Source of the DNA: Triglochin maritima
Taxonomy: Eukaryota; Streptophyta; Magnoliopsida; Alismatales; Juncaginaceae
DNA: 64,000 nucleotides
Direction of reading: 5' to 3'
Assembly: GCA_963682175.1 (NCBI GenBank)
Contig: OY821771.1
Coordinates: 42,552,201 to 42,616,200 of the forward strand
The position numbers were made by a program, and so were the translations under genes. The notes below the pieces were generated by a model that ran no database searches, was not told where the DNA came from, and was given only the letters and a program-made list of their open reading frames with translations. Below, piece after piece: positions 1-64,000 of this stretch (positions are counted from its first letter, which is position 1; each line of letters starts with the position of its first letter).

Positions 1-1041
1 TGGTTATTTTTAAATTATGGCGTTCGTTTGCCATGGGCTGCAAAAGAAATGTATTTATATGTGGCAGTGTGCTGTTTGCTGTTTTTGTATTTATTTATTT
101 ATTTGCTGCAAAGCATACTTTTCCATGTTTTTTTGTATTTGCAATGTTCATATCTCTTTGGCCAATTTTTTGTGCCCTTTGTGCTGATTTTGTTGCGCTA
201 CTTGATCCATAAGCTAAATATTGGTTGAAAAATTCAGCCAGTTAGCGTCAGGTCCATCTACTTATTATTAAAGTTAGACAGTGTCCTAGTTTCTTCTGTT
301 AAGGTTTCATATTCCTCTATCCACATTTAATTTTTTTCCCTGTTATCTTTGACATTAGAAACTACCTAATGTAAGCCATTACATGTTTCTACTTAAGAAT
401 GGACCTAGTCACTTGTTCAAGTGGATTATCCTGGATCTTTATATTATGTTTTGATTGTGAACATGTTCATTTTGATGATTGGCACATCATAGGTATATAT
501 TATTACACTAGTGATGTTTGATGGTGATTTGTCATCCATGTGATACTAATTACCACGGGTTTTCTTTCCCTTCTCTTCTGCTTTCATTTCTTTCTTTTTT
601 TCTCTTTTCAAATAATCACCATAGGAAGTTGTCTTTGTCATGTCAATTGAGTTTTGTATGCTAAAGTTCTCCTTTTATTTTTCATATTTGATTTTGTTTA
701 ACTGAAAGATTATAATCTATTACAAGTTTGCATTTTACATACTGCTTGATTCACCAGTATGCTTTCTAAGGATCTTCTGATGTTTACTGTTCGTAGAGGA
801 TAAATTTTGGTTTCGAAAGCTTACACGCTACAGTGGAAGTATGTCATACAAGTGTCATTTGTAGAAACTTGACTGAACAAAATGGCTGCATGTGTGAATG
901 GCGGTCATTAGGTGGGCAACAGTTATGCATAGGCTTGTTCATTGATTTACTATGAGCTATATGTAAAACTAATTTTTGAATCTTTCTTGTGTTTGCTGTG
1001 TGTTGGTGAATGGCTTGCTGTCTTATATATTTTGCTTTCAG
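1..1041 (+). other. Probable intron of the WD40 gene (no exon recognised)
   Basis: This AT-rich stretch holds no reading frame that I can link to the WD40 protein or to any other family. It precedes an acceptor site (TTGCTTTCAG ending at 1041, or the CAG ending at 1081), so it is most simply read as an intron. The 5' exons of the gene would then lie to the left of the window. A short exon could be hidden here; transcript data would settle it. Confidence 0.5.
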
Positions 1042-2431
1042 CTTGGAAATAATAGATTTCACTTATTTCACCAATTGGCAGTTGAGGAACCTTGTATGGG
1101 CTACATCAAAGCATGACGTCTATCTGATGCAGAACTATTCAGTGTTGCACTGGTCATCCTTGCTTCGGAGGAGCAAAGAAGTTCTCAATGTTGCTGGTCA
1201 TATTTCACCTGTCACGGTATTGTCTCATTATTTTGTTGTGTTCCAAACTTGAAAGTAGCAATGCCTTGGTACTCCAGTTTCATTGTTTTGATTTACAGAA
1301 ACGTTGTGGATCCCAGCATCATCACTCTGTTTCAAGGGTTCAAGTCAGCACTATGTCTGTTAAAGACAATTTAATGGTTGCTGGTGGTTTCCAGGGGGAG
1401 GTTATCTGTAAGGTACTTCCTATTTATCCTCAGCTAAAATCTGATTCCAATTTTTCCCAATATTATTATTTTGTTCTTCTTATACTAGATTTTGAACCAC
1501 CCTGGGATATCATTTTGTTCTAAAGTCACCGACGATGAAAATGCCATCACGAATGCGGTGGATATCTGTAGGAGCCCTAGGTAAGAAGCTAATTTTGCCT
1601 GACAAAATGTCTCCAAGTCTTGTATGTTCTGGGCTTCCAAATGAATTGTTGTTCTCTTTGGTTTAAAGTGGGGAGATCAGGTTGGTGGCTGCTAACAATG
1701 ACTGTCAAGTGAGGGTCTTTGACATTCCGAACTTTGCCTTGCTCAGCCAGTTTTCTTTTCCTTGGTCTGTCAATGTAAGCATTACTGAAGCATCTTTGTA
1801 ATTCTGTAGCGTATTTTCCACATCTGAACTTTCAGCAATCTTGTGTTACAGAATATATCTGGTAGCCCAGATGGTAAACTTCTTGCTGTGCTTGGTGACA
1901 GCACAGACTGCTTGTTGGCTGATGCTCAATCTGGAAGAGTAAGGATTCACTTGCGACACTATAACAATGCCAAATAAAATGCTTCTGCCCAATTCTTATC
2001 TTTCATCGATATCGCAGACTGTAGCAAGTCTGAAAGGCCACTTGGACTATTCATTTTCCTCGGATTGGCATCCTGATGGTCGGATACTTGCCACTGGGAA
2101 CCAAGACAAATCATGCAGGTTGTGGGACGTGAGAAATCTGTCAAGATCCTTTGCCGTTCTCAAGGGAAGAATGGCAGCCATACGAGCAATCAAATTCACA
2201 TCAGATGGGAAGTTCATGGCGATGGCTGAGCCAGCCGACTTCGTCCACATATTTGACACTGAAGCGGATTACAGCAAGGCTCAGGAAATTGATCTGTTTG
2301 GGGAGATCGCTGGAATTTCGTTTAGCCCAGACGCTGATGCTTTTTACGTAGGAATTGCAGACCGAACATATGGTAGTCTTCTGGAGTTCAAAAAGAAGCG
2401 TCAGTATCAGTACCTGGACTGCCTCCTGTAG
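1042..2431 (+). CDS. WD40-repeat (transducin-like) protein, 3' part, six exons visible
   Basis: Six exons join with GT-AG introns and fully consistent phases: 1042 or 1082 to 1216, 1299-1412, 1489-1580, 1669-1774, 1852-1938 and 2018-2431 (stop TAG). They encode about 315 C-terminal residues. The last exon contains a clear WD repeat (GHLDYSFSSDWHPDG, then CRLWDVRN) followed by the conserved tail FGEIAGISFSPD, DRTYGSLLEF and a C-terminal YLDCLL. This matches a conserved plant/fungal family of uncharacterised WD40 proteins (transducin/WD40 superfamily, cytoplasmic WD-repeat protein type). The propeller is presumably a protein-interaction platform; no specific partner is known to me. The coding exons show no frameshift or stop, so the gene looks functional. 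The first visible exon has two candidate acceptors (1041 and 1081); the second gives a clean LRNLVWATSKHD start. The N-terminus is outside the window. Confidence 0.88.
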
Positions 2432-2800
2432 TGGTGAAAACCACCTGAGGTTAGGAGCCAATTCAAAAGTTCAGTGATTGCAGGGTTTTCTTTGTTTTTT
2501 TAAAGATGGAAGTTTTCTCTGTGGCTCTTTGATGGAAGTGTGATATTTTTGTTGTTTCCTGTGTTTAAAGTTTCTTTCGTTTGTAGAAAATAGTATGTAT
2601 CTACCGAAGGTCGTTCACCTTGATGTGCTATGGTTATTTCATCTTATCCAAGCTTCATTTTTTAACCCCATATGAATTTTAGTTAAGGTTATTTCCCAAC
2701 CCGTATTTGATCGATCCTCCAGTACTTCTATCTTATTTTCATATATTAAGATTCAAGTATCCAGGTATGTAGCTGTAAGAATGTACCCCTCTTAATAAAA
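2432..2800 (+). other. 3' UTR / downstream region of the WD40 gene
   Basis: T-rich sequence follows the TAG stop of the WD40 gene, with an AATAAA-like hexamer near 2793. No other coding signal is seen. The exact poly(A) site cannot be read from the sequence. Confidence 0.45.
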
Positions 2801-5284
2801 AGAAGGCCGAGATGATGAGCATTATCGTTGGTTCTTAATGATTTATTGAAGAAGATGGGCTCAGGGATTGAGGGTTAAGAAAGAAAATGATCATGAAGAT
2901 ACTTCAAATATGAAGTGTTGAAATAAACTTCAATCCGTCAATTGCGTGATGAACGTCGTGCATGCAAGTATGAATATGAACGTGTAGAAATGATTATAGA
3001 CGTTATAAGTGACAGTATGAAGATCATGAAGATACTTCGTGATGGATGTCTATATATTGGATTAAGTTTACGTTCATTTCAACGTCACATCATACATTTA
3101 TACTACGATACAATAATATGCATCATATGTCAACTTCCGACGGATTTTTTTTTACGCCGTAAAGTGATATATATGTATCGAACAAGTGGCGGGACACTGA
3201 AAACCCACATGCCAAGGTCCAATTACATTTTCTTGAAAATGGCCTAAATACATTTTTACTTGCATTCTTTATTTGTTTTATACAGTGAACCCAAATATAA
3301 TATTTGTACATACACCTATCTCAAATTCGAAGCCCGTCTTTAGTATATCTAAGCCTAACTTGAAATTGATTGGGGTCATAAGATCCCTAAGTAATGGCGG
3401 TTGGCTAGGGATGACAACAAATCGGTTCCGATTTGGATACTGGGAGAATCGAAATCAGATTCATATTTTAATTGGTTATTCAGAATCGAACTGGATTTGT
3501 GTCGGTTCGTGCTTAGAATCGGATTCGGTGGGATCATGGGTACCAAAAATCAGATATGGTACAAAATCTGTAAATTTTTCATATTTTACATGTGCAAAAT
3601 ATTTTTTTTTCATTCCTTATGACAATTTTTTAGTTTTTTAAAAAAAAATACCCCGGTTCGGGATCCGATTCTTAAATTAGGTAATTAGATCCGACCTATA
3701 TCATTTTTATCCCAATTTGATTCCAATTTAGTACCACCATATTCGATTCGATTCTATTCGACCATTCCAATACCCATCGCCACTCCTACATGGACGTAAC
3801 TCACCGCTAACTACATTTGTTAATTACGAGGCCTTGTGTGGGTTACTTACCAGAGTTCTTCTTCTTGCTGGAGTCTTGACTGGGCCGTTATCACTTGGAC
3901 CCGACTTGGACAGTGGTCGCAGACCCTTTTCTTCAGCTTTTTTCTCCACTACATCCCGAAATGGTGTACCCATTTTCACTTTGGAAAGGAATCACTTGCA
4001 AGATGAAAATCATGTACAACGCCACTGCTTCTGACGAAGGGCATTAATGTCGAATATATCCATATCTACCTGCAAACTTGGCAGGTAGTGGCGTGACAAT
4101 AACCAGCATGGCCCACAGCCCAGACGTAAATATTAATTGCTCCGCCTACAACATGATAAAATCACCTTAAAAACTTTTACTGTCAAATTAATTAGATAAT
4201 TCAGAAATGAAACTCATCGGAAATCAGTGTTTCAACACTTCTAGTTGGCACTAGGAAGCAATTAATCAACTTCAAGTTGCGTACTCCAAGCAAGATCTTT
4301 CATATAAAAAACCGTGTAACAACCCAGATTACGTTAAAGTTATGTTTTCAGAATTGAATCTGTCTTCGAATCGATAAATCTTTAGTTTTGGTTCAATGTG
4401 GTTGAATCACGGTCCAATCGTCGACGACGTCATGTTTTTTAGACCTGAAGTTGGATCAGACCCAATAAATATTAACGGTCAGATCTGTTTGAACCAATTT
4501 CTGTAAATATTAACTAGATGTTTGAATCGTCCATCGGTTTAGCTGAACTGACCGCTGGACCATCGGTTCCTAGTTCAACTGGGTCGAACCGTCATGTTCG
4601 GTTTTTAAAGTAAGTGGGATATTCATTACAACAACAAACAAATCTCCACATTAATGCTTGTTGCAACGGATCAGTGGTGCTTTTTGGACAGGACCATGTC
4701 TCCTCTAACCATAGAAAGAATTTACAACTTTTTGGATTGAAGACTTGTCCTTAACTACTTAATTTGAACTTGATGTTGGGGTTTGTAACACTCCTACTAT
4801 ATGATTAACTATTTTGTTCCGTTGACTTTTGTATCATTACTGTGACCCCAAGAATATTTTTAATATATATACTAAACCACTTTAAAAAACAACAAAAAAT
4901 AAATATCCACTAAAAGAAAGGAGTGCAGTGTGAATACAGCCTTGCCAAAGTTGTAAATCGTCAAAACGAAACAAACTCCATCTTTTAAAGTTTCTTTCAT
5001 TTTATTACAAAACCAACAATATTGTTTCCATTGCTTGCAAGGGAGAAACTTAGAATCCCAACCTTTACGACTAATCCAGGAAGCTGCCAAAGTGTAACGC
5101 ATCATGCACATAATGCATCCATCCCAAGCATGGGATCCCACAACCACCACATTGTTGCATGTGATGTGAAGTCTGACAGAGTTACAGATAGATCTAAAGA
5201 AAAGAGAAGGAAACCACGTTTTGAAGCATTTTGCTTGTTTTGTTTAATACATAAGATTCTTTAACTGTTGATGTAGAAGGATAC
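2801..5284. other. Intergenic region, no gene recognised; diffuse repeats
   Basis: No conserved protein was recognised in six frames. Around 3400-3780 the DNA is rich in GGTTCGG / CCGATTTGG-like words and their complements. Around 4330-4620 it has many CGGTT / GAACCG words (for example CATCGGTT, GGGTCGAACC). Both patterns resemble dispersed, decayed plant repeats, but I could not define ends or a target-site duplication for either. Confidence 0.4.
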
Positions 5285-5640
5285 AACAGCATCCGAACCG
5301 GTGCTTTTTTTTCGGACGTCCGAAACATCCTCTCTCAACGGGAGGGCGTTCCCGGGTGGAACCACCTGGAAAACTGACAGGCCACGTGCCCCCCACCCCG
5401 GATTTGTTGATTTTTTAGGTTAAAAGAAAAATGTATTGGTATATATTTAGGTTAATGTATTGATTAGTTAAATTGTAATTTAATTAATTAGGTTTTGTAA
5501 TTTAATTTTTGTTAATGTATTGATGTTGTTTGAAATTTATAATAATTGTACAATTATTTTAGTAATTAAAATAACATATACAAAATTGAAAAAATCATAT
5601 ACAACGGAAATACAAAATACAATACAAATACAAACACTTA

Positions 5641-5838
5641 AGAAGTCCAAGATTCGATGTCATCGACTTGTGTTTCGTGTAATCACACGCGTACTGTAGG
5701 TCCTCGATGCTTGAGAAGTCCAAGATTTGATGTCATCGTCTTGTGTTTCGTGTAGTCACGCGCGTACTGTAGGTCCTCGATGCTTGAGAATTCCAAGATT
5801 CGATGTCATCACCTTGTGTTTCGTGTAGTCACGCGCGA
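5641..5838. repeat. 73-bp tandem repeat, about 2.7 copies
   Basis: Copies start at 5641, 5714 and 5787, giving a period of exactly 73 bp. The unit begins AGAAGTCCAAGATTCGATG and contains TTGTGTTTCGTGTAGTCACG. Copies differ by a few substitutions. The array lies just upstream of the transposase ATG at 5918, in the 5' arm of the PIF/Harbinger remnant. Confidence 0.85.
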
Positions 5839-5917
5839 AGTAACCGTTATTTCTCACATCTATAAATATAGTCCTCATGCTTGGTTCTACCAAATCTCAC
5901 TCATTCATCTACTAACG

Positions 5918-6796
5918 ATGTCTTCATCGGATAAGTCTTCCAGTTCAAAGTCTTCATCATCTTCAACATCCGATGACGAAGCTTACGAGCAAGTGTTGAA
6001 CTGCTTAACGGAGTATGTCTCCGAAATAGTGGATCGACAAACTCCAAGTCCTAAGAGGCGTAGACGACAACTTCGAACCCGGATTGACAACCTAATGCAA
6101 GTGATTTAGCACGACTACTTCACGTTGGTGAGCAACGTGAGTTCCCAGGCATGATGGGAAGTATCGATTGTATGCACTGGGTGTGGAAAAATAATTCGGT
6201 GCATTGAGGGGCCAATATCAAGGGCGTAGTGATAATGTCACTCTTGTCCTTGAGGCAGTGGTGTCAGCTAACTTGTGGATATGACGCTCTTTTTTTGGCA
6301 CCAGGTTCATGCAATGACTTAAATGTCCTGCAACGATCTTCGGTTTTTGACGACGTAATGGAAGGACGAGCTCCACCTATGACTTTTGAGGTAAACAGTT
6401 CTCGATATGATATGGATTACTATCTTACGGATGATATTTATCCAAAATATGCGACATTCATTCCGTCCATCGTTCACCCACAAACATCGAATGACAGCTT
6501 ATTTCCTGAACAACAAGAAGCGGCACGCAAAGATGTAGAACGTGTATTTGGAGTCATCTCTTGCATAGAGTAAGGTTGTGCTTAACAAAATAATAACAGT
6601 TTGCATCGTAATGCATAATATGATAGTAGAGGATGAACGCGACACCTACGCTCATTTTGGAGATTGGAATGAATTTATTGAGGACCAACCTGACAATTCC
6701 TTGAACGACCCGATTCGGTATTCCACTGACCGTATAGTGGATATTAACAGGTACTTGACAAGGAGAGATCAATTGCGTAATCGCACTACATATTGA
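5918..6796 (+). pseudogene. PIF/Harbinger transposase remnant (DDE nuclease)
   Basis: An N-terminal piece begins MSSSDKSSSSK at 5918 and stops near 6108 after a basic RRRRQLRTRID motif. A second piece starts around 6139 with FPGMMGSIDCMHW, the first catalytic Asp region, and is broken by a stop near 6205. A third piece (from about 6229) carries PGSCNDLNVL with the second Asp and QEAARKDVERVFGV with the catalytic Glu region, then breaks again. The tail (6578-6796) keeps MHNMIVEDE. The order and motifs are those of plant Harbinger-type transposases (DDE superfamily endonuclease). The roughly 100-150 residues normally found between the N-terminal piece and the SIDCMHW motif are missing. With at least one stop, frameshifts and this deletion, the gene cannot make an active transposase. 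Confidence 0.85.
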
Positions 6797-9700
6797 ATCT
6801 TCAAGCCGATTTGATCGACAATATATGACAACGATTTGGAGGAAATACGTTTTAATGCATTTGAAGTTTAGTATTTAATGATGTATTTTTAGTTTTAGTT
6901 TTTAAATTTTCAATTAATGTACTATGTAACGTGGTTTCCTAAATTTTAATAATATTTTTCTATTTATATATTAAATGTTAATTCAAATCGAATTAATTAA
7001 TTAAATTGAGTAATTATAATAATGATTATTAATATATTTTGTTGATTGTTGTAAAAGTTTTAGAGAAGAATAAAAATAATGACGTGACAACAAATACTAT
7101 AGCGTGACTAAGTGGTTTGGATAATGATTAAGGAATTTGTAGGAGGTTGATTTGTGCTGACATGACGGAGAAAAAAGCTGACAGGAGGTGCCCAAGTGCT
7201 GCTAACGGTGGTCTAATATAAAAAAAGTTGTGTGATTATGTTGGAACTTGGAAGAGGGTGGGAATTGTTTCGTGGATTGGCGTTGATGATCAGAATAGTC
7301 CATGTCGATTGAAATTAATGATGTAACCATTGAAGTTTGAGTTGAAAATTGAAATAATTGAGCTCTCTATTCCATCATTTTCTCGGTATGGCGGGTGTTG
7401 TTGCAGCACAACGAGTAGATCATACTATACTATACTATACTAGACGAGTTTGTCCAAGCCTGATTGATTTGTCGTAGTGCTGGAATCTAGATAAGTTCCT
7501 TAATCCAGTGTTAGGGCACCTAGTTCATTTGTGGTACGATATTACAATAGTAAATTCAAGATTGATGTTCAACTAAAGCAAGGATGGTATGGTGAGAGCA
7601 ACATATGGATGGGCTTATCTACGAAAATATCATTTGTGACATGAATACTGATTTTATGAAATTCAAATGACTCGAATTTGAAATCACGTAAAATGACATA
7701 CAAATACATGTACAAGGAAATACTAATATCATACTGGGAATTCCAAGTCGCCTGAAAATGAAGTCCACGTTGAATAATATATGAACTTTTTATATCATAA
7801 TCATTTTTTTGTAATTTAAGTGTTTTCTAATCCAAGATACCATTCTTCTGTGCTTGATTCGAAGACGGAAATCCTTGTTTTCTTTTGGAATGCAAATAAA
7901 AGTATATGTTAATTAACTTTGAAAATCATCGTGACCTCGTCGAATTGAGATAACTATCTACAAATTGTATATTTAACTTTTAATAGCTACAAACGCAACC
8001 AATATTTTATTCTTTCATCCGTTCTTGAGAATCTTGGGATGCGTTTGAATGAAACTCCCAAATGTTAGATGATTATAGGAAGTCAACTCTTGAACTTTTA
8101 ACTCCAAAAGTTGTTTCTTCGTAGCAGAAGTTGGAGTTGTTTGAGTGACGAGAAGCTTAGTAGATTCTCACATGTCTTGTCCGACAAAATCTCCAAAATA
8201 CCCTTCAATCATAACACCACACTAATTAACATGATATTTTTTCTGTTATCAATGAGTGTCAATGAAAATAAAGGAAATTACAAACAAGATTGACAATTGG
8301 ATAGTTTGGCTATAAAGATGTATAAAAAGTTGATGCTTTACAAGTTATTAGTTATTACTAAAACTTGATGACAACAACTTGTGAATAATGAATAACAAAA
8401 TCAAATGTAATTTCCTCAGTTCAACATAGACATGATGATCTAAATTTTTTGGTCACTGAGAAGAACAATGTGGAAACTAGAGAAGCTCACTAATATTATC
8501 GGGATGTGCATGGGAAACTCATATTTTGGGGAGTCATTCGGCATTTGGATGACCTCCAATTACTGTATAGACTCCTGCAACGTGGAGGAACCGGAATCAC
8601 TGTCATCCAAACGCAGGCCAATGTCATATGTTATAACGTTCGTCTTATCAACAATAAAAAAGTTAACTAAATTTAAGGGTTAATTACAGTTTGTCCCCCT
8701 GAACTATGTCTTGGTATCACTTTGCCCCCTTAAGTTTCAAAGTTAACAGTTACCTCCCCTGAACTTTAATTTTGTAACACTTTGTCCCATTGAACTTCAA
8801 AAACTCATTATTTAACACACATTCGATGTTTTTTCCTAATTTTTGTTGTATCCTTAATACACTCCCAAATATATATTTACGTGAAAGTTTGGATTAAAAC
8901 GAAGGTCGAATATGGTTGGAATTTAGGTCGGATTGACACTCAATATAAAAAAAATATTATTTTTAAATCGTTGTGGTCTTGTAATGACAGCCAACCCAAC
9001 ATTGACACGTGGCGTGGGCCTTCCAGTCAACGGAGTCCCATACCCAAATCCACATCGTGATGGCGTGTCATAACATAGGCATAACATCACATGACATGAA
9101 ACCTTGACAACAAACCCAACCTTAACCACAGGTTGTGGTCACTCACTCACTCACTCTCAATCACCGCCGTACCATTTGGTTAACTTCTATGGCGGCTCCT
9201 ACACAGCCGAGCTCACCAAGCCCCTCCTGGTTTGGTTTGGTCCAAGTTTGGGCTCACATTCTTCTATCGAGACAGCGGGAACATGAGTATTGATCAGTAG
9301 GGTGGTGATTTATGTTTATAAGTCTAAACTCTATTAATCTTATAAAAAACAATTTATTATATATAATTTTTCCTTCGAATTGCATGATCATACAAAAGTC
9401 ATTGCAGAAGTGTATCTCACCTGCTATTTCTTTTTTCACAAATCAGTGCTACACCTACACTCTTACAACTCTTGTACCTTCCTCTCTTTTTTGTCTATAA
9501 TTTCCTACTATATGTAATATGTGATGTGAATTTTATAACACTGAAAATAAGATTAGAATCTTCAGATATGTTTCCAAATTTTATTTAGTTTTGTCTTACA
9601 AAAACATGCAAAAACTCTGTGAATCTTGATCCCTCCAGAGTCCACACACATCTAGCAAAAAAGTCAACAAGTCACGGACTTTAATGAACAGAACATGCAG

Positions 9701-10388
9701 AACACATGAAAGATACTTAGGTTTGTTTTTTTAAAACTTGACAATTAGAAACTATACATTGATATAACTAGATTATGCGCACATTTGGGGTATTTATTGA
9801 GGTAACTAGTTATGGAGCTGCATAATGTATCGGCCTCAAAAGTCAAAACATGATACTGAATAAATTAGAGAGAGAGAGAAAGTTGGCTTTTGGGCTTGCG
9901 TAGAACCCAAACTTTGTTCTATTTCCTTCCCATGCGCCGCAATCCACTACGAATCTACTCCTCCTCCTTCTCACACCACTGCTTTTTATTTATTAATTTG
10001 ATCAACATCGTCATCTAGCATCTTCCCTCCGGAAATTGACTGTTTTCCAAAAAGCTGTTGGTCTAAGATAAGTAAATATCTCACAATTATTGGATTAACA
10101 ATATGAGAAGATATGGAGTTCATTTAGAATTGTGGGCAGGTGAAGCAATTATTATGTAGTGCGGTGCAAATAAGATTGACCTATAGCGTTTTTATGTGGT
10201 GGTAATTGTTTTGACTTTTCCTTTTTTTTACGGTCTTTCCCTGTCGGAATTGGATCATGTAATATATAAGGTACATGCATCAAATGCACAACTTATATAT
10301 GAAGATAATGTTATTAATTCGTAAGAAAATAATGAGAGTGAAAGTGAAAATTTAGAGTTGCAAAAGAAGCATAGGCATGGGAATCAAG
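6797..10388. other. Intergenic region, no gene recognised
   Basis: AT-rich DNA with no recognisable protein. It contains a short ATACT microsatellite near 7420-7442 and a GA-rich run near 9868-9880. The part at about 8678-8800 is listed separately as a probable dispersed repeat. Small open frames here show no family signature. Confidence 0.4.
8678..8815. repeat. Dispersed repeat with internal CCCCCTGAACT units
   Basis: Three related blocks occur: TTTGTCCCCCTGAACTATG, then TTTGCCCCCTTAAGTTTC, then CCTCCCCTGAACTTTAA, followed by TTTGTCCCATTGAACTTC. Such 'AACTATG...CACTTTG' blocks are typical of short plant dispersed elements (MITE or MULE-derived ends). I see no clear partner end or duplication, so the class is open. 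Confidence 0.4.
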
Positions 10389-10398
10389 CTTTTTGTTG
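10389..10398 (+). repeat. Candidate target-site duplication, left side of MULE
   Basis: CTTTTTGTTG (10389-10398) occurs again at 18999-19008, on the two sides of the MULE genes. Mutator-like elements make duplications of about 9 bp (8-11). The sequence is T-rich, so chance similarity is possible but unlikely at exactly these places. Confidence 0.55.
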
Positions 10399-10687
10399 GG
10401 AAAATGTTTAGTGGACGCGCGCTGATGTGGCCAGTCCACTCAGCAGACGCTGCTTAGTTGGCGCGATGGGATATGAACAGTTTTTTGTTTTTTTATTCCT
10501 CTATTTTCGTACCTTCATCATTTCCACCATCCTTCTCTCCATCCCTCATTAATGCGACTCAAATCACTCTCTTCCTTCATCATTTTGGCGCTCGGCGCTC
10601 CTACACGGCACAGAAGACTTGTTATCAATCTCAAGATGCCTCTTCTTTTTCCTTCCCTTCTCTTCTGTGGTCATTCCTCTGTACCAA

Positions 10688-13600
10688 ATGGAAATCGTTC
10701 CCGTGCCTTCCCTAGTGGAGCAGCCATCAAACGTTCCCCATGAGGGGATGTTTTTCCCCTCTTTCGAAGAAGCCAAAGCATTTTACGTGGCCTATGCCGA
10801 TTATTGTGGTTTTGGCGTTAAGACAAGACAATCTCATTACGATCGTGGTGTTGTTATACGGGCCACGCTGACTTGCTCCAAGGAGGGCACCGCACCAACG
10901 GACCAAGGGCAAGGAAAATTGAAGCCTAGGTTATCCAGCAGAGTACAATGCACTGCTCGGATAAGGGTATCCGGAAACACAGCAAGGGGTTACAACGTTA
11001 ACTTTGTGGATCTTAACCATAACCATCCCTTGCTTGACCCGGAGCAAATGCGATTTCTCAGGCAAAAACGAACCGTCCCTGAGGCCGTCGTAGCACGGAT
11101 ATCGGTTAATGATGAAGCTGGGATATCGGCTGCTAAGACCATGCAATCTCTTGTGGTCGAGGCTGGAGGTTATGACAAATTGACTTTCAACGAAAGGGAT
11201 TTAAGGTTTGTGTTCTTTCCGTCTAACATAATTGAAGTTGAACATTTTGCGCCTGGTCTTACTGGTTCCTGTTTGCAGGAATGTTGTAAACCAAGTCAGA
11301 AATTTGAAGATGGGACCTGGTGATGCACAAGCTCTTCAGGACTATTTCATTAGGATGCAGAAGATTGATTCCATGTTTTTTTATGTAATAGATATGGATG
11401 ACGAAGGAAGACTACGCAACGTTTTTTGGGCTGACAGTCGTTCTAGAGCTGCATATTCATACTTTGGAGACGCAATATGTTTCGACACAACCTACATTAC
11501 CAACAAATACGACATGCCATTCGCCCCATTTGTAGGAGTCAATCACTATTTCGAATCAGTTTTGCTCGGTTGCGCTTTGCTGTCCTATGAGACTACTGAA
11601 AATTACATATGGTTGTTCCAAACCTGGTTGTCGTGCATGAACGGTAAGTTTTTTTCCTTCTTCCCTCTTCATATCTTCCTTTTTTTGTTTGTCTATTCGT
11701 AATAAAAAGTCTGTCTGTTCGGAATAAGAAGAGTGTATGTTCGGAATAAGAAGTCTGTCTGTTCGTATTAAGAAGTCTCTCTGTTCGGATTAAGTGTTGC
11801 GTTTGTTCGGAATAAGAAGTCGGATTGTTCGGATTAAGTGTTGTGTCTGTTCGGAATAAGAAGTTTGACTGTTCGGATTAAGTGTTGTGTCTGTTCGGAA
11901 TAAGTGGTCGGACTGTTCAGATTAAGTGTTGTGTCTGTTCGGATTAAGTGTTGTGTCTGTTCGGAATAAGCTGTGAGTCTGTTCGGAATAAGTTGTGAGT
12001 CTGTTCGGAATAAGTGGTGGGTCTGTTCGGAATAAGTGTTCGGTCTGTTCGGAATAAGTGGTGGTTCTGTTCGGATTAAGTTGTGAGTCTGTTCGGATTA
12101 AGTGTTCGTTCTGTTCGGATTAAGTGTTGTGTCTGTTCGGAATAAGTGGTCTGACTGTTCGGATTAAGTGTTGTGTCTGTTCGGAATAAGAAGTCTGACT
12201 GTTCGGAATAAGTAGTCTGTCTGTTCGGAATAAGAAGTCTGACTGTTCGGATTAAGTGTTGTGTCTGTTCGGAATAAGTGGCCTGACTGTTCGGATTAAG
12301 TGTTGTGTCTGTTCGGAATAAGAAGACTGTCTGTTTTGGATTAAGAAGTCTGTGTTCGGAATAATGTCTCACTCCTTTCTAATTGGGTCCCTTATGCAGA
12401 TATACCCCCCCAGCTATAATAACAGATCAATGTGGTGTCATTACTGCTGCTGTAAGGAATGTCTTCCCAGATTCAAGACACAGATTCTGTATATGGCACA
12501 TAATGAACAAAGCTCCCGTGAAGTTGCCGACGCAGTAACGGGATCACATATTATTTGATCTGAAATTGATTGTATATGATTCCAAAACCCCAGCAGAATT
12601 TGATCGTAATTGGCAGGGTTTCCTTCTTGATTTTGACCTGCAGAACCACAGCTGGCTCAAATCCATTTATGCAATCCGAGAGTCGTGGATCCCTGCATTT
12701 ATTGGTGATTTTTTTTTCGCGGGAATGACATCTACTCAGAGGAGCGAGAGTATGAACGCCTTCTTCGACAAGTATCTTACTTCGAAGACCACCCTTAAGC
12801 AGTTTGTTCAACAATACGAACTTGCGCTCCGCCACAAGTACGAGAAGGAAGCTCAATCAGAATTTGATTGTCTTCATAAAAAACCCCAGTTGGTTTCAAT
12901 TTATCCATTCGAGAGTCAGTTGAGCGAGTTGTATACCGTAGGGGTCTTCAAAAAAGTGCAGTTACAAATTGGGAAGATGATATACTGCGATATAACGGAG
13001 GAGTTCAATACGAATGAAACATTCCAGTACAAGGTATCTGAACGTGTTTTGGCTGGTGAGCAGCTACTGTCGAAACGTTTCCTAGTACAAAACACATCCA
13101 TGAATTTTACATGTGATTGCAGAATGTTTCAGCACGTTGGGCTTCTATGCTGCCACGTTTTTGTTGTACTTGCACGCTTGAATCCTAATGCATTGCTTCC
13201 AGACTCTTACATCCTTAATCGATGGCGGAAGGATATTCGAAGGAGCTATCGAGATAAGACGTACCCAGACGATGGTGTAATGGCGAAGGATGCGCTACGT
13301 CGTCACGACGACATCATGGGTCGTGCCGTTTGGATCGCACAGGAAGCCTTCATCTCCCACAAAAGGTATATTGAGGCCGTGCAGTGTATTGAAATGCTTA
13401 AGGCACGTATGCACACTACACAAAACTTGGTTCGACCTGATGAACCTGAGTCTTCGGGTACATCGGTCCTTAATCCGGAAAAGGTCAGACGTATAGGAAG
13501 ACCGCCGACTAGACGTCGAGTGTCTTTAGCTGAGAAGATAATTAAAAAGAGCCATAAAAAACACGCCCAACAAGAGAAGGGAAAGTGGAAGATGAAGGTT

Positions 13601-13693
13601 ACTTCGCCGCTTCACGAAGTAGCACCAAAACCCGCGGATCCTGATTTCTCCGATTGGGACATGAGTTTGTATTACGAGGAATTTCCTCCTTAA
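10688..13693 (+). pseudogene. MULE transposase, FAR1/FHY3-like, three exons, damaged
   Basis: Exon 1 (ATG at 10688, in frame with an earlier ATG at 10619) to 11205 encodes a FAR1-type zinc-binding N-terminal domain (FFPSFEEAKAFY, GVVIRATLTCSKEG). Exon 2 (11279-11643) holds the start of the MULE RNase-H-like domain with the first Asp in CFDTTYITNKYDMP. Exon 3 (about 12400-13693) holds IITDQCGVI with the second Asp, STQRSESMNAFFDKY with the likely Glu, and a SWIM zinc finger (CDCRMF, then CCHVF). The last exon has a basic RRIGRPPTRRR stretch, probably nuclear or DNA-binding. Two defects are visible. The phase of the exon 2 donor and that of exon 3 disagree by one base near a run of seven C at 12405-12411. 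A TAA at 12536-12538 interrupts exon 3 in frame. The 756-bp second intron is mostly 22-bp repeats. Confidence 0.88.
11700..12370 (+). repeat. 22-bp tandem repeat array in transposase intron 2
   Basis: About thirty units of the form TCTGTTCGGAATAAGnnnnn or TCTGTTCGGATTAAGnnnnn fill the intron between the donor at 11644 and the acceptor at 12399. The 15-base core is nearly constant; the 7 bases after it vary (AAGTCTG, TGTTGTG, TGGTGGG). Read along the transposase sense strand, the unit is TGTTCGG(A/T)ATAAG-like. Confidence 0.95.
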
Positions 13694-13799
13694 TTTACAT
13701 TTTTTTGTTTTTTCCCGTTCTTGTAAAACCAACAAACTTGTAATTGTTGATACGTTGTGATCTGTAAATGGTTGTTATACAAGTTCAGTTCAGATTTAC

Positions 13800-15105
13800 T
13801 TGTGTCTGTTCGGAAATAGAAGACTGTGTTCGGAATAAGTTGTGAGCCTGTTCGGATTAAATGTTGCGGTTGTTCGGATTAAGTTGTGAGTCTGTTCGGA
13901 TTAAGTGTTGGGTCTGTTCGGAATAAGAAGACTGTGTTCGGAATAAGTAGTGAGCCTGTTCAGATTAAATGTTGCGTTTGTTCGGATTAAGTTGTGAGTC
14001 TGTTCGGATTAAGTGTTGCGTCTGTTCGGATTAAGTGTTGGGTCTGTTCGGAATAAGTGGTGGGTCTGTTCGGAATAAGAAGACTGTGTTCGGAATAAGT
14101 TGTGAGCCTGTTCGGATTAAATGTTGCGGTTGTTCGGATTAAGTTGTGAGTCTGTTCGGATTAAGTGTTGCGTCTGTTCGGATTAAGTGTTGGGTCTGTT
14201 CGGAATAAGTGGTGGGTCTGTTCGGAATAAGAAGACTGTGTTCGGAATAAGTTGTGAGCCTGTTCGGATTAAATGTTGCGGTTGTTCGGATTAAGTTGTG
14301 AGTCTATTCGGATTAAGTGTTGCGTCTGTTCGGATTAAGTGTTGGGTCTGTTCGGAATAAGAAGACTGTGTTCGGAATAAGTAGTGAGCCTGTTCGGATT
14401 AAATGTTGCGTTTGTTCGGATTAAGTTGTGAGTCTGTTCGGATTAAGTGTTGCGTCTGTTCGGATTAAGTGTTGGGTCTGTTCGGAATAAGTGTTGGGTC
14501 TGTTCGGAATAAGAAGACTGTGTTCGGAATAAGTAGTGAGCCTGTTCGGATTAAATGTTACGTTTGTTCAGATTAAGTTGTGAGTCTGTTCGGATTAAGT
14601 GTTGCGTCTGTTCGGATTAAGTGTTGGGTCTGTTCGGAATAAGAAGACTGTGTTCGGAATAAGTAGTGAGCCTGTTCGGATTAAATGTTACGTTTGTTCG
14701 GATTAAGTTGTGAGTCTGTTCGGATTAAGTGTTGCGTCTGTTCGGATTAAGTGTTGCGTCTGTTCGGATTAAGTGTTGGGTCTGTTCGGAATAAGAAGAC
14801 TGTGTTCGGAATAAGTAGTGAGCCTGTTCGGATTAAATGTTGCGTTTGTTCGGAATAAGTTGTGAGTCTGTTCGGATTAAGTGTTGCGTCTGTTCGGATT
14901 AAGTGTTGGGTCTGTTCGGAATAAGTGGTGGGTCTGTTCGGAATAAGAAGACTGTGTTCGGAATAAGTTGTGAGCCTGTTCGGATTAAATGTTGCGGTTG
15001 TTCGGATTAAGTTGTGAGTCTGTTCGGATTAAGTGTTGCGTCTGTTCGGATTAAGTGTTGGGTCTGTTCGGAATAAGAAGACTGTCTGTTCGGAATAAAG
15101 TTAGC
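13800..15105 (+). repeat. 22-bp satellite array with higher-order structure, between the two MULE genes
   Basis: About sixty monomers such as TCTGTTCGGATTAAGTGTTG plus two bases stand in line from the transposase 3' end to the protease 3' end. A marker monomer, GAAGACTGTG, recurs at 13819, 13927, 14079, 14231, 14361, 14513, 14643, 14795, 14947 and 15077. The spacings are 108, 152, 152, 130, 152, 130, 152, 152 and 130 bp, differing by multiples of 22, so blocks of five, six and seven monomers were multiplied as units. Confidence 0.95.
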
Positions 15106-15224
15106 TTAAGAATGACATTGGTAATGTTTGTATTTTTACATGTAAATAGTTTGTGAACTGAATATGTAAACATTTTGTACATGTAAACCAAAAAATAAAC
15201 AAAACTAAAAATATCTTTGTCTGT

Positions 15225-18200
15225 TTAGACCTGCACACACGACCGACGATCCCTAAGTAACATGACCGCCAATTCACCCCTGATAGAGTGGATCGTATTG
15301 GGGTCCTTCTCCTTCGTAGGGTCAACAATCAACATTAGGCACCTTATCCAGTATAAAACGAAGGCGCCGCAATCGTTGCTCCCCGGTGGTTGTTGTTGGC
15401 TCTCTTTCCTCAGGATTCTCAGGGGCCAGTCGACCTTGAGTAGATCCCTCCAGTATACAGCCGCATCCGCTGCTGCACATTCATGTAGGCCTACAGTCTG
15501 CTCCGGATCATCACCTTCGCCTAGCTCCCTAGAGAGACTGTTGAATGCCAAAATCTCTTTGGACGGGCCATAGACAACCACCAGTGTCCAATGACCTGAA
15601 GACCAGCATGGTTGGGCGATCACGGTCTGTGTTGGAGACGCACCTACGATTTTAGGGAGGATAAAATCATCAACTTCTCTGCCTTGCCCTCCAAGAATTC
15701 GCCCCGACTCGAATGTGGATATGCATATAACTTTTTCTGGGTGGCGTCTTTCTTCGAGCACCGATAGCATAACGTCGATAGTTTCATCGCTAATATCCAT
15801 CCTAGGCGTTATAAGCTCCTTCAGGTCGGAGCGTTTTAAACTGCACATATCGCCTCTCCAGATGACCTCCCTATTGTCCTTGTTGGGTTCGGTCAGGTTC
15901 AGTAGCATTTTGACCTCATCAACTGACAACGTGCCCAATGCAGGCATGTCAACATCCGGCCTTTTTTTCTTCAGGCTCCTTTGAGCCGCTCTATCTTTTC
16001 TTTTTTGCTCTTCTTCCTTCTTATTCTTCTTGGCCAGATGTTCGCCTTCCTTCAGCTGCTGCTCAACGGTGGCCATCGAGCGTTTTCTTTTCGCGACCCA
16101 GTTTGCTATCTGGGCCTTTCTTTCTTCTTCCTTCTCCTTCTTCTTCTCTTCCTCCTTCTCCAGCATTTTCCTCTTTTCTCCCATCTTCCTCTCCTCCTCC
16201 CTCTTCTCCTCTTCTTCCTTCTTCCTTTCCTCCTCCCTTTTTCTCTCACATTCCTCCTCCTCCCTCTTCCTCTTTTCTCGTTCCTCCTCCTCCTTCCTCT
16301 TCTTCTTTTCTCGTTCCTCCTCCTCCTTCCTCTTCTTCTCTTCTTCTTCCTCCTCCCTCCTCTTTTCTTCTTCCTCCTCCTCCCTCCTCTTTTCTTCTTC
16401 CTCCTCCTCCCTCCTCTTTTCTTCTTCCTCCTCCTTCCTCTTTTTTTCTTCTTCTTCTTCATCCTCCTTCCTCTTCCTATTCTCTTCTTCCTCCGCCTCC
16501 CTCTTCTTCCTATTCTCCTCCTCTTGCTCTCGCTCGTTCTCCCCACCAGGGACTCCAATTGTCCCTGTCCCTCGAAGATATATAATATCTTTCCTGAGCC
16601 TCCCAGACTCTTCCTGGGAAATCCTCAGTTCTTCCCTGAGGTCGTGTACCTGTTCTGTGGCCTTCTTAAGGGCAGCTTCGGCCCTCAGCCATTTTGTCTT
16701 CACCTCACTCAGCTCCAATTCTTGGAGCAGCGGGTCGCATGGAATGCTGCAGTCTGCCAGTTGGAGCCTTGGCAAACTGACGGTTGAAGTTGAGCTCTTT
16801 CGAACAGGACCAATAAGTTGCAGCTCCCTTTCACTCAGGTCGAACGTGCCGTCGTAAATCCGATGTAAGGTAATTCCACGTTCCTCCCATTTCCTCAGGG
16901 TTAATCGTTTCCCAAACATCTCCGTCCATCTTTTCATCCGTGGGAAAACTCCAGTTCTGGGCTCCCCCAATTTAAATTTCTCACAAAGCCACACCTTCAA
17001 ATGGAAAGGAAAAAAATGAGAACTACTATACCAACGTACCTTCATATTCGAAAGACAACTGAATCCGAACATACATTAAACGTAAACCGAACAGACACCC
17101 AACTTAATCCGAACAGACGGACTTCTTATTCCGAACAGACACACGTCTTATTCCGAACAGACCCACCACTTAATCCGAACAGACCCACCCCTTAATGCGA
17201 ACAGACTCACCATGTATTTCGAACTGACTCACAATGTATTCCGAACTGACTCACAATGTATTCCGAACAGACCCAACACTTAATCCGAACAACCCCACCA
17301 CATATTCCGAACAGCCCCACCACTTAATCCGAACAGACTCACAACATATTCCGAACAGACTCACAACGTATTCCGAACAGACCCACCACTTAATCCGAAC
17401 AGACGCACCACCTCACCCGAACAGACGCACCACTTAATCCGAACAGACGCACCACTTAATCCGAACAGACGCACCACTTAATCCGAACAGACACCCAACT
17501 TAATCCGAACAGACTCACCACTTAATCCGAACAAACGCACCACTTAATCCGAACAGACACCCAACTTAATCCGAACAGACGCACCACTTATTCCGAACAG
17601 ACTCACCACTTAATCCGAACAGACACCCAACTTAATCCGAACAGACGCACCACTTATTCCGAACAGACTCACCACTTAATCCGAACAGACCCACCACTTA
17701 ACCCCAACAGACCCACCACTTAACCCGAACAGACCCACCATTTAATCCGAACGGACCCACCACTTAATCCGAACAGACCCACCACTTAATCCGAACAGAC
17801 TCACAACGTATTCCGAACAGACACACATCGTCTTCCGAAAAGAACAAAAACAAAAAAAGAGGAAGAGAGGAAGTGTGAAGCAGGAACAAAAACTTACGTG
17901 TAGTATGGCAACACAACCTTCGACGTTCCCCTGCCGCATTATGAAATTCCCTGCCTTTTTCCTCTCCTGCAGTTCTAAACTTGCTTTCTCGAGGCCTCCA
18001 ACCAGGGTTTTGTGAACTGCACTTGCCCATGCGTAGCTGCTTAGGCGTTTGATGTTCCTCAGAGGGTGCATGAACCATTCCTTCGGTCGCAGCGTTCCAT
18101 CATAGAACAAAAAATTGTTGAAGATGAAAGAAATCAGGAGACGAACGTACTCCTCCGTCTCGCCCATGGTACTGTTTGCCATGAGATGAACTAAAAGTTG

Positions 18201-18658
18201 GGTGTTGTCAAGGTTCACCCCATCTCGCTTCTGGACGCGCAATGGTTCCATCACCACGGCCTTCCCGTGCGTACGTAACCCCAAAATTAGGGCGATGTCT
18301 TCCGGTGTAAGGGGAACTACCCCTGATCCTATTCTCAGCCCCACCTCCTCCGTATCGTAGTGCTCGACGAACCAACCGACTATTTCGTTGTCCGTCGTAA
18401 TGTTAGGAAGGTTTAGGAAGTGACCGAATGGGGTGCTACGGAAAGCCTCCTTCTCCACCTTATTCATCCGGTCAAACTGCTTTCGGATGGCCTTCCAGGA
18501 GCATCGTGATTCCCGGAAGTAGTACGTGGTTCCCTAAAACCAATAATTTAATAAACGGAAGTTCATCAAAAAAAATAACGACCCAGGGAAAGAAAAAATT
18601 AGAGACCCACCGGTTCTGGGACGTGTTCGATATCGACGGCCGGAGTTGAAGATTCCAT
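15225..18658 (-). CDS. Ulp1-like cysteine protease (C48) carried by the MULE, three exons
   Basis: Exons are 18658-18611, 18533-17898 and 16994-15225 (stop at 15225-15227); introns follow GT-AG and all junctions are phase 0, giving about 817 residues. Exon 1 is short ([10 protein letters not shown]). Exon 2 resembles the plant mobile domain ([20 protein letters not shown]). Exon 3 begins [12 protein letters not shown], continues into a coiled coil and a long Glu/Lys/Arg-rich stretch, and ends in a Ulp1 fold: GHWTLVVV with His about residue 696, AFNSLS at the position of the usual Asp (about 713), and [12 protein letters not shown] with the nucleophile Cys about 770 and a preceding Gln. The family removes SUMO or related modifiers; TE-borne copies have no settled role. 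The His-to-Asp-position spacing of 17 fits Ulp1, but that residue is Asn here, so activity may be altered. Intron 2 is filled with 22-bp repeats. Confidence 0.85.
16110..16540 (-). repeat. Coding minisatellite: Glu/Lys/Arg-rich repeat in the protease gene
   Basis: On the minus strand this part of exon 3 encodes runs of E interrupted by KR or RR. The cleanest piece, about 16340-16440, has a 27-bp unit (nine codons, EEEEEEKRR type) repeated about three times. Purine asymmetry is almost complete, so the opposite strand also looks open as Ser/Phe/Leu-rich frames. The stretch probably forms a highly charged helix. Confidence 0.85.
17070..17850 (-). repeat. 22-bp tandem repeat array in protease intron 2
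   Basis: About thirty-five units read CTTAATCCGAACAGACnnnnn on the plus strand. On the sense strand of the protease gene they read GTCTGTTCGGATTAAG, the same sense orientation as the array in the transposase intron. The array lies between the donor at 17897 and the acceptor at 16995. Confidence 0.95.
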
Positions 18659-18998
18659 TATCGTTTACAAGGTGCGCTTCACAGGGAAAGAAAGTCGGGA
18701 AAGCTTCACAGGTGCGCTTCCTACGTTCACAGGTAAGAAAGAAAGAAAGCGAGAGTCTCCCTTTTGTTCTGGATATGTTATCTTCCTCGGTATCCGAACC
18801 GTCGTTCGTAGGGTGTCTGCCGCTGTCTAATCTGGAAACGAACCGTCCTTCTTCGAAAACCGTCAAAAAAAAATTAAAACAATTTGAGGCGCGTTCGGAA
18901 GGAAAGCGTGACATGGCAATCCGAGTAGACGCTGACTCAGCCACTTTTTGAAGCCACGTAGGGCGCGTCCGTGACGCCCGCGTCCGTGTATAAGGACT

Positions 18999-19008
18999 CT
19001 TTTTGTTG
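18999..19008 (+). repeat. Candidate target-site duplication, right side of MULE
   Basis: CTTTTTGTTG repeats the sequence at 10389-10398. Outside it the DNA returns to ordinary AT-rich sequence without 22-bp units. Confidence 0.55.
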
Positions 19009-22000
19009 TGTTTCATTCTCGTCTACATCAATTAGCTTGAGATCAAAAGACGTAATTCTCATTCTTTTTTTTTTTTTTTTGATAGGTACGTTATTCTCAT
19101 TTTTGGTATGTATATAGCGTCAGGGATTCAAATCTGACCCCAAAAGCAATATAGATTTGGACCTGCCAATAAATCAATAACAGGACCAAAACCCATTGAT
19201 TCAACATTATACGTTCTTATTTTTTTTGTTAATTTCAACTTGGAACAGGTCTTGTGATTAACCACGAGGTTTTCTGAACTAGAATTTCGATATTTAATTT
19301 TTTTAAACCAATCCTGCTCAATATATAACATATATGATCCTATACTTAAAAAACTGAGCCACAATAAAGGTTTGGAGGTGAATTTGGCTCTAGACATATA
19401 TATGGTCATGAAGATAATATAGACAATCCATTAGGTTTTATCTTGCCTTCTGCGTGTATTATATCAAAAAATGACGTCAGTACATTTCTTGATACATATC
19501 GTTTAATTTCCAACTATTAGAAATTTAGAATGTATGACTATGAGGTGACTACGTTAGGTTATCGTTTAGGTGGTTCGGTTTGAAAAATAGTATAATGCAG
19601 TACAACCTAACTAAATTAGATTATCATCTTTTCAGATGATGTGTTCCACACTAAGTGCTACCAGCCCACCAATTGAAGGTATATATATAATTACTTAGAA
19701 CCCCCACCATAGCCATTTGCACTAGGTCGGTATTATTTTTCCCAATGAAGTAGCATCTTTCGTTGATTTGTGGATTAGAATTGGATTAGCAGTTACACTG
19801 GGTGTTACTCAAAATAAATAAAGCAATCACTGAAAAGAACATATGAAGTCGTAATCGTGACCTAGCACTTAGTGTGATAGGAACTGTATTTTTTGGTATA
19901 GGTTTCTCATAATAAGTTAGCACAAATTTGATTGCTCAAACTAGTTGGATAATGATAATTTGTTAAAGTTTAATTACAAAAGTGAATGAATGGTTTTATA
20001 AAAAAATAATGAATGGAATTAAATCATGGGATTCATATAATGTGGCTTGTAAGAAAGTAATAAAAAAACATTCACCAAATATGCATTGCCACACCGTTTA
20101 TCAGCACATGTTTGCACGATCGAGCTTAACCATGCAGGCATGCACCTTCATCTATTTATTTTCAGAAAAATATATATACACGTTTTCCGGTCTATTTCCA
20201 CTCATCAGTCATCGCTGCACCGTTTCCCAACATATAAAATGAATATTTATATGTTTGAATATTACAAGAAACGCATAACTTGAGAACCTCTTTGAACAAT
20301 TAACTTTTTATTTTATTTTACTCTTTGCAGTGAGCCTGTGATACATAGGCAAGTTTTTTTTTTGCATATATATAAAAAAAGAAGACAAATTGCAACAAAG
20401 ATAAGATTTTTGCCGAATCCCAAAAACAAAAAAACAAAAATAGTGGACAGGTAATATAAGCCTTGCAATTCCAATCAACACTAGAGATCAAAAGGAAAGG
20501 TGCCACACTGACATACTTGAATCTGATTCTCTGGCTTTTCCCTTCCATATTTTGATCAACATGCATTATTTCACAGAATCCTCAATCACATCTACAATGT
20601 GAAACACACAAACAAAGACACAAAAGTTGTCAACAATATGCCATGTACCTCTCCCTACTCTTCCACACAATCAATAACACTACCACACACCCAAAGGCCA
20701 CAAAGACTTGGCCTCCCTTGCAACCATATTTTTCAATTTCATGCATGACTGTGACCACCAATTTTGCTCATTAAATTCAAAAAGCTACCCAATGCATGTG
20801 AAACATCATTTAAACCAAAAAGGTGAGGTAGCAAGGCAAGCATGAGGCTAAAGTGCTTCAACGTGATGACAACTTTCTAACTCCATTGTGGTCTTTGTGA
20901 GAGCTAGAGGATGATTGTATCCTTTTTTGTGGTCTTTCTTTGGATCCATCTAGAATCCAGATTTCCACCCACAAACTTCAACATCTACGTGCCTTCATCA
21001 TCTTTAATTTGTTTACTAAATGTAACCCTTCCATCTAGGAAAATAAAGTTTGGGGTGGTTGTGTTGATCTTTTCAGCTTACCTATTCAACTGTTTTTGTT
21101 TATTTCTGTATGCCATATTATGTATTGTGGTTGTTTTAGGTTAAGGCTAAGATATTCTACCTTGTTTACCGTTTGTTGATCCTGTGGTAGAAATCAGAAG
21201 TCAGAACACATTAGTTCGGGTAAGTTGTAACTTCGAAGGCAATAAAGGGTCATATATATCTCATTTTGCTAGATATCTATGGACTTAATGAGTGACATTT
21301 GCATAACAATAATATCTGAAGAACTGAAGATTATATATTGTTGTTACTCAATTTTTTGTCATTGAATTTTTTTTGGGACTAAAGTTCTAAAATATATTCA
21401 ACAAAAATTAAATAATTAAATTGGTTGGAAGAAATATCACAATATTTTTTGTCCTCTATTTTGAATTGAGATATCATGATGATGCTAACATTTTATTATT
21501 TTTCAAAATTCCTTTTTTGTGTGTCGGATTTTTGTTAAAAATCAAATAATGCAAAATAGAATATATAACATCAAATCCACAACTTTGATCAAACCATCGC
21601 AGAAACCTAAGGATTCCAAAGGAAAACCATATTATTCAAGAAAGAACATTATAGTGGAGACTTTGGTGCAGAAACTTCTAAATTTTAGAAAATAAAATAA
21701 AAACCAATACTACTGATTTATTTGCTAATAAAACCAACAAATACAACTGATACACACTTATGATCAAATGGTCCATCGAAACAAAGGAAACCAATACGAC
21801 TGAATTATTTGTAAATAAAAACTCTCTTTCGAGCTGATGTTAAATGGTGATTATCTTTTAAAAGTCAAGACAAAAGACATATTAGTAAATGAACATGCTG
21901 ATGCCACTGAAAGCCCCTGTTCACTAACTTAAGAAATAAGAAACGATAGCAAACCTTTTCCAAAACAAAGAGCCGAAAAGTCAAGCCGAGCCATTACCAC

Positions 22001-22084
22001 CGCACTACACCATCGGGGATCGACAATTTCCGACCCTCCAATACTCGGATCCCCCGATCCACCAACCCGACTACTTCTCCAACC
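19009..22084. other. Intergenic region upstream of the ERF gene; nothing recognised
   Basis: About 3 kb of AT-rich DNA with a T-run at 19064-19079 and no conserved protein in any frame. No element ends could be defined. It may include distal regulatory DNA of the ERF gene. Confidence 0.4.
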
Positions 22085-22254
22085 ACCGACACCATTCAGT
22101 AACCATCCCGGCACGTGTCCGTAAAACCTCCACTTGGCGAAGCATTATTGGTCGAAGGGAGTAGTTGAAGAGGGATGGGAAGGAATCCTTGGGTTCGAAG
22201 CGAAGCGGTGAGAATAGACAACCCATGACTGCTTGGGTTAAGTGCGTATAAAAG
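22085..22254 (+). promoter_or_regulatory. ERF gene promoter: DRE core, ABRE/G-box and TATA box
   Basis: ACCGAC (DRE/CRT core) is at 22085-22090, CACGTGTC (ABRE/G-box) at 22112-22119 and TATAAAAG at 22247-22254. The spacing to the ATG at 22705 leaves a pyrimidine-rich leader of about 420 nt. DRE plus ABRE next to each other is the classic arrangement in drought, cold and ABA-responsive plant promoters. Function is inferred from motifs only. Confidence 0.6.
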
Positions 22255-22704
22255 CTCCCAACTCGCCTGTAATTTTCCCCCAGAGAGCCACCTTCAATTG
22301 TGAGGTTGAGACTTCCACTTCCAAACAAGCTCCAGCTTACCCCCTCTTCTCCGGTGGTGATCTTCTTCCCCTCTCCTCACTGGTTTTCTTTCTGTAACTT
22401 CTTCTTTTGCAGGAAATTTGCTTAGGTTTTTTTTTCCTTGGAGATTTAGAGGTTCAGACAGAGATCCAGATAGTTTTTCATTTTTCTTATCTGAGAGATT
22501 CCTGTCTTTTTTCTGGACTCCTCAGCCTTTCTTTTTCCCCCTTCTCCTAAAAAGAGGTTTCTTTTTGCCAAAACCTCTCCCGTTTCCCTGATCTTTAATT
22601 TTATTAAGACTCAGGAGGGTATCTATCTATATCTCTATCTATCCATCCATCTCTTCTTCTACAAAAATATTTTGTCTTTTATTTCTTTGGTTTCTAGAAA
22701 TATA

Positions 22705-23484
22705 ATGGCAACAGCTATAGACATGTTCAGTAGTAGTAATCCCCAACCCTTCGCCGACCCCTTCGGTGGGGAACTCATGCAAGCACTCCAACCTTTTATC
22801 AAAAGTGCTTCTCCTTCTCCCTCTCCTCCTCCCACGTTCCTCCCCCAACCCTACTCCACCATCCCCTCCCCCCTCACCCACCTCTCCCCAGCCCAGATCC
22901 TCCAAATCCAAGCCCAGATCCAACTCCCAAACATGTCCCCCCCGATCACCCTCCGCCGTCCCACCTGCCTCGGCCCACGGGCCCAGCCCATGAAGACCAC
23001 CACGGCCCCATCCAAGCCCACCAAGCTCTACCGCGGTGTCCGCCAACGCCACTGGGGCAAGTGGGTCGCCGAGATCCGTCTACCCAAAAACCGGACCCGA
23101 TTATGGCTCGGAACCTTCGACACCGCCGAGGACGCCGCCATGGCCTACGATTGCGCCGCCTACAAGCTCCGCGGCGACTACGCGCGCCTCAACTTCCCCG
23201 ACCGGAAGCACTCCTCCTCCCTCCCCTCCGCCGTCGACGCCAAGCTGCACGCCATCTGCCAGAACCTTTCCAAGGCCCAATCCGGCCCGGGAAGAGCCCA
23301 GGTCGAGGTGTCGTCTGGGCCGGATGAGGCCAAGTCCGATAACGGCGAGGAATCGAGTTCCGGGTCGGATCTGAGCTTCCTTAGCTTTTCGGAGGAGCCG
23401 TGGGGGGAGATCTCCAATCCGCCGCTGTACAAGTTTCCGTCGTATGAGATCGATTGGGATTCCATTCTAGGGTCGTGTAGTTAG
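22705..23484 (+). CDS. AP2/ERF transcription factor, DREB A-6 / RAP2.4-like
   Basis: The single-exon gene encodes 259 residues from an ATG in good context (AATAATGGCA). An in-frame ATG 11 codons upstream (22672) exists, but the MATAIDMF start fits RAP2.4-type proteins. The N-terminus is Ser/Pro-rich with a Gln-containing [11 protein letters not shown] stretch. The AP2 domain covers about residues 109-165: [19 protein letters not shown], then [18 protein letters not shown] and [11 protein letters not shown]. The KWVAEIRLP segment (Val, then Leu) is typical of the DREB A-6 group, which binds DRE/GCC-box DNA in the nucleus. An acidic Ser-rich region and a C-terminal YEIDWDSIL motif are probably activation elements. 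Relatives act in abiotic stress, light and wound responses. Coding DNA is C-rich compared with its surroundings. No damage is visible, so it is likely functional. Confidence 0.93.
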
Positions 23485-24449
23485 CTTTGTTGATTAGTTT
23501 TTATTATTATGTTGTGTGTGGTTTGGTTGGCGTTTTATGGCCCTGCAATGGATTTTTGGAGTTGCAGTGGTCGGTCTTGTAGTTTGTTGTTTGTGTTTTA
23601 GGGAGGTCTGATCTGGTTGCTGTTTTTTTCTTGGCATTACCAGAGTCAAACAGTGTAATCTTGTATATAATTAATTATGCATAAGTATATGTGATGTAGT
23701 CTTGTTTGTTGTGTGTACATTTTTGGGATTTTGATGGGTTATGGTTTTCTTCTTCTAATAAACAATGAAATAAAGCATATAAAATCCTTCCAAGTAATAT
23801 GACAAATGAGATTTTTCTTCAATTTACAATAACAGCAACTTGAGTATCACAGGAGGCACATACGTAATTGAGCTCGTATTTGTTAATTACAATCAAGAAT
23901 AAGGTGTGATGTAATGGAAAGGGCCAAGAATATATCTTTAGTAAGACGTTTGTGGTGTGAAGAAGAAGGTTCTTGCCATAGAGTTGTTGTTCGTCTTTTC
24001 TCCAGGATTCCTGACACTAGATATCAGAAGATTTGACAGAGATCTTGTTGCTTGCCACTGGGGAGTGCCATCTTTCTACGGTTTGTCCGTCGATCCGGTC
24101 CTAACCTGGCGACAAAAAATTACGTACCCAACAAGATTTGTAAGCTAATTCTTGTAATGTCGTGTAACACGATAATACTTGAATGGACACGATAAATACC
24201 TAATAGGCTAATACACATCAATGTGAAATTCTTGAGTTTTTTATAAAATACCAAATAAACCAACCAAACTAAACACAAAATAGTTTCACAACACGCAATG
24301 ATGTAATACATGCAAAAAAAAAACACAATACTTCAAATCTTATACACTTCAACTCTCCAAGGCTCCAAGTCCAACTTCAACTTCAACTCCTTCCAACTTC
24401 GTCAATTGCCTCTCAACCTGTAAGAATAATTAATAAATACAACAATCAA
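23485..24449. other. ERF 3' UTR and downstream DNA; no further gene
   Basis: The 3' UTR is T-rich, with AATAAA-like hexamers near 23756-23772. Further on no protein is recognised. At about 24155-24200 the words CGTGTAACACGATAA and GGACACGATAAA appear, of the kind found at ends of some plant DNA transposons (see findings). Confidence 0.45.
24445..24449 (+). repeat. Target-site duplication ATCAA, left of Ty3 element
   Basis: ATCAA directly precedes the TGTTAG start of the left LTR and is repeated at 33323-33327 directly after the TTACA end of the right LTR. This 5-bp duplication fixes both element ends. Confidence 0.9.
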
Positions 24450-26597
24450 TGTTAGAACCCTAACCCTAGATTAGGATTAAACTTGGATTAGAGGAGGATT
24501 AGGGTGGCTTTGCATGGGGTTGTGTGGGTGCATGGGGAAGTGGGGATTGCAGGTGTCTGCATGGGAAGGTGAAGGGTCGGTCACTGTAGCAACGGGTTTT
24601 AATAAGTCCCCCTCCTTTTCTTCTTTCATCTTCTTTCTCATTTCTCCTTCCTTCCCTTCCTTGCTGGTGCGTGTGGTGGCAAGCAGCGGAGGAGGAGACC
24701 GGAGATCGCGCGGCGTGAGGCGTGCGGAGTCGAGCGCGCGGGGAGATCACCGGAGGCGACGTGCGTGAGCGGAGCTCCGGCATTTCGTCGTAGTGGTTGA
24801 GGTATGCCGCTCCTTAGTGTGGTTTGTTTATTACCCTCATGTGAGGGATGCGTTGGTCGAGTCGGGGGAGGTCGGAGACCTCTCCGGCGACGCGTTTCTT
24901 CTAAAAACCTCGGCTGGCGCGAGGTTGAAGACGACCAACGGTCGACCGGACCCTTCGGGCGGTCGACCGTTTTAGCACTGTTTGCCCGACTTTAACCTTC
25001 ACCGGTCGAACGATGCCTTTGGGCAGTCGACCGGTAGTGCATTATTGCTGGTGAGTTGGGATTTTCCTACCTGTTATCGGTCGACCGGTCCTTGTTGTGT
25101 TCGACCGGAACTTAAGTGTACCTGTTAGCTTGCATGTTTTGTTCGACCGATCGTTGGTTGTTCGACCGATTATATGACTTAGAATAATAGGTTGACCCTG
25201 TCTGTTGTCGGTCGACCGAGACCCCTGAGTCGGTCGACCGATAGAGTGGATTTCTATGTTGACCAGACTCCGGATTTTGACCTCGTTCGGTCGACCGGTT
25301 TTAGACCCTTGTTCGACCGTTAGGGGTTCTGTTTTGAGCGCAACGGTAGACCGTTTTAGGAGTACGGTCGATCGATTCCTTCCTGGAACCGGTCGACCGA
25401 ATCACCTCTTCCGGTCGACCGTTTGGGCCCAGGACAGAATTCCTGGTTCCCTTTTGAACGCCAACTTTGTCCACGGAAACCCGTGTCCTCGCCTTGGGCG
25501 TGAGCCGGGAGGTGACGGTGGGCGCGTGATGCGTGCCTGCCCAGGGACCGCCGTTGGGAAGAGTGTGGGTGTTCGGGACGCGTCACCTCCATGTATGGAC
25601 CGTGACCTTGAGTTGATTGTTGGCACCTTGTAGTATAGCAGGCCTGAGGGATCACGGATCCCAGTGTTGATGTTGTGCGGGCACGCAACTGGCGTTGGGT
25701 GAGGTGACTACCGGCCCACGGGCTACGGAGGTCGCTGCCCTGCTTTTATAGCGGCGCGGTTGGTGTTCGCGGCTCGAGGAGCCTGATGACCTGGCAGACT
25801 TCGGTCTGGTTTTGTCCGATGCTGTGCCGGACTGTTGTGATGGACCACCGATGCTGTGCCGGTGATGCCGCCGAGGTTGTGCCGGCGATGGTGATTGTTG
25901 AGCCGAGGCTGTTCCGGCTATGTTGTTTTCCTCGGCTGGGCACCTACCGAGATGATGTTGTTATACCTTCCGGGCGACGGCCCCGTTGGTCCCTGTGGCC
26001 CCGACCACTGAGATTTACAGATCTGTTTCTATCGGCGCGTAGACGTGACAGAGGCTCCCTGCCGAACCCTTGAGTAGTGTAGCTGCGTGTGGGGGGTGCG
26101 ATGTTGCGGGCTACTAGACTGCATGTGCCTGCAGTAGGTCTCCTCGGGAGACCCGATGATTGATTGTCGGACTGATGTCCTGTTTTACCCTTCGGGGGAA
26201 CTGTTTTACTTTCTGTTGATGCCATGACATGCCACTAGTATGATAGGTTCATTATGTGATGCATGCATATAGGTGAGTTGGCATACGGGGTTTCCTTCTG
26301 GAAACTCAGGCATCGTTGTTATATATTTTTCAGGACCGCAGTAGGTCCAGTTGGGTGGTGATCGGCGGGGACGCGCATTTTGGAGTTGGATCCTCTTCTC
26401 GGGCCGCTGAGGTCGACATGATTACTTTTTATCCTCTGTTGTCGTTTTGCTGTAATCATGTATCTTTTGATAAACTCTGATGTATTTTGGTGCACCACTT
26501 TTATGATTTATGAGAAGTAACAGTCCCGCCTTTGATTATTGAGTTGATTGTCTTGATTATTATTTTTTTAAAATTTCCGCTGTTTCGGGATGTTACA
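24450..26597 (+). repeat. 5' LTR of the Ty3 element
   Basis: It starts TGTTAGAACCC and ends GGGATGTTACA. From about 24938 to 25430 it holds around sixteen copies or near-copies of GGTCGACCG. A TTTTATAG TATA-like word follows at about 25743-25751. The rest is GC-rich and has no coding sense. Confidence 0.95.
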
Positions 26598-26600
26598 ACT

Positions 26601-26612
26601 TGGTATCAGAGC
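26601..26612 (+). other. Primer-binding site of the Ty3 element
   Basis: TGGTATCAGAGC, complementary to the 3' end of initiator tRNA-Met, begins three bases after the 5' LTR. Confidence 0.93.
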
Positions 26613-26722
26613 GGTCGATTCCTATGCGGTTCCCAATGAAATCACCCTTGTAGTAATAGGACTCATGCATTTTATCTTTAGCATGCATACATGGCTGAAG
26701 TGGTGTTTGTTTCTTCTGTCAG

Positions 26723-29700
26723 ATGGCACCTAGGCGCGTGAGGAGTTCTACACGCGATCGTACTTCCAGTGACGACACATCTGGTGCTCATTGGGACAGG
26801 TTGGGTGAGTTTCTGGAGCGTCAGGCAGCTCAGAGCGCCCAGGGCGGAGTGGGAGCTGAGCACGATCGGTTCATGCGTCAGCACCCGCCGACTTTCGATG
26901 GCAGGAGGGCCCCAGAGGTCGCAGAGGACTGGATCTTCCGTATGGAGAAGATCTTCCGTGCTATTGGAGTAGCACCTGAGAGGATGGTGGAGCTGGCCAC
27001 CTATGTGTTTGACGGCGAGGCCGCCAACTGGTGGAGGTCTACGTCCACAGTTCTGTTTGAGGACCGTGTGGATATCAGCTGGGAGGAGTTCTTAGAGGTG
27101 TTTCATGAGCAGTACTTCCCCCAGCATGTCAGGGATCAGAAGAGAGAGGAGTTCATGTCGCTGGAGCAGAAGGACATGACACTGACGAGCTACATCAGCA
27201 GGTTCAACGCCTTGGAGCGCTACTGCCCAGAGATTTGTGTGACCCCAGAGCAGCGGGCGAGGAAGTTTGTGAAGGGGCTGAGGCAGCCGCTTCGTTCTCG
27301 GGTGATCAACAGCATGCCGCGGACCCTTGCAGATGCGGTGAAGCATGCTACGATCATCGAGCAGGACCAGAGGGAGTGTAATCAGGAGGCGCGGAAGGCG
27401 CCAGTGAGCACCGTTAGCAGAGTAGCTGATCGTGGGGCAGGAAGACCGGGCAAGAGGCCCAGGTTCGATGGAGGAGGAGCACGTCAGTCAGGAGCGTGCA
27501 CTTACTGCGGGAGGTTCCATCCAGGGCAGGAGTGTCCCCGTCGGACTGGAGCGTGCATGGGTTGTGGTCAGATGGGACACTTTGTCCGTGACTGTCCTCA
27601 GAGGCAGGGCGAGCCGAGCAGGAGGCCAGGACCACCAGTGGTAGGCAGAGGCGGAGGCAGCCGGTCAGTTGTTCCACCAGGCCAGAGCAGGAGGACCGGG
27701 CGGGTCTTCACTATCCAGGCGGAGGAGGCGAGGGACTCCAACACCGTCGTGGAAGGTACGCTTTCAGTTTCTGGTTCTGTAGCGCGCGTGTTGTTTGATT
27801 GTGGCGCCACTCACTCCTTCATTTCGGAGAAGTTTGCTGGCGAGTTGGGTCGGACCCCTGTGCGGCTGACTGATGTTTTGGAGGTCAGCACGCCCATGGG
27901 AGAGGTGGGCACTGTGGGGAGCTATTTCCCCGGCACCACAGTTGCTTCGGGAGACCATGATTTTCCGGCAGATCTGGTCTTGTTACCGATGGTGGACTTC
28001 GACGTCATACTGGGGATGGACTGGCTGTCACAGTACGACGTGCGAGTCTTTTGCCGTGAGAAGAAGATCCTAATTCCGATGGAGGGCGTGCCAGATGTTC
28101 TGATCAGAGGTGCGAGGAGCAGAGGGGGTCGTCTGATTGTGTCTGCGGTTAAGGCACAGAGACTGTTACAGCAGGGATGCAGAGCGTTTGTGGCCACGCT
28201 GGTAGTCCCTGATCCTGAGACAAGGAGGATGGAGGATATAGAGGTAGTGCAGGAATTTCCAGACGTTTTTCCAGCAGAGATTCCAGCGTTACCACCGCAC
28301 CTAGAGATAGAATTCAGCATCGAGTTGGTGGCGGGCACGACACCTCAGTCGAAGGCACCTTATCGGATGGCACCTGCTGAGTTGACGGAGCTGAAGAAGC
28401 AGTTGCAGGAGTTGATGGAGTCCGGGTTCATTCGACCGAGTGTTTCTCCATGGGGAGCACCCGTGCTCTTCGTAAAGAAGAAGGATGGATCGTTGCGGAT
28501 GTGCATCGACTACAGGATGTTGAATAAGGTTACCGTTCGGAACCGGTACCCTTTGCCCAGGATTGATGATTTGTTCGATCAGTTGCAGACGGCGAAAGTG
28601 TTCTCGAAGATCGATCTGCGTTTGGGCTATCATCAGTTGCGGATCAGGGAGGCGGATGTTCAGAAGACAGCCTTCCGGACGCGGTACGGCCACTATGAGT
28701 TCTTGGTGATGCCTTTTGGGCTGACGAATGCGCCTGCGGCATTCATGGATCTGATGAATAGGACCTTCCAGCCGTACCTTGACAAATTTGTCGTGGTGTT
28801 CGTGGATGACATTTTGGTATACTCGCCTGACAGGGAGCAGCATCGAGAGCACCTGAGGATTGTGCTGGGCATCTTGAGGGAACAGCAACTTTATGCCAAA
28901 TACAAGAAGTGTGAGTTTTGGTTGGATCAGGTGGCTTTTCTGGGGTATATTGTGTCAGCAGATGGGATCTCAGTGGATCCGGCGAAGGTCGAGGCAGTGA
29001 CTCAGTGGAGAGCCCCGACTAGCGTGACTGAGATCAGGAGTTTCGTAGGTCTGGCAGGGTATTATAGGCGGTTTATCCAGGATTTCTCCAAGCTTGCGTC
29101 ACCGCTGACAGCATTGACGCAGAAGGGCGTCAAGTTCGTTTGGTCCCAGAAGTGCGAGGACAGCTTTCAGGAGCTAAAGAGGCGGTTGACGACAGCACCT
29201 ATTCTGACGCTACCAAGTGGCAGTGGAGGCTACGTGATCTACAGTGATGCATCAGGAGTAGGCTTGGGTTGTGTCCTGATGCAGCATGGGAAGGTGGTCG
29301 CGTACGCTTCGAGGCAGCTGAAGGTGCATGAGAAGAACTACCCTACGCATGATCTGGAGTTGGCGGCGGTAGTTCATGCGTTGAAGACCTGGCGGCACTA
29401 TCTGTATGGCGAACAGTTCGAGGTCTTCACCGATCATCAGAGTCTGAAGTACTTGTTCTCTCAGAAGGAGCTGAACATGAGGCAGCGCAGATGGCTCGAG
29501 TTCCTTAAGGACTACGACTTCACCATTTCCTATCACCCGGGAAAGGCGAATTCGGTTGCGGATGCACTGAGCAGGAAGGTGGAGGTCTCTGTGGCGAGTC
29601 TGTGCATCCAGGAGTGGAGGCTACTCGAGGCTTTGTCTGAATGGAGTCCATTCACCGAGGGTTCAGAAGGAGCAGTGGTTGCTGGACTTCGGGTGGAGCC

Positions 29701-31162
29701 GCAGACTGTCTCACGGTTGGTTCAGGCTCAGCAGGGGGATGATGAGTTAGCTAGTCTGCTGCAGTTAGCTTCCAGAGAGGGATCAGACTTCAGTGTGGGG
29801 GTTGATGGTGGTCTGAGGTTCAGGAGTCGGATTTGGGTGCCGAAGGTTGATGGGCTGAGAGATGACATCATGGAGGAGGCACACAGAGCTAGATACACCA
29901 TTCATCCGGGGAGCACAAAAATGTATAAGGACCTGCAGCGGAACTTCTGGTGGAAGGGCATGAAGAAGGACATTGCGGAGTTTGTGGAGCGATGCTTAGT
30001 CTGTCAGCAGGTGAAGATTGAGCATCAGAGGCCGGCAGGACCAATGCAGAGCATTGAGCTTCCTGAGTGGAAGTGGGAGCACGTGACGATGGATTTTGTC
30101 ACGGGTTTGCCAAAGACGAGGAGATTCCACGACGCGATTTGGGTGATAGTCGATCGACTAACCAAGTCGGCGCACTTCTTAGCGATCCGGACCACGTTGC
30201 CTTTGGAGGGTCTAGCTAAGTTGTACGTGGAGGAGATAGTCAGGTTGCATGGAGTGCCAGTGAGCATCATCTCAGATCGAGATCCTCGTTTCACTTCCAG
30301 ATTTTGGGGGAGTCTGCAGCAGGCGTTGGGGACGCGTCTGAAGTTCAGTACAGCATTTCATCCGCAGACAGATGGTCAATCAGAGAGGACGATTCAGACC
30401 CTGGAGGATATGCTTAGAGCATGCACGCTGGATTGGGCAGGACACTGGGATGAGCACTTGCCACTGATAGAGTTTGCCTACAACAACAGCTACCACTCGA
30501 GTATTGGGATGGCACCGTACGAGGCGTTGTACGGGAGGCCTTGCAGATCACCAGTATGCTGGACTGATGTGGGCGAGAGGCAGTTAGTGGGGCCAGAGCT
30601 TGTGCAGATGTACTCAGAGAAGGTGGATGTGATCAGGAGGAGGCTGGCCACAGCATAGAGCAGGCAGAAGAGTTATGCTGATCGACGAAGACGGGTGTTG
30701 AGTTTTGAGGTGGGCGATCACGTGTTTCTGAAGATTTCCCCAGCCAGAGGTGTGATGAGGTTTGGAAAGAAGGGGAAACTCAGTCCGAGAAATGTTGGAC
30801 CATTTGAGATCCTCGACCGAGTTGGAGAGGTTGCCTACCGGATCGCCTTGCCGCCACAGTTTTCGGGTCTGCATAATGTTTTCCATGTGTCGATGTTGAG
30901 GAAGTATGTGGCAGATCCGTCACACGTTATTGAGATAACGGTGCCGGAGATTCAGCAGGACTTATCGCTCGAGGAGAGGCCAGTCGAGATTGTCGATCGC
31001 ATGGATCATCAGCTCAGGAGGAGGACCATTCCAATGGTAAAGGTCAGGTGGCAGCATCACAGTGAGCGCGAGGCCACTTGGGAGATCGAGGAGGATGTCA
31101 GAAGGCAGTATCCAGAGCTTTTCGGTGAGTGTTTGCTTGATTTCGGGACGAAATCCTTTTAA
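26723..31162 (+). pseudogene. Ty3/gypsy gag-pol polyprotein with one in-frame stop
   Basis: The frame runs from ATG at 26723 to a TAG at 30656-30658 (1311 codons) and continues in the same frame to 31162. The gag domain occupies roughly residues 50-200. Two zinc knuckles follow ([13 protein letters not shown] about 259; [14 protein letters not shown] about 277). The protease motif is FDCGATHS (about 359), RT has FVDD (about 693), RNase H begins [10 protein letters not shown] (about 840), and integrase has an HHCC zinc site (about 1060-1095) and a D,D35E core (Asp about 1124 and 1185). After the stop comes the end of integrase and a chromodomain-like tail (VRWQHHSEREATWEI). The TAG would remove that tail, a region thought to guide insertion into heterochromatin. 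The stop is compatible with one C-to-T change in a Gln codon. All other coding sequence seems intact. Confidence 0.9.
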
Positions 31163-31173
31163 GTTGGGAGGAT
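31161..31173 (+). other. Polypurine tract of the Ty3 element
   Basis: AAGTTGGGAGGAT directly precedes the TGTTAG start of the 3' LTR, as expected for plus-strand priming. Confidence 0.85.
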
Positions 31174-33322
31174 TGTTAGAACCCTAACCCTAGATTAGGA
31201 TTAAACTTGGATTAGAGGAGGATTAGGGTGGCTTTGCATGGGGTTGTGTGGGTGCATGGGGAAGTGGGGATTGCAGGTGTCTGCATGGGAAGGTGAAGGG
31301 TCGGTCACTGTAGCAACGGGTTTTAATAAGTCCCCCTCCTTTTCTTCTTTCATCTTCTTTCTCATTTCTCCTTCCTTCCCTTCCTTGCTGGTGCGTGTGG
31401 TGGCAAGCAGCGGAGGAGGAGACCGGAGATCGCGCGGCGTGAGGCGTGCGGAGTCGAGCGCGCGGGGAGATCACCGGAGGCGACGTGCGTGAGCGGAGCT
31501 CCGGCATTTCGTCGTAGTGGTTGAGGTATGCCGCTCCTTAGTGTGGTTTGTTTATTACCCTCATGTGAGGGATGCGTTGGTCGAGTCGGGGGAGGTCGGA
31601 GACCTCTCCGGCGACGCGTTTCTTCTAAAAACCTCGGCTGGCGCGAGGTTGAAGACGACCAACGGTCGACCGGACCCTTCGGGCGGTCGACCGTTTTAGC
31701 ACTGTTTGCCCGACTTTAACCTTCACCGGTCGAACGATGCCTTTGGGCAGTCGACCGGTAGTGCATTATTGCTGGTGAGTTGGGATTTTCCTACCTGTTA
31801 TCGGTCGACCGGTCCTTGTTGTGTTCGACCGGAACTTAAGTGTACCTGTTAGCTTGCATGTTTTGTTCGACCGATCGTTGGTTGTTCGACCGATTATATG
31901 ACTTAGAATAATAGGTTGACCCTGTCTGTTGTCGGTCGACCGAGACCCCTGAGTCGGTCGACCGATAGAGTGGATTTCTATGTTGACCAGACTCCGGATT
32001 TTGACCTCGTTCGGTCGACCGGTTTTAGACCCTTGTTCGACCGTTAGGGGTTCTGTTTTGAGCGCAACGGTAGACCGTTTTAGGAGTACGGTCGATCGAT
32101 TCCTTCCTGGAACCGGTCGACCGAATCACCTCTTCCGGTCGACCGTTTGGGCCCAGGACAGAATTCCTGGTTCCCTTTTGAACGCCAACTTTGTCCACGG
32201 AAACCCGTGTCCTCGCCTTGGGCGTGAGCCGGGAGGTGACGGTGGGCGCGTGATGCGTGCCTGCCCAGGGACCGCCGTTGGGAAGAGTGTGGGTGTTCGG
32301 GACGCGTCACCTCCATGTATGGACCGTGACCTTGAGTTGATTGTTGGCACCTTGTAGTATAGCAGGCCTGAGGGATCACGGATCCCAGTGTTGATGTTGT
32401 GCGGGCACGCAACTGGCGTTGGGTGAGGTGACTACCGGCCCACGGGCTACGGAGGTCGCTGCCCTGCTTTTATAGCGGCGCGGTTGGTGTTCGCGGCTCG
32501 AGGAGCCTGATGACCTGGCAGACTTCGGTCTGGTTTTGTCCGATGCTGTGCCGGACTGTTGTGATGGACCACCGATGCTGTGCCGGTGATGCCGCCGAGG
32601 TTGTGCCGGCGATGGTGATTGTTGAGCCGAGGCTGTTCCGGCTATGTTGTTTTCCTCGGCTGGGCACCTACCGAGATGATGTTGTTATACCTTCCGGGCG
32701 ACGGCCCCGTTGGTCCCTGTGGCCCCGACCACTGAGATTTACAGATCTGTTTCTATCGGCGCGTAGACGTGACAGAGGCTCCCTGCCGAACCCTTGAGTA
32801 GTGTAGCTGCGTGTGGGGGGTGCGATGTTGCGGGCTACTAGACTGCATGTGCCTGCAGTAGGTCTCCTCGGGAGACCCGATGATTGATTGTCGGACTGAT
32901 GTCCTGTTTTACCCTTCGGGGGAACTGTTTTACTTTCTGTTGATGCCATGACATGCCACTAGTATGATAGGTTCATTATGTGATGCATGCATATAGGTGA
33001 GTTGGCATACGGGGTTTCCTTCTGGAAACTCAGGCATCGTTGTTATATATTTTTCAGGACCGCAGTAGGTCCAGTTGGGTGGTGATCGGCGGGGACGCGC
33101 ATTTTGGAGTTGGATCCTCTTCTCGGGCCGCTGAGGTCGACATGATTACTTTTTATCCTCTGTTGTCGTTTTGCTGTAATCATGTATCTTTTGATAAACT
33201 CTGATGTATTTTGGTGCACCACTTTTATGATTTATGAGAAGTAACAGTCCCGCCTTTGATTATTGAGTTGATTGTCTTGATTATTATTTTTTTTAAAATT
33301 TCCGCTGTTTCGGGATGTTACA
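31174..33322 (+). repeat. 3' LTR of the Ty3 element
   Basis: It matches the 5' LTR along its whole length by eye, with one extra T in the T-run near 33287. It has the same GGTCGACCG cluster at about 31662-32154. Confidence 0.95.
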
Positions 33323-33839
33323 ATCAATCATTACTAATATATTAAAATTTTACAATTACATGCTAAACATTACAAACTAGAAAAGATAAACACAAGCTAA
33401 ATAGTAGAGAAAGAGTTACAAGCTAAATTACATGCTAAACATTACAATTACATGCTAACATTAGAACCAATGACTGCACAAAAAACATGCAAATGGTTCT
33501 GATTTATTTTGTCAAATAGTTGAAACCAAAATATGTCCTAGTTGAGTATATATCTAAATTGAACTTGATCAATTTCTACGATAAATGAATACTCACATTA
33601 ATAAAATATAAATTAGAACAAAAGGACTAAACCTACAAGGCATGATAACAAGTCTACTCAAACTATAACATGACATAAGTTTATTTCAATGTGTAGTTCT
33701 GGTTGTTATTTTTTTTATGAATTTTGATTCTAAAACATTTTATTGGATATCACACTTTATGGCATGATAATAAGATATGTTAGACCATGATTTTGTGAAG
33801 TATTTATGAAATCCTTAAATCTTTTTATTATGTCGTAAT
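33323..33839. other. Short spacer between two LTR elements
   Basis: AT-rich DNA with TSD ATCAA at 33323-33327 and TSD GTAAT at 33835-33839. No gene is recognised. It and the flank left of 24450 were contiguous before the Ty3 insertion. Confidence 0.5.
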
Positions 33840-33940
33840 TGTTGGGATTCAAATCACTAAATCCCCCGAGATGGTCACTTAGGAATTTTCTCGAACTCCT
33901 GTCGTGTACAACACAAATACGACCACCAATTTGTGGAAAC
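33840..33940 (-). repeat. Old copia 3' LTR, first piece
   Basis: It starts TGTTGGGATTCAAATCAC and matches 45574 onward (TGCAGGGTTTTAAATCAC...). It is cut at 33940 by the nested gag-only element, whose TSD GAAAC is the last five bases. The LTR resumes at 39273. Confidence 0.9.
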
Positions 33941-35439
33941 TGTAGGATCGTGTGGGTTATGGGTTCACTAATCACTTTTAATCTAATCCCTAACTAATCA
34001 AACAATAAACGCAGCGGAAACAATTTAAAGACTAGTAGGGAAATAACATGCAAACCACAAGAAGACACGGCGATTTTATAGAGGTTCGGCACCCCACCCG
34101 GGTCCTAGTCCTCTCTTGTAAGCTCCGCTCGACTCCGCGAGCTCCGCCTACGTCTTCACTAACCACTCCCCGTTCCGGGCCGGGAGGGAACGCCTTTACA
34201 CCACAAGCAACGCGAACAACCCTCGCTTGCTTGAATTCTTCCTCTCACAATCCGAGAGGGACACTTCGGGCTTTCACCGAAGTCATTGCTTCTTTTGACA
34301 ACACTTGTAACTGAGTGTGATTCACTCTCTAATTGAGCACACTTTGAGTAGGATGAGTATATGATCAAATGTGTGAAGTTTAGGCTTAAAGAGTGTAGAA
34401 TTGGGAGCTTTGAGGATTGAGGTTTCTCTCTAATGTATTGAGACAATTGGAGTTGGAGAGTTGTGTTAACAACAAGTCTTGATCCTCTATTTATAAGCTC
34501 CTAAGGTATTCTAGCCGTTGGGGATAGATTTGATTGGTTTTTGTGCAAGATACACAAAACAGAAAATCGGGCTGCAAATCTGTCCAGAACCGGTCGACCG
34601 AAACTAGTAAACCGGTCGACCGTTAACTTGATTTCAAAGAGAACGGTCGAACAAAAGAATATTCGGTCGGACAAACGAGCTAGAACTTAACTCTACTTAA
34701 GTGAATCGGTCGAACCAAAGTATGGGGCGGTCGACCGATAAGGGGATTCGGTTGAGACAAAGGTCAATCGGTCGAACAAGAAATGTGTCGACCGATAGCA
34801 GGGAATTTGGTTTCTGAAAATATGTTCAACCGGTCGATCGAAACAAGGTCTTCGTTCGACCGGTTACCGAATGTATTTTGGGGTTAAGTTTTGTTTTATA
34901 CGAATACGACCGTTATAGGAATACGACAAGAAAAACGGTCATATTAAAATCCGGGATCGGTCGACCGAAAAGGTAGAACCGGTAGACCGGTAAAGTTCGG
35001 TAAAATCACTGTGGAGAGTCTGTTATAAACCGGTCGAACTGAGAACTGGTTCGGTCGACCGGTTCACACAGGAAATCTGGGTTTAAGTTTATAAGTGATT
35101 TCCGACTAAGGTTTGGGTGATCTAATGAAGTCCAAATAATGTGAAATTTCGTGTGTGACTTCTATAGGGAACCTATTGTGTATGTGATTGGTTTTTAACT
35201 CTTGTATGCTCAATTTACACATGTTCCTAAGACTCAAAATAAAATCAAGATTACAAGTCTTCATTTAGCTTTATTACAAATCTTGACTTGATTTCCTTCC
35301 TTCCATGAGTCTTGATCACCTGTAGAGGTTAGCACATGCAATATATATGCAATGCAATATGTGTGCTACTCTACATCATCATAATTAAGATTAGGTTAAT
35401 TAAATCATCAAAACCTAGATTAAGGCCAAAAAGCCAACA
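33941..35439 (-). repeat. 3' LTR of the gag-only element
   Basis: In element orientation it starts TGTTGGCTTTTTGGCC and ends ACACGATCCTACA. A GGTCGACCG cluster lies at 34590-35065 and a TATAAATAG box (minus strand) at 34487-34497. Confidence 0.93.
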
Positions 35440-36072
35440 ATCTCCCCCTTTTTGATGATGGCAACCTATATCTTAATTCTATCTAAATACATGGAATTTG
35501 TATATGTAAACTATGCATATTAATGCTCCCCCTATGGATGTGCATAGTTTTTGTTCAATTTTATTGTCAAATTCCAAGTTACCCACTTAATTATCTCTCC
35601 CCCTTTGACATCCATCAAAAATAATAATTATTTAAGACTTTAAGCTTAGAATTTTGATGTTTTGTAATGAAGTTGCTCCCCCTAAATTTTGCACTTCATT
35701 ACTCTAATAAAAGATATAACATTTAAGCTCCACCTATCAATAAGGCTAAATGGAAACAATGAGTATGATTCAAGTTAAGTTCATTTAAGTTTCAACTTAA
35801 GCCTTATTCTAACATCCATTTAAAATTTGACATTTAGAATCAATGGATGTGATAAATGATTTGCAATGAATAGGGATAATGATTTTCAATGAATTGAACT
35901 ATATGATATGTCAATTAAGCATGTGAAGCTAGATTAGAGCTAATTTAACATGAATTGTATAGATAGGAATTTATACCGATGTTGAATTTGAATTTAGCTC
36001 CAATCTCATTTGGTGATGCAACCGGATTTGAATTTGACTCTTGAGCTCACCCGGTCACCACCAATCTCCTCC

Positions 36073-37715
36073 TCAAGCTCCTACAAGAGTAGATTTAGGT
36101 ACCCAAACAACTTTGGGTCCTTGAGTGTTAGCTTTGGGAATCCACACCATTTTGGTTTTGGGAGCCCACACACTTGAGGAAGTAGACTTAACAAATAAAT
36201 GCTTGCCATTTAATGTAGTATGAGATACATGGTTTTTTAATTGAACATTGTATCCTAAACCATGTTTAGCTAGGGATTGTCTTTGACTACCTAAAAGCAT
36301 ATCAAGCATTTTTGTTCCTTTAGTGAACATTTCTAGATCTTTTCTTAATTGCATATTTGAAACTTTAAGATCTACATGTTCATCAATAACGGGTGTTTTA
36401 CTTAGACTAGCAAGTGATGATTCATTTGATTCAAGTCTAGCAATCACCTCATTCTTTTCATTCATGATTAATTCAATTTGGCATTTGAGATCATTTATAG
36501 TTTTTCTAGCATTTTTGTTCTTTTCACAAATAATCTCATATTGTTTAACTAAATCATGAAATGCATTTTGAAGCTCATCATGTGTATAATTTTCATTATT
36601 TGCACTAGAGCTTGAGCTATCACTATAATAAGACTTAGTTGAGCATGAATTACTAGAACAAGAGTTAGAATCTACCTCACTTTGATCTTCAATAGCCATG
36701 AAGCATGAGTGAGCCACTTCTCTTCTACTTTGCAAGGAAGAAGACGATGATGATGGTGATGAAGAATCATCCCATGTAGCCTTGTGTGCTTCCTCCTTCC
36801 TTTCTCTTCTCTTGCTCTTCTTTTCTTTTCTTTTCTCCTCTCCCTTCTCTCCTTTTTCTTCTCCCTTTCTCTTCTCTCATTTTCACTCTCCTCCCTCTCT
36901 TTTTCTTTTTCTCTTTTCTCACTTCTTCTACCTCTTCTTTCATTCTTTTCTCCTTTATCCCTCTTGAGGTATTTGAAGAAGTCTTGGGCAAAGACCTCAA
37001 TGTCCTCTTCTTCCACCCTCCTTGGCTCATCAAAATTTGCATGTAATGCCACCACGGAGTTTTTCTTTGATGCTTCCTTCTCTCTTCGATGACTCAATTG
37101 GAGCTCATAGGCCATGAGATTTCCAATGAGTTCCTCCATCTTCAATTTTGAAAGATCGTGCGATTCTTCGATTGCCACGACCTTGTCTTCCCAATCGTTG
37201 CTCAATGACCGGAGGAATTTTCGAGTCATCTCTCCTTCATTTATCCTTCTTCCAAGAATCAAAAGAGAGTTAGTGATATCGGTGAAGCGAGTGTTCATGT
37301 CGCTTATGTTCTCACCGATTTGCATAGAAAATATTTCATATTTATGCATGAGGAGACTTATCCTAGTTTCTTTGGTTTTACTATCACCCTCATGATGCAT
37401 TTGTAACCTATGCCATATTTCATTTGCACTTTCACATCCCCTAATTCTATTGTATTCTCCCTCATTAAGGCCACAATAAAGAATATTCATAATTTTTGAA
37501 TTCATTTCAATTTCTTTCATTTGAGCCCTAGATAGAGAATCTAAATCATCTTCATTTGGGGGTATGTATGGATTTTGAATAAACTTCCAATACTTAAGGT
37601 CATTTGATATTAAAAAGATTTTCATTCTATTTTTCCAATAATCATAATTTGACCCATTAAGCAAAGGAGGTCTTGTGGTGCATAAACCCTCTAAGTGATT
37701 AGATGTTGAAGCCAT
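36073..37715 (-). pseudogene. Copia-type gag (UBN2-like), broken by a frameshift
   Basis: The ATG at 37715 opens a frame with MASTSNHLEGL, then PPLLNGSNYDYWKNRMKIFL and FTDITNSLLILGRRI, typical of copia gag (UBN2/retrotran_gag). A long purine-rich Arg/Lys/Glu stretch lies at about 36780-36970. The following conserved part (WDDSSS-like, SRREVAHSCFMAIEDQ, a coiled coil, and a C-terminal PKTKMVWIPK-type end at 36073) is in another frame, so at least one frameshift lies inside the low-complexity part. No CCHC knuckle is obvious. The C-terminus stops just where copia protease would normally begin. Even if read through, the product would be a structural protein only, and mobility would need enzymes from another element. 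Confidence 0.8.
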
Positions 37716-37754
37716 GCTAAAATTACGGTAAAGTAATGAAATTTAGCTAACAAG

Positions 37755-37766
37755 GCTCTGATACCA
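37755..37766 (-). other. Primer-binding site of the gag-only element
   Basis: The plus strand reads GCTCTGATACCA, the reverse complement of TGGTATCAGAGC, two bases from the 5' LTR edge at 37769. This sets the element on the minus strand. Confidence 0.92.
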
Positions 37767-37768
37767 AA

Positions 37769-39267
37769 TGTAGGATCGTGTGGGTTATGGGTCCACTAAT
37801 CACTTTTAATCTAATCCCTAACTAATCAAACAATAAACGCAGCGGAAACAATTTAAAGACTAGTAGGGAAATAACATGCAAACCACAAGAAGACACGGCG
37901 ATTTTATAGAGGTTCGGCACCCCACCCGGGTCCTAGTCCTCTCTTGTAAGCTCCGCTCGACTCCGCGAGCTCCGCCTACGTCTTCACTAACCACTCCCCG
38001 TTCCGGGCCGGGAGAGAACGCCTTTACACCACAAGCAACGCGAACAACCCTCGCTTGCTTGAATTCTTCCTCTCACAATCCGAGAGGGACACTTCGGGCT
38101 TTCACCGAAGTCCTTGCTTCTTTTGACAACACTTGTAACTGAGTGGGATTCACTCTCTAATTGAGCACACTTTGAGTAGGATGAGTATATGATCAAATGT
38201 GTGAAGTTTAGGCTTAAAGAGTGTAGAATTGGGAGCTTTGAGGATTGAGGTTTCTCTCTAATGTATTGGGACAATTGGAGTTGGAGAGTTGTGTTAACAA
38301 CAAGTCTTGATCCTCTATTTATAAGCTCCTAAGGTATTCTAGCCGTTGGGGATAGATTTGATTGGTTTTTGTGCAAGATACACAAAGCAGAAAATCGGGC
38401 TGCAAATCTGTCCAGAACCGGTCGACCGAAACTAGTAAACCGGTCGACCGTTAACTTGATTTCAAAGAGAACGGTCGAACAAAAGAATATTCGGTCGGAC
38501 AAACGAGCTAGAACTTAACTCTACTTAAGTGAATCGGTCGAACCAAAGTATGGGGCGGTCGACCGATAAGGGGATTCGGTTGAGACAAAGGTCAATCGGT
38601 CGAACGAGAAATGTGTCGACCGATAGCAGGGAATTTGGTTTCTGAAAATATGTTCAACCGGTCGACCGAAACAAGGTCTTCGTTCGACCGGTTACCGAAT
38701 GTATTTTGGGGTTAAGTTTTGTTTTATACGAATACGACCGTTATAGGAATACGACAAGAAAAACGGTCATATTAAAATCCGGGATCGGTCGACCGAAAAG
38801 GTAGAACCGGTCGACCGGTAGAGTTCGGTAAAATCACTGTGGAGAGTCTGTTATAAACCGGTCGAACTGAGAACTGGTTCGGTCGACCGGTTCACACAGG
38901 AAATCTGGGTTTAAGTTTATAAGTGATTTCCGACTAAGGTTTGGGTGATCTAATGAAGTCCAAATAATGTGAAATTTCGTGTGTGACTTCTATAGGGAAC
39001 CTATTGTGTATGTGATTGGTTTTTAACTCTTGTATGCTCAATTTACACATGTTCCTAAGACTCAAAATAAAATCAAGATTACAAGTCTTCATTTAACTTT
39101 ATTACAAATCTTGACTTGATTTCCTTCCTTCCATGAGTCTTGATCACCTGTAGAGGTTAGCACATGCAATATATATGCAATGCAATATGTGTGCTACTCT
39201 ACATCATCATAATTAAGATTAGGTTAATTAAATCATCAAAACCTGGATTAAGGCCAAAAAGCCAACA
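37769..39267 (-). repeat. 5' LTR of the gag-only element
   Basis: It has the same length as the 3' LTR (1499 bp) and about twelve single-base differences by eye. The GGTCGACCG cluster is at 38418-38893, and a TATAAATAG box (minus strand) at 38315-38325 lies about 95 bp downstream in element direction. Confidence 0.93.
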
Positions 39268-39272
39268 GAAAC

Positions 39273-39932
39273 CACCAACAAACAATCCACACAACACTTA
39301 TTAGCAATAAACTAATCAAACACAAGCACAAAGGAACAACACACCATATTTTACAAGGTTCGGCAATGATGCCTACGTCCTTGGGGGGTCTCCTCGGGTT
39401 TCTCCTTCTTCATCTGCCTCCAAATCGGAAGTAGTGCCAAGATTATAATAGAGAGCAATATGTCTCTCCAAACTCACAAGAAATCCTTTTAAGAATCTTT
39501 CCAACAATGGTGTCTAAAGAAAACCCTAATGAGATGTGTGAGTTGTGCTTATCTCTTCAAAAACAAAGATTTAACTTCTATTTATACTCTTCAAAAAATG
39601 TGCAGAAACTGCTCGCAACGGTCGACCAGATTCAAGAAACGGTCGACCAGAAATGCTCCATCGGTCGAACGGTTCGCTCCACCGTTCGACCTAAAATAAC
39701 ATGAGTGTTTCTGCACTCCATCGGTCGACCGTTTTACCACAACGGTCGACCAAGGCACTCCATCGTTCAACCTAAAATAACAGTGACAAATTTTGTATAA
39801 AACCGTTGACCGTTTTGCCACAACGGTCGACCACTTCGCCAAAAATGGTTGAACAATTTTCCAAAATGGTTGAACAATTATTGAATTTTCTGCATTTCTT
39901 AATTTTTTATGGAATTGAAGACAATTCCAACA
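39273..39932 (-). repeat. Old copia 3' LTR, second piece
   Basis: This continues the LTR after the nested element and matches 45667-46254. In element orientation it starts TGTTGGAATTGTC. GGTCGACC-type motifs lie at 39618-39838 and a GTATAAATAG box (minus strand) at 39578-39587. An extra block of about 80 bp with two more motif copies distinguishes it from the 5' LTR. Confidence 0.88.
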
Positions 39933-39970
39933 AACTCCACATTGGCTTCGATTCCATCAACATGGACTCT

Positions 39971-42334
39971 TCAACCCTTCTCCCACTCCACCTTGGTCAT
40001 CCTGTCTGTTGGATTCTCTCTCGTATTAATCTTCTGGAGAGTTACCTGACATTCTTCGATCCAATCACGGATCTTGTGGTACCGGACTTCAATATGCTTG
40101 GTCCTCGAGTTGAATGTTTGATCTTTGGCTAAGTAGAATGCACTTTGACTATCACAATACAATTTTGTCACTTCTTGTTCCATTCATAGAGACCTCACCA
40201 AGTCCTTTAACCATATAGCCAACTTGGTGACTTCCACAACCGCCATGTACTCTGCTTCCGTCGTCGACAATGCGGTTTTACATTGGAGAATTAATCTCCA
40301 ACTTATTGGTCCTCCCCCTAGAGTGAACGCAAATCCTGTTGTGGACCACTGTTATCTAGATCACCAGCAAAGTCCGAATCAAGATAACCTTCCACCAGTA
40401 ATTGTGCTCATTCTTTAGTGTACATAAGACCAACATTTATGGTTTCCTTCAGGTACCTTAGCAGCCATTTCATTGCCTCCCAGTGCTCATTTCTAGGGTT
40501 AGCCATGTATCGACTCACCAGGCTAACTGCATGTGAAATGTCTGGTCTAGTGCAGATCATTGCATACGTAATGGATCCTACTGCACTAGCATATGGAATC
40601 CTATCCATATCTCTTTTTTCCGTCTCGGTAGAGGGGCTACACTTCATTGACAACTTGAAGTGTGCTCCAATAGGTGTGACAACATGCTTGGTATCTTCAA
40701 TCTCGAATCTCTCAAGAATCTTCTGGATGTAGCTTTTCTGCGAAAGAAAGACTTCTCTTTCCAAATTTTTCTTTTGATTTTCATACCAAGGATTTTCTTG
40801 GCACAACCGAGGTCTTTCATCTCAAACTCTCTACTCAGTCTTCGTTTAAGATCATCTATATGTTTCCTTTCTTTAGCTGCTATTAACATGTCATCCACAT
40901 ATAGAAGCAAGAATATATTAGATCCATCTTTGAGTCCTCGCAAGTAAACACAACTATCATAGTCACATCGGGCAAACCCATTCTCCAACATGAAGGTGTC
41001 AAACCTTTTATACCATTTCCTTGGCGACTGCTTCACTCCATACAAGGACTTCTTCAACTTGCAAACCATATCCTTCTTGTCTACTACGGTTGTCGCCAGG
41101 TTGCTTCATATAGATTTCCTCTTCTATGTGCCCGTGAAGAAAAATTGTCTTCACATCAATTTGCTCAAGTTCTAAATCATCCATTGCCACCATGGATAGA
41201 AGAACTCTAATCGAGGTGTGCTTTACAATAGGAGAGAAGATCTCATTCTAATCCACCAATTCCTTCTGAGCATACCCTTTTGCCACCAACATTGCTTTGT
41301 ACCTTAAATCCTCATTTGAAGTTGACCCTTCTTTCTTCCGGAAGATCCATTTGCACCCTATGGCGTGCTTTCCTCTTGGAAGCTTCGTTAACTCTCAAGT
41401 CTCATTCTTCTGAAGAGAATCCATCTCCTCAGTCATGACCACCATCCACTTGTCATTGTCCTATTATTCAATTGCCTCATTAAATGTGGAAGGGTCCCCA
41501 CACTCAGATACAAGTGCAAACGCTACACTTGCGTTCTCGTGGCCATATCTTTGTCGTGCCTTAGTAATCCTACTTTGTCTCCTTTAAGCAATACTCTCTT
41601 GCTCAGTTTCTTCCTCTACCTTTGAGTCGATTGTTTCTGCTTGCTGATCATCTTGGCTCGATTCTTCATGAAGTGGTGACTTTCACTTTGATTTCGTTTT
41701 TCTGCATGATTTCATCTGACTTCTCCTCCTTGTTAAGGTTCTTGAGTAACTCAGTCTCATCAAAGACTACATTGCTCCTTACCAAAACTTTCTTATCATT
41801 TGGATCCCAAAGCTTGTACCATTTTACTTTTCTATCAAATCCAAGGAAGATACACTCCTTGGACTCAGAGTCTAGCTTTAAGCGTTGGGCCTCATCAATT
41901 AACGCATATGCTTTGCATCCAAAGATTCTCAACCTTGAGTAGACATGGCACACCCGACCACACCTCTTGAGGTGTTTTCAACTCTAACAAAGATGCGGGC
42001 GAGGTATTAGCCAGATGAGCAGCTAGATCCACTGCTTCAGCCCAGAAGTCATTGGACAAGTTTGCATGTAGTTTCATGCTCCTTGCTCTTTCACACAGTG
42101 TCATGTTCATCCTTTCGGCTACTCCATTTTGTTTAAGGTCTCTAGGAGTAGTGAAATGCCTTTTAATTCCCTCATTCTCACAGAAACATGTCAACTCTCC
42201 TGAGGTTTATTGACCTCCGTTATCTGATCTCAAGTACTTTGTCAACTTTCCTGTACTTTTTTCCACTTGAACCTTCCATCCTTTAAACTTCTCAAACACC
42301 TCAAATTTGTGCTTTAGGAAGTATACCCATACTT
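39971..42334 (-). pseudogene. Copia pol remnant: integrase C-half, RT, RNase H
   Basis: Reading leftward on the minus strand, the piece starts in integrase (YKVWVYF-like, LRSDNGGQ, then GIKRHFTTPRDLKQNGVAER with the catalytic Glu region at about 42110). RT follows at 41193-40640 (VCKLKKSLYGVKQSPRKWY, LLLYVDDMLIA). RNase H follows at 40800-39971 (GSITYAMICTRPDI, KLYCDSQSAFYLA, SRTKHIEVRYHKIRDW). Several stops and frameshifts divide it into fragments at 41953, 41193, 41069 and 40806. It is inactive. Confidence 0.88.
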
Positions 42335-44484
42335 TGTAGGAGTTCGTGTCCCTATGTATATATATTTAAAAAAAAATTAATACAACATACAAGATCGATT
42401 TCATACTTTCAATAATTTTATGTACATAACTTTGTGTTTTATTCTAATATCATGCAACCCTACATTTATTAAAATAAACCACAAATGTAGAATCATACCT
42501 AAAGATTCTCTAAAACCTTTTTGAAGATACGAAATCGTGTTGCCCGTTGAATCGTCCACGGATTTGCCTCCGAGTGTTCACCAAACTCTAAACAAGATTA
42601 GAGAGAAATGAGCTAGCCAATCAATCTCTAATAAGGTTTAGAATCTAGCTAATAACTCCTCTTTGAGCTCCTGAGATTTCTATCTCCTAAACTCAAAATT
42701 ACTAAGAGAATTTCGTGGTGATTAGAGGAGAGATTAATGAGAGAAAGAATTTTTGCATTCACCTTAAACAAGTAGGAAGAGATGCCATTTTATAGGCTCC
42801 CAAAACATCTTCATCAAGAGCTATTCTTTAGCCATGATCCCTTGTTTATTCTCTCCTAAAATTGATCTCTAGTTTTCACATACGCACCCTAAAAATGTTT
42901 TAATTAAATCTGGAATTAATCCACCCATGATTTAATTAATCCCTTAATAATCCAGACAGAATCGTTCTGTTCGGTGAACCGAGAATTACTCGGTCAACCG
43001 AACCATTCAGTTTTAACAAGTGTTCGGTGCACCGTAAGCCAGACGATCGACCGAATCCACATGAGAAAAATTTCCTGGAAAAATTCAGACGAACCACGTC
43101 TTTTACTCGGTCGACCGTTGACCCACCAGAATCTCTCCTCGGACATAGTCATCGGATGACCGTGTCACATTCGGTCTACCGAAATACTCTTTCTCGGTTG
43201 ACCGTTCACACTCGGTTAACCGACCCGATTGTCCAGGCACTCCAGACAATTTTAGTTAACCAATTGTGATTACCCGTTCCCCATTCGGTTAACCGATTCG
43301 AAGATACCCCGGTCGACCGAACCATGAACGGTTCACCGTGTTTGATCCCGATTTTGCCTTTGTCAAATTTTAGATTTATTTCCAACAAAATTTGATCTTT
43401 TGGGGTTTTTAGCAAATTCATATCTTATGTAATATTATTACACCCCATAATATATACATCTCATATGAATTTATTATGATTCTAATTATGTCAATTCTCA
43501 TGACATATTGATTTTATTCATTCACCACATGTGTCATATTTTCACATGAAACCTGACACGTCATATGAACTTAAAATCAAACATCTTGTTTCCAAGTTTT
43601 GTGGTGTGACCTATAGGAGGATCTAAGTCAAATTGGCAAAGATATTAAACACTTAATATCTTAAACTATAAGCGGTATCTAGCTACACATTATAGTTACC
43701 TAATTAACATAGATGTTTTTCTTCCACCCGGACCAATACACGATCCATTTAGTGATATAAGTGCACCACTTGTGTCCGTCCATTGCCTCATGATATTAAG
43801 AATATATACAAAGTAGAAATGTGTCATCTTTGTATTATATCAATTTCTTGATCTCTCTAAGCCAATTATAACTATGTAACTTAACTCAAGTTTCATTGTG
43901 CACATTATAATTTTGCTTTATCAAGGGGTCCATTAATATCATCATTCAATTAAGAGGGGCAATGATAATCGTTTGACTAGCTATCTTTTCCAGCACAAGT
44001 CATGTTCAACCAACTATTGCCTTTATCACTACACTCATTTATAGCTTTTGACAATAATCAAATTAAGCACCTCTTGAGTGAAAAGATATAAGTCTCATAT
44101 CTTAGGATCCAAGACACAGTAAAACATTAATGACACGAAACACAATTTCATAATGTTTTACTTGTTAGGTCTGTTCAATATATAAAAGTAATATTTTCCT
44201 CATTCATATACTCGTGTCGTCAATTATTTGTAGAGCTACAATAATCGATGACCAACACGACAATTTTATCTTGGTAATTAATGTTCCATGTTAATTATCA
44301 TGATTGTGAACAACTTTTGATTTATGTAAACCATTATCTTTTAGAGCTCTATGGTTAAGTACCAAACGTCTCTTCCTTAACACTTCCAAAAGATGAATAC
44401 CATAATCAAGGAACAAAATGCTTGCACATCCAATTCATAATAATTGACATATAAAAGTAAAACTTTTAGAACACATTCCTTTCA
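42335..44484 (-). mobile_element. Solo LTR (2150 bp) inserted in the old copia integrase
   Basis: The block starts TGTAGGAG, ends CATTCCTTTCA, and is flanked by TACTT at 42330-42334 and 44485-44489. Removing it and one TACTT joins the two halves of copia integrase without loss. It holds no coding region, PBS or PPT, so it is most likely a solo LTR left after LTR-LTR recombination. It has a cluster of GGTCGACCG-like words, many decayed to GGTTGACCG, GGTTAACCG and GGTCAACCG, at 42958-43340. A CCTATAAAA box (minus strand) is at about 42785-42796, which suggests minus orientation. Confidence 0.85.
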
Positions 44485-45540
44485 TACTTTCCTTGAGATG
44501 TCGTCTATAAATGTGACGAAATATTCGGCTCCACATTCCTCAAATACTCCAAAATATCCTTTAAACTGTGGATCACCGTCTTGAATCAAATTCTATGTTG
44601 CTTTCTGAAGACCTTGCTTGTGAAGTTGACACAAGCCTTTCTCACTCATATGACCAAGCCTCATATGTCATAGTGTGGTGTCATCTTCGCTATCTTGCAC
44701 GACATTAGCCATCCTATGCCAACTACTGCATCCAATACAAGTTGTCAACCTTGATTCCCTTGATCACCATCATAGCCTCATGACTTCTTTCGAGCTTCAT
44801 TGAATGACCAACAATCATTTTTTCATGTGGCCTTGCTTCTTGCAGTAGACGCACTCCATGATCCTGCCTCTGGACTTTGACCTACCCCTCTCCTTTCCCT
44901 TTGCCTTGCTATAAGATCGACTTTTGTCACTCTGTCCTACTTACAATCCTTCTCCTCTATCAGACAAATTGCTTGAAGGTTTATGTCTTGACTCATGAGA
45001 AGTCAAGACACTCTTCACATCGTTGAGTTTCAAGGTGTTCTTCCCAACTATCATCGTGGTGACTAGATGGTCATACGACTCCAGTAACGAAGTCAACAGA
45101 AGTAACATTGTATCCTCCTCTTCCAGTTTAACTCCCAACTATTTGAGGTCTGCTATGATCTGGTTGAACATCGCCAAGTGATGAACCAATGGTGTGCTCT
45201 TCTTCATTCGAAGTGTGTACAATGACCGCTTCAAGATCAATTTGTTGGTGAGGCTCTTGCCCATGAACCTCTCTTCAAGCTTCTTCCAAAGCTCTTCAGT
45301 CGTGGTGCCAGACACTTCATACGAGATGTCATCATTCAGACAAAGCTTGATGAGTCCCATCACCTTTATGTTCAAAACATTCCAAGCATCATCTGTCATT
45401 TCTTTTGACTTCTTCGACTTCCCGCCAAGTGTCTCCAACAACCCATCAGTTAGGCTCAACAATGCTTTCACCCGCCGCTGCCAAGTTGTGAAGTTACGCT
45501 TGCCATCGAATTTATCCACCCGAAACGACTTTGCATCCAT
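44485..45540 (-). pseudogene. Copia gag and integrase N-half remnant
   Basis: The ATG at 45540 starts MDAKSFRVDKFDGKRNFTTW, a copia gag N-terminus with the conserved FDG and W. Gag continues (YEVSGTTTEELWKKLEERF) to a stop at 45139 and resumes in the same frame (MGVKLEEEDTMLLLLTSL). A knuckle-like CVYCKKQGHMKK lies near 44830 and is followed by a stop. The GAG-pre-integrase motif HMRLGHMSEKGL is near 44640, and integrase AEYFVTFIDDISR (first catalytic Asp region) ends at the solo-LTR insertion. Protease is missing or unrecognisable. Confidence 0.82.
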
Positions 45541-45560
45541 CTTTATCGCTTAACAAAAAA

Positions 45561-45571
45561 CTCTGATACCA
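45561..45571 (-). other. Primer-binding site of the old copia element
   Basis: The plus strand reads CTCTGATACCA, the reverse complement of TGGTATCAGAG, two bases from the 5' LTR. Confidence 0.88.
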
Positions 45572-45573
45572 GT

Positions 45574-46254
45574 TGCAGGGTTTTAAATCACTAAATCCCC
45601 CCGAGTTGGTCACTTAGGAATTTCCTCGAAAACATGTCGTGCACAACACAAATACGACCACCAATTTGTGGAAACCACCAACAAACAATCCACACACCAC
45701 CTATTAGCAATAAACTAATCAAACACAAGCACAAAGGAACAACACACCATATTTTACAAGGTTCGGCAATGGTGCTTACGTCCTTGGGGGGTCTCCTCGT
45801 GTTTCTCCTTCTTCATTTGCCTCCAAATCGGAAGTAGTGCCAAGTTAACAATAGAGAGCAATATGTCTCTCCAAACTCACAAGAAATCCTCTTAAGAATC
45901 TCTCCAATAATGGTGGCTAAAGAAAACCCTAATAAGATGTGTGAGTTGTGCTTATCTGTTCAAAAATAAAGATTTAACTTCTATTTATACTCTTCAGAAA
46001 ACGTGCAGAAATTGCTCGTAACGGTCAAACCGATTCAACAAACGGTCGACCAGAAATGCTCCACCGGTCAAACGGTTCGCTCCACCGTTCAACCTAAAAT
46101 AACATGAGCGTTTCTGCGCTCCATCGGTCGACCGTTTTGCCACAACGGTCGACCACTTTGCCAAAAATGGTTGAACAATTTTCCAAAATGGTTGAACAAT
46201 TATTGAATTTTCCGTATTTCTGAATTTTCTATGGAATTGAAGACAATTCAAATA
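45574..46254 (-). repeat. 5' LTR of the old copia element
   Basis: The 681-bp LTR runs from TGCAGGG to CAAATA. The last bases are decayed compared with the CCAACA end of the 3' LTR. GGTCGACC-type motifs lie at 46019-46165 and the CTATTTATAC complement of a TATA box at 45981-45990. TSD GTAAT follows at 46255-46259. Confidence 0.88.
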
Positions 46255-46259
46255 GTAAT

Positions 46260-47100
46260 GTCATCCATAGTTTGCTTTACACACCAACGACATTTCTCTC
46301 CTCGATTCCCACCAACAATATCCAAAACATCTCAAAGCATGCAAATAACATTAACAAAATCCTCTAGGTAAAAAAAACAAAGAACAAACAAATGAAACCT
46401 TCAACTCCACTTTAGCTCAAATCCATAACCATAGTGACTTGATTCTACAAAACAAAATCCTATCAATCCAATTTTCAGTTAAAGCAAAAACAAACAAACT
46501 TAAACATCTATTTACACACCAAAACTAAAATCCTAACTCCATCCGAACTCCAATGTTGAGAAAACCACAAACCATTCCGAAAAAACACCTCAAAACAGGT
46601 CGAACGCAGCAAAACGAGATCACAAACCTTGCTAAATCACAACCTAACAACTACATACTTCTCCCAGTTATTCTCCTCATTCCACACCAAAAATCTCCTC
46701 ATTTGGCACACAACTGAACTTCGGTTAGACAAAAAACCAAACCTAACACATTTGAAGTACTATGTTATTAATATGATCAAAATTACACTTTTGCGATTAA
46801 TAAATAAAAAATGTAATTTTTTTGAGGAGGTGGGCTACCTGCCTACCGGGAACATGGGAATGGGAGTGGGAACGGTGACTGGAGATCTATTGACCGACGA
46901 CAAAAGACGTTGGTTGAGGGAGCTGCGATCGGAGACACATATCGAGGGGGATGGCGGCTATGACAGGGGAGGGGACGGGAGTGGTGCGGTGGGGTGGGGA
47001 GGAGTGCGGCGAGGGAGGGGGTACGACTTGGTGGTGGTGGTGGTGTTAGGGTTGGGACTTTTGAATTGTATTTATATCTCTAGGCATTTCATTTTTTAAA
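46260..47100. other. Unassigned DNA right of the copia nest
   Basis: No conserved protein is recognised. A GC- and G-rich part at 46830-47045 has an open frame with GGDGSGAVGWGG-like composition, which looks like low-complexity DNA and not a gene. Confidence 0.4.
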
Positions 47101-47410
47101 ACAAATTCGGGTTATCGTGTTTAAAAGAAAACTTATCGGGTATATTCGTGCACTAACAGGTTATCATGTATATTCGTATAATTTTTGTTTATCGTATACA
47201 ATCGTGTAACCGTGTATCGTGTCCAATTATGTCTATCGTGTATCGTGTACACCCAATATACACGATACATTATCATGTATTTCGTGTATGGACTCTTATA
47301 CACGAACCCGACCTGATAAGGGTTCGTGTATCATGTCGTGTATGCTTATCGTGTATTCGTGTAAGGGTTCATGTACCTATACCCTAAATTATCGTGTCGT
47401 GTCTGATTTT
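47101..47410. repeat. CGTGTATCGTGT / ACACGATA-rich subterminal-type repeat block
   Basis: Irregular direct and inverted copies of ATCGTGT and ACACGA occur throughout, for example ATCGTGTATCGTGTACAC and ATACACGATACA. Such blocks are typical of subterminal regions of some plant hAT-like elements. A shorter block of the same words lies at about 24155-24200. Confidence 0.6.
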
Positions 47411-48835
47411 GTCAGTCTAGTGGTGCTTACTTTCATAATCTTCTTCCGGATATTGTTAATGCCTTTTGCTATTATTGAGGGGCTGTTTGCATAAATTGAT
47501 GGTAAGAATTAGAATCATAACATCATTTTGCATTTAATGATTGGACACATGGCTTGTCTCACATGTATTTTATCAACACCCTTTCATCTATATATAATAC
47601 ACAAGATATCTCTGTTATAGTGTAATTGATAAATTTTTCCGAACGAACTAGAAACTTATAGTTCATTAGTCAATTGGTAAACATTATCATGGAAGTTCCA
47701 TCCCACATCTGCTCTAAGGCATCCTCTGGCACAGTTGATTTTTGAGTGTAAAATAGTGGGACATAATAAAAATTTAACTCTACCGGTTCTTTTGGATGTG
47801 AAACTTCCAAATTGCTTGTTAGATCAAAATGAATCTCTCCTTTTTGTTCTGCTATCTTTTGAAAACGACTTCATTGGTTGCTTTATCTTCCAAATCTCAG
47901 AGAAAAACAAATTCAAACGACTTGCGTATGTGTGCCAAAAATCTTCATTCACAAGCTCTTAAATAACGTGTATGTTTCTTACAATAGAAGTTTTACTGTT
48001 ATAAACAAAAAGAATTCTACAAGTAAATTTGACCAAAGGAGATGTATTATAAATTAGAGTGAAAACAAAAAGAAGCAACGTTGATTGGCCCAACACCGAT
48101 GGCAATGGTGGAGTGAAATTCACAAACTTGATCAACGGGTTGTTTTGTAAATTGGTCTACTATGAAACCTAACTACTTAGGTTATTCCATATAATTTGTA
48201 TAAAGTTTAAAATATAATATTACAATGTTTCCTTTTTATAATTTTTGTATCAACTCATGAAGCAAGTGACATTCTATGATTAATGTAAACTGTAAAGTAG
48301 ACAAAACTTTGAAGAAAACACCATCCCGTAAATAGGTGTAATTTCAGGTTCAGCTATACAAATGATTCATGTATTGATCCCGTAAAGCCCCACTAAAGGT
48401 TGTATTTATTTTCTGTAGTTTTCAGTGGACGAGACAAAAAAAAAAGTTTTCTCTTGAGCGGATAGGATAAGAACCGACCGTTCTAACTGTAGGCTTGGGT
48501 CGGATTATGGGTAGAAAATCAAAATCATTTGACAAACAAGGAAGTTATGGGTAAGAAAATTTTAACCGTTTATTAAACTGGGTGATTAAGGGTACATCAT
48601 TTCACCCGTCCATTTAATCTTGAAATATAAATAATAGTATACATTAAGTTTTATTCATATAACCATTTACCCATCCGAAACTGTTCACTTCAATAAGAAT
48701 GAGTACGATTACGAGTATACGTAAAAATAATCGAGTTTCTTACTGAACCGTGAGCTGTATAAGTAGATGTTTATGGGTACGTGTAATCCATTAACCAACC
48801 ATTTATGACGCTAATGTGGTGGTTTGGTTCGTGAT
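47411..48835. other. Intergenic, no gene recognised
   Basis: A 75-codon frame at 47735-47962 (MIFECKIVGHNKNLTLPV...) has no recognised family. It may be a decayed piece of a coding region. The remainder is AT-rich. Confidence 0.35.
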
Positions 48836-49900
48836 TGATCAGTTATAATACCGCAAGTGCACGATCGCGATGAAGCGGTGACAAGTACGGGTCGAGTCCA
48901 CAGAGATGTGTATCAATTCCGGTTCTTTAGAAATCGAGTGAAAATTATGGAGAAAATGTTGATTAAACTAAACTAAGCTACACTAAACTAGTAAGCAACA
49001 AACAAGGAAGATGAAAACACGACAAGAATTGAAATTAAACTAAATAACTATCAAAGCAACCTGAAATTCAAGAAGAGAAACCCCCAAGGGGTGGAGTGTG
49101 TGTACACATGTAATAAAGTTTGAATGATGCATTCAATATGACACACATGTGGGTTGAGTTTTCATGTATAGAAAATACCTAATGGTTGTGGTAGAACCTA
49201 CTAACCTAGTTGATTAACATGAGCATAAACAAATTGATTATTAAGAACCTAAACAAGAATGAGAAATACCTAATGATTTGTGCAAAACCCATCAAGTTAA
49301 GTATTCTCTTTTAAACAAACAAGGATACATTCACATTCACCATATATTGCATAAGATAACGTTCATTATCATTCTTCATTCCATGTATAAACAACATCTC
49401 CACTCCCAATGGGGAATGAAACTACTCACTACACATTAAGTTAACTATTATACTAACAACGAAAGACATTCTAATGAGTTATACTAAGATTAGGAAAATA
49501 AAACTAACCTAAACATGCAAGCATTAAAAGAGATAACATGAAGATAAAACTATGAAAAATTATTTTATTAAGAACTCACATTACAAGTAGCAATCTCCTC
49601 CACTTGAATTTTGCTTCAAGTTTTACTCCAAGTAGAGAGAATAGCCACCAAGCAATGAGTACATTACAAGGAGGAAGTAAAATTCTATTTATAGTCATGA
49701 AAAAATGTAACCGGGAACAATCCCCTAACGTGGGACTAATGACATACTATAAATGGACATAAAATACTCTAATACAGCACCTGGCTAAACCTAATTGGGT
49801 TTGGAGCAAATCCAACCGCCAATCAGCGGTCTGGATTGCTTGGATCCAACCCGGGTTTGGATGACACTTTTCTGGCTGATTTCTTCATGTGTAGTGCATC
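48836..49900. repeat. Possible LTR or LARD-type fragment
   Basis: The sequence ATAATACCGCAAGTGCACG followed by GTACGGGTCGAGTCCACAGAG resembles a conserved non-coding motif found in LTRs or large derivatives of plant gypsy elements. An A-rich tract with many AAACTAA words follows. I could not find ends, a duplication, or coding sequence. Confidence 0.4.
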
Positions 49901-52057
49901 AGAATTTGCTGTTTGAGTGAATGCCCGAATGTAATTGTCAAAATACTACTCATGATGGTGTTGAGTTTTTCGATTTGCTTGTTTATTTTTTTGGTTTACA
50001 TTGGGGTCCTACCATCTTGCATATCAGTCCATAAGTCTCATAATTCAGTCATTTTCTTACGTTTTGGTCTTTTTGTGTCTCTTTTTCTCAAACATGTTTA
50101 TTCCTGAAACTTAAACATAAAACTCGTTACATAACAATGCTTAGATTCAAAATAGAAGATATAAGACACGAATATATGCATGATATGATGTCAATTTGTT
50201 CGTCGTACATTCATGTGTCGACACCGCTCTCCTCGGTATGGGAAGCTACAATAAACATAAAACACGTATTACTTGAATCACACTCAAGTAGTCAACTCAA
50301 GTCAAAACGCATCATTTCCGAGACTAACTACAAAGGTTTTTAGATAGAAAACGTTAGCCGTTTGATAGAAAAAAGTGGATTTTATTTACAGATTTATGTC
50401 TTCCTTTACCTTCCAATTCCATTACAAACATCATCAAATAAAGGGTTAATCTTCTGTAGGGTTGTATACTTGTTTTCTTAGGCATGTCAAAGATGGCAAT
50501 GGGAATATGATCATATAATCATACAATTTATCTGTTCAAACCAACTAGATGTTGGGCCTCTATTTAGCCCAAAGTTAACAATATACCTGGAGTTTAGACC
50601 CATAGTTCTGTAGTCCAAGGCCTAGGGGCTATATTAAGCCCAGTACAGAGTCCTGTCTTTTACATATTTATAATTTATTTATAAACTTTTGAGATCTTTC
50701 CTTCTGTGTGGCCGACTCTTTTGATTTTCTCCAGAAATAACATGATTGCACCAAACTAATGTTACCGATACAATGAGATAATAATAATTTTCTTTTTGTT
50801 TAGTTTCAATTTAACAGGTTTAATTCTAAATTCATTATGAATTGCATGATTGAACCGGATAATAATCTTTATTTTCTGTTGGGCCAAAACGACAAGGGAC
50901 TTTCAATATACTATCCCGTCCAGTTATAAAAAGCCGAGTCAAGATCATTTTTATGTAAAGCCCAAAACATATAATTTCTCTTTTATGTAAAACCCAAGCA
51001 TTAATTTCTCTTTTAAACATATCTATCGAAACAAAGTTTAGTTTACCGCGCATGAATACTCCTCCTTGGTACACTACACCTTCAACCTTTGTTCGTACAA
51101 GTTAAAACTAAATCACTATCTTCTGGTCGTTTTCTTTTTACTCGGATGTTTATAATTTGGTTCGTTCCCAAGTGGTTCTTACATACATACATTTCCATAC
51201 GTGAAAGTAATAGGTAATATTCTTTCCTATAGTAAAATTGTAGCAACGTGGACATTGCGGAGGCAAAGACTGTTGACCATGCCGGGTCTTAAACAGACAG
51301 CATTGGTGCAATGTCACTACCTTCCAATCAAATTTACATCTTGACCGACACCAACTTGTCCACTTCTACCCCTCTACATCAGATCTCCACGTGAGTCCAC
51401 AACTATTCATCTCCTTACATGACCATGAGTCCATCTGCAACAAACATCTTTAATGTCAATGAGCCCATATGCAACAAACATGACCAATTACTTCACTCAC
51501 TATTACATGCTCTTTCGGCTAACACAACCAGATATTTGTCGGTCGGTGTTGTGTTGCTCCTCAACATCTTTAATGTCAATTCAACCCCTGGAATCTAAAT
51601 CGAACTTACAACATTGTCTAGTTGAGAAGCATACATACAACGATATTCCTTAGTGTTTCTTAATACTAACTTTTCTTTCTATAATTTCTTGTATTTGGTT
51701 TTGTATTGGAGTCCTTGTTCAAACAAAGCACGAGGGTCACGTCGCGTTAACTCCCATGCGACGATATACAGTCATATAGGTGGTGGTGAGACGTTAATTT
51801 AGTTAATTACTATGTACGGACCATGAGTTTGTCCGGACCAAAAGTAGTATAATTGGATCTTGGCACGTGTATTTCAACTATTTTCTTAAATGTATCAATA
51901 TTTCACTGCAAATTATTTAAGTGCACATCTGTCGTTTGTAGTACCCACTCTGAATTGGTTATTGTTGAGAAATTTTTTTAAACCTTTTTGAAACTAAAAA
52001 GGTTCTTTATATTAAATTAAAAAATGAAAAAATGTAAATTGAAAAAACACAACTCTG
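49901..52057. other. Intergenic, nothing recognised
   Basis: AT-rich DNA without recognised proteins, RNA genes or element ends. Confidence 0.4.
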
Positions 52058-53578
52058 TGTAGGATCGTAAATGTGGCTTAGTTCTAATTGATTTTAACCC
52101 TAAACAAACTCTACTTGCTTAACAATCAAAGATGCAGCGGAATTTAAAAACAAAATAAGCAAGCAAAGTAAATATGCAAACCAACAAGAAGGCACCATAA
52201 TTTTTATAGAAATTCGGCATCCCGCCTACTTCCATTCTTGCAAGCTCCATTCGATCTCCCTCGAGCTCCGCTCACGTCTTCACTATCAACCTAGTTCCGG
52301 ACAGAGATTAAGCATTTACAACACAAGCACCACGAACACCCTCGCTTGCTTGATTTCTTCATCTCACAATCCGAGAGAGAATACTTCGGGCTTTCACTGA
52401 AGTCATTGCTTCTTTACAACTGTATATTTAAGTAGATCACTGACTCTCTAACTTGAGCACACTTAGATTAGGATATGGAATTGATCTACGATGTGGAAGT
52501 ATAGCTTGGAGAGTAGGATTTGGGGAATGAAAAACTTAAAGCTTTCTCTTAGGTGTATATGACCAAAGGAATTGGAAGACTTGTCTAATTGTGTCAAGAC
52601 AATACCTATTTATAAGTTCAAAGTGAGTTATAGTCATTGGGATTAAATGTGTAAGTGTTTGTATGATAAACACAAAGTAGTGAAGTGCATGACACAATTC
52701 AACACAAAATAGGTCAATTGAATCGGGTAGACCGGTTGGTCAATTTTGGTTATAACTTAAGTTCACTTAAGTGAACGGTGGAACTAAATATGGGGATTGG
52801 TCGACCATTCTAGGGTTTTTGGTCTGTTAAGAATGGATCAGTCGAACTAGACAAATAGTCAGTTCGACCGGAAACTTCCAGGGACTCCTGGGTTCAAGAA
52901 GAATTTGAGTTTCGGTCGACCAAGGTCTAGGAGACGTTCGACAGGAAACTTCCAAAGTGTTCACAAGGACCAAGAAATGTTTGATCGGTCGACCGAAAGT
53001 TAATTGGCGGTCGACCGGATGTTTGGTAAAAATGAGGTTTTGGGAAATCCGACCATTGTAGAATGTGACAAGTCTAACGGTCATGTGACACGTGTAGATG
53101 GTCGAACAAAAGCACTAAACGGTCGATAGGTTGAACACTAAATGCTGTAACAGAATAAACAACTCAATCGGTCGAACAATGAACTCGTTCTAGTCGACCG
53201 ATTTGGTCATAGCAGTTCAAGATAGGTTTAAGTGTTTTCCGGTTCCAATTTGGGTGATCTATTGAAGTCCAATTGATGTGAAAGATTGTGTGCGACTTCT
53301 ATAGGGATCCTAGTGTGTGTTTAAGTTGATTTTAGCTCAAGTATGCTTAATTACATAATGTTCCTCGACTCAAAAGAAATCAAGATTACATGTGTTTCAA
53401 TATAGCTTTAATTACTTGTCTTGACTTCATTTCCCTCTTTCTTGAGTCTTGATCACCTGTAGAAGTTAGCACAATACAATATCGATGTTATGCATTATGT
53501 GTGTTACTCTATACTAATTATAATTAAGATTATGTTGATTGAATCATCAAAACATAGATTAATGTCAAAAGTCCCACA
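52058..53578 (-). mobile_element. Solo LTR related to the gag-only element's LTR
   Basis: It starts TGTAGGATCG as does 33941, shares blocks such as CCCTCGCTTGCTTGA, CTCACAATCCGAGAGAGA and ACTTCGGGCTTTCAC, and ends GTCCCACA, about 1521 bp long. Flanks CTCTG (52053-52057) and CTCTT (53579-53583) are a 4/5 match to a target-site duplication. It has no internal region. GGTCGACCG-like motifs lie at 52724-53205 and a TATAAATAG box (minus strand) at 52606-52616. It is clearly diverged from the 33941 copy, so it is an older insertion. Confidence 0.8.
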
Positions 53579-53700
53579 CTCTTCTCTTTGCCGCCTTCTC
53601 TCTCCGGCCAATTTCTCTCTTCTCTCTCTTCACATATCTCTATTGTTCTCTCCTCTCTTTTTAGTTATTTCTCCTCTCTCTCTCTCTCTCTCTCTCCAAT
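53579..53700. repeat. CT-rich microsatellite
   Basis: Pyrimidine-rich DNA that ends in a CTCTCTCTCTCTCTCTCT run at about 53676-53696. Confidence 0.85.
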
Positions 53701-54859
53701 GGTTGTTGTCGTCAACGGTGATAGCGGTGGTGATGGTGGTGGTAGAGTGGGAAGGGAGAGTAGGTATTCATGGTGGTGGTAGCGTGGGAGGGAAGGCACC
53801 ACCGGAGAGGGAGTAGTCACCGGGGCGGTAGTGCTGTCCGAGAGAAGGTGGAGGGAGATTTAGGGAGTGAGTTTTTATTTATTTAATATTAAAGACATTC
53901 TCAATTTTAGAAGGTAAAAATTGAACATTTTCCAACAGTAAAAGTTATGGGGTGGGGTACACCCAAATAATACAAGGCTAGAAATCAAATCATACGGGGT
54001 TAACCCAAGCAAATAACCTATGGTTTAATTATTGGTTTGGTAGGCATTTACAAACAAGGCTTCCCAAGGGGAGACCGGAAACACCGAAAGGCAAGCTTTG
54101 ACTTGGAGGTTGCGGTCTCACCGCAAAACACGTAAGTACATTCGCAGACAAACACAACCATACCGAGACCAACCGTGTGGGGGCGCTGACATGCAGCCAG
54201 ATTGGACGTATTTGTTTTATTTCCTGTGTCCCCGCCATGTTAATTATGAATGAATGATTATTATTCATCAAACACCGCAACCTTCTCTCATTTTGATCTT
54301 ACGTTCTTGTTTTTATTTCGATATTCGGATTCTTTTACTATTCAAATGTGTAATGTATATTATTTTTTTGAAGTTCAAATATAATGACGAATTTTCACAC
54401 AAAGTTTTTGTGCCCAGTAGATTACATTGAAATTTGATTACGTGACCATAATTTTAGAGAATGCTACTTTTCCACATTGAGTTGCTTATGATAAACTGAG
54501 ATATAGCCTAGTTTGCTGACCTCTATTTATTATTATTATTATTATTTTATCTCTAATTTCGTTTCTCACTTGTTATGTCAAAGTACTGTTTGCTATTGTT
54601 GAAGAGATGTATTGTAAATTAAAACTTTTGTGGAAGTAGTTAAGTGGATGGTTAAAACGAATATTTAAGATATTACTTCTTAAGAGGATGGCTATGCAGA
54701 AACATATAAACCTAGGTATACTATTGGAATCTTGCATATAGAGCAAATGTCGACATACATGACATGCATGCGAGTCCAAATTAAAAATTACTCTCATAAT
54801 ATTTGGATACATCTCAAATTTAACCATTGTTAGAAAGCTGCCTCGAAAAATCACAAGCA
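53701..54859. other. Intergenic, nothing recognised
   Basis: A short GGTGG-rich stretch is followed by AT-rich DNA with a TTATTATTATTA run at 54527-54547. No protein family is recognised. Confidence 0.4.
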
Positions 54860-55230
54860 TTGGTTGACCAGACACAGTTCGGTCAACTGGTATGCATCTA
54901 ACTTAGTCATATGGAAATTTACTGGAGTGACAAATACCAGTCGGTCCACCATTGCACAGAGTTTTCCTAAGAAGTTACTAAAGCATTAGGTTCAGACGTC
55001 TGATCCCTATTCTGTCGTCCGGATTCGGTCATCCTTCTTCCCAACGATTGACCAAACCCAATTGGATAGTAGAGATAGAAGTTTACTGGAATGTGAAGAA
55101 CAGTTGACCGTCCCTTGGACGGTTGACTGAAATATGGACACGAATAGTTTTCATTAAAGGAATTTTCGACATTCCAAAGCCAATTAGGATTGCCTTAATC
55201 ATCTCTTATAAATATCTATGTTGTTTAGAA
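54860..55230 (+). repeat. Decayed LTR fragment with GGTTGACC/GGTCAACT motifs and TATA box
   Basis: Words such as TTGGTTGACCAG, TTCGGTCAACTGG, AGTCGGTCCACC, CAGTTGACCGTCC and ACGGTTGACTG are spread over 54868-55125. TTATAAATATC follows at 55206-55215. The order, motif cluster then TATA box, copies the U3 layout of the other LTRs in the window. Ends could not be set. Confidence 0.55.
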
Positions 55231-55469
55231 CCCTAATATTGTTGAAATCTTGAGGGAAAAAAGAACTACCAAATAAAGAGATGTACGTTTAGCCATCATA
55301 AGCTAGAGTTTTGGATTTTGAAAAATCTTGATGTTGGAGAATCATCCAACCCCTACCGGTCTGAGCAAGTCATCTCCGGTTCCATTCTTCTTGTACTCCA
55401 ACCGTTCTCATAGTGAAGTTCATTTGTCTCCACCGTCGTGGTTTTTCCAATTGAATTTCCACGTAAATG

Positions 55470-56770
55470 TGAGAGATAGTCCCACATCGGAAGAATGTGG
55501 ACTTCTCCTGGGCTTATAAGTTCTTAGGTCCCTCTCCTCTTCACCAATTGGTTTTGAGGTGGATACCTGGTTCTCACAGTAAATCCGGTGTTGTACTTGT
55601 TTGTGTTTGTTTAATTACTTGTGAAATTGTTAGATGTATACTGCGTGTTCGATAGATTGTTTAGCTTGAATTATATTTGTTGATTCTCAAATTCCGCATA
55701 TGAACCACTGCACTAAACAACCTAACAACTATAAAAGTGGTTTCTCGATATCGTACTTACCTCTCCTCTCTTCTTCTAATGAAAAACAAAGAAGCACCGG
55801 TGGTTTGAAGCAGATGTGTTATAGTTCATGTGTGAGGTTGGATGCCAACATATGTTGTATTACTGTGTGCACCATCTACCTTTCTTCCCACGTTGGGGGG
55901 GCTTCCCAATCATGCATCTATCTGTACTTCTTTACTCACTGAAACAATCATGCAGGCATGTCATGGAAAGGCTTCAATGCACAAATTCCCTGAGTGGATC
56001 GAGATCTAACTCCTCACTCAACCTTGTCCAGGTACGTACGTTTTCTCCTAGACTCCTAGTGGATGATTCCCTTTCGTTCATGGACCCACTCTTCTGAAGT
56101 ACACCCTTCTGCCCGACCCTCATCAAAACAGATTAGTTAGCGATCACAATTATTAGAAGAATTAATGGTAACTACAGCTATGTAATGTAAGTCCTTTTAC
56201 TCGCACATAAATTGTATTCAGTATATATAGTATAGGTACTTAGTATTATGTTATATATTGTTAGCTCAAGCAACTTTTTATGCTACTTATCCTATAGATT
56301 TCATTGTAGCCTAAGATGGTGCAACTCAGATTCTTTTGTTGAAAGTAATTGAAAGTGAAACCTTGCCTCGATATTTTGTGCAATTTCCCTAAGTCATGTT
56401 CTTTGTTAATTTTCTGAAGGTAAGAAAATAGTAAGAGTTTGTTAGAAAATAGTTTCACCTTGAGATTTTTGAGATATTATCCCGAGTTATAAGATGTTAG
56501 GTCTCTCTACTCATCAATTGGTTTTGAGTTAAATATCCAAATTTAATATGGTTTCATATCCAAAACGGCTTAATGGGTAGCTGATAACATTCACTTAAGT
56601 TGTTCACACGTAAACACAATGTTTTTTTTTTGGGGTTCACGCATGCAAGAAAGCGTTAGAAAATAATCTTACGTTGGATAATTTAAGGATAGTCTCCTAG
56701 ATTTTAAAATATTAGATTCAATTACTCATTATCAAATGATTTTTAGTTGAATGTTCACATTCAATGGAGT
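55470..56770 (+). repeat. Three diverged copies of a TRIM-like repeat
   Basis: Copies at about 55472-55565, 56442-56540 and 56655-56770 share the order: AGTCCCACATCGG or its relatives, TTATAAG or TATAAGATGTTAG, CTCTACTCATCAATTGGTTTTGAG, and a TCCACATTCAAT-like end. Such blocks are common in short plant LTR (TRIM-type) elements. The copies are too diverged for me to define ends. Confidence 0.5.
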
Positions 56771-59277
56771 CCATAATCCATATGCTCACGAAGGTGCATC
56801 AACTAAGGCGAGACATAATGTGCATCTCTAACCAAAAGTGTCGTTCTTAAATCGGTATGGCATCAAAGACATTAGTAGTAGTCACCTAATCAATGTTTTG
56901 CCATTCTGGCAAAATCACTCACGTAAATATATTCATTATTTTGTTTAACTTTCAAAAAAAATATTCATTCATTTTTTTGTTGAACGAGAAGCAAGAATAT
57001 GCAAGATTCCTTAGCATGAAAAGAAGAGGAATGTTGTCATCGCTTGGTTCTTTTATTCGATTTCTATAAAAACTATATGTAAGCATTAACTTCACAAGCT
57101 TGGATTCTAACTTAGGGGAAAAAGTTAATCGGTAACTAACCCTATATTGAGAATGGATAACCTGACGAGCGGTTCCCATTTTAGGAATGAACAACTCACA
57201 AGCATAAAGCACTAGAAAAGTCATAAGAGATACTACGACAACTTGTCCTATCTTGTTGGAAAGGATTCATCAGTCATGATCTAACGTGAATTCTCATGTC
57301 ACCAAGACATCAAAGTCTAGCCGGAAATCCCAAAGATAGAGAAATTAATATGAGGCTCCCATGCCATTATCATATAATGAGAAAGGGGTCACTCATCTAC
57401 TATGATAGATTACGATGACCTGTTGAAAGATGATGTCATGGGGGTAGATTAATTTAAATATTGGGATTTAGTGGTAATGGTTATGTTTCACATATTAAAA
57501 CAAGGGAATTATCTTTATATATGAAATTATTATTCTTAAAATGTGATTGTTAGGTAGGAAATGATCAAAACTCTAGATTTCCACTTTCATTTAATTCCTT
57601 CCATTTCCAAGTGAAGTTAAAGAACTAATTCTAAATGAAATTTACCCTCGGATCCAATCCCATCAAAACTTCCATGAACTTCACGTCCTTAATTAACTTA
57701 CCCTTCTGCCTGTGCTGAAGCAATTCTTGATCAATGGATGGATAATGCATGTTCCCCACATTTTATGGGATGGTCTATTAGCACTTGTTGCTGTAACTTT
57801 GAAAGCATAATGACTTATAAAAATATGAAGATCAATAATGTCTGAAGATTCAAGAAAACCTAGCATGGATCGAACAAGACAAGAGACCATATGGAAATGA
57901 CAAAAAGGTGGAAAAGAATGTAGAGAAATTCATTATGCCTCATATTCCAAAAGTAAAAATAAAGAGCTAACAGGCATATGATGTAGCTAAAGGATAGAAA
58001 CAAAGAGATAAAGACATGATCGATCAATTGATGAGGACAATAATGATTTCCAAAGTTATTGACTGTCATGATCACTGAGAAAATATTAAGTCGAGCTTAA
58101 TCAGATTGAATGGAAAGGGACGAGGAGAGAAATAAAATGAAACTTGATTTCTATTATTATTTTCCATAGATGGGTAAGAAAAAGCTTTCACACATTTGGT
58201 AGAATTATTATCCTTGAAAGGAAAATAGTTATATTTATTAAAATAAATTTAATGACAATATTTAGTGTAAAAGTAGAAGTGTTGAGTTTACCTTCCAACG
58301 TTCACATTTTTCCAAAGGCAAAGGAAAATATAATATTCACTAGAATCTCATGGGCATGTGCCACTTAATTTACATCAAGGCATTGATTCTATCGTGCCAA
58401 ACGTTGTAGATTTCTTTTTTATTTATTTATAATATAGTTCATATTCCGGTTAGCAATCAAATACATAAGAGTATAAAAAAATATTATTTAGTTGGATGCA
58501 CTTGCGAAAACTACTGGAAAAATAAGTTACACTGACAGGTGCAAACTAAACATATCCGTCAAATAACTCTTGTTTCAAAATTTTCATAACTTTCATCCTA
58601 TCAGAAACATACACCAACAAATAGGTACCATCGATGTATGTTTCTGAAAAATTTGATAGCGGTAAAATAAATTCCTTGACACTAAAATCAACACCGATGG
58701 ATAGATTTGTCGGTCTTTACATACAAACATACATCGATGGATATGTTTGGTTGGTGTATCGTTAAAAGATGCACCGTTACGAACATAATCCTCATATTTA
58801 CCCTAACAGCTCGTCGCGCTGCCCCCACCACCCCCCCCCCCCCCCGTGACACCACCTCCGACTAGACACAAGTTGCATGTGGAGTAAGTGATAGGTTTAC
58901 GTTTGTCGATCCTCTCTAACTTTTATTTGTGGTAATTAACGTGTGAGACTTCTCATTCCTTTTTGTTGGTCTTTAAATCAGTCAATAAGTTACATGATCA
59001 CGAGTTGATTCCAATAAATATTGTAATTAAGAAGAAAGAACCCTTGCTTCCCACGACCGCTTCTTAATTAAGAAAGAATCGAATCCTCCGGAAATCACAT
59101 CATCTCCACCAAGCACCATAGTTTATCACTCCAAACACTTACCGTTCTCATTCAACAATTCACAATGCAACTCCAAAAGCTAGAGAACTTAAAAGAAGTC
59201 ATGTTCACGCTTTACAATTTAGTTTGGGGGAATAACTTAATTACATTCCACCCTCATTTCTTAATACCTCACACAGT
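56771..59277. other. Intergenic, no gene recognised; possible CACTA-like fragment and poly-C run
   Basis: AT-rich DNA for the most part. At about 58505-58790 the words ACTACTGGAAAAATAAG and several CATCGATGGAT/GGATATGTTTG words suggest a CACTA-type fragment, with weak support. A run of about eighteen C lies at 58830-58846, with flanking C-rich DNA. Confidence 0.35.
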
Positions 59278-59708
59278 TGCGGAAATCCTTCACTTTCTAC
59301 AATATCTGAGATAAGAGATCTCAGATTCTTGCACGAAGGAAGGAGAAGGATTAGGGTTGAAGAGAGAGAGGCGGCGAAATCAAGAAAAGGTTTTCTCTAT
59401 ATTAGGGTTTTGTGTTTTAGTTTACATACTTATAGTTTACATAATCGGGTTTCCCAGATCCGAGAAATACATGGGTCCTAACGGGTTAATGCAGACAGGT
59501 TTTAGCCTTAGATTGTGGACCAAATCATGAGCCATCTTGGTGAGCACATATGCACCCACACCAACATTCTTGATGGTCACAGGTTGCCCCATACCAGCAC
59601 ATTTGTGAGTCAATTTGATCATGAGTGGTCCAGCTTCATCATGGGCTTTTGTGGGCTTCGTGGGCCTCAAGAGTTTCGTGGGCCTCAAGGGTATTATTAT
59701 TGTTAACA
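59278..59708 (-). repeat. 3' LTR of the right-hand copia element (outer end approximate)
   Basis: In element orientation it begins TGTTAACAATAATAATACCC directly after a polypurine tract (CTTGCAGGGGAG, complement at 59709-59720). The outer end near TGCGGAAATCC at 59278 is a guess, because the partner LTR is not in the window. No GGTCGACCG cluster is seen in this LTR. Confidence 0.6.
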
Positions 59709-62700
59709 CTCCCCTGCAAGCTGAGCATGGGATGAAGGTTGAGCTTGGTAGAGCCCTTGCGAAAATCATCTTTGCCAAGAGCTTTAGTGAATATGTCAGC
59801 CAGTTGCTCCTTTGACGGGACAAAATTGGTTGTAAGCAAGCTGAGAGCCACATTTTCTCGAACAAAGTGATAGTCGAGCTCCACATGTTTGGTTCTGGCA
59901 TGAAACACATGGTTAATAGATAAGTGAAGTGCACTAATGTTATCAGAGAAAAGCATTGGTGGTTGTGACAAGAATACTCCCAAATCCCGTAGGATAAAAG
60001 TAACCCATGTTAGTTCAACAGTGGCAACGACCATAACACGATACTCAGCTTCAGCACTGGAGCGGGCGATGGTTGGTTGTTTCTTGGATTTCCATGATAT
60101 ACAATTTTATCCAAGAAACACACAAAAACCAGTGGTTGATCGACGAGTGACTTCAAAACCTGCCCAATCACTATCGAAGTATGCACATAGATCAAGAGTA
60201 GATGACTTGAAAATTTGCATGCCATGACTTAGAGTGCCATTTATAAATCACAGAATGCGTTTTACCAATTTGAAATGAAAATTGGTGGGAGAATGCATAT
60301 GTTGGCATAGATAGTTAACAGAAAATGCAATATCAGGACGAGTTAGACATAGATATTGTAGAGATCCAACTTTCCTAAATAGTGTAGGATCATAAAAAGG
60401 AGTTTCATCTCTGACATTGTCTAACTTAGTAGGCACGAGAGTAGCAATGTATTTAGCATAAAGCATGTCATTTCTTTGTAAAATGGTGGCAACATAGTGC
60501 TTTTGTGATAGAAATAAGCCAGTTGGATTGCGTGTGACTTCTATACCAAGGAAATGATGTAAATTTCCTAAGTCTTTCATACAAAATTCCACAGTAAGTT
60601 CAGAAATGAGATGCTGAATAGCTAAGGTGTTTGAATCGGTAATAATAATATCAACATAAAGAAGCAAAAATAAAGGACCTGAGTCATGAGATATAAACAA
60701 GGAGCTATCAGATGGGCTGCTAAAGAATCCCTTTGTGAACAAAAAGGATGCAAATCTGTCAAACCAAGCTCGTGGGGATTGCTTTAAACCATATAATGCC
60801 CTTTTTAATTTACAAAGGTGTGTGGGATGTTCATTATTAACAAATCCTGGTACTTGATTCATGTAAACATCTTCATGAATAAAGCCATGAAGAAAAGCGT
60901 TTTTAACATCTAGTTGTCTTATGTCCCAATTATGCATTGTAGCTATACTAAGAACAATGCGAATGGTAGAGAATTTTATAACTGGAGAAAAAGTTTCTGT
61001 GAAGTCAATACCCTCTACCTGTTTGTACCCCTCTGCTACCAACCTTGCTTTTAATTTTTCTAAAGTGTCATATGGTTTGAGCTTAACTTTAAACACCCAT
61101 TTGCACCCAATAGCATGTGTACCTTTCTATCTTGAAACCATATCCCAAGTATCATTCTGATACAATGCTTACATTTCATCAACCATGGCCTTATATCAAC
61201 CAGGATGTTGAAGTGCTTCTTCAACTGATTTTGGTTCTTGAGGTAGGCCAATGGTGTCATGAAATAGAGCATATTTTGGGTTTGGTTTGATAATACCTGA
61301 CTTGTATCTGGTAAGCATGGAGTGAGAAATGGTTACATCATTAGCGGGTGCTTCAGTAGTAGAATGGGTGTTATCATCATGGATGTTTTGTTCAGAATCT
61401 GAGAGGAGCTCCTCAGAGCCCACATCATGAGAAGTGGTTTCCTCTTCAGAGACTTGTTCTTCTGTTTGATTTATGGTTGAAGAGAGTTCCTCAGATTGCT
61501 CATCACTGGAATTCACTTCATCTGGAATGGACTGAGGCAAATCATTTTCTGTAGCAATGGACAAGGATGTGGGTGCTGAGGGAACAACCTGCTCTTTAGT
61601 AGAAGAGGGTTGAATTTTCTCAAAACCATTTATGTGGGTGGATTTTTCAGATTTTTCACAAAACCAATCAGTAAAAGTGCTTATAGAACAATCATTATCA
61701 GTGAGAAGGAATATACTAGGATGATTTTTGTAAGGCATGCAAAACTCATCAAAAATTACATGTCTGCTCATATAAATTTTATTTTTAGTGGGATTTAGGC
61801 AAATATAACCTTTATGAGGAATGATATAGCCTAAGAAGACACAAGGAACAGATCTTTCAGACAACTTATCACGTACATAATCACCTAGGCATGGAAAGCT
61901 ACGACAACCAAATACTCTCAAACAACTATAATCAGGTAATTTTCCAAGAAGAGTTTTATATGGAATTTTCCCTTCAAATCAGGAATCCTATTTAGTAAGA
62001 AAACATATGTGTTAAATGCTTCCACCCAGTAGCATTTTGGGACACCACTATTTATTAATAAGGTGCGCCCCATGTCTACAATCAAACAATGTTTGCGCTC
62101 AACAACTCCATTCTGTTCTGGAGTGTGACGACATGACATGTGCAAAAGTATGTCATTTGATTGTAAGTGGTTTTGGAAAGCCTTTGAAGAAAATTCACCT
62201 CCACCATCACATTGGAAGACTTTAATTTTTTCATTAAATTGTCTTTCAATAAATTTTTCAAAAACTAAATAGCATGGAAGAAATCAGATTTCAATTTTAA
62301 TGGAAAAATCCAAGTGAATCTACTAAAATCATCTACAAAACAAGCATAGAATTTGAAATGATTTCTACTTAGTACAGGAGCAGGACCCCACAAATCACAA
62401 TGAACTTTATGGAAAGGTTCAGTCATCTTATTTACAGAGTCAAAGAAAAGAAGTTTAATAGCTTTCCCTAAATGACAACTATTGCATATGGAAGAATGTA
62501 AAATTGATGAATGAGAGGTCACTGAGATACACTACTGACGTTTGAGTTGATGAAGCACTTTATGGTTGGAGTGACCCAATCTACAATGCCAAGTATGTGA
62601 GTTTATTGTTCTTTGCCTGTTAGAAAAGAATGTTTTATGTACATTACTAGGAATTGAGTAAAGTTCCTTTAATTTTCCAGTTGTGATTATAGTGCCTGAA

Positions 62701-63995
62701 TCTCTGTGCTTGACATGAAATGTAGTATCTGAAAACTCAATATTGTATGGAAAAGAATTGGTAAACTTCTTTACAGACAATAAGTTTACTCCCATTTTTG
62801 GAGAAAACAGAACGTCTTTAAGCACAAAAGATCCAGTATCATGAGTGATTTTAGCATGACCATTGTGTGTGATAGGAACTAGTGAACCATCACCAACCAT
62901 TATCTTATCTGAGCCATGATAAGGAGTAAGAGAGGTCAACAAACCTGCATTACCAGAGATATGAGCTGAGGCACCAGAGTCTAGGAACCAATCTGTGTCG
63001 GCTTCATTCACACTCATCGCAGCAAGAGCTTGTGGCAGATCTTTGGAGACATATGCTTGGTTGAACCTGTGCCAGCACTTGAGTGCATCATGGCCAGGTT
63101 TCCCATAGATCTAGCAGTGGACAAGTGGACGTTGCTGACTCAGATTGGCTCCATCAGAGTCACTGGTTTCCTTCCTTCCCACATCTGAGGTTGTGAATTT
63201 AGAATTTGAAGGTGGCTGACCTTGGGGAGCAGGAATGAACTCACGCCCCTTGGAGTTAAAGCCTCCATTCTTTTTCTCTTTAGACTGGTTCTTGCCCTTA
63301 TTTGAGTTCTTTTGACCAAAGAAAGCCATCTGCATGTTGCCATCAACTTGGTGGATTTGCATACGCATCTCATAGACCTCGGTGTACGAAGAAAGAGGGT
63401 GTTTAAGGTAAACATTAGTGAATGGATTGTACTCCATTCCAAGTCTATTAAGCATCTAGAAGACCTTGTTATGATCACGAACAGGTCGACCGATTGCTGC
63501 AAGTTCATCACATAAGGTTTTGAACCTTGAGAGATAATCTTGAAGATCTTTGAAGTTGTTCTTGCGGAGCATCTGAAGCTGTTGTAGAAGAAAGAATTCA
63601 CGTTCTTCTGAGTTTTGAGCGAATTAGAAGCGCAATGCTTCCCAGACTTCTTTTGCGGTCTCAAGTCTAACAGAGACGCTTAAGACTTCTTCTCTAAGCG
63701 TGGATATGATCCAAGCCTTCAGAAGACGGTCAGAGCGCCTCCACAGCTCGTAGTTAGGATTAGCGACCAGCTCGGGCTCAGACCTGCCTGTGCTTACCTC
63801 GATCTTTGCCTTTGGGGCTCGAAACTCGCCATCGACGAATCCAAGCATTCCCTATGACTCCATATGGCCATTGAGCTGCATCTCCCATAACAGGTAGTTC
63901 GACGACGTTAGTTTCACCGAGACAAAGTTGGAAACGTTGAGGTCGTTCGGGTAAGGGTAAGTTTGCTTGCCGGCGGAGCTGGTCGGACCGGTCAT
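59640..63995 (-). pseudogene. Copia gag-pol remnant
   Basis: Gag starts MTGPTSSAGKQTYPYPND at 63995 and includes LTSSNYLLWEMQLNG and LLKAWIISTLREEV. It is broken near 63620 and again near 63455. The knuckle at about 63110 reads C-stop-IYGKPGH and is destroyed. Protease is at about 62990 (DWFLDSGASAHISG). GAG-pre-integrase is near 62600 (HTWHCRLGHSNHKVL). Integrase parts are at 62522-62265 and 62145-61918 (RHTPEQNGVVERKH), with a further spacer and C-terminal part at 61921-61196. RT is at 61096-60248 (WDIRQLDVKNAFLHG, YGLKQSPRAWFDRF); its catalytic box reads YVDIII, one Asp short. RNase H is at 60034-59640 (LFSDNISALHL, HARTKHVELDYHFVRE). Stops at the joints separate these frames. Confidence 0.88.
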
Positions 63996-64000
63996 GGTGG

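Follow-up and report, generated by a model that had tools for sequence, protein, structure and literature searches.

A CGG-CCG palindrome repeated at helical intervals in LTRs of unrelated retrotransposon families of Triglochin maritima is apparently a protein-binding site

The window considered here is the whole analysed stretch of 64,000 nucleotides of Triglochin maritima contig OY821771.1 (positions 42,552,201 to 42,616,200), and coordinates below refer to it. A Ty3 chromovirus lies on the plus strand between a left LTR (24450..26598) and a right LTR (31174..33323) that are 99.95% identical (BLAST). Its domains (gag, protease, RT, RNase H, integrase zinc-binding and Chromo) follow the Ty3-type order, with the chromodomain at the integrase end; the Chromo domain scores 25.1 bits, which equals the cut-off, and the integrase core (rve) is under the cut-off. 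The left LTR carries a cluster (24939-25421) of 12 sites with at most one mismatch to the palindromic consensus CGGTNNACCG, nine of them exact, and the cluster of the right LTR (31663-32145) has identical spacing.

The other intact and solo LTRs are on the minus strand. A gag-only Sirevirus derivative has LTRs at 33941..35439 (cluster 34591-35061, 8 sites, 6 exact) and at 37769..39267 (cluster 38419-38889, 9 sites, 7 exact), the latter with the TATA box TATAAATAG 95 bp downstream of the cluster in element direction. Its Sirevirus traits are four AGGGGGAG polypurine-tract (PPT) octamers in the 1.26 kb preceding the LTR, a AGGGGGAG-AT/TG junction at the LTR and, by eye, an inverted repeat around the PPT with arms ATCATCAAAAA and TTTTGATGAT. 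This element sits inside the left LTR of an old copia, which explains the 98-bp BLAST match between 33844-33940 and 45578-45675; the repeat GAAAC, seen by eye at 33936-33940 and 39268-39272, flanks it. The main part of the old copia left LTR lies at 39268..39930 and the other part at 33841-33940; its cluster (39619-39833) has 8 sites, one of which is exactly CGGTNNACCG, and TATAAATAG follows 33 bp downstream. The right LTR (45578..46252) has a cluster of 5 sites, 1 exact, at 46043-46155, with TATAAATAG 54 bp downstream, and an RVT_2 domain is found at 40644-41105.

Within the interior of the old copia is a solo LTR of 2150 bp (42335..44484), flanked by the repeat TACTT, whose relative L004 is 82% identical. 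Its cluster (42972-43338) consists of 12 sites, 10 of which match CGGTNNACCG exactly, arranged in doublets of 19 bp, with TATAAAA 178 bp downstream. The cluster has the free-centre form of the site: the exact palindrome GGTCGACC occurs twice and CGGT-NN-ACCG with a varying centre ten times. A second solo LTR, of 1521 bp (52063..53580, ends approximate), is kin of the gag-only element; its cluster (52725-53017) has 4 sites, 2 exact, decayed sites continue to 53200, and TATAAATAG lies 110 bp downstream of the cluster. Last, a decayed LTR remnant on the plus strand (54868..55125) has no exact site, 3 sites with at most one mismatch and 6 with at most two, where shuffled sequences give means of 0.06 and 0.75, respectively.

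The window contains 43 exact copies of GGTCGACC, for 0.42 expected, and 42 of them fall in the LTR clusters named above, the remaining one being at 63484. The initial annotation had proposed that the palindrome is clustered in LTRs, and the scale exceeds what it had claimed: the 1.06-Gb genome contains 359,535 exact copies of CGGTCGACCG, versus 90 for a reversed-pattern control. In a random genome sample of 180 kb, CGGTCGACCG is the most enriched 10-mer, and the dyad spacing CGG-N4-CCG stands out (108 occurrences, 5.0 expected). The comparison with dinucleotide-shuffled LTRs that the annotation had called for was carried out on the eight named clusters (at most two mismatches to CGGTNNACCG, 300 shuffles each), and for each of them none of the 300 shuffles was as high as the observed count. 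The window counts, the 10-mer enrichment and the shuffle tests rule out a chance origin of the clusters.

The LTRs that bear the motif belong to the Ty3 chromovirus, to Sirevirus derivatives, to other copias and to unclassified elements. With the motifs masked, 24 LTR regions fall into 9 groups without substantial common DNA, or into 6 groups if short links are counted: none of the 9 groups is joined to another by a link of at least 100 bp, and the between-group links detected are 4, of 41-93 bp. Within the window, the mutual dissimilarity described earlier is borne out, with no match of at least 100 bp among the Ty3 element, the old copia, the 2150-bp solo LTR, the remnant and the pair formed by the gag-only element and the 1521-bp solo LTR. 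In 19 of the 24 regions, the cluster or stretch contains 8-19 sites with at most one mismatch; the regions with fewer are the 1521-bp solo LTR (4), L014 (7), L021 (5), the right LTR of the old copia (5) and the remnant.

The site is better conserved than its spacers. Motif identity exceeds spacer identity in all 8 between-family pairs, and flank identity in 6 of the 8 but not in the other 2. At the second base outside the site, A or T is favoured (82% of 125 contexts). In free-centre LTRs, the CGG and CCG are kept and the adjacent T and A mostly so, while the centre takes 13 different dinucleotides over 33 sites, CG being present in only 4. The free-centre LTR pair of L016 is young (99.5% identical), and its centres (GT, GG, AT, TA) are not simple C>T products, so that a CpG-decay reading of the site is rejected. 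The W-box, the site of WRKY factors, is a TTGAC site; the same L016 centres do not form TTGAC sites, and the plain W-box reading is rejected as well.

The spacing of the motifs had been described as irregular, which our counts contradict. Doublets 20-22 bp apart number 71,197 genome-wide, versus 366 with a spacing of 26-28 bp and 345 with one of 36-38 bp; a second form of doublet measures 19 bp. Beyond the doublets, the gaps favour multiples of 10.5 bp, a period that was obtained by scanning from 8 to 14 bp. With one LTR per group and doublets excluded, the median P for this phasing is 0.0005 (largest 0.005 over 40 draws), and for doublet-to-doublet gaps of up to 250 bp, P is 0.00005; when just four lineages are used and doublets are excluded, no significant phasing is seen (P 0.33 and 0.12). 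The phasing is a property of the common form: the gaps of the free-centre form, which are few, fit 9.2-9.6 bp better than 10.5 bp, and its 19-bp doublets are not whole turns. Simple tandem duplication is rejected as the source of the arrays, since the spacers are largely unrelated. A class of 19-bp tandem triplets is nevertheless present.

The clusters were said to lie next to a TATA box; within the window this proves true of the copia-type LTRs, and the Ty3 element is the exception. A TATA box lies downstream of 6 of the 7 clusters of the Sirevirus group, of both clusters of the solo LTR and L004, and of both old copia LTRs; one was found for L027 and not for L026. In the Sirevirus group, the distance from the last site to the TATA is constant (97 bp) in 4 LTRs and is 95-110 bp in 6 of 7. 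On the contrary, neither Ty3 cluster is followed by such a box: TATA[AT]A, TTATAA and TATAAG are all absent from the 500 bp downstream of the cluster, both in the Ty3 element of the window and in its relative L015:8907. The weaker Ty3 box of the initial annotation, TTTTATAG, is present as a sequence, but nothing supports its role as a box.

We consider it probable that the arrays are the sites of a host protein acting as a symmetric dimer, stacked helically into an LTR enhancer that unrelated families have kept. The putative protein would recognise a pair of oppositely oriented CGG(T) half-sites separated by four bases. The arrays, mostly doublets of 20-22 bp (19 bp in the free-centre form), would be set by whole helical turns, so that the bound dimers would align along one face of the DNA and form a joint enhancer of the LTR promoter; dependence on the same factor would lead unrelated LTR families to gain and retain the site. 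A shared host factor on a dyad site, as first suggested by the initial annotation, is the reading best supported by the CGG-N4-CCG dyad, by a spacing that follows the helix and by motifs better conserved than spacers, the factor itself being putative. The data show the enrichment, the sharing across superfamilies, the phasing of the common form and the conservation of motifs over spacers; we infer the protein nature of the ligand, its activating effect, its identity from family to family and the convergent, not transferred, origin of the sharing. The tandem boxes of Tnt1-type U3 regions, which the initial annotation had cited for comparison, are likewise repeated cis-elements of an LTR promoter, described as family-specific.

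Another explanation is that palindromes in LTR transcripts form duplexes among themselves and give rise to small RNAs, or that the motif recruits silencing, as suggested for maize Sirevirus palindromes, where an excess of small RNAs over the clusters is cited in PMC10760457. All four clusters that were folded are far stabler than their shuffles (z -7.45, -6.70, -6.17 and -7.10). However, neighbouring centres of the free-centre form are complementary in 0 of 17 cases (about 1 by chance, 17 under full pairing), RNA pairing leaves the 10.5-bp phasing without a reason, and a pure liability should vanish, whereas the motifs outlast the spacers. We regard this explanation, including the shared silencing target that had also been put forward, as unlikely. 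Strong RNA folding of the clusters does not discriminate between the rival explanations.

Alternatively, template switching or gene conversion may have carried the cluster from one family to another, the spacing being inherited. Site positions are often common within a group (8 of 9 between the gag-only element and L012); the solo LTR cluster at 42972 and L016:5257, although from different groups, both end in the patterns 19-34-19 and 24-19; and the four short links mentioned above are between groups. Against this stand the lack of longer links among the masked groups and the diversity of the spacers, which form 30 groups among the first 100 doublets listed. Nor would transfer by itself account for motifs that are retained as their spacers drift apart. 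We regard descent or exchange as unlikely. It is very unlikely that the array is retained as a CpG island for its methylation-resisting CpGs and not for a specific protein: CpG observed/expected is above that of the flanks in 15 of 15 LTR clusters (0.93-1.96 versus 0.33-0.94) and CpG islands are known in Sirevirus (PMC2829016) and Del (PMC4029996) LTRs, but CpG density requires neither a single 10-mer, nor a 4-bp half-site spacer, nor helical spacing, and the free-centre form has dropped the central CpG.

The proposed dimer-bound enhancer has to be placed among known LTR motifs. Bousios et al. (2010, PMC2829016) described repeated motifs of Sireviruses, which are CGG-CCG palindromes upstream of the TATA, and the motif listed for the Vitis Sirevirus is exactly CGGTCGACCG, so that the initial statement that no description was known does not hold. 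The arrays reported here resemble these motifs in their CGG-CCG core palindrome, in having about 8 or more copies per LTR, in being CpG-rich and, for part of the LTRs, in lying upstream of the TATA. Sirevirus motifs are also described as having additional copies ahead of the envelope-like gene (PMC2829016). They differ by the helical phasing, by the free-centre form and by their hosts: the motif was considered specific to Sireviruses and missing from classic copias (PMC2829016), whereas we find it in a chromodomain Ty3 element and in a copia that has both LTRs and lacks the Sirevirus octamer, which breaks the confinement to Sireviruses. In the available text of PMC2829016, no discussion of Ty3/gypsy LTR motifs was found. 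What is new relative to that work is the extension to other superfamilies, the helical phasing and the genome-wide scale.

The palindromes of maize Sirevirus LTRs (Bousios 2016, via PMC10760457) are also clustered in the LTR regulatory region and also fold strongly as RNA, but their sequence differs (CACCGGACNNNGTCCGGTG) and they are stressed as targets of small RNAs; maize Ty3/RLG elements are described there as generally without a structure peak. The plastic 5' CpG islands of Del chromoviruses (PMC4029996) are similar in that the 5' half of the LTR holds a CpG-rich stretch of low conservation and variable length. They differ in that the available text reports no palindrome ("palindrom" has 0 occurrences in it); eudicot Del elements have no island (PMC4029996).

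A cis-motif presented in 2010 as a Sirevirus trait crosses superfamilies in this genome, where no other 10-mer of a random sample is as over-represented. The helical phasing sharpens the question of a factor site, a CpG island or a hairpin into a testable claim, that of a dimer working in register. The recurrence of the motif at whole helix turns in regulatory regions of families that are not related suggests that many of these families may be driven by a single host factor, and identifying this factor would help to control or predict the time and place of retrotransposon expression in plants. More tentatively, it may be that a single dimeric transcription factor of the host governs a large part of the LTR retrotransposon load of this genome, that Ty3 and copia elements independently evolved helically precise arrays of half-sites, and that members of at least two LTR lineages switched to the free centre and 19-bp doublets, perhaps following a related factor or escaping a competitor. 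As to candidates, LOB-domain (LBD) proteins are only a lead: the LBD box, GCGGCG, is not the motif, and the inverted pairs of CGG half-sites fit the caliper-type LBD dimer, with its paired sites, described in PMC12461856 and PMC10118128.

The palindrome, a pair of CGG and CCG half-sites, is strongly over-represented in the window, where exact GGTCGACC occurs 43 times (0.42 expected) and GGTCGACCG at up to one mismatch gives 148 strand-wise matches (4.55 expected). Its clustering in the named LTRs is borne out: 8 of 8 clusters exceed their shuffles (300 each), the last, at 54868-55125, only in decayed form. Genome-wide (the window is part of contig C3, in an assembly of 1,063,122,952 bases), CGGTCGACCG is found at 359,535 places, versus 90 for the reversed pattern. 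It tops the 10-mer enrichment of 18 random 10-kb stretches (57 seen, 0.02 expected) and occurs in five of them; GGTCGACC occurs in six.

The initial annotation reported no known description of the motif shared across families; the motif itself, though, is not new to the literature. Palindromic motifs were reported in 13 Sireviruses, with a CGG-CCG core in all but one, and that of a Vitis Sirevirus element is exactly CGGTCGACCG (PMC2829016); they were termed Sirevirus-specific and placed upstream of the TATA box, and no common factor was found for them. Among 34 papers containing CGGTCGACCG, as judged from listing entries, it is the only one on plant retroelements. LTRs of Del chromoviruses are described as carrying CpG islands that vary (PMC4029996). 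Our literature search, with most subscription papers outside its reach, returned no recognised account of the motif across superfamilies or of its helical phasing.

The domains of the Ty3 element are gag, protease, RT, RNase H, integrase zinc-binding and a chromodomain (barely at the cut-off), and its LTRs are 99.95% identical across 2150 bp. The gag-only element (33941-39267) is, by its sequence features, a Sirevirus derivative, because it has four PPT octamers, an AT/TG junction and an inverted repeat; grouped with it are the 1521-bp solo LTR and, in other sampled stretches, L012, L014, two L016 families, L021, L031 and L032. L012:1468-9491 is a tandem of a gag-only Sirevirus derivative (LTR-gag-LTR-gag-LTR, period about 3.79 kb). 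In the old copia an RVT_2 domain is present, and the PPT is unlike that of the gag-only element. Insertions are nested at 33841-46252: the left LTR of the old copia holds the gag-only element (target repeat GAAAC, by eye), and its interior holds the 2150-bp solo LTR (42335-44484; TACTT, by eye). L004 falls into one group with that solo LTR and has a right flank that resembles, by eye, a classic copia PPT. Another copia, at about C1:126.3-132 kb, retains both LTRs (92% identical, 11 motif sites per LTR stretch); it has gag, gag-pre-integrase and RT domains, with the integrase core below cut-off, and lacks the Sirevirus octamer. L009, L015:4762/L025 and L030 are carriers without firm class.

Could long homology blocks be the source of the motif? 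With motifs masked, 24 LTR regions fall into nine groups at a 100-bp similarity threshold, so that no block of at least 100 bp joins two groups, but four links of 41-93 bp do exist and reduce the groups to six if counted.

The spacing, claimed to be irregular, consists instead of doublets and of larger gaps with a period of about 10.5 bp. Adjacent sites of the common form, whose centre is mostly CG, are mostly 20-22 bp apart, and those of the free-centre form 19 bp. Across the genome there are 71,197 exact doublets at 20-22 bp, versus 366 at 26-28 and 345 at 36-38 bp (reversed-pattern controls: 0); among the matches listed, many of the 36-38 bp class are 19+19 triplets, and 100 doublets at 20-22 bp show 66 different spacers, which fall into 30 groups. 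Among the larger gaps there are peaks near 32, 42, 52, 63, 73, 85, 95, 103, 115 and 125 bp. The set analysed leaves out second LTR copies (6 of 20 clusters) and 4 of 17 C1 clusters (three duplicates, one single site), with three free-centre clusters treated separately. Scanned over 8-14 bp, the best period is 10.5 bp when gaps of 26-140 bp are used (n=90; 0 of 2000 null sets), 10.8 bp with those of 26-100 bp and 10.4 bp with those of 15-140 bp.

With one LTR from each of four lineages, the phasing is significant with doublets (P about 0.0003-0.001) and not without them (P 0.33 and 0.12). Without doublets, P is 0.004 for six LTRs, 0.00015 for nine C1 clusters and, for lineages taken singly, 0.04 for Ty3 and 0.0002 for Sirevirus; old copia and L004 are not significant. 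One common-form LTR per group, the remnant and free-centre LTRs being excluded, gives a median P of 0.0005 (largest 0.005, 40 draws). Doublet-to-doublet distances on C1, a set that overlaps the nine clusters and from which seven entries were removed as second LTRs, give P 0.00005 and a best period of 10.55 bp up to 250 bp (28 unique values), and P 0.003 up to 400 bp (38 values). The free-centre period of 9.2-9.6 bp (29 and 12 gaps) is at odds with 10.5. Two clusters of different groups, solo 42972-43338 and L016:5257-5824, share identical end gap patterns (19-34-19 and 24-19), with no spacer similarity beyond short motif-containing matches.

Among half-site gaps, CGG-N4-CCG is prominent (108 versus 5.0 expected), with smaller excesses at N1 (36 versus 8.7), N7 (28 versus 5.3) and N11 (19 versus 3.3). 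That at N1 comes partly from another repeated motif in L009 and L015; dense short arrays of a second CG-rich motif, CCGGACCGG, lie at L009:4322-4519 and L015:2589-2800. Of 109 common-form sites (11 clusters), 91 have a CG centre, as do 4 of 33 free-centre sites (solo 42972, L016:5257, L021), whose centres include 13 dinucleotides; both forms are found inside the Sirevirus group and inside the solo/L004 group. A/T is favoured in the flanks, making up 82% of 125 contexts at the second outside base.

Eight between-family pairs were aligned; site calls were made on the first member of a pair, and the aligner may be biased to motif-on-motif matches. Motif/spacer/flank identities of the gag-only LTR are 0.94/0.59/0.80 with L012, 0.86/0.52/0.76 with L014 and 0.74/0.57/0.70 with the 1521-bp LTR; they are 0.77/0.47/0.71 for the 2150-bp solo LTR and L004, 0.77/0.67/0.75 for L016:5257 and L021, 0.90/0.82/0.77 for Ty3 and L015:8907, and 0.59/0.49/0.63 and 0.58/0.43/0.59 for L012 with L016:2986 and L016:5257. 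In four within-element LTR pairs, motif and spacer identities do not differ (0.93-1.00).

Whole-turn spacing, half-turn avoidance, fixed half-sites with free centres and conservation over spacers indicate that the arrays are sites of a putative dimeric DNA-binding protein acting in register. The palindromes might instead act as RNA hairpins, and all four clusters that were folded do show strong RNA folding (z -6.2 to -7.5), but none of 17 free-centre doublets has complementary neighbouring centres (chance about 1). The putative dimeric factor would activate the LTR, as its sites' position there and their retention suggest; LBD proteins are a lead only.

A TATA-like box was said to follow every cluster. 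This holds in 6 of 7 Sirevirus-group clusters (95-110 bp past the last site, 97 bp in four), in the solo/L004 group (178 and 181 bp) and in old copia (33 and 54 bp); L027 has one about 76 bp past the last site. None was found near the last site of L016:2986, the remaining Sirevirus-group cluster, after that of L026, or within 500 bp beyond either Ty3 cluster; in Ty3, the transcription start may precede the cluster.

Elsewhere in the window, 10553-18533 is a Mutator-like element that carries a two-turn motif array of its own: reading frames for FAR1, SWIM, Ulp1-type protease and plant-mobile-domain are interspersed with three arrays whose 22-bp unit is built around TGTTCGGAATAAG (11690-12322, 13827-15098 and 17083-17826), the first and third mutually inverted. 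TGTTCGGAA, a word of these arrays, is also found within a CGGTCGACCG pair 38 bp apart at C1:6140917 and C1:9783912 (G000).
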